Part shown: positions 1-33,073 of the stretch, in pieces | How positions within the stretch are numbered: the stretch's first letter is position 1 | How the letters are laid out: each line of letters starts with the position of its first letter | Source: Stenotrophomonas sp. 278 | GTDB lineage: Bacteria; Pseudomonadota; Gammaproteobacteria; Xanthomonadales; Xanthomonadaceae | Assembly: GCF_003935715.1 (NCBI RefSeq) | Contig: NZ_RHPP01000034.1 | Location: 1-33,073 of the forward strand | DNA: 33,073 bases | Reading direction: 5' to 3' | The notes under the pieces: generated by a model | Told to the model about the DNA's origin: nothing | Seen by the model: only the letters and a program-made list of their open reading frames with translations | Database searches by the model: none | Position numbers and translations under genes: made by a program

Positions 1-888
1 GCCGCCACCACCGCCACCACCGCTCTCACGGCGCGGTTGCGGCGGGCGCGGCGGTGCTTCCGGCTTCGGCACGTCGCGGCCCGGCACCTGCACCACCCGC
101 AGCTCGTCTGTATCCAGCTGCAGCGCGGTCAGTTTGCCGCCCCACACCGCACCGGTATCAATCGCATGCACGCCCTGGGTGATGGTCAGGCCCAGGGCCG
201 ACCAATGGCCGCACACGATCTTCAGGTCGCGCTCGACCCGGCCCGGCACCTCGAACCACGGGTACAAGCCCTGTTCCTGCGTGCCCGGCGTGCCCTTGTC
301 TTCGATGCCGATGCGCCCGCGCGGCGTGCAGTAACGCATCCGCGTGAGGATGTTGATGATCGCCCGCGAACGGTCGTAGCCGGCCAGCCCCGGCGACCAG
401 ATCGGCTTGTCGCCGTACATGTTGCGGAACAGCTTGCGGTAGCCGTTGCCGTGCAGCTGCGCTTCCACCTCACGCGCGTGCTTCTCGGCCAGCTGGGTGG
501 TCCACTTCGGGGCCAGCCCGGCATGCACCATCATCCAGCCCAGCTCCCGGTCCACATGCACCAGCTTCTGCAGGCGCAGCCAGTCCAGCAGCACGTCACG
601 GTCTTCGGCCTGCACGATGCGCAGCAGGTCCGGGTTGACCTTGCGCTGCTCTTCCTCGGTGCGTGAACCCACCGCCAGCAGCGACAGGTCATGGTTGCCC
701 AGGACCACCACGCTGCTCTCGCGCAGCGAATGCACCAGCCGCAGCGTCTCCAGCGACTGCCCGCCGCGGTTGACCAGGTCGCCGCAGAACCACAGGCGAT
801 CCACCGCCGGGTCGAAGCGGATCTTTTCCAGTAACCGCTGGGTAACCTCGTAGCAGCCCTGCAGGTCGCCGATGGCCCATACACTCAT
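1..888 (-). CDS. apaH: Symmetrical diadenosine tetraphosphatase ApaH (3' part outside window)
   Basis: Hydrolyses Ap4A symmetrically to two ADP; a cytoplasmic metallophosphatase that controls dinucleoside polyphosphate and Np4-cap levels. The product begins MSVWAIGDLQGCYEV and carries the calcineurin-like metallophosphatase signatures GDLQGC, GDLVNRG and GNHD (LGNHDLSLLAVG), followed by WMMVHAGL and a late CGHWSALG block. The start at 888 is preceded by a GGAGG ribosome-binding site at 896-900. There are 296 codons in the window with no stop. The family is usually about 280 residues, so the C-terminus is extended: after the conserved domain comes a Pro/Arg-rich stretch ending in at least seven glycines at the window edge. 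It lies 13 bases downstream of apaG and is the last visible gene of the lptD operon. Identity is seen in the motifs; the role of the tail is unknown. Confidence 0.93.
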   Translation of the reverse strand, partial: MSVWAIGDLQGCYEVTQRLLEKIRFDPAVDRLWFCGDLVNRGGQSLETLRLVHSLRESSVVVLGNHDLSLLAVGSRTEEEQRKVNPDLLRIVQAEDRDVLLDWLRLQKLVHVDRELGWMMVHAGLAPKWTTQLAEKHAREVEAQLHGNGYRKLFRNMYGDKPIWSPGLAGYDRSRAIINILTRMRYCTPRGRIGIEDKGTPGTQEQGLYPWFEVPGRVERDLKIVCGHWSALGLTITQGVHAIDTGAVWGGKLTALQLDTDELRVVQVPGRDVPKPEAPPRPPQPRRESGGGGGGG

Positions 889-901
889 GCGTGCGCCTCC
901 G

Positions 902-1288
902 TCAGTGCAGTGTGCGTGGAATGGCCAGTACGAACGGCTCGATGGTGGCGGCGAACTCGGTGCCATCGTCGGCCACCATGTCGTAATACCCCTGCATCGT
1001 CCCGTGCTCGGTTTCCAGCATGACACCGGAGGTGTAACGGAACTCTTCACCCGGCCGCAGTCGCGGCTGTTCGCCGACCACGCCGTCGCCATCCACCTGT
1101 TCCACCCGTCCGTTGCCGTCGGTGATGCGCCAGTGGCGGCGCACCAGGCGCGCGGCTACCTGGCCCTGGTTGTGGATGCGGATGCTGTAGGCGAACGCAA
1201 AGCGCCCGTCCTCCGGCGTGGACTGGTCATCGAGAAAGCGGGGGGCCACCTCCACCGAGATGGCGTGTTTTTTTGCTGCGTCAGTCAT
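902..1288 (-). CDS. apaG: ApaG (DUF525 family, Co2+/Mg2+ efflux-associated protein)
   Basis: A 128-residue single-domain protein of the ApaG/DUF525 family, which has an immunoglobulin-like fold. It is annotated as a cobalt/magnesium efflux protein from old genetics, but its biochemical role is not settled. The sequence shows the conserved core: [17 protein letters not shown], the [19 protein letters not shown] block and GTMQGYYDM. The length matches the family (about 125-128). The start MTDAAKKH at 1288 was chosen over an upstream in-frame ATG because the extra N-terminus overlaps rsmA and has no family counterpart; no strong ribosome-binding site is visible. It lies 22 bases after rsmA and 13 bases before apaH, the usual gammaproteobacterial order. 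Confidence 0.93.
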
Positions 1289-1310
1289 ACGGGGCAGTGT
1301 AGAGGGTGTT

Positions 1311-2126
1311 TCACGCTTCCGCGCGCGGAACATTGGCCAATGCAATGAATTGCGCCACTTCGAGTTGTTCGGCACGGGCGTCGCTGCGTACGCCGGCGGC
1401 TTCGAACTGTTCGGGCGTGACCACGCCATTGAGTGCGTTGCGCAGGGTTTTGCGGCGCTGGCCGAAAGCCGAGCGCACCACTTCGGCGAAGCGCTTGCGA
1501 TCAAGGATGCCGACCGTGGCCGGGTCGCGCGGCACCAGCCGCACCACCGCCGAGTCGACCTTCGGCGGCGGCCGGAACGCACCCGGCGGCACCACGAACA
1601 GCGAACTGACCCTGCACCACGCCTGCAGCATCACGCTCAGGCGGCCGTACACCTTGCTGCCGGGTTCGGCGGCCATGCGGTCCACCACTTCCTTCTGCAG
1701 CATGAAGTGCATGTCGCGGATCACCGCCGCATGCTCCATCGCATGGAACAGGATCGGTGAGGAGATGTTGTACGGCAGGTTGCCGACCAGGCGGATCTGT
1801 CCACCGGCGGCCAGTTCGCTGAAGTCCACCTGCAGCACGTCGCGGTGCACGATGGTCAGCTCGCCCAGCGGCGCGGCCGCGGCGGTCAGCGGCGCGATCA
1901 GGTCGCGGTCGAACTCGATCACGGTCAGGCGCGGATGGCGTCGCAGCAGCGGCAGGGTGATAGCACCCTGGCCCGGGCCGATCTCGACCAGGCGGTCGTC
2001 GTCCTTCGGGTTGACCGCCAGCACGATCTTGTCGATGTAGCTGCGGTCGGCCAGGAAGTGCTGGCCGAGCTGCTTTTTGGCCGGGGCGGTGAAGCCCGGG
2101 GCCGAGGAGGAGTGCGAAGAAGTCAT
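1311..2126 (-). CDS. rsmA: 16S rRNA dimethyladenosine transferase RsmA/KsgA
   Basis: Dimethylates two adjacent adenosines (A1518/A1519 in E. coli numbering) in the 3' terminal helix of 16S rRNA, using SAM, late in 30S assembly. The 271-residue product has an N-terminal KKQLGQHFL motif, the SAM-binding loop [10 protein letters not shown], the acidic EFDRD that binds the ribose, and the NLPYNISSP catalytic motif, followed by the small helical C-terminal domain ([12 protein letters not shown]). The length is typical (about 260-275). The start at 2126 overlaps the pdxA stop as ATGA, so translation is probably coupled. It is the fourth gene of the lptD-surA-pdxA-rsmA-apaG-apaH cluster. Confidence 0.97.
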
Positions 2127-3103
2127 GCGCCCATTTTACGTTGTGCGGCGAGCCGGGCGCACAGCGCCGTGGCCGCACGCAGACTGGAGGGGTCGGCCAC
2201 GCCGCGCCCGGCCAGCTCCAGCGCCGTGCCGTGATCGACGGCAACGCGCGGGTAGGGCAGGCCCAGGGTGATGTTCACGGCCTGCTCGAAGCCGCTGTAC
2301 TTGAGCACCGGCAGCCCCTGGTCGTGGTACATCGCCAGCACGGTGTCGAAACCGGCCAGCTTCTGCGGCAGGAAGGCGGTATCGGCGGGCAACGGCCCGA
2401 CCAGGTCCATGCCCTCGGCGCGCAGGCGCTGCAGCAGCGGGATGATCAGGTCCAGTTCTTCGCGGCCCAGGTGCCCGTCCTCGCCGGCGTGCGGGTTCAA
2501 TCCCAGCACCGCGATGCGCGGGGCGGGCAGGCCGAAATCGCGCCGCAGCGCGGCGTGCACGGTATGCAGGGTGGTCGTCAGCGTCTCGGCGGTGATCGAA
2601 TCGGCCACCGCCCGCAACGGCAGGTGAGTGGTGGCCAATGCCACCCGGACGATGTCGTTGGCCAGCATCATCACCACCTTCACCCCGGCCTGGTCGGCCA
2701 GCAGCTCGGTGGTCCCGCTGTAGGCAATGCCGCCCAGGTTGATCACCGCCTTGTGCACCGGGCCGGTCACCACGCCGTCGAGCGTGCCGTCCAGGCAGGC
2801 CTGGCCGGCCTGGAGCAGCGCCCCGATGACCGCCGCGGCGTTGGCAGGATCCGCTTCGCCGAAACGGGAAGGCGTGGCGTTGGGGACAGGCCGCAAACGC
2901 AGATCGCCCGGCTGGCGGGCGATGGCGTGTTCAGGCAGCAACTGCAGCGGCAGGTCCAGCGCGGAGGCGGCGGCCTGCAGGGTGTCCGGGTCGGCGAAGG
3001 CCAGCAGCTGGCAGTCGCTGCGCGGCTGTTGGATCAGCCGCAGGCACAGTTCAGGACCGATGCCGGCGGGCTCGCCCGGTACCAGCGCGAGCTGCGGCAG
3101 CAT
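2123..3103 (-). CDS. pdxA: 4-hydroxythreonine-4-phosphate dehydrogenase PdxA
   Basis: Oxidises 4-phosphohydroxy-L-threonine with NAD(P)+ in the DXP-dependent pathway to pyridoxal 5'-phosphate; a cytoplasmic metal-dependent dimer. Visible signatures are GEPAGIGPEL near the N-terminus, TGPVHKAVIN, a central THLPLRAV histidine, GLNPHAGEDG, and AMYHDQGLPVLKY near the C-terminus; the three histidines of these blocks match the family metal ligands. The product is 326 residues (E. coli 329). The start MLPQLALV at 3103 has GAGGG about 9 bases upstream. The reading frame stays open far upstream, but that extension runs through surA and is not family-like. It starts 10 bases after surA and ends in an ATGA overlap with rsmA. 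Confidence 0.96.
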   Translation of the reverse strand: MLPQLALVPGEPAGIGPELCLRLIQQPRSDCQLLAFADPDTLQAAASALDLPLQLLPEHAIARQPGDLRLRPVPNATPSRFGEADPANAAAVIGALLQAGQACLDGTLDGVVTGPVHKAVINLGGIAYSGTTELLADQAGVKVVMMLANDIVRVALATTHLPLRAVADSITAETLTTTLHTVHAALRRDFGLPAPRIAVLGLNPHAGEDGHLGREELDLIIPLLQRLRAEGMDLVGPLPADTAFLPQKLAGFDTVLAMYHDQGLPVLKYSGFEQAVNITLGLPYPRVAVDHGTALELAGRGVADPSSLRAATALCARLAAQRKMGA

Positions 3104-3113
3104 CGACTGGCCC

Positions 3114-4454
3114 TCAGGACTGCGGCGGGGTCGCCGCAGCGGCGGCGTCGCCCTGGCGCAGGTCAACGTAGGCTTCGCCACGCAGTTCCTGCAGGAAGCG
3201 GTTGTATTCCTCTTCCAGCTTGCGCCGGCCGATGGTTTCGCGGATCTGGGCGCGCTTGTTGTCCACGCCCGCGTCGGTCTGACGGGTTTCCACGCGCTGC
3301 ACGATGTGCCAGCCGGCGTCGGTGCGGAACGGCTGGCTGACGCCACCGTCGTCCACGCCGGTGATCTGGCGGCCGAAGTCCGCGCCGAAGGCGTCGGCCG
3401 GGAACCAGCCCAGGTCGCCGCCCTGACCCTTGGTGTTGGCGTCTTCGCTGGATTCCTTGGCCACGGCCTGGAAGTCCGCGCCACCGGCAATGCGGGCGCG
3501 CACGGTGTCGATCTTGGCCTTGGCGGCGGCGTTGTCCTGCTGGTCGGTGACCCGGATCAGGATGTGCCGGCCGTGGTATTCGGTGATCGTCTGCCCGCCG
3601 GTGCTGGCATTGGCGTCACGCACTTCGACCAGCTTGAGCAGCTGGAAGCCGCTCGGACCGCGCAGCGGGCCGACCACGTCGCCGCTCTTCATGCTGGTCA
3701 TCATCTGCGCGAACGCATTGGGAATTTCATCCAGGGTGCGCCAGCCCAGGTCGCCGCCTTCCAGCGCGTTGGGGCTGTCGGAATAGCGCACGGCAGCGGC
3801 GTTGAAGTCCAGCTCGCCCTTGTCGAGCAGGGCCTTCACGCCGTCGGCCTTCTTCTGGCCGGTGGCGATCTGGTCGGCGGTGGCTGCTTCCGGCAGGGCG
3901 ATCAGGATGTGCGCCAGGTGGTACTGGGTACCGGTGGTCGCTTCCTGCTTCAGCGCGGCATCCACTTCGCCTTCGCTGACGCTGATGCGGCTCTGCGCGA
4001 AGCTCTGGCGCAGGCGCTGCACGGTGATTTCGTCACGGACCGAGGCGCGGAAGTCGTTGAAATCAACGCCGTCGCTGGCCAGGCGCTGGCGCAGGGCGTC
4101 CAGGCTGGTGCCGTTCTGCTGGGCAATGGCGTTGATGGCCTGGTTCAGTTCCTGGTCGCCGATCTTGATCCCGCTGCTTTCGGCGCGGGCGACCTGCAGC
4201 TTGACCAGCACCAGACGCTCCAGCACCTGGCGGCGCAGCACGTCTTCCGGCGGCAGCTGGTTCTCACGACCGGCGTACTGAGCCTTGATGTTGTTCACGG
4301 CGCGGTCCAGCTCGCTCTGCAGCACCACGTCTTCGTCGACGATGGCGGCAATGCGGTCCAGCGACTGGGTCTGCTGGGCCAGCACCTGCAACGGGGCGCT
4401 GACGGTGGAAACCGCCATCAGCGAGGCGAGCACAACGGGAAGAGTCTTGGTCAT
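3114..4454 (-). CDS. surA: Periplasmic chaperone / peptidyl-prolyl isomerase SurA
   Basis: Escorts unfolded outer-membrane proteins, LptD among them, through the periplasm. The 446-residue product starts with a signal peptide (MTKTLPVVLASLMAV, cleavage probably after LAQ near residue 27). An N-terminal chaperone domain (DRIAAIVDEDVVLQSELD, then EDVLRRQVLERLVLVKL) is followed by two parvulin domains, recognisable at YHLAHILIALPE with EGGDLGWRTLDEIP, and at YHGRHILIRV with GQGGDLGWFPADAFG, and by the short C-terminal helix of the family. The ATG at 4454 overlaps the lptD stop as ATGA. The adjacency couples the LPS translocon with the chaperone it needs, as in E. coli. Confidence 0.97.
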   Translation of the reverse strand: MTKTLPVVLASLMAVSTVSAPLQVLAQQTQSLDRIAAIVDEDVVLQSELDRAVNNIKAQYAGRENQLPPEDVLRRQVLERLVLVKLQVARAESSGIKIGDQELNQAINAIAQQNGTSLDALRQRLASDGVDFNDFRASVRDEITVQRLRQSFAQSRISVSEGEVDAALKQEATTGTQYHLAHILIALPEAATADQIATGQKKADGVKALLDKGELDFNAAAVRYSDSPNALEGGDLGWRTLDEIPNAFAQMMTSMKSGDVVGPLRGPSGFQLLKLVEVRDANASTGGQTITEYHGRHILIRVTDQQDNAAAKAKIDTVRARIAGGADFQAVAKESSEDANTKGQGGDLGWFPADAFGADFGRQITGVDDGGVSQPFRTDAGWHIVQRVETRQTDAGVDNKRAQIRETIGRRKLEEEYNRFLQELRGEAYVDLRQGDAAAAATPPQS

Positions 4455-6904
4455 GGGATCTGGTTCGGATCGTAGTCGTCGCGGGACGCACCGGTATTGC
4501 TGGGCGGCACGAGATAGAGGTCGTCGCGGTAATAGCCGAGAATAGCACGGCGCAAGGTGCGGTCCGTGTTCTGGCCGATCGAGCTCAGGCCCTTGAGGAC
4601 GAACTCGATCTGGAACGAGTTGTTCATCTCGCCCTCACGATTGCGCACGTAGCGGCGCGCCAGGGCGCGCACGGCCAGACAGCAGCTGTCCCACTGCACG
4701 CCGCCGATGATTTCCAGCGGTTCCTTGTCCTGGATGGAGTAGTAGTAACGACCGACCAGGCTCCAGCTCTGGTTGATCGGGTACAGGAACGACAGATCGG
4801 CCTGTTCCAGCAGGGTGCGCTCTTCCTTGGTGGCGGTGGCCGAAGCGCCCGGCACCACACGGTAGCGGTAGGTCAGGTTGACGATGCCGTCGTTGGACAT
4901 CAGGTAGCGCGCACGCACGCTGGCCAGGTCCTCGCGCTTGAGCTTGGGGTCCCACTGGTACGTGGCGCCCAGGTTCCAGCGGTCGTTGATGGCGTAGTTG
5001 GCGTCGGCGATCCAGGCCGACTTGCCCTGTTCCACCAGTGCGGTCTGGCCTGGCAGCGTGACCCGCGAATCATCGAAATAGAGGATCTGGCCGATGCTGC
5101 CGGAGAAGCGCTCGCGGCCGGTGTTCTGGTCGATGAAGCGGGTGCTCAGCGCCATGGTCAGCTGGTTGGCGTCGTTCTGCCGGTCCGCGCCGGTGTAGCG
5201 CGAGTCGCGGAACAGCTGGCCCCAGCTGAAGGTGAAGTCACGGGTGTCGAAGATCGGCAGGTCGCTCTGGTCGCGGTACGGCGTGCGCAGGTAGAACAGG
5301 CGCGGTTCCAGCGTGTGCAGGAACGACTTGCCGCGGATCTCGGTCTCGCGGTCGAAGAACATGCCCGCGTCAAGGCTGACGATGGGCATGCTGCGATGGG
5401 GCGAGGTGTTGCCGAGCAGCTGGTCGGGCGTGGCGGTGGCCGGGTCGATGCCGGCGTCGATCAGGGCCTGGCGCCGGGTCTGCTGGGCCAGACCGCGGTC
5501 CAGCTCGTAGCCGGTGTAGCGGTAGGCCAGGGTCGGGGTGACGTACCAGGCCGCGCCGGCGAAGGGCATGGACACGTACGGCTTGATGTCCAGACGTGAG
5601 CCATTGAAGTACGGCACGACCGTGCCGTTGCGTTCGTAGTCGCCGGCTTCGCCGAACTTCAGGTCGACATCGTCATGGGTGAAGCGCACTGCCTCGGCAT
5701 ACACGCCGGTCTCCAGCCACGACAGCACCGGCTTGTCCCAGGTGAAGAACGCGCGCGGCTGGCGTGCGTACGGAAGCGACGCCTCGGTCAGCGTGTAGTC
5801 GGTCAGCTGCCAGTAGTCGGCCATCAAACCGGCAGTCCAGTTCTCGCCGGTGCCGTAGATGCCGACCTGGCTCTGCAGGGTCGAGGTGGTCACGCCGATC
5901 AGCTTGCTGGAGAAGTCCTCCATGTAGCGCTCGTCGCTCACCCAGGCGAGGTTGGCACGCGCCTGCCAGTGCGGGTTGATGTTGTGGTAGCCCTCGTACT
6001 GCACCTGCCCGCGGTCCTTGTCGCGCAGCTTGTCGTTGGGCAGGTAGGCGGTCTGCAGTTCACCGCGGCCGCCGTCGTAGAGGTAGCGGAACTCGTTGTC
6101 CAGCATGAAACCGCGCTTGCTCATGTAGCGCGGGGTCAGGGTGTCGTCGTAGTTCGGGGCCAGGTTGAAGTAGATCGGCTGGGCATAGTCGAAGCCATTG
6201 CGCCCGGACAGGCCGATCTCCGGGTACAGCAGGCCGGTCTGGCGGCGGTCGTCGATCGGGAACTTGAAGTACGGAGCCCACAGCACCGGCACCTTGCCGA
6301 TGCGCAGCACCGCGTTGCGCGCGGTGCCGAAGCCTTCGTCGTTGTCCACTTCGATCTGCGGCGCGGACAGCTTCCAGATCGGCTGCGAGGGGTCGCAGGT
6401 GGTGTAGGTGGACCGGTGCATCTGGCCTACCGCGCCCTGCAGGTCGACGGATTCGGCACCGCCATGACCGCGACGATCGACCAGCTGGTACTGGATGTCG
6501 CTGATCTTGTGGGTGTCCGACTCCTGGTTGCCCTCGGCGCGCTGGGCGACCATGCGGAACGAGGAGTCCTGGTAGCGGACATTGCCTTCGGCGATGTAGT
6601 TGCCGCTTTCGGTATCGAAGCTCAGGTGGTCGGTGCCCAGGAACTGATCGCCGCGCTTGAGCGTGACGTTGCCCTGGTACTGCGGCACCGTGGCGGTACC
6701 GAACAGCTGGTTGCCCTCGATGTCCGTCGGTTGCTGGTCGCGGGTAGCGGCTGCTTCCTTGTCGGCCTTGGGGGCCTCGTCAAATACCGGCAGGACATCG
6801 GAGACCGGGCACAGGCCCCAGTTCAATGGTTTGTCATCGGCCATGGCGGGCAGGCAGATGGCGATGCTCAGGGGGAGGGGCAGCAGGCGGAGGGCTCGGC
6901 GCAC
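4451..6904 (-). CDS. lptD: LPS-assembly outer-membrane protein LptD
   Basis: Beta-barrel of the LptDE translocon that inserts lipopolysaccharide into the outer leaflet of the outer membrane. From a GTG start at 6904 the product is 817 residues: signal peptide (VRRALRLLPLPL, cleavage after AMA), periplasmic beta-jellyroll (to about residue 220), then a long barrel rich in aromatic and alternating polar residues ending NQIP. The mature cysteines fall at about 32, 170, 741 and 742, almost the E. coli positions (31, 173, 724, 725) that form the two disulfides; this match favours the GTG start. An in-frame ATG at 6952 would add 16 residues before the signal peptide. No clear ribosome-binding site precedes either start. 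First gene of the surA-pdxA-rsmA-apaG-apaH run, behind a REP hairpin that separates it from the previous operon. Confidence 0.95.
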   Translation of the reverse strand: MRRALRLLPLPLSIAICLPAMADDKPLNWGLCPVSDVLPVFDEAPKADKEAAATRDQQPTDIEGNQLFGTATVPQYQGNVTLKRGDQFLGTDHLSFDTESGNYIAEGNVRYQDSSFRMVAQRAEGNQESDTHKISDIQYQLVDRRGHGGAESVDLQGAVGQMHRSTYTTCDPSQPIWKLSAPQIEVDNDEGFGTARNAVLRIGKVPVLWAPYFKFPIDDRRQTGLLYPEIGLSGRNGFDYAQPIYFNLAPNYDDTLTPRYMSKRGFMLDNEFRYLYDGGRGELQTAYLPNDKLRDKDRGQVQYEGYHNINPHWQARANLAWVSDERYMEDFSSKLIGVTTSTLQSQVGIYGTGENWTAGLMADYWQLTDYTLTEASLPYARQPRAFFTWDKPVLSWLETGVYAEAVRFTHDDVDLKFGEAGDYERNGTVVPYFNGSRLDIKPYVSMPFAGAAWYVTPTLAYRYTGYELDRGLAQQTRRQALIDAGIDPATATPDQLLGNTSPHRSMPIVSLDAGMFFDRETEIRGKSFLHTLEPRLFYLRTPYRDQSDLPIFDTRDFTFSWGQLFRDSRYTGADRQNDANQLTMALSTRFIDQNTGRERFSGSIGQILYFDDSRVTLPGQTALVEQGKSAWIADANYAINDRWNLGATYQWDPKLKREDLASVRARYLMSNDGIVNLTYRYRVVPGASATATKEERTLLEQADLSFLYPINQSWSLVGRYYYSIQDKEPLEIIGGVQWDSCCLAVRALARRYVRNREGEMNNSFQIEFVLKGLSSIGQNTDRTLRRAILGYYRDDLYLVPPSNTGASRDDYDPNQIP

Positions 6905-7009
6905 GCGGGCTTCGGATTCGGGGGAAAACGGACCGTAGCTTGCCCCATCCATTGCATAGGGGCAATGAAGGACGGTCGCCCAGCACGGTTCAGGTTCATC
7001 CGGACCTCG

Positions 7010-7032
7010 GTAGTGCCGGCCGTCAGCCGGCA
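7010..7032 (+). repeat. SMAG/REP-type GTAG hairpin between hydrolase gene and lptD
   Basis: GTAG (7010-7013) is followed by a perfect 7-bp stem, TGCCGGC (7014-7020) and GCCGGCA (7026-7032), with a 5-base loop. It begins four bases past the stop codon of the upstream hydrolase gene (7037-7039), and probably ends or insulates transcription before the lptD operon. GTAG followed by a GC-rich hairpin is the layout of the Stenotrophomonas SMAG repeats. Confidence 0.75.
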
Positions 7033-7036
7033 GGCC

Positions 7037-7948
7037 TCAGAGCATCGCGCCCACGTGCGCGACCGAACATTCTGCCAGCGCCTGCAGGTCGTAACCGCCC
7101 TCCAGCATCGACACCACCCGGCCGGCGGCGTGCCGTCGGGCCAGTGCATGCAGTTCGGTGGTGATCCACGCGAAGTCGTCGGTCTCCAGCATCAGGTCCG
7201 CCTGCGGATCACGCAGGTGTGCGTCGAAGCCGGCGGAGATCAGAACGAGCTGGGGGCGGAAGTCGTCGATGGCCGGCAGCATCTCGTCGGCCCAGGTGTT
7301 GCGGAAGCGGAAGCCGCCGCTGCCGGGAGGCAGCAGGATGTTGAGCAGGTTGCCGGCCCCACGGTCGCGGCGCAGGCCGGAGTTGGGGAACAGCCCGGCC
7401 TGGTGGGTGCTGTAGTAGGCCACGCGCGGGTCTGCGATGAAAATGTCCTGGGTGCCGTTGCCGTGGTGTACGTCGAAGTCGACCACCGCGATCCGTTCCA
7501 GTCCGTGCCGATCGCGTGCGTGGGCCGCCGCAATGGCGATGTTGTTGAACAGACAGAAGCCCATCGCCGTGCTCGCGGTGGCGTGGTGCCCGGGCGGGCG
7601 CACCGCGCAGAAGGCCACCGGGTCGTCGCCCAGCATCACCGCGTCCACGGCGGCCACGCCGGCACCAGCCGCGTGCACGGCGGCCGCGGCCGACCCCGGT
7701 GAGGTCATGGTGTCCATGTCGATCAGGCGCAGGGGCTCGGTCTGCGGCTGCAGAACGAGGTCGATCAACGCGCTGTCATGTACCCGGGCCAGGTCGCCAC
7801 GTTTGGCTGCCGGTGCCTGCCGCCAGTCCAGCTGGTCCGGAAATGCCGCGTGCAGCGCATCCAGAACCACCTGCAGGCGCTGCGAGGATTCGGGATGGCC
7901 AGGGCCGGGATCGTGTTGCAGACAGGCAGGATGGGTAAAAACCAGCAT
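7037..7948 (-). CDS. Histone deacetylase / acetylpolyamine amidohydrolase family hydrolase
   Basis: A zinc-dependent deacetylase-fold enzyme of 303 residues; bacterial members hydrolyse acetylated small molecules (polyamines, acetoin-related substrates) or acetyl-lysine, and the substrate here cannot be read from sequence. Motifs are those of class II HDAC-like proteins: an N-terminal HPE (GPGHPESSQRL), RPPGHHA with the catalytic His pair at 121-122, the metal-binding VVDFDVHHGNGTQD (D159, H161), YYSTHQ, SAGFDAH with the third metal ligand, and EGGYD near the end. Start MLVFTHPACL at 7948; the frame is open further upstream but that part lies inside the adenosyltransferase gene. It follows that gene by 25 bases, so the two are probably co-transcribed. 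Family assignment is secure; function is not. Confidence 0.88.
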   Translation of the reverse strand: MLVFTHPACLQHDPGPGHPESSQRLQVVLDALHAAFPDQLDWRQAPAAKRGDLARVHDSALIDLVLQPQTEPLRLIDMDTMTSPGSAAAAVHAAGAGVAAVDAVMLGDDPVAFCAVRPPGHHATASTAMGFCLFNNIAIAAAHARDRHGLERIAVVDFDVHHGNGTQDIFIADPRVAYYSTHQAGLFPNSGLRRDRGAGNLLNILLPPGSGGFRFRNTWADEMLPAIDDFRPQLVLISAGFDAHLRDPQADLMLETDDFAWITTELHALARRHAAGRVVSMLEGGYDLQALAECSVAHVGAML

Positions 7949-7973
7949 GCGGCTCAGGTTCCGGAATAAGAGG

Positions 7974-8522
7974 TCAGCGACGGCTGTGCTGCCAGAGGAC
8001 TTCGCCATGGCCGTCGGCACGGGCCAGCACCCGGGCCAGTACGAACAGAAGGTCAGAAAGCCGGTTGAGGTACTGCAGCGCCTCGCCGCGGACCGGTTCC
8101 AGGCGGGCCAGGGTAACGGTCTCGCGCTCGGCGCGACGTACGATGGTACGGGCCAGGTGGCAGCGCGCGGCGGCTTCGCCACCGCCGGGCAGAATGAATT
8201 CCTTCAGCGACGGCAGGCCCGCGTTGTAGTGGTCCAGCTGCTGCTCCAGCGCGCTCACGTCGCCGGCCTGGATCGCCGCGTGGCCGGGAATGCACAGCTC
8301 GCCGCCGAGGTCGAACAACTGGTGCTGGACGCGGGTCAGCAGGGCCGTGACGTCCGCCGGTAGCGGCACCGCCAGCAGCACGCCCAGCGCGGAGTTGGCT
8401 TCATCGACGGTGCCGAACGCGTTCACCCGCGCCGCATCCTTGGCGACCCGGCTGCCGTCGCCGAGCCCGGTGCTGCCATCGTCGCCGGTGCGGGTATAGA
8501 TGCGCGAAAGCCGGTTGCCCAC
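7974..8522 (-). CDS. ATP:cob(I)alamin adenosyltransferase, PduO type
   Basis: Transfers the adenosyl group of ATP to cob(I)alamin to make coenzyme B12. The 182-residue product is a PduO/MMAB-type four-helix-bundle enzyme. Visible are the N-terminal ATP-binding segment RIYTRTGDDGSTGL, a VNAFGTVDEANSALG block, QHQLFDLGGELCIPG, the SLKEFILPGG segment, and the conserved arginine-rich helix CHLARTIVRRAER followed by YLNRLSDLLFVLARV. Length is normal for the family (about 180-190). It lies 13 bases after a membrane-protein gene and 25 bases before a deacetylase-like hydrolase gene, all on the same strand. The context suggests corrinoid salvage; I see no de novo B12 biosynthesis genes in the window. 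Confidence 0.94.
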   Translation of the reverse strand: MGNRLSRIYTRTGDDGSTGLGDGSRVAKDAARVNAFGTVDEANSALGVLLAVPLPADVTALLTRVQHQLFDLGGELCIPGHAAIQAGDVSALEQQLDHYNAGLPSLKEFILPGGGEAAARCHLARTIVRRAERETVTLARLEPVRGEALQYLNRLSDLLFVLARVLARADGHGEVLWQHSRR

Positions 8523-8535
8523 GGTGCGTGCGGTC

Positions 8536-9150
8536 TCAGTGCAGCACGTCGCGGCGGGCCTGGATCAGCTTGCCGACCTGCTCGGTGGCCAGCTGCAGGG
8601 CGGCCGCCAGGCCGACGTAGGTCGCGGTGGTGCGCAGGTAGGGCAGGAACCAGTCGGCATAGTTCTTCGCCCAGCCGGCCAGTGTCGGCTCCGCGACCAC
8701 GTCACTGGTCCAGTAGAAGCCGCCCTGTGCGAACAGCTGGCACACCGCCACGGCCGCCAGCAGCAGGGCCACGCCCTTGCCCAGCGCCGCCCAGTTGGCG
8801 CTGCGGTAGCCCTGCCGAAGCAGCGCACCGCCGGCCCACAGGCTGAAGTACGCCGGGACCAGCAGGGCGGTGCCCGGTGACACGCAGTAATGCTGCCAGT
8901 AGCCGATGCCGCTGGCCCGGATCACCAGCACGTCGATCACCAGCGCCAGCACCATCAGCAGCGGGAAAGCCCAACGCGTCCAGCTGCGCAGATGGAAGCC
9001 GCCGATGAAAAACACCGCCCACGACGCATCGGGGATGGCCGCGAAGTGATTCACGCGGGTAGCGATCATCAGCAGGGCCAGCACCGCCAGGATGAAGGCG
9101 CGCGGGGCGAGGGTCGGCGAAGCGGCGGGCAGGGTGCTCATGGCATTCAT
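8536..9150 (-). CDS. Multi-spanning membrane protein, DUF6580-like (possible ECF-type substrate component)
   Basis: A 204-residue integral inner-membrane protein with five or six predicted helices, for example AFILAVLALLMIA, WAVFFIGGF, FPLLMVLALVIDVLVI, GTALLVPAYFSLWAGG, GVALLLAAVAVCQLF and a last one around YVGLAAALQL. The RVNHFAAIPDASWAVFFIGG pattern, and the late TLAGWAKNYADWFLPYLRTT, resemble the DUF6580 family, thought to be related to substrate-binding components of ECF transporters. This is recalled similarity, not a search. The gene sits directly upstream of a cobalamin adenosyltransferase gene (13-base gap), so a corrinoid or other B12-related substrate is a reasonable inference. An internal ATG at 9141 is an alternative start; neither has a clear ribosome-binding site. 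Confidence 0.75.
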   Translation of the reverse strand: MNAMSTLPAASPTLAPRAFILAVLALLMIATRVNHFAAIPDASWAVFFIGGFHLRSWTRWAFPLLMVLALVIDVLVIRASGIGYWQHYCVSPGTALLVPAYFSLWAGGALLRQGYRSANWAALGKGVALLLAAVAVCQLFAQGGFYWTSDVVAEPTLAGWAKNYADWFLPYLRTTATYVGLAAALQLATEQVGKLIQARRDVLH

Positions 9151-9191
9151 TCTAGCGCCGCTGGCACCGGGCTGGCTCTATCATGGTGGGC

Positions 9192-10397
9192 ATGAGTGAA
9201 CGTCATGATGTAGTGATCGTCGGCGGTGGCCTGGTCGGGGCCAGCCTGGCCATTGCCCTGGACCGCGCCGGTCGCACCGTCGGGCTGGTCGAGGCGACCC
9301 CGGCCGGTGCCCTGCCGCCGGTATTCGACCAGCGCAACCTCAGCTTTGCCGCAGCGACGGTCAACGCACTGACCGCACTGGGCGTGATGCCGCTGCTGGG
9401 CTCGGCGGTGGGCCCGATCACCCGGATCCACGTCAGCCGCGCCGGGGACTTCGGTCGCGTGCAGATGAGCGCCGCGGACTACCAGCGGCCCTGGTTCGGA
9501 CAGGTGGTGGTCGCGCGTGACTTCGGCCAGGCCCTGGAAACCCGGCTCCAGCAGCTGCGGCACGTCACCCGCTACCGGCCAGCGCGTTTCGTGCGGCTGG
9601 GCGAGGTGGTGGATGGCTGCCGCGCGGTGGTGGTGGCCGATGAAAACGGCGAACGCACCCTGCTGGCGCGGCTGGTGGTGGGGGCCGATGGCACCCGCAG
9701 CGGCGTGCGCGAGGCGCTGGGCATCGGCGTGGACGAGCATGACTTCGACCAGACCCTGTTCGTGGCGCGGGTACGCGCGGCGCGTGCGCCTGACGGCACC
9801 GCCTACGAGCGCTTCACCGACACCGGCCCGACCGCGCTGCTGCCGCGCGGGGACCGGCACTACGGGGTGGTGCACGGAGTGGCGCGTGACCAGGCCGATG
9901 CGGTCATGGCGCTGGACGCGGCCGACTGGCTGCGACGGCTGCAGGACGCCATCGGCTGGCGCGCCGGGCGGCTGCTGGAAAGTGGTCCGCGCAGCGCGTA
10001 TCCGCTGGTCCAGGTGCTCGCGCGGGCGCTGGTGGGCGAACGCACGGTGCTGCTGGGCAATGCGGCCCAGACCATCCATCCGCTGGGCGCTCAGGGCTTC
10101 AACCTTGGCCTGCGCGACGCCCTGACCCTGGCCGAACTGTTGCCCGCTGCCGACGATCCGGGCAGTGACGCCCTGCTGCGGCAGTACGTGGCGCGGCGGG
10201 AGGAGGACCGCCGCCAGACCATCGCCTTCTCGGGCGGGCTGGCGCGCGTGACCAGCAACCCGGCCCCACTGCTGCGTCCGCTGCGCAGCCTGGGCCTGCT
10301 GGCCGCACAGGCCAGCGACGTGCAGTCGATGCTGGTCGGCGGCGCGATGGGCTTCCGTGGCGAAGTGCCTGCGCTGTGCCGTGGAGAGCACGCATGA
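9192..10397 (+). CDS. ubiH: UbiH-family FAD-dependent ubiquinone-ring hydroxylase
   Basis: FAD-dependent monooxygenase that hydroxylates the benzoquinol ring (2-octaprenyl-6-methoxyphenol hydroxylase in E. coli) during ubiquinone synthesis, at the cytoplasmic face of the membrane. The 401-residue product shows the Rossmann FAD motif VVIVGGGLVGASLA, the DQRNLSFA motif typical of UbiH, the central VVGADGTRSGVRE, and the second FAD motif GNAAQTIHPLGAQGFNLGLRDA; the GNAAQ form, rather than GDAAH, is characteristic of UbiH. Start MSERHDV at 9192; an in-frame ATG at 9183 would add three residues. It ends in an ATGA overlap with a second hydroxylase gene, so the two are translationally coupled. Confidence 0.92.
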   Translation: MSERHDVVIVGGGLVGASLAIALDRAGRTVGLVEATPAGALPPVFDQRNLSFAAATVNALTALGVMPLLGSAVGPITRIHVSRAGDFGRVQMSAADYQRPWFGQVVVARDFGQALETRLQQLRHVTRYRPARFVRLGEVVDGCRAVVVADENGERTLLARLVVGADGTRSGVREALGIGVDEHDFDQTLFVARVRAARAPDGTAYERFTDTGPTALLPRGDRHYGVVHGVARDQADAVMALDAADWLRRLQDAIGWRAGRLLESGPRSAYPLVQVLARALVGERTVLLGNAAQTIHPLGAQGFNLGLRDALTLAELLPAADDPGSDALLRQYVARREEDRRQTIAFSGGLARVTSNPAPLLRPLRSLGLLAAQASDVQSMLVGGAMGFRGEVPALCRGEHA

Positions 10398-11569
10398 ACC
10401 GGCGCGCACGCGACGTGATCGTGGTCGGGGGAGGCGTGGTCGGTGCCGCCTGTGCGCTGGCCCTGGCTGACGCCGGGCTGGAGGTGACCCTGGTGGAAGG
10501 GCGCGAACCGCCGACATGGCAGCGCGACCCGCCGGACCTGCGGGTATATGCCTTCGCCCCGGACAACGCCCAGCTGCTGCAGGCACTGGGCGTGTGGCCG
10601 GGCGTGCTGGCCACCCGCGCCTGTGCCTACCGGCGCATGCGGGTGTGGGACGCGGCGGGTGGCGAGGAGCTGCGCTTTGATGCTGACCGTCTCGGGCGCG
10701 AGCAGCTGGGCTGGATCGTGGAAAACGATCTTCTGGTGGACCGCCTGTGGGCGGCGCTGCCGGCCGCCGGTGTCCAGGTGTGCTGCCCGGCACGGGTCGA
10801 GGCGCTGGAGCAGGACGAGACGGGCGTGCGGGTACGCCTGGACGATGGTCGCAGACTGGAGGCCCGCCTGGCGGTGGCCGCCGACGGGGCCGAGTCGACC
10901 CTGCGTCAGCTGGCAGGCCTGCAGGTCAGCCGTCAGGACTATGGCCAGCGCGGGGTGGTGGCCTACATCGACAGCGAACATGAAAACGAGGCAACCGCCT
11001 GGCAGCGGTTCCTGACCACCGGGCCGCTGGCGGTGCTGCCGGCCGGGTCGCACCGCAGTTCGATCGTCTGGACCCTGCCAGACGCCGAGGCCGCACGCGT
11101 GCTGGCGCTGGAGGAAGCCGCGTTCGGGCAGGAGCTGACCCGCGCCTTCGGGGCGCGGCTGGGCAGCATGACCCTGGCCAGTCGTCGCGTCGCATTTCCG
11201 CTGCGGCGGCAGCTCGCGACGGCCTACGTGGCCGGTCGCGTTCTGACCCTGGGCGATGCGGCCCATGTGGTACACCCGCTGGCCGGGCAGGGCGTGAACC
11301 TGGGGCTGCGTGACGTGGCTGCCCTGCGCGAACGGGTGCAGCAGGCGCAGAAGCGCCGCCAGGACTGGTCCAGCCCGGAGCGGCTGCAGCGCTGGGCACG
11401 TGAGCGGCGCAGCGACAACACGGTGTCGGCGTATGGCTTTGATGCGATCAACAAGGTGTTCTCCAATGACGAGATGCACCTGACGCTGGCCCGTGGTCGC
11501 GCGCTGGGCTGCGTGGGCAGATGGCCGCCGCTGGTGGCGGCATTCTGGAAGCGGGCCGCCGGCATCTGA
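10394..11569 (+). CDS. UbiI/UbiF-type FAD-dependent ubiquinone hydroxylase
   Basis: Second UbiH/COQ6-family flavin monooxygenase, 391 residues, acting on another ring position in ubiquinone synthesis. Motifs: VIVVGGGVVGAACAL at the N-terminus, LRVYAFAPDNAQLL, AVAADGAESTLRQLAG, and GDAAHVVHPLAGQGVNLGLRDVAAL near residue 285. Which regiospecificity applies (UbiI, UbiF or a broader enzyme) cannot be decided from these motifs, so no symbol is given. The start MNRRARDV at 10394 overlaps the ubiH stop (ATGA) and is preceded by GGAGAG at 10383-10388; a further in-frame upstream ATG lies inside ubiH. The stop at 11567-11569 overlaps the first base of a possible next ORF. Confidence 0.92.
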   Translation: MNRRARDVIVVGGGVVGAACALALADAGLEVTLVEGREPPTWQRDPPDLRVYAFAPDNAQLLQALGVWPGVLATRACAYRRMRVWDAAGGEELRFDADRLGREQLGWIVENDLLVDRLWAALPAAGVQVCCPARVEALEQDETGVRVRLDDGRRLEARLAVAADGAESTLRQLAGLQVSRQDYGQRGVVAYIDSEHENEATAWQRFLTTGPLAVLPAGSHRSSIVWTLPDAEAARVLALEEAAFGQELTRAFGARLGSMTLASRRVAFPLRRQLATAYVAGRVLTLGDAAHVVHPLAGQGVNLGLRDVAALRERVQQAQKRRQDWSSPERLQRWARERRSDNTVSAYGFDAINKVFSNDEMHLTLARGRALGCVGRWPPLVAAFWKRAAGI

Positions 11570-11916
11570 TGATGATCGAATTGTGGAAGCGTCATCCAGG
11601 CGGCCCCCTTACGGTTGGTGATGGTTCCTATTTCGCCTGGCCTGCAATGACGACCGTTACTCAAGTTGGACCGAAAACGACAATCTCCACCGCGATTGAC
11701 CCGCCCAAGCAGGAGGCCGGCGGGATCGTTCCGTTACAGGTCGCGAACGGCCCCGGTGCTCCGGAGGCGACGCAGCAGCCCAAGCGACGGCAGAGTCAGC
11801 AGCAGCGCTTCCTCGACAGGGACTTCAATCGTTTCATGAAAGGCGTGGAGAAGAGCATGGCTGATCAGCAGTTGCGTCTCCAGGACATCTCCTGCGCCAG
11901 CGACCGCGCGCGTTGA
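11569..11916 (+). CDS. Unrecognised small ORF, proline/glutamine-rich
   Basis: An open frame of 115 residues beginning ATGATG at the ubiquinone-hydroxylase stop (TGATGATG), so reinitiation is possible; an internal ATG at 11647 would give an 89-residue product starting MTTVTQVG. I do not recognise the product. The N-terminal half is rich in Thr, Pro and Gly. The second half is Gln/Arg/Lys-rich (QQPKRRQSQQQRFLDRDF) and ends in a charged, probably helical segment (FMKGVEKSMADQQLRLQD). There is no signal peptide or membrane segment. Codon use in the first 30 codons (ccc ctt acg gtt ggt gat ggt) is poorer in third-position G/C than in its neighbours, which suggests transferred DNA or non-coding sequence. 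Existence as a gene is uncertain. Confidence 0.35.
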   Translation: MMIELWKRHPGGPLTVGDGSYFAWPAMTTVTQVGPKTTISTAIDPPKQEAGGIVPLQVANGPGAPEATQQPKRRQSQQQRFLDRDFNRFMKGVEKSMADQQLRLQDISCASDRAR

Positions 11917-11999
11917 CGCGATCGGCTTGAAGTGATCGATTTCTGCAAGTTGCACCCCTCAGGGCACCGCACACTGAAGCAAACCGCTCACGCAGGTGC

Positions 12000-12410
12000 A
12001 TGATGGACATATCCGGAATTTCCAATGTACTGAAGGTGCTTCGCCCACAGGCCGACCTGGAAAAGGCGGCGGAGCAGATGCAGAAGCACCCGGAAGCGGC
12101 GGCCTCTGCAATCGGGCAGCTGCTGACCTGCATCAACAACGCCGGTCACGCACATGGCATCGGATTCACGGGGCAGAACGCACTGACGGCTGGGGCGCGC
12201 CTTCAGCAGTTTGCCGCGCAGGCGTCCACGCCCTCACGGTCCGAACTGGTCGAACTGCTGCAGTACATGCGCCCGTTGGGAGACAGCTTTCGCAGGCAGC
12301 TGGAAGCACCCACCGACGATCGGAAACGGATCGAACTGCTGCAGAACATGGTCCGCATGACGGAACAGCTGCAACGCTTCGACGGACCGGAAAAACCCTC
12401 GGACCCGTAG
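12000..12410 (+). CDS. Unrecognised helical small protein
   Basis: A 136-residue open frame, starting at either of two tandem ATGs (12000, 12003) with AGGTG at 11994-11998. I do not recognise it. It reads like a soluble, all-helical protein: amphipathic repeats such as LEKAAEQMQKHPEAAASAIGQ, SELVELLQYMRPLGDSFRRQL and KRIELLQNMVRMTEQLQRF, with a single Cys and no signal peptide. Codon use is mixed (ata, gta, cca, gga appear) compared with the strongly GC3-biased genes around it. The stop codon TAG is the TAG of a GTAG repeat hairpin. Together with the preceding 115-residue ORF it forms a small plus-strand accessory pair between the ubiquinone genes and the convergent glnS cluster. A secreted or mobile-origin role would be speculation. 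Confidence 0.55.
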   Translation: MMDISGISNVLKVLRPQADLEKAAEQMQKHPEAAASAIGQLLTCINNAGHAHGIGFTGQNALTAGARLQQFAAQASTPSRSELVELLQYMRPLGDSFRRQLEAPTDDRKRIELLQNMVRMTEQLQRFDGPEKPSDP

Positions 12411-12475
12411 CGACGCGCCATGCGCGTCAATGCGATGCTCTGGCAGCGTCGAAGCCACGCAGGGCGTGGCTCTAC
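12407..12475. repeat. Pair of facing SMAG/REP hairpins (REPIN-like doublet)
   Basis: First hairpin: GTAG at 12407-12410, stem GACGCGC (12412-12418) / GCGCGTC (12422-12428), loop CAT. Second hairpin in the opposite orientation: AGCCACGC (12453-12460) / GCGTGGCT (12464-12471), loop AGG, followed by CTAC (12472-12475), the complement of GTAG. The two face each other across 24 bases in the gap between a plus-strand ORF and the convergent EF-hand gene, the doublet layout of REPINs. It probably serves as a bidirectional transcription end. Confidence 0.8.
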
Positions 12476-12486
12476 GAGGCGTCGGG

Positions 12487-12894
12487 TTACGGCACCAGCC
12501 AACCCTGCAGCTGGCTGCGATCCAGCCGTCCCCGCCGCGCGGTGTCCAGTGACTGGAATTCATCGGCCAAGGCTGGATTGGCCTGGGCTTCCTCGCGGCT
12601 GATGAAGCCATCGCCGTCCAGGTCCAGTGATTCAAAGCGGAACCGGTACTGGCCAACCACGCTATCGGGTTGCACCGAACGCACGGTCACCGTGGATTCG
12701 CCGGCAACGGGAGGCAATGTGACCGCATGGGTCACCGCTCCGCTGGCCAACGGCTGGGTGCGCACCCCCGCCGGCACGTCACGCAGCGGCGCAGTGGTTG
12801 CCGGCACCTGTGCCAGGGCTACGCCGATAAACCCCGCGTAGAGACACGCCATGCGTGTCATCGCACCAATGAACGCCCAGCGACCCCTCACCAT
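12487..12894 (-). CDS. Small secreted EF-hand protein
   Basis: A 135-residue product with an N-terminal hydrophobic signal segment (MACLYAGFIGVALAQ, cleavage probably after ALA), a Pro/Thr/Val-rich middle, and near the C-terminus a canonical calcium-binding loop DLDGDGFISREEA. A second, degenerate EF-hand-like segment (SLDTARRGRLDRSQL) follows. A periplasmic or secreted calcium-binding role is inferred; the family is common in Xanthomonadaceae without known function. The start at 12894 overlaps the rlmM stop by seven bases (ATGGTGA), suggesting coupling; later ATGs at 12861 and 12852 are alternatives. Oddity: a SMAG-type palindrome (12838-12864) lies within the signal-peptide region, so part of the leader is repeat-derived. 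Last gene of the glnS-deaminase-rlmM-EF-hand run. Confidence 0.8.
   Translation of the reverse strand: MVRGRWAFIGAMTRMACLYAGFIGVALAQVPATTAPLRDVPAGVRTQPLASGAVTHAVTLPPVAGESTVTVRSVQPDSVVGQYRFRFESLDLDGDGFISREEAQANPALADEFQSLDTARRGRLDRSQLQGWLVP
12838..12864 (+). repeat. SMAG/REP hairpin inside the EF-hand gene's leader region
   Basis: GTAG (12838-12841) followed by GACACGC (12843-12849), loop CAT, GCGTGTC (12853-12859), then ATCGC. It overlaps the codons for the signal-peptide region of the minus-strand EF-hand gene (read there as MTRMACLYA). The 22 bases from 12843 to 12864 match the complement of 32434-32455 with one difference, so this is a dispersed repeat and not a chance palindrome. Confidence 0.75.
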
Positions 12895-13925
12895 GCCAGC
12901 ACCGTGATCTCTTCCCGATCGTGATACAGCTGCTTGGCGCGCAGATTCAGCGGCCGCCCGGCCTGCTGCTGGAAAAGCTCCAGGCACAGCCGGGTTTCAT
13001 CCCAGCGCTTCTTCATCGGCAGCTTCAGGTTGAAGATCGCATGCTGGCACCAGCCTTCGCGGAACCAGGTGGCCATGCGCTCGGCAACGCGACGCGGCTG
13101 CTCGACCATGTCGCAGACCATCCAGTCCAATGGCGCTTCCGGCTGCCAGTGGAAGCCGTCGGCACGCAGGTGTTCCACCAGTCCGGTCTGCAGCACGTGC
13201 TCACGCAATGGGCCGTTGTCCACGCTGATCACGTGCATGTGCTGGCGGGTCAGCACCCAGGTCCAGCCACCGGGAGCCGCACCGAGGTCAGCCGCGCGCA
13301 TGCCGGGCCTGACGAGGTGCTCGCGTTCTTCCGGGCGCATCAGGGTGAGCAGGGCCTCGTCGAGCTTCAGGGCCGAACGCGATGGCGCTTCCGGCAACAG
13401 TTTCAGGCGTGGAATGCCCAGCGGCCAGGGCGCGCTGTCGCGGGTGTCGGCCGTGCAGACAAACGCGTGGCGACCATCGACGAACACCACGTGCAGGCGC
13501 GGCAAGCCGGTGTGGGGCTTGTCGGTCAGCAGGCCCGCCTTGCGCAGCGCCGGGCGCAGCGCATTGCCGAACGCGCGGGCCAGGCCGGCCAGTGGCTTGC
13601 CTTGGTCCGAATCGGGATGTTCCACCCACATGTCGCCGAAGCGGGCCTGGCCTTCCAGTGCGGCCAGGATCGGGGTGATGCGGTCGGCGGGATCCAGCTC
13701 GCGCAGTTCGGCCAGCACCACCAGCTTCTGGCGCGCAAAGATCAGCGAGCGCCAAGGCAGCGCCTGCGACAGCGCGGCCCCCTCGTCGGTGGCGAACACC
13801 ACGTAGCCGTCGTTGCGCTGGGTGCGCGCATAGCCGGCAATGCCGGCGTACGCGGCGCGCTCGCTGAGCTCGCCGGCCAGTTCAGGCTCGAATCCCTGCC
13901 GGCACAGGCACAACAGGCCGCTCAC
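12888..13925 (-). CDS. rlmM: 23S rRNA (cytidine-2498-2'-O)-methyltransferase RlmM
   Basis: Methylates the ribose of C2498 in 23S rRNA (E. coli numbering) with SAM. The 345-residue protein has an N-terminal RlmM-specific region and THUMP-like domain (about residues 1-170, start MSGLLCLCRQGFEPELAGEL), then an RrmJ-like Rossmann methyltransferase domain with the SAM motif DLGAAPGGWTWVL. The VISVDNGPL acidic residue, WMVCDMVEQP and AIFNLKLPMKKRW supply the expected K-D-K-E catalytic residues. Length is close to E. coli RlmM (366). It starts 24 bases after the deaminase gene and its stop is overlapped by the EF-hand gene. Confidence 0.95.
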   Translation of the reverse strand: MSGLLCLCRQGFEPELAGELSERAAYAGIAGYARTQRNDGYVVFATDEGAALSQALPWRSLIFARQKLVVLAELRELDPADRITPILAALEGQARFGDMWVEHPDSDQGKPLAGLARAFGNALRPALRKAGLLTDKPHTGLPRLHVVFVDGRHAFVCTADTRDSAPWPLGIPRLKLLPEAPSRSALKLDEALLTLMRPEEREHLVRPGMRAADLGAAPGGWTWVLTRQHMHVISVDNGPLREHVLQTGLVEHLRADGFHWQPEAPLDWMVCDMVEQPRRVAERMATWFREGWCQHAIFNLKLPMKKRWDETRLCLELFQQQAGRPLNLRAKQLYHDREEITVLAW

Positions 13926-13949
13926 CGATCCAGTCCCATGGCCGCGCGG

Positions 13950-14510
13950 TCAGTAGTGCGCGCCATTGGCTTCCCCATAGGTACGCAGCACGGCGCGCGC
14001 GGCATCGCGACGCAGGCCCTGCACGACCTCGATGCCACGCTTGTTGAGCTCGCCCACCCAGTCCGCCGGCAGGGGGCCTTCGTCGAACGAGGTCAGTTCT
14101 TCCACGTCCTGCGCGCTCGCCCCGATCAACAGGCGGTCGATACCCGCCCAGATGGTGGCTCCGAAGCACTGGCAGCACGGTTGCGACGAGGTGGCCAGGG
14201 TGATCGGGGCCAGCACATCGTTCAGGCGCGGCGTCTGCAGGCGTTGCTGGGCCAGCATGTAGGCCATGTTTTCCGCGTGCGCCAACGAGGTGTTGTGCGG
14301 CACCACGCGGTTCACGCCGGCGGCAATTACGGTATGGTCAGGGCCGAACACCACCGCGCCGAACGGTCCGCCACTGGCGTGTTCGACATTCAGGCGCGAA
14401 AGCTCGATGGCCAGTGCGACCTTGGCTTCATCGTCGGGATAAGCACGGCCGAGGTCGATCTGGTCATGGATCCAGGCGGGCAGGGTCAGGTGGACTTGTG
14501 CGTACAGCAT
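13950..14510 (-). CDS. Nucleoside/guanine deaminase-like zinc hydrolase
   Basis: A cytidine/deoxycytidylate deaminase-fold enzyme of 186 residues. Zinc-site signatures are LAHAENMAY (His78, with Glu80 as proton shuttle) and SSQPCCQCFGA (PCxxC form, Cys112 and Cys115). The FGAVVFGPDHTVIAAGVNRV strand-turn and the PHNTSLAHAE spacing resemble guanine deaminase (GuaD-type) and other nucleoside deaminases more than TadA; the exact base is not decided by sequence alone. The C-terminal segment about the DWVGELNKRGIEVV helix is longer than in TadA. It starts 10 bases after glnS and precedes rlmM, so it is part of that run. Confidence 0.85.
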   Translation of the reverse strand: MLYAQVHLTLPAWIHDQIDLGRAYPDDEAKVALAIELSRLNVEHASGGPFGAVVFGPDHTVIAAGVNRVVPHNTSLAHAENMAYMLAQQRLQTPRLNDVLAPITLATSSQPCCQCFGATIWAGIDRLLIGASAQDVEELTSFDEGPLPADWVGELNKRGIEVVQGLRRDAARAVLRTYGEANGAHY

Positions 14511-14520
14511 GGGAACTCTC

Positions 14521-16269
14521 TCAGGCCGACCAGGTGTCGCGCAGGGTCACGCTGCGGTTGAACACCGGGACGTCGGCGGTGTGGTCGCGGCGGTCGGCGA
14601 CGAAGTAGCCGGTCCGCTCGAACTGGAAGGACTGCTCCGGCGAGGCGGTGGCCGCAGCCGGTTCGACGTAGCCGGTGACGGTGCGGCGCGATTCCGGGTT
14701 GAGGTAGTCGCGGTAGGTTCTGCCTTCCGATTCGTCGTCCGGATTGGGCACCGAGAACAGGCGGTCGTACAGGCGGATTTCCGCCGGCACGCCGTGCACG
14801 GCGCTGACCCAGTGAATGGTGCCCTTGACCTTGCGGTTGGCCCCTTCCATCCCAGGACGCGATTCCGGGTCCAGCCAGCCGCGCAGTTCGGTGATGGTGC
14901 CGTCGGCATCCTTGATCACCTCATCGCAGCGGATGATGCCGGCCCCGCGCAGGCGTACTTCGCCACCCGGCACCAGGCGCTTCCAGCCCTTGGGCGGGAC
15001 TTCAGCGAAGTCTTCGCGGTCGATCCATACCTCGCGGGCGAACGGCACCGAACGGCTGCCGAAAGCTTCGTCCTTGGGGTGGTTGCTGAAGGTGAGCTGC
15101 TCCTCAAAGCCTTCCGGCAGATTGGTCAGCACCAGCTTGACCGGGTCGATCACGGCCATGCGACGTGCGGCGGCGCTGTCCAGGTCTTCGCGCAGTGCGC
15201 CTTCCAGCACGCTGAAGTCGATCAGCGAGTTCTGCTTGCTGATGCCCACGCGCTCGGCGAACAGGCGCATCGCGGCCGGGGTGTAGCCGCGACGACGCAG
15301 GCCCTGCAGGGTCGGCATGCGCGGGTCGTCCCAGCCGTCCACCAGCTGCTCGGTGACCAGCGCCATCAGCTTGCGCTTGCTCATCACGGTGTAGTTGATG
15401 TTCAGGCGCGAGAACTCGATCTGACGCGGCTTGGCGGCTTCGCGCGGCAGGCCGCGGTCGACCAGCGGCTGGGTCAGGTCCGGGCTGTGGGCGAAGTCGA
15501 CGTTGTCCACGCACCAGTCGTACAGCGGACGGTGGTCTTCGAACTCCAGCGTGCACAGCGAATGAGTGATGCCTTCGATGGAGTCGCCCAGCGCGTGGGC
15601 GAAGTCGTACATCGGATAGATCGGCCAGGCGTTGCCGGTGTTCTGGTGTTCCACATGCTTGATGCGGTAGATCGCCGGGTCGCGCAGGTTGATGTTGCCG
15701 CTGGCCATGTCGATTTTCGCGCGCACAGTGCGGGCACCGTCGGCGAATTCTCCGGCGCGCATGCGCGCGAACAGGTCGAGGTTTTCTTCCACGCTGCGGT
15801 CGCGCCACGGCGAGGGGCGGCCGGGTTCGGTCAGGGTGCCGCGGTAGGCGCGCACTTCCTCGGCGGACAGGTCGCAGACGTAGGCCTTGCCGTCGCGGAT
15901 GAGCTTCTGCGCAGCCAGGTAGTAGGCGTCGAAGTAGTCCGAAGCGTGGCGCAGCTCGTTCCACTCAAAGCCCAGCCAGCGCACGTCGTCCTGGATGGCG
16001 GCGACGTACTCGGGGTCTTCCTTGGCCGGGTTGGTGTCGTCGAAGCGCAGGTTGCACACGCCGCTGAACTCGCCGGCAATGCCGAAGTTCAGGCAGATCG
16101 ACTTGGCATGGCCGATATGCAGGTAGCCGTTGGGCTCCGGCGGGAAGCGGGTCTTGATCGCCTGGTGCTTGCCGCTGGCCAGGTCCTCACGCACGATCTG
16201 GCGGATGAAATCGCGCTTTTCGTGGGTTTCCGGAAGGGCGTCGGTGGGGGCGGCAGTAGGCTCGGACAT
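14521..16269 (-). CDS. glnS: Glutaminyl-tRNA synthetase
   Basis: Charges tRNA-Gln with glutamine; class I synthetase, cytoplasmic, 582 residues (E. coli 554). The Rossmann catalytic core shows [20 protein letters not shown] (HIGH at about 51-54) and the second class I signature as [13 protein letters not shown]. Between them are [11 protein letters not shown] and the [23 protein letters not shown] blocks specific for GlnRS; the C-terminal half forms the two anticodon-binding barrels. Start [10 protein letters not shown] at 16269; the open frame extends upstream to 16440 but through a palindrome-rich leader, so it is not taken as coding. First gene of the glnS-deaminase-rlmM-EF-hand run. Confidence 0.98.
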
Positions 16270-16301
16270 GGTGCGCTGGGCGGTAGACAGAAAGAATGAC
16301 A

Positions 16302-16363
16302 GTCTATCGTGTCCCGCGCAGCGGGACACGATAGACGGGTAGGTACCGACCGTTGGTCGGTAC
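16302..16363. repeat. Two strong hairpins in the glnS / DUF2007 divergent region
   Basis: The first is a perfect 16-bp inverted repeat: GTCTATCGTGTCCCGC (16302-16317), loop GCA, complement at 16321-16336. The second is a SMAG-type element: GTAG (16339-16342), stem GTACCGACC (16343-16351) / GGTCGGTAC (16355-16363), loop GTT. The first lies only 33 bases upstream of the glnS start, so if the promoter is further out, it is in the glnS leader RNA. Confidence 0.85.
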
Positions 16364-16429
16364 GCTCTTTCCGGCCCGCGTTCACATCTCCGGCGTATGC
16401 TGGGCTGAACCCGCCTCCGAGGCCCGCCC

Positions 16430-16696
16430 ATGCACGTCATCTACCAGGCCGACAATCTGTTCGACGCCCATCTGGTCAAGCACGCGCTGGAAGACGCCGG
16501 GATTCCGGCCTTCGTGTTCGGCGAGCAGTTGCTGGGCGGAATGGGGGAGCTGCCGCTGTTCGGGGTGCTGCGGGTCTGCGTGCCGGACCTGGCCGCCCCG
16601 GAAGCGGCACAGATCGTTGCAGGGCTCGACTTGGCCGGCCCACCGGACGACCCCATATGGGATGGAGACGAAAGCGCCGGCCTGTTGCCGGCCTAG
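16430..16696 (+). CDS. DUF2007 small protein
   Basis: An 88-residue protein of the DUF2007 type (sometimes called putative signal-transducing protein; a PII-like small fold). It shows the family pattern: [20 protein letters not shown] at the N-terminus, then the [21 protein letters not shown] segment and the strand [10 protein letters not shown], ending with an acidic tail. No enzymatic residues are evident and its role is unknown. GAGG is present about ten bases before the ATG. It lies 9 bases upstream of msrA on the same strand, likely co-transcribed, and diverges from glnS. Confidence 0.85.
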
Positions 16697-16705
16697 GAGG
16701 ACGCG

Positions 16706-17374
<669 letters not shown>

Positions 17375-17405
17375 TGCCGCGTTGATTGGGATTGCATGGA
17401 CCCCC

Positions 17406-17841
17406 GTAGAGCCACGCCCTGCGTGGCTGCTGTTGGATTCGTGCGAACAGCCTTCGGTTCACGGTATCCCTGGTTTGGCGGCTCGGGATGGGCGTTCCGG
17501 GGGACGGCGCAAGTACGTCCATGTAGCCTCGATCGCCGCATCCATGCGGCTCACGCCCCCTCCAGCCCATCCCGACCCGCCCCAGACAGCGTGTCGGTGG
17601 CCACGGGAAATGCCAAATCAACGGCGGTGTCGATTCGGGGTCATTCGTTACCGGACGTTGATTGTTTCACGGCCGTCGTCTGTCGTCAGACGCTACCGGC
17701 ATCGTGCGCGGATTAGCTTTTTGCTGGCCGCCTCGCGCGATCCATCGGGGGAGGCCGACAGGTAGCCCCCGGAGGGACACTCCACGGCATGGATGCCGTG
17801 GAGTAGCCTACATGGACGTACTTGCGGCGTGTCCCGGAGCG
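17406..17841. repeat. Composite intergenic repeat, copy A
   Basis: Fills most of the 525-base gap between convergent msrA and tal; I see no gene in it. Order: (1) GTAG hairpin head, stem AGCCACGC/GCGTGGCT (17410-17428); (2) a conserved arm including CTCGGGATGGGC; (3) outer stem 17477-17493 / 17565-17581 (16 of 17 pair); (4) within it the 18-mer GCAAGTACGTCCATGTAG (17509-17526) and an inner hairpin GCCGCAT/ATGCGGC (17535-17550); (5) a module with a CGTCTG..CAGACG hairpin (17640-17699); (6) a hairpin CTCCACGGC/GCCGTGGAG (17780-17803) plus TAG; (7) the 18-mer again, inverted and identical (17808-17825). Two further copies lie at 24946-25200 and 30721-31233. Confidence 0.8.
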
Positions 17842-17899
17842 GGGCTGCCTGTGGGCCTCCCCGCACGGAAAACCAGAAACGCCGCCGTTCGCGGAAAAC

Positions 17900-18862
17900 T
17901 TACAACCGCTCGCGAATCGTATTACGCAGCGCTTCGAGGTCCTTCGCGAACGCTTCAATACCCGTCGCCAGCTTTTCGGTGGCCATCGGATCGGCGGCGA
18001 GGTCTGCAGCAAAGCGCGCGGCATCAATCGGGGTCACGGCAGCGCCGTCGGCCGCAGACGGCGACAGCTTGCGCGGCAGCTCGCCGTGGTCGGCGTCCAG
18101 CTTTTCCAGCAGGTCCGGCGAGATGGTCAGGCGGTCGCAGCCGGCCAGCGCTTCGATCTGCGCGGTGGAACGGAACGAAGCGCCCATCACCACGGTGGCC
18201 GAACCACGGCGCTTGAATTCGGCATACACGCCGCGCACGAACACCACGCCCGGGTCTTCGTCGATGGTTGCCGGGGTCTGCCCATTGGCGACGTACCAGT
18301 CCAGGATCCGGCCCACGAACGGCGAGATCAGGAACGCACCCGCTTCACTGCAGGCCAGCGCCTGGGTGGGGTTGAAGATCAGCGTGAGGTTGCAGTCGAT
18401 GCCCTCGGCCTGCAGCTGGCGCGCGGCTTCCACGCCCTCCCAGGTGGCGGCGATCTTGATCAGCACCTTGCTGCGCGGCACGCCCAGCGTCTCGTACATG
18501 GCGATGAACTGGCGCGCCTTGGCCACGGTGGCCTCAACATTGTGGGCCAGGTCGGCATCCACTTCGGTCGACACCCGGCCCGGCACCAGCGTGCTCAGCA
18601 GCGCGCCCACGCCCACCGTCAGCCGGTCGGCCACGGCGTGCACGATGGTTTCGCGCTCGCCCTGCTGTTCACGGCCCCACGCCAGTTCGCGCTCGATCAG
18701 CTCCGCATACACCGGCAGGTCCAGTGCTTTCTTGACCAGGGTCGGATTGGTGGTGCAGTCGACCGGCTTCAGGCGTTTGATCGCCTCGTAGTCGCCGGTA
18801 TCGGCAACCACCACGGACAGGTCACGCAGCTGGGTGAGTTTGGACGGCGTTGCGGTGCTCAT
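17900..18862 (-). CDS. tal: Transaldolase
   Basis: Transfers the dihydroxyacetone moiety between sedoheptulose 7-phosphate and glyceraldehyde 3-phosphate in the non-oxidative pentose phosphate pathway. The 320-residue product matches class I TalB-type enzymes (E. coli TalB 317): an early [20 protein letters not shown], the [10 protein letters not shown] segment, and the Schiff-base lysine in [11 protein letters not shown] (Lys136), followed by [20 protein letters not shown] and [10 protein letters not shown]. Start MSTATPSKL at 18862 has AGGAG 5 bases upstream; the frame stays open upstream but lacks a comparable site. It follows the rnk-like gene by 77 bases and ends 59 bases after a composite repeat. 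Confidence 0.97.
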
Positions 18863-18939
18863 GGTCACTCCTGGTTCGAAAGCTTCAGACATGGCGGTGG
18901 GGGCGGCGCGTGTCGCGGCATACGCTCCCCGCCGCGCGA

Positions 18940-19347
18940 TCAGTTCGGGGTTGCATTGTGGACCGCGGTCACCCGCAGGCGCAGCTTGCGCCCACCCGGT
19001 GCATCCCAGTCCATGGACTGGCCCACGGCCAGACCCAGCAAGGCTGTGCCGACCGGCGCAAGGATCGAGACCTTGCCTTCGTCGACGTTGGCTTCGCGCG
19101 GATAGACCAGCGTGAGCACGTGCTTGTCGCCGTGCAGCTCATCTTCGCATTCCACGCGCGAATGCATCATGACGATGCCCTTCGGCATCTGGTCCGGCGC
19201 CACGACGGTCGCACGGTTGAGTTCCTGGGCCAGTGCCTGGCCGGCCGGAGACTGGGCAATGGCAGGCGCTTCGAGCATGGCATCCAGGCGGTCCATGTCG
19301 TGGCTGGAGACGGTGATCGACGGCGGCAGGCCGCTGGAAGAAGACAT
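18940..19347 (-). CDS. Rnk / GreA-GreB C-terminal domain protein
   Basis: A 135-residue protein with the fold of Rnk (regulator of nucleoside diphosphate kinase): a short N-terminal helical part ([19 protein letters not shown], then [16 protein letters not shown]) followed by the FKBP-like GreA/GreB C-terminal domain. Conserved stretches are [47 protein letters not shown] and a terminal RLRVTAVH strand. Family members bind RNA polymerase but lack the Gre-type coiled coil, so cleavage-factor activity is not expected. AGGAG precedes the ATG. It starts 29 bases downstream of the predicted oxyR terminator, so it is probably a separate unit, possibly read with tal. Confidence 0.87.
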
Positions 19348-19375
19348 ATGACACTCCTTGTTGATGGAAAAGGCA

Positions 19376-19406
19376 CAAGCAAAAGGCGGTGCCTGCTGGC
19401 ACCGCC
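19376..19406 (-). terminator. Rho-independent terminator after oxyR
   Basis: On the minus strand a perfect 9-bp stem, GGCGGTGCC / GGCACCGCC (19398-19406 and 19385-19393, 4-base loop), is followed by TTTTGCTTG. It lies about 70 bases past the oxyR stop and directly upstream of the rnk-like gene. Confidence 0.8.
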
Positions 19407-19474
19407 CGGGTTCTATTGTGCGATGTAACGGAGAAGGAATCGACCGGGGGACAGGGCAGGGCGATACGCCGGGT

Positions 19475-20434
19475 TCAGTTGGCCGCCGCCGCCGGTGCCG
19501 CCGGGGCAGACAGCATGCGGTCTTCGCTTTCCAGGGTCAGCAGGGCGTCTGGCAGCTGCTTGAACTGCCGGGCCAGCTGGCCGAGGAAGTCGGTCATCGC
19601 CGAGCTGCGCCGCCAGACCATGCCCACGCGCCGGCTCGGGCTGTCCGGCCCTTTGAAGTCGAGCAGGTGGATGCTGTCTGAACGCGGAACCGGTGGCTTG
19701 ACCGCCAGCGTCGGCAGCAGGGTGATACCCACGTCGGCAGCCACCATCTGGCGCAGCGTCTCCAGGCTGGTTGCGCGGAATTCGGATTTTTCGTTGGCCC
19801 CGAACATGCGGCATACCGCCAGCGCCTGGTCGCGCAGGCAGTGGCCGTCTTCCAGCAGCAGGAGCCGCTGGGTGGACAGTTCCTCGGCGTCCAGGTGGTC
19901 ACGGCTGGCGAGCGGGTGCTTGCTCGATACCGCCAGCAGGAAGGGCTCCTCGAACAGAAACTCCGCATGCAGGCTGTCATCGTCGACCGGCAATGCCAGC
20001 AGCGCCGCATCCAGCCGGCCGTCGCGCAGCCGGTGCAGCAGCTCGTCGCTTTTTTCCTCGACCAGCAGCAGTTCCAGGTGCGGATAACGCTTGCGGATGC
20101 CGGGGATGACGTGCGGCAGCAGATAGGGCCCCAGGGTCGGGAAGATGCCCAGGCGCACCGTGCCGGCCTCCGGGTCGCGCGCGCGGCGCGCGGCCTCCTT
20201 CAGTTCTTCGATCTCGGCCACGATCCCCCGCGCACGCATGGCGGCCTCATTGCCGGCGTGGGTCAGCATCACCTTGCGCGAACCGCGTTCCACCAGCGGC
20301 ACGCCCAGTTCGTCTTCCAGCTTGCGCAACTGGGTCGAGAGCGTGGGCTGGCTCACGTGGCAGACGGCAGCGGCCTTTCCGTAATGCTTGTGGTCGGCCA
20401 GCGCCACCAGGTACTTCAGGTCACGCAGGTTCAT
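19475..20434 (-). CDS. oxyR: Hydrogen peroxide-sensing LysR-type regulator OxyR
   Basis: Activates peroxide-defence genes when oxidised. The 319-residue protein has an N-terminal winged helix-turn-helix (MNLRDLKYLVALADHKHYGK then AAAVCHVSQPTLSTQLRKLE) and a substrate-binding-like regulatory domain. The two redox cysteines of E. coli OxyR are conserved at the same numbers, Cys199 and Cys208, in EDGHCLRDQALAVCRMFG. A C-terminal Ala/Pro-rich tail (SAPAAPAAAAN) is an extension. It starts 31 bases after ahpF, as in the ahpC-ahpF-oxyR order known from Xanthomonas, so it likely shares that transcript in addition to any promoter of its own. Confidence 0.97.
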   Translation of the reverse strand: MNLRDLKYLVALADHKHYGKAAAVCHVSQPTLSTQLRKLEDELGVPLVERGSRKVMLTHAGNEAAMRARGIVAEIEELKEAARRARDPEAGTVRLGIFPTLGPYLLPHVIPGIRKRYPHLELLLVEEKSDELLHRLRDGRLDAALLALPVDDDSLHAEFLFEEPFLLAVSSKHPLASRDHLDAEELSTQRLLLLEDGHCLRDQALAVCRMFGANEKSEFRATSLETLRQMVAADVGITLLPTLAVKPPVPRSDSIHLLDFKGPDSPSRRVGMVWRRSSAMTDFLGQLARQFKQLPDALLTLESEDRMLSAPAAPAAAAN

Positions 20435-20465
20435 TTCCTTGTACCTCCAGACAATGCACCGCTTA

Positions 20466-22058
20466 TCAGGCAGCTTCGGCGACCGCGCCGCTGCTCTTCG
20501 GAACGGAGGTGCGGATCAGGTGGTCGAACGCGCTCAGCGCAGCCGTTGAACCGGCCCCCATCGCGATGATGATCTGCTTATAGGGTACGGTAGTGCAATC
20601 GCCTGCAGCGAACACGCCAGGCACGCTGGTCTGGCCGCGGTCGTCGATCAGGATCTCGCCGCGCGGCGACAAGGCCACGCTGTCCTTCAGCCACTCGGTA
20701 TTGGGCAGCAGGCCGATCTGCACGAAGATACCTTCAAGTTCGACCCGATGTGCGTCGCCGCCCACGCGGTCCTGGTAGACCAGGCCGTTCACCTTCTGCC
20801 CGTCGCCCAGCACTTCCTGGGTCAGCGCGCTGGTGATGATCGTGACGTTGCCCAGGCTGCGCAGCTTTTTCTGCAGTACTTCGTCGGCGCGCAGCTTGTC
20901 GTCGAACTCCAGCAGGGTCACGTGTGCCACGATGCCGGCCAGGTCGATGGCCGCTTCGACACCGGAGTTGCCGCCGCCGATCACTGCCACGCGCTTGCCC
21001 TTGAACAGCGGCCCGTCACAGTGCGGGCAATAGGCCACGCCCTTGTTGCGGTACTGGTCTTCGCCGGGCACGTTCATCTGCCGCCAGCGCGCACCGGTGG
21101 ACAGGATCACCGAGCGCGACTTCAGCGACGCGCCATTCTCCAGCTTGATTTCAACCAGGCCGTCGTCTCCGGCCGGGACCAGGGCGGTGGCGCGCTGGAG
21201 GTTCATGATGTCCACCTCGTACTCGCGCACGTGCTGCTCCAGTGCGGTGGCGAGCTTCGGGCCCTCGGTTTCCTTGACCGAGATGAAGTTCTCGATCGCC
21301 ATGGTGTCGAGCACCTGGCCGCCAAAGCGCTCGGCGGCCACGCCGGTGCGGATGCCCTTGCGCGCGGCATAGATCGCCGCGGCGGCACCGGCCGGACCAC
21401 CGCCCACCACCAGGACGTCGAACGGAGCCTTGGTCGCGATCTTCTCGGCGTCGCGCTTCGCGGCACCGGTGTCGAGCTTGGCCACGATCTGCTCCAGGGT
21501 CATGCGGCCCTGGTCGAATACCTCACCGTTGAGGTAGATGGTGGGCACCGACATGATCTGGCGCGCTTCCACCTCGGCGGGGAACAGGCCGCCATCGATC
21601 GCCACGTGCTGGATGCGCGGGTTCAGCACCGCTGCCAGGTTCAGCGCCTGGACGACGTCGGGGCAGTTCTGGCACGACAGCGAGAAGTAGGTTTCAAAGC
21701 GGTAGTCACCGTCCAGGTTGCGCACCTGCTCGATCAGCTCGGCGGTGGCCTTGGAGGGGTGGCCACCCACCTGCAGCAGGGCCAGCACCAGTGAGGTGAA
21801 TTCGTGGCCCATGGGCAAGCCGGCAAAGGCCAGATGGATGTCCTGCCCCGGGGAGCCCAGCGCGAACGACGGCGTGCGCTCGCCACTGTCGCGACGCACT
21901 TCCAGGCTGATCTGCGAGGACAGCGTGGTCAGCGTTTCAAGCAGCTCGAGCATTTCCTGCGACTTGGCGCTGTCATCCGCATGCGCCGTGATCTGGATCG
22001 GGCGGGTGACGCGTTCCAGGTAGGTCTTCAGCTGGGACTGGAGGTTGGCATCCAACAT
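20466..22058 (-). CDS. ahpF: Alkyl hydroperoxide reductase subunit F
   Basis: NADH-dependent flavoprotein disulfide reductase that recharges AhpC. The 530-residue product has the double thioredoxin-like N-terminal domain with the redox pair SCQNC (Cys129/Cys132, the E. coli positions), a linker near 200-212, then FAD- and NADH-binding domains: [20 protein letters not shown], the [10 protein letters not shown] redox centre (Cys344/Cys347), [19 protein letters not shown], and [14 protein letters not shown] near the end. It follows ahpC after 151 bases that hold a strong hairpin and is followed by oxyR. Confidence 0.98.
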
Positions 22059-22122
22059 CGAAAACTCCTTGATTCAGGCAAACGGACAGCGTCGACGCGC
22101 CCCACGGGTGCATCAGCGCGAC

Positions 22123-22199
22123 ATGGGGGTGAACCGAAGCGGGCGCGTGAGCACCCGCTTGGGTTCACCCCCATCCCCGTCGAAACGGGAATGGGGATG
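22123..22199 (-). terminator. Strong hairpins between ahpC and ahpF (partial terminator or processing site)
   Basis: A 21-position inverted repeat, arms 22123-22143 and 22154-22174 (ATGGGGGTGAACC and AAGCGGG paired with their complements, a single G/G mismatch at 22136/22161), encloses a 10-base loop. Next to it CATCCCC (22172-22178) pairs with GGGGATG (22193-22199) around a small CCCGT-CGAA-ACGGG hairpin. There is no T-run, so this looks like an attenuating or RNA-stabilising structure and not a full terminator. It would favour ahpC over ahpF expression. Confidence 0.6.
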
Positions 22200-22209
22200 C
22201 GATAGCGGC

Positions 22210-22773
22210 TTAGATCTTGCCGACCAGGTCCAGCGACGGGGTCAGGGTCTTTTCGCCTTCCTTCCACTTGGCCGGGCACACCTGGTTCGGGTTGGCGGCG
22301 GTGAACTGGGCAGCCTTCAGCTTGCGCAGGGTTTCGGAGACGTCACGGGCGATCTCGTTGGAATGGATTTCCAGGGTCTTGATCACGCCTTCCGGGTTGA
22401 TGATGAAGGTGCCGCGCAGGGCCAGGCCTTCTTCTTCAATGTGCACGCCGAAGGCGCGGGTCAGCTTGTGGGTCGGGTCGCCGACCAGCGGGAACTGGGC
22501 CTTGCCGACGGCCGGCGAGGTTTCGTGCCACACCTTGTGCGAGAAGTGGGTGTCGGTGGTGACGATGTAGACCTCGGCACCGGCCTTCTTGAACTCGGCG
22601 TAATGGTCAGCGGCGTCTTCGATTTCGGTCGGGCAGTTGAAGGTGAAGGCGGCCGGCATGAAGATCAGGACGGACCACTGGCCCTTCAGGCTGGCGTCGG
22701 AAACCTTGATGAATTCGCCGTTCTGGTAGGCGTTGGCTTCGAACGACTGGATCTGGGTGTTGATGAGCGACAT
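22210..22773 (-). CDS. ahpC: Alkyl hydroperoxide reductase subunit C (2-Cys peroxiredoxin)
   Basis: Typical 2-Cys peroxiredoxin that reduces hydrogen peroxide and organic hydroperoxides. The 187-residue product has the peroxidatic motif PAAFTFNCPTEIED (Cys47) and the resolving cysteine in NQVCPAKW (Cys166), with TTDTHFSHKVWHE and RGTFIINPEG in between, as in E. coli AhpC (187 residues). Start MSLINTQIQSF at 22773. It is the first gene of ahpC-ahpF-oxyR. A candidate OxyR operator lies about 95-120 bases upstream, consistent with peroxide induction. Confidence 0.98.
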   Translation of the reverse strand: MSLINTQIQSFEANAYQNGEFIKVSDASLKGQWSVLIFMPAAFTFNCPTEIEDAADHYAEFKKAGAEVYIVTTDTHFSHKVWHETSPAVGKAQFPLVGDPTHKLTRAFGVHIEEEGLALRGTFIINPEGVIKTLEIHSNEIARDVSETLRKLKAAQFTAANPNQVCPAKWKEGEKTLTPSLDLVGKI

Positions 22774-22867
22774 CGATGTTCCTCTTGGATGAAGGGCGGG
22801 GTGAAGCGATGGGTAAAGACTACCGGTCCTCGGTCGATTAGTGAAATCAATTGATTCACTACTTTTC

Positions 22868-22893
22868 GATAGACACCATCTATCGTGGATAGT
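22868..22893 (-). promoter_or_regulatory. Candidate OxyR operator upstream of ahpC
   Basis: GATAG-N7-CTATC (22868-22884) is a perfect match to one half of the OxyR consensus ATAG-N7-CTAT, and another GATAG follows three bases later (22888-22892). The third block is two bases closer than in the E. coli four-block consensus, and no fourth block is clear. Between this and ahpC is a near-palindrome TAGTGAA-A-TCAATTGA-TTCACTA (22839-22861). The rest of the 292-base gap to prmC is AT-richer than its surroundings and holds no gene. Confidence 0.6.
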
Positions 22894-23011
22894 TCAGGCG
22901 TCTCTACCCTCAACCACCAAGATGGGGTTGGATATCTTTCAATTCAATGACTTGAGTCCAGAATGAGTCGATGACCGTGATAGATGCCGTAAATGGACCG
23001 GCGTGGGCGGC

Positions 23012-23039
23012 TGAACAATGCTGCAACCTGACCTACACT
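23012..23039 (+). promoter_or_regulatory. Possible sigma-70 promoter for prmC
   Basis: TGAACA (23012-23017) and TACACT (23034-23039) are separated by 16 bases, a fair match to -35/-10 consensus, and lie 27 bases before the prmC start in the divergent ahpC/prmC gap. Motif match only. Confidence 0.35.
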
Positions 23040-23065
23040 GCGCGCCCTAGAGTTCCAGGCCTGCC

Positions 23066-23914
23066 ATGACTGTCGCGCCATACCGTGAGATCCGCCAGCT
23101 GCTGGCCGACGCCGCCGGGCAGCTGCCGGGCGTGGAGGGCCGCCATGAGGCGGAGCTGCTGCTGCTGCACGTACTGGGCCGCGAACGCAGCTGGTTGTTC
23201 GCACACGCCACCGATGCCGTGGAACCGGCGACCGAGGCGGCGTTTGCGCAGTTGCTGCAGCGCCGGATCCAGGGGGAGCCGGTGGCCTATCTGTTGGGAC
23301 GGCGGGGATTCTGGACACTGGACCTGACGGTCAGCCCGGCCACGCTGATTCCCCGACCGGAAACCGAGCGACTCGTTGAGCTGGCGCTGGAACGGCTGCC
23401 TGCGGACCGTCCACTGCAGGTGGCCGACCTGGGCACCGGCAGCGGGGCCATCGCACTGGCGCTGGCCAGCGAACGCCCGCTGGCGCAGGTGCTGGCCACC
23501 GACATGAGCCCGCAGGCGCTGGCGGTGGCTGCCGAGAATGCCCGCCGGCATGAACTGGTCAACGTGCACTTCCAGCAGGGGTCCTGGCACGCGGCGCTGG
23601 GGCAGGAACGCTTCGACCTGATCGCCACCAATCCGCCCTACATCGCGGCGGACGACCCCCACCTGGCGCAGGGTGACCTGCGTTTCGAGCCTGCCACCGC
23701 ACTGGCATCGGGCGCGGACGGCCTGGACGACATCCGGGTGATCATCGAGGGGGCACCGGCGCGCCTGGTGGCAGGCGGCTGGTTGCTGATCGAGCATGGC
23801 TGGGACCAGGGACCGGCGATCCGCGCACTGCTGGAGCAGGCGGGCTTCGTGGAAGTCAGCACGGCACTGGACCTGGAACACCGCGACCGGGTCAGTCTGG
23901 GCCGCCTGCCTTGA
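23066..23914 (+). CDS. prmC: Release factor glutamine methyltransferase PrmC (HemK)
   Basis: Methylates the glutamine of the GGQ motif of release factors RF1 and RF2 with SAM, needed for efficient termination. The 282-residue protein has a helical N-terminal release-factor-binding domain (residues 1-75), the linker [26 protein letters not shown] split across the hinge, the SAM motif [15 protein letters not shown] (about 120-133), and the catalytic [10 protein letters not shown] (NPPY at 189-192). It ends with EHGWDQG and a final strand RVSLGRLP. Length matches E. coli PrmC (277). It is followed 54 bases later by the proline iminopeptidase gene on the same strand. Confidence 0.97.
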
Positions 23915-23968
23915 GCGGAGGCGGGGCTAGAATGGCAGCCAGTGTTTCATTCATCTGGAGCTTCGCCC

Positions 23969-24913
23969 ATGCGCACGCTGTACCCCGCGATCACCCCCTA
24001 TGACGTTGGCAGCCTGAAGGTCGACGACCGCCACACGCTGTATTTCGAGCAGTGCGGCAACCCCGACGGCAAGCCGGTGGTGATGCTGCATGGGGGTCCG
24101 GGCGGCGGTTGCAGCGAGAAGATGCGTCAGTTCCACGACCCGGCCAGGTACCGCATCATTCTGTTCGACCAGCGCGGTGCCGGGCGCTCGACACCGCATG
24201 CGGACCTGGTCGACAACACCACCTGGGACCTGGTGGCCGACATCGAGAAACTGCGTGAGCACCTGAAGGTGGAGCGCTGGCAGGTATTCGGCGGCAGCTG
24301 GGGTTCGACCCTGGCGCTGGCCTATGCACAGACCCACCCGCAGCAGGTGACCGAGCTGGTGCTGCGCGGCATCTTCATGCTGCGCCGCTGGGAACTGGAG
24401 TGGTTCTACCAGGAAGGTGCCAACCGCCTGTTCCCGGACGCGTGGGAACACTACCTTGCCCCGATTCCGGCGGTGGAGCGCCACGACCTGATTTCGGCCT
24501 TCCATCGCCGCCTGACCAGTGAGGACGAAGCGACCCGGCTGGCGGCCGCCAAGGCGTGGAGCGTGTGGGAGGGTGCCACCAGCTTCCTGCATGTGGACCC
24601 GGACTTCGTGAACAGCCATGAGGACCCGCACTTCGCACTGGCGTTCGCGCGCATCGAGAACCACTACTTCGTCAACGGTGGCTTCTTTGAAGTGGAAGAT
24701 CAGCTGCTGCGCGACGCGCACCGCATTGCCGACATCCCGGGCGTGATCGTGCACGGCCGCTACGACGTGGTCTGCCCGCTGCAGAACGCCTGGGAACTGC
24801 ACAAGGCCTGGCCGAAGTCGACGCTGGAGATCTCGCCCGCTTCGGGTCATTCGGCATTCGAGGCAGAGAACATCGATGCCCTGGTGCGCGCCACCGATCG
24901 ATTCGCAGGCTGA
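23969..24913 (+). CDS. pip: Proline iminopeptidase
   Basis: Cytoplasmic serine peptidase (S33 family, alpha/beta-hydrolase) that removes N-terminal proline from peptides. The 314-residue product has the oxyanion-hole motif HGGPGGGCSEK, DQRGAGRS, the nucleophile in VFGGSWGSTLA (Ser110), the acid in GRYDVVCP (Asp266) and the base in SGHSAFE (His294), with a helical cap between. These numbers agree with my recollection of the Xanthomonas campestris enzyme. Start MRTLYPAITP at 23969 has TGGAG 8 bases upstream; an in-frame ATG at 23942 is less likely. The stop (24911-24913) lies inside a 15-base direct repeat. Confidence 0.96.
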   Translation: MRTLYPAITPYDVGSLKVDDRHTLYFEQCGNPDGKPVVMLHGGPGGGCSEKMRQFHDPARYRIILFDQRGAGRSTPHADLVDNTTWDLVADIEKLREHLKVERWQVFGGSWGSTLALAYAQTHPQQVTELVLRGIFMLRRWELEWFYQEGANRLFPDAWEHYLAPIPAVERHDLISAFHRRLTSEDEATRLAAAKAWSVWEGATSFLHVDPDFVNSHEDPHFALAFARIENHYFVNGGFFEVEDQLLRDAHRIADIPGVIVHGRYDVVCPLQNAWELHKAWPKSTLEISPASGHSAFEAENIDALVRATDRFAG

Positions 24914-24943
24914 TTGCACGATCTGTATCTGATTGCACGATCT
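24910..24943 (+). repeat. 15-bp tandem direct repeat at the pip stop codon
   Basis: CTGATTGCACGATCT occurs at 24910-24924 and again at 24929-24943, separated by GTAT. The first copy contains the pip stop codon. A composite repeat begins three bases after the second copy. The duplication may mark the insertion point of that repeat or replication slippage. Confidence 0.8.
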
Positions 24944-24945
24944 CC

Positions 24946-25200
24946 GTAGAGCCGGGCTCTGCCCGGCTGCTGTTGGATTCGTGCGAACATCCCTCGGTTC
25001 ACGGGATCCCTGGTTTGGCGGCTCGGGATGGGTTTGCGGGACACGCCGTGAGCCGCATGGATGCGGCGATCGAGCTTACATGGACGTACTTGCAGCGTCC
25101 CCCGGAACGCCCATCCCGATCCGCCAACCGAGGGGGGCCCTAAACCACAGGCTGTTCGCCCAAAACCAACAGCAGCCGGGCAACGCCCGGCGATCCGTAG
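24946..25200. repeat. Composite intergenic repeat, copy B (symmetrical, centre inverted)
   Basis: Fills the gap between convergent pip and the amidohydrolase gene. GTAG head with stem AGCCGGGC/GCCCGGCT (24950-24968) and the same arm as copy A, outer stem 25017-25032 / 25109-25125, and here a full right arm ending in a mirror hairpin GCCGGGC/GCCCGGC (25175-25191). The centre is reversed relative to copies A and C: the inner hairpin GCCGCAT/ATGCGGC (25052-25067) comes first and the 18-mer variant follows on the minus strand (25076-25093). No gene is visible. Confidence 0.8.
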
Positions 25201-25209
25201 CCCCCGCAA

Positions 25210-26007
25210 TCACGCCATCGCCAGCAACTGCGGCTCCAACACGCCGAACACCCGCGCCAAACGATCCGCCCACGCGATCTGCCCGGCTGCATCGGCAATC
25301 AGGTCCTGGCGGATCTCCAGTTCCACGTGCACCAACCCGCGGCCCTCGCCATGCACCGGCACCGCGTAGTCGCTGGTGCTGCTGACCGAATACGGCTCGT
25401 TGTCGCCTACGACCAGATCATCTTCATCGCGCAGCGCCTGCAGCAGTGCGTGCGCGAAACGCGTGTCACGGTGGTACAGCACGCCGGCGTGCCAGGGGCG
25501 GTCGTATCCGTTCATTGACGGAGTGAAGCTGTGCATCATCACCAGCACTGTCGGCCGACCCTGTGCGCGGCGTGCGTCGAGCTCGGCCTCGATACGGGCG
25601 TGATACGGCGCGTGGATCGCCTCGATACGTTGCTGGCGCTGCGTGTTGCTTAAAGAAGCGTTACCCGGAATGCGGGTGTGATCGCTGATTTCCGGAATCA
25701 GCGTCGGAGATGCCAGCGGTCGGTTGCAGTCGATCAGCAGCCGCGAATAGGTCTGCTCGATCGCCCACGCATCCAACCGCTCGGACAGCGCCCGGGTGGT
25801 GCCGGCAATGCCGATGTCCCAGCCGATATGCCGGTCGAGCTCGGCTTGCGGCAGCCCCAACCCCTCCAGCGCGGCAGGGACCACCTGTCCGGCGTGATCG
25901 GCCAGCAGCACGAACGGCGAACGTCCCTGCGCCTGGTGCACCGTGTACACCTCCGGATCGGCCGCTCCAAGCAGGGCGGGCAGCTGTTGCCGGCCGGTAT
26001 CAGCCAC
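25210..26007 (-). CDS. N-formylglutamate amidohydrolase family protein
   Basis: A 265-residue member of the N-formylglutamate amidohydrolase (FGase, HutG-like) family, metal-dependent hydrolases of N-formyl amino acids. Signatures are VLLADHAGQVVPAAL, LDRHIGWDIGIAG, RLLIDCNRP, and VMMHSFTPSMNG with a conserved His, then HVELEIRQDLI near the end. No histidine-utilisation genes lie nearby, so a role in the hut pathway is not supported by context and the true substrate may differ. The ATG at 26007 overlaps the Nudix stop by eight bases. Last gene of the nitroreductase-exonuclease-Nudix-amidohydrolase unit. Confidence 0.88.
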   Translation of the reverse strand: MADTGRQQLPALLGAADPEVYTVHQAQGRSPFVLLADHAGQVVPAALEGLGLPQAELDRHIGWDIGIAGTTRALSERLDAWAIEQTYSRLLIDCNRPLASPTLIPEISDHTRIPGNASLSNTQRQQRIEAIHAPYHARIEAELDARRAQGRPTVLVMMHSFTPSMNGYDRPWHAGVLYHRDTRFAHALLQALRDEDDLVVGDNEPYSVSSTSDYAVPVHGEGRGLVHVELEIRQDLIADAAGQIAWADRLARVFGVLEPQLLAMA

Positions 26008-26551
26008 GCGGCGTACCGTCCAGATGGTGTTCGATCATCCACAGCCCCGCCCACAGCTTGGCATCGAGCTGGTAGCCCTGGTTCATTTTTTCCACCAGCC
26101 AAGCGGCGGCCCGCGCCCGCGGGATCGCATGCACGGTGATGTCTTCGCTTTCATCGCCACCGCCTGCGCCGACCTGGCGCAGACCGGTGGCGCGCACGAA
26201 GGCGATGCGCTCGCTGCTGGCACCGGACGAGGTCGGGCCGATCATCAACACCTCGGCGTGATCGGCGGTCCAGCCGGTTTCTTCCTCCAGTTCGCGCACC
26301 GCCGAGGCTTCGATCGACTCGCCGGCCTCGATGTCGCCGACCAGGCCGGCCGGCATTTCGATGGTCAGTGCCTGCAGCGGTACCCGGAACTGCTCCACGA
26401 ACAACACCTCGTCATCTGGCGTCACCGCGATGATGATCGCGGCCAGTCCGCCCGCATGGGTGCGCTCGCTGTATTCCCAGCTGCCGCGCACCACCATGCG
26501 CTGGTATTTGCCTTCGTAGACGACCTTGGGGGGTTGGGAGTTGTGACTCAT
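26000..26551 (-). CDS. Nudix hydrolase (ADP-sugar pyrophosphatase-like)
   Basis: Hydrolyses a nucleoside diphosphate linked to another moiety. The 183-residue protein has a complete Nudix box at residues 72-94 (GDIEAGE, then seven residues, RELEEETGW), and an N-terminal strand region (VVYEGKYQRMVVRGSWEY) typical of the ADP-ribose pyrophosphatase subfamily; VEQFRVPLQALTIEMPAG precedes the box, also as in that group. Start MSHNSQPPK at 26551 overlaps the exonuclease stop (ATGA), which rules in favour of this start over the longer frame. Substrate inferred by subfamily only. Confidence 0.9.
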   Translation of the reverse strand: MSHNSQPPKVVYEGKYQRMVVRGSWEYSERTHAGGLAAIIIAVTPDDEVLFVEQFRVPLQALTIEMPAGLVGDIEAGESIEASAVRELEEETGWTADHAEVLMIGPTSSGASSERIAFVRATGLRQVGAGGGDESEDITVHAIPRARAAAWLVEKMNQGYQLDAKLWAGLWMIEHHLDGTPRG

Positions 26552-27498
26552 GCGAACTCGTTGGCAACAGAAGAGGAATCGGAAAGGCCGCCGGCGGTGA
26601 ACAGCCGACGGCGGGTAAGTGGGCCGAAACGCAGCGCGTCGCAGAGACCCTGCAGCATCTGCGCATCGGCGCTGCCGCGACTGAAGCCGCTGTCGCTGCC
26701 GTCCAGCGGTGCATCCAGCGCGATGGTGGTCAATTGCCGCCACAACAGGGCGTGCTCGCGTTGCTCGCGCAGCCGCACCGCCATCTGCGCGGCACCGCGC
26801 AGGCGCAGGAACGGTACTTCGTCCAGGCGTTCATACAGCACGTCCAGGCTGCCGAAGTGCGCCAGCAGTATGGCTGCGGATTTCGCGCCGACGCCGGTGA
26901 TGCCCGGAATGTTGTCGACCGCATCGCCACACAGCGCCAGGTAGTCGGCAATCTGGTGGGCCTGCACGCCGTGGCGCGCTTTCACCCCTGCCATGCCCCA
27001 GCGCTGGTTGCGCGCATAGTCCCACTGCTCGTCGTGCTCGTGCAGCAGCTGCGACAGGTCCTTGTCGGCGGAAATGATCACCCCGCGCATGCCGCCGGGA
27101 CGGCTGGCGTGCAGCGCGCTGCCAATCAGGTCGTCCGCTTCGTACTCGTGATGGGCCAGCACGCTCAGGCCCAGTGCCATGCACAGCGCCTTGCAATGCG
27201 CGAACTGACGACGCAGCTCTTCGGGAGCCGGATCGCGGTTGGCCTTGTAGGCGGTATACAGGCGGTGGCGGAAGCAGCTGTCCAGGGCCTCGTCGAAGGC
27301 CACCACGATGTGCTGCGGGCGCTCGCGTTCCAGCAGGTCCAGCAGGAACCGCGCAAAGCCGTGCACGGCGTTGGTCGGCCAGCCCTGCTGGTCCTGGAAC
27401 TCGTTCGGCATCGAGTGCCAGGCCCGGAACACATACAGGCTGGCATCGACCAGATACAGCGGCGGGCGTACGGCCAGCGCGGGCGGAGCCTGGATCAT
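26548..27498 (-). CDS. 5'-3' exonuclease, Xni / PolI N-terminal domain-like
   Basis: A 316-residue structure-specific 5' nuclease related to the 5'-3' exonuclease domain of DNA polymerase I, without a polymerase domain (E. coli Xni/ExoIX is about 250). Metal-binding acidic motifs are visible: PLYLVDASLYVFRAW, HIVVAFDEALDS, YEADDLIGS, ISADKDLSQLL and the helix-hairpin-helix region GDAVDNIPGITGVGAKSA. These residues look complete, so activity is expected; the cellular role (flap processing, repair) is inferred. Start MIQAPPALAV at 27498 lies one base after the nitroreductase stop; the extended upstream frame is not family-like. Confidence 0.91.
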   Translation of the reverse strand: MIQAPPALAVRPPLYLVDASLYVFRAWHSMPNEFQDQQGWPTNAVHGFARFLLDLLERERPQHIVVAFDEALDSCFRHRLYTAYKANRDPAPEELRRQFAHCKALCMALGLSVLAHHEYEADDLIGSALHASRPGGMRGVIISADKDLSQLLHEHDEQWDYARNQRWGMAGVKARHGVQAHQIADYLALCGDAVDNIPGITGVGAKSAAILLAHFGSLDVLYERLDEVPFLRLRGAAQMAVRLREQREHALLWRQLTTIALDAPLDGSDSGFSRGSADAQMLQGLCDALRFGPLTRRRLFTAGGLSDSSSVANEFA

Positions 27499-27499
27499 C

Positions 27500-28075
27500 T
27501 CAGCCCACCCAGTCCTGCAGCAGCGCGGCCGGGTCGGGGCGCTCGCGCTCGGGTACTTCGGCCTTGGGGGTCCCGATGTGGATGAATCCGGCAATGCGCT
27601 CGTGTTCGGCCAGGCCCAGATGGGCGTGCACGGCCGGGTCGAAGGCCATCCAGGCCGTCAGCCACTGCGCGCCAAAGCCCATGGCCTGGGCGGCCTGCAG
27701 CAGGGCGAAGCAGACGCAGCCGGCGGTCATCAGCTGCTCCTGCTCCGGCACCTTGGGGCTGGGCGTAGGGCAGGCGACGACCGTCACGATCAGCGGCGCG
27801 TGGGAAAACCGCAGGCGGTCCTTCTCGACCTGGGCATCTGACGCATTCAGGTCGCGCGCGCGGCTGCGCTCGGCCAGGAAGGCTCCCAGAGTGTGACGTG
27901 CGTCACCCTGGATGCTCAGGAAACGGAAGGGCACCTTCTTGCCGTGATCGGGCACCCGGACGGCGGAAGCCAGCATCCGCAGCAGGGTTTCGCGGTCGGG
28001 GCCTGGGGCGGTCAGCTGCAGCGCGGGGGTCGAGCGACGGGCGTCCAGGGCTTGCAGCGCAGGAGAATCGGGCAT
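27500..28075 (-). CDS. Nitroreductase family flavoprotein (YdjA-like)
   Basis: A 191-residue FMN-dependent NAD(P)H oxidoreductase of the small YdjA-type nitroreductase group. Characteristic stretches: an N-terminal RRSTPALQLTAPGPDRETLL (FMN phosphate-binding Arg/Ser), VRVPDHGKKVPFRFLSIQGD, and the C-terminal GFGAQWLTAWMAFDPAVHAH with AGFIHIGTP. Physiological substrate unknown. It is the first gene of a four-gene minus-strand unit, with a TATAAT -10 box about 30 bases upstream and a CRP/Clp-type site further out. Confidence 0.9.
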   Translation of the reverse strand: MPDSPALQALDARRSTPALQLTAPGPDRETLLRMLASAVRVPDHGKKVPFRFLSIQGDARHTLGAFLAERSRARDLNASDAQVEKDRLRFSHAPLIVTVVACPTPSPKVPEQEQLMTAGCVCFALLQAAQAMGFGAQWLTAWMAFDPAVHAHLGLAEHERIAGFIHIGTPKAEVPERERPDPAALLQDWVG

Positions 28076-28104
28076 GGCACTCAGGGGTTTTTTACAGATG
28101 GGGA

Positions 28105-28110
28105 ATTATA
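28105..28110 (-). promoter_or_regulatory. -10 box (TATAAT) of the nitroreductase unit
   Basis: A perfect TATAAT on the minus strand, 30 bases before the nitroreductase start. The -35 at 17-base spacing (CCGACG) is poor, which fits a promoter needing an activator; the CRP/Clp-type palindrome centred near 28173 would lie about 75 bases upstream of the predicted start point. Confidence 0.45.
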
Positions 28111-28166
28111 GTCGGGGCGCTTTGTGACGTCGGTTTTGGTCAACTGTGTGCCATTTACGACGAAAC

Positions 28167-28180
28167 GTGATGCACATCAC
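28167..28180. promoter_or_regulatory. CRP/Clp-type binding site in the nitroreductase / DUF1631 gap
   Basis: GTGA-TGCACA-TCAC is a perfect core of the CRP consensus (TGTGA-N6-TCACA), with a full GTGAT/ATCAC dyad. In Xanthomonadaceae the CRP homologue Clp, which is inhibited by c-di-GMP, binds such sites. The 332-base divergent gap holds no gene I can support; it also has an 8-bp inverted repeat ACCGGTGC / GCACCGGT (28301-28308, 28343-28350) shortly before the DUF1631 start. Confidence 0.6.
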
Positions 28181-28407
28181 TTAATGAAACCCATCCCTTC
28201 ACACTCCTGTACTCGCTTCCGACTGGCACTCGCCTTACGATACAAGGCCTGCCGGTACCCGGTTGTGAGGTTTGAAGTGAGGACTGTTTCACTGTCCCCG
28301 ACCGGTGCGCCGATCTACCATCCGCGTGCGGGTGCCTGGGGGGCACCGGTATGCGGTGCATCCATGCTGCATTCGTTGGATTCTGGAAAGGTGGGGAGCC
28401 TTTTCGC

Positions 28408-30717
28408 ATGATCGCCACGCCCAATGTCATGGGGCAGCCCGGCCGTGATCCGGCCCTGCTCAAGCTCGCTCGCGAGGCTGCCCTGCCGGGGCTGGCCGAG
28501 TCGTTCGCGACCGTGCTGGCCCGCTTCGATGACGTCCTGTTCGACCGCGCCAGCAACGCCGGCGCGTCGCAGCTGCTGTTCCTGGATGGCATGCGCGAGC
28601 TGCGCCGCCGCCGCGAGGACATCGTGGCCGGCTTCCGTGCACACCTGGCACTGGCCTGGGATTCGCTCGAACGCGGGCAGCCGTTGTCGGCCGAAACCAC
28701 CCTGGCCGGCCCGGTCGAAGGCGGGCTGAGCCTGGTTCCCGAACACGTGCTGGAATCGCGTCTGGCGGTCCGCAACTTCGCGGTCGTGCTGTTACGCGAC
28801 TGGAAGCCGGTGCTGGCACGCCTGGACCGCCGTCTGGGCTGGATCGCCGGCGGGCTGGAGTTGAACGCTGACACCAATCCGGTCAGCCCGGAACACATCG
28901 GGGTGGCCATACATGAGGCGTTCGCCGACTGCGAACTGGCTCCGGAAGTGCGACTGGTGTTGATCAAATTGTGCGAGCGGGACCTGCACGGCCCCATCGG
29001 CAAGCGCTATGAAAAGCTCGACGAGCAACTGGCGGCGGCAGGCGTGATGCCGCAGATTGCCGCGCCGCGCAAGCCGGCACCCCGTCCGCCCGCCGCGCGC
29101 AACGAACTTGATGAGCTGGTCGAGGCGTTGGACACGGAAGCGCCATCTCGGGGCGACGACTCCTCGGCTCCGGCCTGGGCGCGGCGTTTTGCCGACCGCT
29201 GGGCGGCCAGCCGCGGCCGCATGCAGTCGGCCCAGGCGGCCTACCAGGAAGCCGGCGAAGCCGACGGCATGAACAACAACCAGGGCATGCTGCTGGAGGC
29301 CCTGCATGAACTGCTGCAGCAGACCCGGCATGTGCGCGAGGACGCGACCTCGGCCGCCAGCGTCGCGGTGGGCCAGCAGCGCCCGTTGAGCCAGCGCGAG
29401 ATGATGTCGGTGCTTTCGCTGCTGCAGGCCACGCCGAGTGCGACCCTGCGCGCGGCCATCGGCGAGGACGGCGAGTCGCTGGCGCAGCGTCTGAAGAGCG
29501 AAGTGCTGTCCAGTGCCACCCAGCTGGGCGTGGACCCGGCGCAGGCACGCCTGGACCCGCAGGATGAAGATGCCATCGACCTGGTCGGCATGCTGTTTGA
29601 CGTGATGCTTGACGAGCGCGACCTGGAAGGGCGTTCGCGTGAGCTGATCGGCCGGCTGGTGGTGCCGTTCGTCAAGGTGGCGATGCTGGACCGCCGCATG
29701 TTCGTGCAGAAGACCCATCCGGCACGCAAACTGCTCAACTCTCTGGCCGAGGCATGCGAGGGAAATACCGGCGAAAGCCAGGCCGAGCGCGTGCTGATGG
29801 GCAAGGTCGAGGAGATCATCGAGCGGCTGGTAGCCGAGTTCAATGAGAACCTGGCGATCTTCCTCACGCTGGAGGAAGAGTTCCGCGATTTCCTGTCCCA
29901 GCACCGCCGTCGCATCGAAATTGCCGAGCGCCGTGCTGCGGAAACCCAGCGCGGCCAGGAAAAGCTTGAGGTGGCGCGCACGCGCGCGGCCGGCGAACTG
30001 GAATGGCGCGTGGAGGACCAGCACCTGCCGCAGGCGATTGATGAATTCCTGCGCCAGCCGTGGCAGCACCATCTGACCCTGGCGGTGCTCCGCGAGGGCG
30101 ACGACGGTGCCTCGGTGAGCGAAGCGCTGGCGTTGGCCGACGGTATGCTGGAAGAGGTCGCGGAAGCGCGCCGCCAGATCGTGGGCAAGCCGTGGCTGCA
30201 GGCTTGGCAGCCGGTGCTGCGCAAGGTCTTTGCCAGCGTCGGCGTGCATGCCGATGCGGCAACGGCGGCGATTGACGCGCTGCACGACACGCTGCAGGCG
30301 GTCGCCGAATCGCGTCCGGAGCTGGAGCGCGCGCTGCCGGAACTGCCACAGGTGGTCCTTCCGGCACCGCCGGCGGCCGACGCCGGCGGCGTGGAACTGG
30401 AAGGCAAGGTCGACGTGACCGATTTCGACAATGCCGACGCCGACCGTTTCCGCGGCATGGAAATCGGCAGCTGGCTGGATTTCGTTGACAAGGACGGCAA
30501 GGTGCAGGCCGGCAAGCTGTCGTGGGTGAGCCCGATTTCCTCGCGCCTGCTGTTCGTGAACCGCCGCGGCGTGCGTTTCTGCGTGGCTTCGCCCGAGGAA
30601 CTGGCGGTCATGGTCCGCCTCGGCCGCCTGCGCCCGCACGTCGACGACGGCGCGTTCGACAGCGCCATGCAGGGCGTCATCGACCGCCTCGACACCAAGG
30701 GCGCCACCGTCCACTAA
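28408..30717 (+). CDS. Large DUF1631 family protein
   Basis: A 769-residue cytoplasmic protein of the DUF1631 family (old annotations as thymidine phosphorylase-like are misleading). No signal peptide. It is largely helical, with a Pro/Ala/Arg-rich linker at about 215-235, long conserved helices including LVGMLFDVMLDERDLEGRSR and FVKVAMLDRRMFVQKTHPAR, and a charged coiled coil at about 489-532 (EEEFRDFLSQHRRR onward). A beta-rich C-terminal module at about 689-735 (SWLDFVDKDGKVQAGKLSWV, then SRLLFVNRRGVRF) looks like a small PilZ-type barrel, but the RxxxR c-di-GMP motif is not evident. Start MIATPNVMG at 28408 has GGGGAG nine bases upstream; an ATG at 28351 would add 19 unconvincing residues. 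Function unknown. Confidence 0.88.
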   Translation: MIATPNVMGQPGRDPALLKLAREAALPGLAESFATVLARFDDVLFDRASNAGASQLLFLDGMRELRRRREDIVAGFRAHLALAWDSLERGQPLSAETTLAGPVEGGLSLVPEHVLESRLAVRNFAVVLLRDWKPVLARLDRRLGWIAGGLELNADTNPVSPEHIGVAIHEAFADCELAPEVRLVLIKLCERDLHGPIGKRYEKLDEQLAAAGVMPQIAAPRKPAPRPPAARNELDELVEALDTEAPSRGDDSSAPAWARRFADRWAASRGRMQSAQAAYQEAGEADGMNNNQGMLLEALHELLQQTRHVREDATSAASVAVGQQRPLSQREMMSVLSLLQATPSATLRAAIGEDGESLAQRLKSEVLSSATQLGVDPAQARLDPQDEDAIDLVGMLFDVMLDERDLEGRSRELIGRLVVPFVKVAMLDRRMFVQKTHPARKLLNSLAEACEGNTGESQAERVLMGKVEEIIERLVAEFNENLAIFLTLEEEFRDFLSQHRRRIEIAERRAAETQRGQEKLEVARTRAAGELEWRVEDQHLPQAIDEFLRQPWQHHLTLAVLREGDDGASVSEALALADGMLEEVAEARRQIVGKPWLQAWQPVLRKVFASVGVHADAATAAIDALHDTLQAVAESRPELERALPELPQVVLPAPPAADAGGVELEGKVDVTDFDNADADRFRGMEIGSWLDFVDKDGKVQAGKLSWVSPISSRLLFVNRRGVRFCVASPEELAVMVRLGRLRPHVDDGAFDSAMQGVIDRLDTKGATVH

Positions 30718-30720
30718 GCC

Positions 30721-31233
30721 GTAGAGCCGGGCTTGCCCGGCTGCTGTTGGCTTTTGGCGAACCACACTCGGTTCACGGCCTTCCTGGTTTGGCGGGTCGG
30801 GATGGGCGTTGCGGGGGACGCTGCAAGTACGTCCCTGTAAGCTCGATCGCCGCATCCATGCGGCTCACGCCCCCTCCAGCCCACCCCGACCCGCCATCGA
30901 CAGACGGTCGGTGGTCATCGAAAACCAAAAACACGTAACCCCGGTAGCGTCGGTCGACAGACGACGGCCGTGAAATCCTCCACATCCGGTAACGCATGAC
31001 CCTGAAGCAACAACGGCGGTTGCTGTTGCTCTTGGGGCCGCCTTGCGCAATCCATCAGGGGCGGGGGCGGGTGCCCTCCGTAGGGACACTCCACGGCATG
31101 GGTTCGGCGCATGCGCCGAACGGGTTGGGCAGGAGGCCCAACCCCGGCCTTGCCGTATGCGCAGGACAGCGCATACGAGCAAGCCGTGGAGTAGCCTACA
31201 TGGACGTACTTGCGGCGTGTCCCGGAGCGAGGG
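30721..31233. repeat. Composite intergenic repeat, copy C
   Basis: Occupies most of the 614-base gap between the DUF1631 gene and pntAA; no gene is seen. GTAG head three bases after the DUF1631 stop, stem AGCCGGGC/GCCCGGCT (30725-30742); outer stem 30791-30807 / 30879-30895 (16 of 17 pair); 18-mer variant 30823-30840; inner hairpin 30849-30864; a hairpin module at 30940-30999 in the opposite orientation to copy A; the CTCCACGGC...GCCGTGGAG stem (31089-31191) carrying an insertion of three hairpins; and the 18-mer again on the minus strand (31196-31213). The remaining 31234-31331 is AT-richer and may hold the pntAA promoter. Confidence 0.8.
31089..31191. repeat. Nested four-way hairpin structure in copy C
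   Basis: Outer stem CTCCACGGC (31089-31097) with GCCGTGGAG (31183-31191). Inside are three hairpins in a row: a perfect 20-base palindrome (31102-31121); GGGTTGGGC/GCCCAACCC (31122-31130, 31136-31144, loop AGGAG); and CGTATGCGC/GCGCATACG (31154-31162, 31169-31177, loop AGGACA), extended by CTTGC/GCAAG with one bulged base. Copy A has only the outer hairpin (17780-17803). It is not a tRNA: no T-loop, anticodon-arm geometry or CCA end. Confidence 0.85.
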
Positions 31234-31331
31234 TGCCCGCTCCCGACCCAGCACGGACAAATCAAAGCGCCGCTCTTCGCATCAAGCTACGATCAACCAA
31301 TAAACCGATAAACCACAACGCGAGGACACGC

Positions 31332-32414
31332 ATGGCTGTCGAGGTGCTGGGGGTGAAGGAACGTGCGCCGGGCGAATGCCGGGTGGCGCTGACGCCGGAA
31401 ACGGCGCGCAAGCTGGCCGCGCTCGGGGCCACGGTCTGGATCGAACCCGGTGCGGGTCTCGGTGCGGGTTTCACCGACCAGGCCTACCTGGACGCCGGTG
31501 CACAACTGGCCGATGAGGCGTGTGCCAGCCGGGCCGACATCGTGCTGTGCGTGCAGGCTCCGGAAACCGCCTGGCTGAACCAGCTCAAGCTGGGCAGCAC
31601 CCTGGTCGGCATGCTGCAGCCACAGGCCGACAGTCTGCGCGCGGCGACGATGCAGTCGCGGGGCCTGCAGGTGTTTCCGCTGGAGCGCCTGCCACGCACC
31701 ACCCGTGCACAGTCGATGGACGTGCTGAGCTCACAGGCCGGCATGGCCGGCTACAAGGCCACGCTCATCGCCGCCCAGCGCGCGCCGCGTTTCTTCCCGA
31801 TGCTCACCACTGCAGCCGGCACCATCCGGCCGTCGCGCGTGCTGGTGGTGGGGGCGGGCGTGGCCGGCCTGCAGGCAATCGCCACCGCACGCCGGCTGGG
31901 TGCGCAGGTGGAAGGCTTTGATGTGCGCCCGGAAACCCGCGAGCAGATCGAATCGCTGGGCGGCAGGTTCCTTGACCTGGGTGTCAGTGCGGCAGGCGAG
32001 GGTGGGTACGCGCGCGCGCTGACCGACGCGGAACGGGCCGAACAGCAGCGTCGCCTGGGTGAACATCTGCGGCTGGTGGACGTGGTGATCTGCACGGCAG
32101 CGGTGCCCGGTCGGCCTGCACCAAAAATCATCACCCAGGCGATGGTCGAGGGCATGCGCCCCGGCAGCGTGGTGGTGGACCTGGCGGCGGAGACCGGCGG
32201 CAACTGCGAGGCGACGCGGCCCGGGGAAACGGTGGAGGTGGGCGGCGTCATCGTCGATGGACCGTTGAACCTGGCCAGCCAGGGCGCGGTGCATGCCAGC
32301 GAGATGTACGCGCGCAACCTGTACAACTTCGTGGCGCTGTTCGTAAAAGACGGCGCGATCACGTTCGACTGGGACGATGAACTGCTGGCGAAAACGCGCT
32401 GGGTGGCGGGGTAA
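31332..32414 (+). CDS. pntAA: NAD(P) transhydrogenase subunit alpha part 1 (NAD-binding domain I)
   Basis: Soluble NAD(H)-binding component (domain I) of the proton-translocating transhydrogenase, which exchanges hydride between NADH and NADP+. The 360-residue product begins VEVLGVKERAPGECRVALTP and shows the transhydrogenase-specific TTRAQSMDVLSSQAGMAGY (residues of the conserved RQD loop), the NAD-binding VLVVGAGVAGLQAIATARRL, VICTAAVPGRPAPKII, and SVVVDLAAETGGNCE. These features, above all the RAQSxDxLSS loop, favour PntA over alanine dehydrogenase. It ends without membrane helices, as in split-subunit enzymes. The start at 31332 has GAGG just upstream; the longer upstream frame runs through repeats. 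pntAB and pntB do not follow; the next gene is convergent. Confidence 0.9.
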   Translation: MAVEVLGVKERAPGECRVALTPETARKLAALGATVWIEPGAGLGAGFTDQAYLDAGAQLADEACASRADIVLCVQAPETAWLNQLKLGSTLVGMLQPQADSLRAATMQSRGLQVFPLERLPRTTRAQSMDVLSSQAGMAGYKATLIAAQRAPRFFPMLTTAAGTIRPSRVLVVGAGVAGLQAIATARRLGAQVEGFDVRPETREQIESLGGRFLDLGVSAAGEGGYARALTDAERAEQQRRLGEHLRLVDVVICTAAVPGRPAPKIITQAMVEGMRPGSVVVDLAAETGGNCEATRPGETVEVGGVIVDGPLNLASQGAVHASEMYARNLYNFVALFVKDGAITFDWDDELLAKTRWVAG

Positions 32415-32433
32415 CGCGTTCTTCGTCCGGATG

Positions 32434-32455
32434 GCGATGACGCGCATGGCGTGTC
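32434..32455 (-). repeat. Short REP palindrome between pntAA and the DUF3106 gene
   Basis: On the minus strand GACACGC-CAT-GCGCGTC-ATCGC, a SMAG-like stem with one G-T pair, matches 12843-12864 with a single difference. It overlaps the stop codon of the DUF3106 gene (32454-32456), and lies 19 bases after the pntAA stop, so it probably ends both convergent transcripts. Confidence 0.7.
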
Positions 32456-32876
32456 AACGCGGTGCCGGATCGTCTTTCACGGCATTGGCCTTCAACCACT
32501 CCTGGCGCTGCTCCGGCGTCATCTTGCCCCAGCGCTCACGCAATGCCTCACGTTGGTCCGGGGTCATGCTGCGCATCTGTGCGAACAACGCCCGCGCCTG
32601 CTCGCGCTGGGCCGGGGTCATGTTCTCGAAGCGGTGACGGCCGCGCCGCGCCAGCTCGCGCTGTTCCGGGGTCATGCTTTCCCAGCGCTGCCCATGCTGC
32701 AGCATGCGTTGGCGCTGTGGCGGAGCGGCGTTGTTCCAGCGGTCGCGCAGTGGTGCGATCAGCGCTTCGCGCTGCTCTGGGGTGAGCCTGTCCCAGTCGG
32801 GCAGCGGCGAGGTCTGTGCCCAGCCGCTGGCGCTCAGCGACAACAGCACCATGGCAAGTGTGGTCTGCAGTTTCAT
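32454..32876 (-). CDS. Secreted DUF3106 protein with MTPxQR repeats
   Basis: A 140-residue exported protein: signal peptide MKLQTTLAMVLLSLSASGWA, then a highly charged helical body built of repeats of the form (M/L)TPxQRxxL, for example LTPEQREAL, MTPEQREL, MTPAQREQA, MTPDQREAL and MTPEQRQEW, roughly every 16-24 residues. This is the DUF3106 pattern; the function is unknown, and a periplasmic location is inferred from the leader. The ATG at 32876 has GGAG upstream and lies two bases after the stop of the preceding gene, so they are coupled. The frame has a further upstream Met without a comparable site. Confidence 0.88.
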   Translation of the reverse strand: MKLQTTLAMVLLSLSASGWAQTSPLPDWDRLTPEQREALIAPLRDRWNNAAPPQRQRMLQHGQRWESMTPEQRELARRGRHRFENMTPAQREQARALFAQMRSMTPDQREALRERWGKMTPEQRQEWLKANAVKDDPAPR

Positions 32877-32878
32877 GG

Positions 32879-33073
32879 TTACTCCATCGCCAGGTTGGTG
32901 GCAGCCAGCCACACGTACATGTCCGGATTCTCATCCAGCAGTTCGCCACTGTCATCCAAGGCACTGGCGGCGACCGGGGCTGGCGGTGCGGCGGGCGGTT
33001 GCGCAGTGAAACTGTAGCCCAGGCCCAGTGCCACCACCGCCGAGCAGGCCGTGGCCAGCCACCAGCCGTGTGC
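32879..33073 (-). CDS. Single-helix membrane protein, C-terminal part (gene continues beyond right edge)
   Basis: Sixty-four codons without a start, ending in TAA (32879-32881). The visible part has a transmembrane segment (WWLATACSAVVALGLGYSF), a Pro/Ala-rich linker, and an acidic tail (LDDSGELLDENPDMYVWLA) ending NLAME. The pattern of helix plus acidic tail upstream of a DUF3106 gene is what one expects for a DUF3619-type or anti-sigma-like protein in the sigma factor-DUF3619-DUF3106 operon of Xanthomonadaceae; this is inferred, since the N-terminal cytoplasmic part is outside the window. Confidence 0.7.
   Translation of the reverse strand, partial: AHGWWLATACSAVVALGLGYSFTAQPPAAPPAPVAASALDDSGELLDENPDMYVWLAATNLAME

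Follow-up and report, generated by a model that had tools for sequence, protein, structure and literature searches.

What is the unit that repeats in the long intergenic elements of Stenotrophomonas sp. 278, and what might it do? The window analysed here is a 33,073-nt stretch from the draft genome of this organism (337 contigs in the assembly), in which a first-pass annotation had described three long composite repeats, all intergenic and of one family. When the coordinates were rechecked, all of the named parts lay where they had been reported, and repeat finding relates the composites over 191 nt at 84 percent identity, with inverted arms of 154 nt at 84 percent and 156 nt at 82 percent. 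Common to the composites are a SMAG head with GTAG and an arm, and each holds a cassette of about 95 nt once or twice. It is this cassette, present five times in the window by covariance-model (CM) matches and stem reading, and not the whole composite, that forms the repeat unit (Table 1). An 18-mer or near variant occurs five times in the window at up to three mismatches (0.01 expected), and repeat finding places a 78-nt module, C, in composites 1 and 3 in opposite orientations. The 17-bp outer stem of the annotation was confirmed in composite 1 (16 of 17 paired) and composite 3 (17 plus one G-U of 18); in composite 2 it is present but lies inside a 37-nt pair of arms (29 WC pairs plus one G-U), and for the cassette there repeat finding returned a 103-nt palindrome, I3, at 76 percent. 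According to a simple gene caller, composites 1 and 2 do lie in convergent gaps, as had been proposed for two of the three, and composite 3 lies between co-directional genes.

Table 1 Features of the three composites, in window coordinates
Feature	Position	Strand	Details	Basis
Composite 1, SMAG-type head	17406..17428	+	GTAG + hairpin AGCCACGC/GCGTGGCT	sequence
Cassette 1, type A	17477..17581	-	P1 arms 17477-17493 / 17565-17581, 16/17 paired	CM match 17483-17577, E 2.4e-15
18-mer, P2 hairpin of cassette 1	17509..17526	+	hexaloop 17517-17522, ATGGAC on - strand	sequence
P3 hairpin of cassette 1	17535..17550	-	loop 17540-17545, ATGGAT on - strand	sequence; P3 covaries
Module C, copy 1	17622..17699	-		repeat finding; alignment to L025 score 59 vs shuffled maximum 37
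Cassette 2, type B	17748..17862	+	P1 arms 17748-17769 / 17841-17862, 20 WC + 1 GU of 22	CM match 17757-17851, E 6.6e-15
P3 of cassette 2	17780..17803	+	hexaloop ATGGAT at 17789-17794	sequence
P2 of cassette 2	17806..17828	+	GCC TAC [ATGGAC] GTA, 5-nt bulge CTTGC, GGC; loop 17812-17817	sequence; P2 base and tip covary
Composite 2, SMAG-type head	24946..24968	+	GTAG at 24946	sequence
Cassette 3	24996..25146	+	37-nt P1 arms 24996-25032 / 25110-25146 (29 WC + 1 GU), P3 and P2 at apex	CM match 25021-25119, E 5.5e-12
18-mer variant in cassette 3	25076-25093	-		sequence
Composite 2 end, SMAG-like	25167..25200	-	inverted	sequence
Composite 3, SMAG-type head	30721..30742	+	GTAG at 30721	sequence
Cassette 4, type A	30797..30891	-	17 WC + 1 GU of 18	CM E 9.2e-16
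18-mer variant in cassette 4	30823-30840	+		sequence
Module C, copy 2	30941..31018	+	orientation opposite to copy 1	repeat finding; alignment to L025 score 67 vs shuffled maximum 38
Cassette 5, type B, enlarged	31058..31249	+	P1 arms 31058-31078 / 31229-31249, 17 WC + 3 GU of 21	CM match 31146-31232, E 7.2e-4
Three hairpins inside P3 loop of cassette 5	31102..31177	+	31102-31121, 31122-31144, 31154-31177	sequence
18-mer complement in cassette 5	31196-31213	+		sequence

In structure, two hairpins, P2 and P3, are borne on a long stem, P1, whose median length is 27 positions. The stems covary strongly: in alignment A1, cells changed on both sides number 436 against 152.6 after shuffling, and covariation stands at 0.728 against 0.189. 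A1 is 90.8 percent paired over 1452 cells, a percentage raised by its make-up of 44 from the 52 selected cassettes, eight irregularly spaced ones having been omitted (L043, L050, L089, L100, L031, L030, L123 and L115). At the tip of P2 the outermost pair beside the C-G closing pair swaps between A-T and C-G (55 vs 31 rows), and the 5-nt bulge of P2 reads CTTGC, TTCAC or TTTAC in 254 of 260 cases. P1 can be entirely different between copies within one genome and yet still pair (L060). Palindromy extending past P1 exceeded the shuffled maximum in 21 percent of 232 cases and is no general feature.

On one strand of the cassette, here the GGA strand, both hairpins are capped by CANGGANG loops, which the first-pass annotation missed because only the UCC strand was read. 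Two standard hexaloops are found in 86 of 94 distinct CM-aligned rows, a set recovered by a model itself built on conserved loops; within those 86 rows C, A, G, G, A and G are constant in both loops, and the two N positions take three to four bases each. The other eight rows comprise L239, in which the motif has been lost through deletion, together with L190, L189, L314, L334, L335, L336 and L312. Across 241 pattern-found elements, ascertained partly via the exact 18-mer, the N of ANGGA alone varies freely within the loop (51 elements, with at most 12 at any other position). Enlargement interrupts a cassette's own P3 loop and adds AGGA-loop hairpins on the GGA strand (L008, L016, L029, L072, L190 and L312); in cassette 5 of the window, at L008, the last two of the inserted hairpins have AGGA loops on the + strand.

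Such loops invite comparison with the binding sites of CsrA/RsmA. A review of CsrA describes the SELEX consensus RUACARGGAUGU, an ANGGAN hexaloop, AC/GU pairing and bridging of sites at 10-63 nt (PMC7652899); the cassette carries ANGGAN hexaloops closed by paired AC/GU or C-G, and its two GGA motifs are 19-25 nt apart in 91 of the 99 aligned rows in which the distance could be counted. The Stenotrophomonas sp. 278 genome possesses csrA, as do 46 of 50 cassette-bearing genomes of the class and 189 of the 224 others (Fisher p 0.19), the four carriers with no detected csrA having genomes 75, 88, 67 and 98 percent complete. In the openly accessible, partly excerpted literature that was searched, we found no description of the repeat as CsrA sites.

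The pairing within P1 also distinguishes the strands. Among 46 non-redundant, pattern-found stems, drawn from the 209 of 239 elements with a detectable P3, G-T outnumbers A-C on the GGA strand by 39 to 5; counted by element over 85 stems, the figures are 35 and 5 (p 1.4e-6). Whether cassettes lie in convergent gaps or in co-directional ones of either orientation, the bias persists; data for divergent gaps are few.

Two Rfam families, lying on opposite strands, appear from sequence and structure to describe this kind of element. TwoAYGGAY (RF01731, Weinberg 2010) resembles the cassette in having an outer stem around two neighbouring A-N-GGA hexaloop hairpins on the same strand, and the pair of adjacent hairpins that defines it is found here, with ANGGAN in both loops of the 86 rows; Y occupies the second loop position in the majority of these rows, though not in every one, and the bulge in P2 counts as a difference. 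TwoAYGGAY shares clan CL00106 with RsmY and rsmX, and excerpts of PMC4333381 give it as predicted to bind CsrA. The 2010 table, as consulted in part, assigns it to human gut, gammaproteobacteria and Clostridiales, dispersed copies being unmentioned there. Cassettes of our own genome reach at best 36.9 bits against its gathering score of 43, whereas L334-L336, matches of model R1 from another bacterial family, score 55.3, 52.9 and 65.2. The consensus of Ysr224 (RF02770), a Yersinia sRNA reported from Yersinia RNA data, includes the UCC strand of the cassette across P2 and P3, that is, the strand opposite to TwoAYGGAY; it is multi-copy in Y. ruckeri, with copies 80-91 percent identical according to excerpts of PMC12112432. 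Of 21 related genomes searched with its model, seven gave 37 to 81 unvetted places each, Stenotrophomonas sp. 278 gave three, another gave seven and 12 gave none; every match fell short of the 70-bit gathering score, the highest reaching 43.4 bits, so that none of the 21 genomes passed it. At curated thresholds Rfam matched neither the window nor 11 distant loci. Permissive scans also returned Rsm-type matches, and microRNA-type matches that we took as palindrome artefacts.

The cassette is dispersed between genes in many gammaproteobacteria. The annotation had anticipated hundreds of copies per genome, a number that our searches do not show, although copies well beyond the original three are indeed present: the 18-mer occurs 24 times in the draft genome at up to two mismatches, and with E no higher than 1 the covariance model locates at least 67 places, 57 of them below 1e-8. 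Scoring covered 150 of the 2803 first-look candidates in an assembly of 337 contigs, which makes this count a lower bound. The parts are conserved in relatives, with matches in at least 50 of 274 genomes of the class. Some genomes hold equal-scoring copies, the same gap can be empty or differently filled among relatives, and in one case (G542) six cassettes stand in tandem at steps of about 227 bp. A single 55-base query, which cassettes with other stems could escape, had no match in plasmid and phage collections. Non-autonomous mobility, as suggested in the annotation, fits the dispersal, the equal-scoring copies and the variable occupancy, but no transposase could be tied to the cassette, nor was other spreading machinery found, at the Y1-transposase loci or among the 12 largest neighbour clusters. 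A cassette lies within about 1.5 kb on either side at one of 33 Y1 loci (30 returned from cassette-bearing genomes, a part of their Y1 places, and three of our own), and Y1 genes occur in 22 of 29 cassette-bearing genomes. Mobilisation in the REP/RAYT manner was rejected, since none of the loci of the genome's own three Y1 genes that were examined has a cassette. By size, the first two protein clusters near 118 loci consist of shadow frames of the repeat, a mixed group at 17 loci comes next and the remainder of the 12 cover seven loci or fewer; IS110 transposases, among the smaller clusters, are located inside the repeat.

The composites do resemble the GTAG REPs and BIMEs of Stenotrophomonas, being intergenic and palindromic with SMAG units (families GTAG-6 to 9 in excerpts of PMC3733652) as their heads. 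The GTAG tag with a 20-40 bp palindrome and a RAYT tie fits these heads only: the cassette is about 95 nt with three helices and has no GTAG tag of its own, GTAA standing in place of the GTAG inside the 18-mer where P2 pairs differently. Module C resembles repeats beside the genome's own Y1 gene at L025, and in this recalls the TIRs of Y1 'TIRYT' transposases in S. maltophilia, two families of which are given in PMC3733652; neither L025 nor 31 of the other 32 Y1 loci has a cassette.

Among the functions offered in the first-pass annotation, an RNA-level element is the best supported. We give a probability of about 0.58 to the reading, predicted from sequence, that these repeats carry a dispersed, mobile-like cassette encoding on one strand a two-site RsmA/CsrA-binding RNA. 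It builds on structure, covariation, strand preference, loop constancy, distribution and continuity with TwoAYGGAY; transcription of the GGA strand, CsrA binding and a decoy role are what we infer from these. In GGA-strand RNA, P1 would place the two hairpins next to each other, their ANGGAN hexaloops closed by C-G and so spaced that a single CsrA dimer could hold the pair. With dozens of these sites in a genome, the cassettes could work as decoys distributed over it or could mark the transcripts carrying them, and they would spread and turn over between genes in the manner of mobile elements. Against this reading count the four carriers with no detected csrA, the eight rows lacking two standard loops, the interrupted P3 loops of enlarged cassettes, the UCC strand of Ysr224 and the orientation counts given below. 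In a related bacterium, Xanthomonas campestris, the 3'-UTR RNA RsmU, set beside the cassette by description only, binds RsmA, but it has 117/77 nt, its own terminator and one locus in the excerpts of PMC7694677; RsmA binding there survives GGA changes, and GGA motifs alone are thus an imperfect guide to RsmA binding. A sponge of the CsrB/RsmZ type would have its own promoter and terminator. The cassettes have no T tail; inspection by eye showed no conserved block like a promoter upstream of them, and scanning composites 1 and 3 for the sigma-70 consensus, which xanthomonad promoters may not fit, gave no promoter.

The same features could arise if the GGA strand folded as single-stranded DNA during replication or transfer and was read by a transposase or recombinase, the likeness to CsrA sites being coincidental. 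Strand-specific pairing would fit folded DNA as well; the dispersal, the variable occupancy and the tandem run of six favour it too, as does the want of a transcription-strand rule in gene contexts. With genes from simple callers, and for the Xanthomonadaceae-rich loci with cassettes that have two neighbours within 1200 bases, co-directional gaps of Xanthomonadaceae-rich loci hold 13 GGA-sense and 13 UCC-sense single cassettes and 26 and 27 clustered ones, and class-wide loci hold 5 and 18 (binomial p 0.011); reading on from the neighbouring gene thus often does not yield the GGA strand. Against a single-stranded-DNA element stand the one cassette at 33 Y1 loci, the make-up of the neighbour clusters described above and the wholly different yet paired P1 stems within one genome; we consider it unlikely.

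It is less probable still that the UCC strand acts as a stabiliser of mRNA 3' ends, in which a stem past the stop codon blocks 3' exonucleases as in REP/BIME elements. The gene 3' of the GGA strand points toward the cassette in 32 of 42 class-wide cases (binomial p 0.0009), Ysr224 corresponds to the UCC strand, and cassettes at L348 fall within a series of genes of the prpB, citrate synthase, aconitase and PrpF types, all in keeping with such a role. A plain barrier, however, has no need of constant loops, and G-U on the UCC strand, equivalent to A-C on the GGA strand, is rare (5 vs 39, and 8 vs 51). That cassettes are intrinsic terminators between convergent genes, a function the annotation had also proposed, is hardly credible: convergent gaps are common, holding 90 of 180 scored cassettes, but the U run that would follow a GC-rich terminator hairpin is missing. 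T-rich tails come after the stem in 1 of 258 on one strand and 2 of 258 on the other, where shuffles give 1 and 5; a terminator consensus scan was empty at composite 1 and placed no terminator on a cassette stem at composite 3, and at L295 a separate two-way terminator (2352-2383) adjoins the cassettes. By eye, the hairpin of this separate terminator is also present at L293, L294 and L297-L299.

In the usual picture, each genome tunes CsrA/RsmA with a small number of dedicated sponge RNAs. Tentatively, gammaproteobacterial genomes may hold a self-spreading set of dozens of predicted two-site CsrA/RsmA docking hairpins that buffer the regulator, with Ysr224 and TwoAYGGAY describing a single kind of element from opposite strands or in different lineages. 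If so, a large and strain-variable pool of CsrA/RsmA sites would exist at dozens of loci, and regulon maps would read differently in Xanthomonas, Stenotrophomonas, Marinobacter and their relatives. The CsrA reading would, moreover, offer a testable reason for loops that stay fixed while every stem changes.

The three long composite repeats that the first-pass annotation described at 17406-17841, 24946-25200 and 30721-31233 are present at those positions in the window (read from the sequence, coordinates rechecked), and each opens, as claimed, with a GTAG hairpin of the SMAG type. Their common core is a cassette of ~95 nt, of which the window holds five copies (see table). In composites 1 and 3 a type-A cassette is followed by module C (78 nt) and then by a type-B cassette in the opposite orientation; composite 2, by repeat finding, is a longer palindrome whose tip is formed by one cassette. 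The SMAG contribution is limited to the heads, and module C is similar to repeats adjoining a Y1 transposase gene; the composites are thus mosaics of three repeat kinds. Five sites in the window match the cassette's 18-mer with up to 3 mismatches, against 0.01 expected. Elsewhere in the genome (L025, contig C127, 1430-2340) two 87-nt module-C-related repeats lie on one side of a Y1 transposase gene, and three 24-nt direct repeats, 54 bases apart, occupy window positions 32547-32678.

Cassettes in the window
Feature	Position	Strand	Basis
Cassette 1	17483-17577	-	R1 covariance model match
Cassette 2	17757-17851	+	R1 covariance model match
Cassette 3	25021-25119	+	R1 covariance model match
Cassette 4	30797-30891	-	R1 covariance model match
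Cassette 5, enlarged	ends at 31232	+	R1 covariance model match

An alignment of 44 diverse cassettes, from 52 selected (8 with irregular spacing were excluded), yields a single structure, in which a long stem, P1, carries two hairpins, P3 and P2; P2 has a tip and a base of three pairs each, with a five-base bulge between them. Compensatory changes in the stems, which the first-pass annotation had suggested as a check, are plentiful: 90.8 percent of 1452 cells are paired (60.5 shuffled), 29 of 33 pairs change on both sides (26.1 shuffled) and 436 cells have both sides changed (152.6 shuffled). The covariation score of 0.728 falls to 0.10-0.18 once partners are slid, although the structure had been drawn from one aligned sequence, which biased the comparison with the slid versions in its favour. 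Within this set the tip of P2 is nearly constant; across the wider model-aligned set, 55 rows have A-T and 31 have C-G at the tip pair adjoining the closing C-G, and no mixed totals occur. The P2 base occurs as GCC/GGC, GCT/AGC, GGC/GCC, GCG/CGC and others, as recorded by two analyses, a detector that demanded pairing and the covariation analysis, which did not. Read on the opposite strand, P2 gives the 18-mer, and because the P2 base varies, the GTAG or GTAA end of the 18-mer reflects pairing and not a REP tag.

On one strand (the GGA strand) both tips carry hexaloops closed by C-G. Of 94 distinct model-aligned rows, 86 have two standard hexaloops, and in these both loops keep C, A, G, G, A and G without exception; variation is confined to the two N positions, the first being T, G or A (in P2 also C) and the second C, T, A or G. 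The other 8 comprise a deletion that removes the motif (L239), enlarged, odd or truncated loops, and a variant P2 (L334-L336) that, by eye, likewise ends in A-N-GGA. A set of 241 elements found by pattern shows the ANGGA N changed in 51 and each other loop position in at most 12; as these sets were partly selected by the conserved letters, the contrast between positions outweighs absolute constancy. CsrA sites are described as an ANGGAN hexaloop with AC/GU pairing (SELEX consensus RUACARGGAUGU), and CsrA bridges two sites 10-63 nt apart (PMC7652899). The GGA-to-GGA distance in the cassette is 19-25 nt in 91 of 99 rows counted. In enlarged cassettes, such as that of composite 3, three inserted hairpins interrupt the original P3 loop, and two of the three have an AGGA loop on the same strand.

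Two Rfam entries are related to the cassette. The TwoAYGGAY model (RF01731; clan CL00106 with RsmY and rsmX), for which CsrA binding has been proposed (PMC4333381), recognises five of this genome's cassettes, all short of its cut-off (best 36.9 against 43 bits), and three R1-found cassettes from one other bacterial family exceed that cut-off. The Ysr224 consensus (RF02770) includes the opposite, UCC strand of P2 and P3, and its model gives sub-threshold matches, numbering 37 to 81 per genome in 7 of the 21 related genomes searched and 3 in this one. Ysr224 is listed as temperature-responsive in Yersinia pseudotuberculosis and ranks in the top 20 sRNA annotations by prevalence (PMC9029176), and it is listed as multi-copy in Y. 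ruckeri (PMC12112432); the relevant passages of neither paper name it as a dispersed repeat or as CsrA-linked.

The main rival to a CsrA/RsmA reading is a role as folded DNA, with which strand-specific pairing would also agree. P1 scoring counted Watson-Crick pairs only, and hence did not distinguish G-T from A-C mismatches, an A-C on the GGA strand being a G-U on the other. On the GGA strand G-T outnumbers A-C by 39 to 5 in 46 non-redundant pattern-found stems and by 51 to 8 in 85 stems that include model-found ones, with 35 elements favouring G-T and 5 A-C (p 1.4e-6). With related copies included, the ratio is 24:2 and 40:3 for the two orientations between co-directional genes, 104:5 between convergent and 6:2 between divergent genes. 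The bias is alike in both co-directional orientations and in convergent gaps, so it is on the GGA strand that the single-strand constraint acts, irrespective of neighbouring genes.

The main difficulty for a CsrA role is that it is often the UCC strand that lies in adjoining mRNA. A custom gene caller placed the 180 cassettes that have close neighbours on both sides between convergent (90), co-directional (79) or divergent (11) genes, and co-directional orientation is even for single (13 and 13) and clustered cassettes (26 and 27). Among 42 cassettes from loci across the class, most genomes contributing one, the gene 3' of the GGA strand is directed toward the cassette in 32 (p 0.0009), and co-directional cases are UCC-sense in 18 and GGA-sense in 5 (p 0.011). 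Adjoining mRNA thus often carries the UCC strand, so a GGA RNA would require its own or antisense transcription. No conserved promoter for that strand was found by eye, nor any by a sigma-70 consensus scan at composites 1 and 3, a consensus that may not fit xanthomonad promoters. csrA occurs in 46 of 50 cassette carriers and 189 of 224 other genomes (Fisher p 0.19). Searches gave no csrA match in G285 (98 percent complete, 9 cassette matches) or G159 (88 percent complete, 14 cassette matches), which may be counter-examples or assembly gaps. The terminator role offered by the first-pass annotation finds no support, with T-rich tails at only 1 and 2 of 258 on the two strands and a separate two-way terminator beside the cassettes at L295. 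A Y1 transposase as partner likewise finds no support, 1 of 33 Y1 loci having a cassette within roughly 1.5 kb on either side.

At E up to 1, R1 matches at least 67 places in this genome, and 57 of these fall below 1e-8; the scoring covered 150 of 2803 candidates. Across the class, where 15 candidates were scored in each genome, R1 matches come from 50 of 274 genomes, in 45 of 221 genera; a phylum sample gave 21 of 299 genomes, 20 in the same class and one outside it at E 7.6e-4. The search of relatives that the first-pass annotation had proposed finds the 18-mer, with at most 1 mismatch, in 70 of 91 genus genomes. The exact 18-mer occurs in at least 118 stretches; among the matches listed are Marinobacter, Halopseudomonas and Halioglobus, and the named records that carry the repeat types seen here belong to Stenotrophomonas and Xanthomonas. 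Two genomes (G125, G157) hold several equal-scoring copies, and another (G542) has a run of six cassettes in tandem on one strand in ~227 bp steps (L345, 1925-3155). Comparison of two gaps (30 loci each, both flanks obtained in 11 and 27) revealed short orthologous gaps without a cassette (L260, 24 nt; L283, 99 nt) and others whose cassettes have different stems; by eye, both P1 arms differ between L295 and L297 in the same gap. In L273, orthologous to the 17375-17899 gap, the upstream gene's 3' end is partly repeated among SMAG-like units, a tandem duplication.

At L342 (2146-3326) two inverted cassettes flank one 294-aa frame, which has a DUF4357 domain, possibly forming a cargo unit; on one side lies a radical-SAM/TRAM (rimO-like) gene and on the other a frataxin gene. 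L348 (1985-6301) has four cassettes, facing both ways, among consecutive genes of the prpB, citrate synthase, aconitase and PrpF types. An IS110-family insertion sequence of ~1.26-1.29 kb interrupts cassettes at L114 (3597) and L126 (3088, minus-strand count), both Xanthomonas records, and L171 (1437), each time directly after the GTAG of the 18-mer; Pfam DEDD_Tnp_IS110 is found in L114 and L171, and the same left junction recurs in L129 and L012/L021.

Taken together, the cassette is a real, widespread structured repeat. We consider it somewhat probable, at a little under 0.6, that it is a mobile-like element encoding a predicted two-site CsrA/RsmA-binding RNA. Its general kind is already known, and the cassette is a variant thereof; what is new is its dispersal in multiple copies, the evidence on strand, and the connection of TwoAYGGAY with Ysr224.
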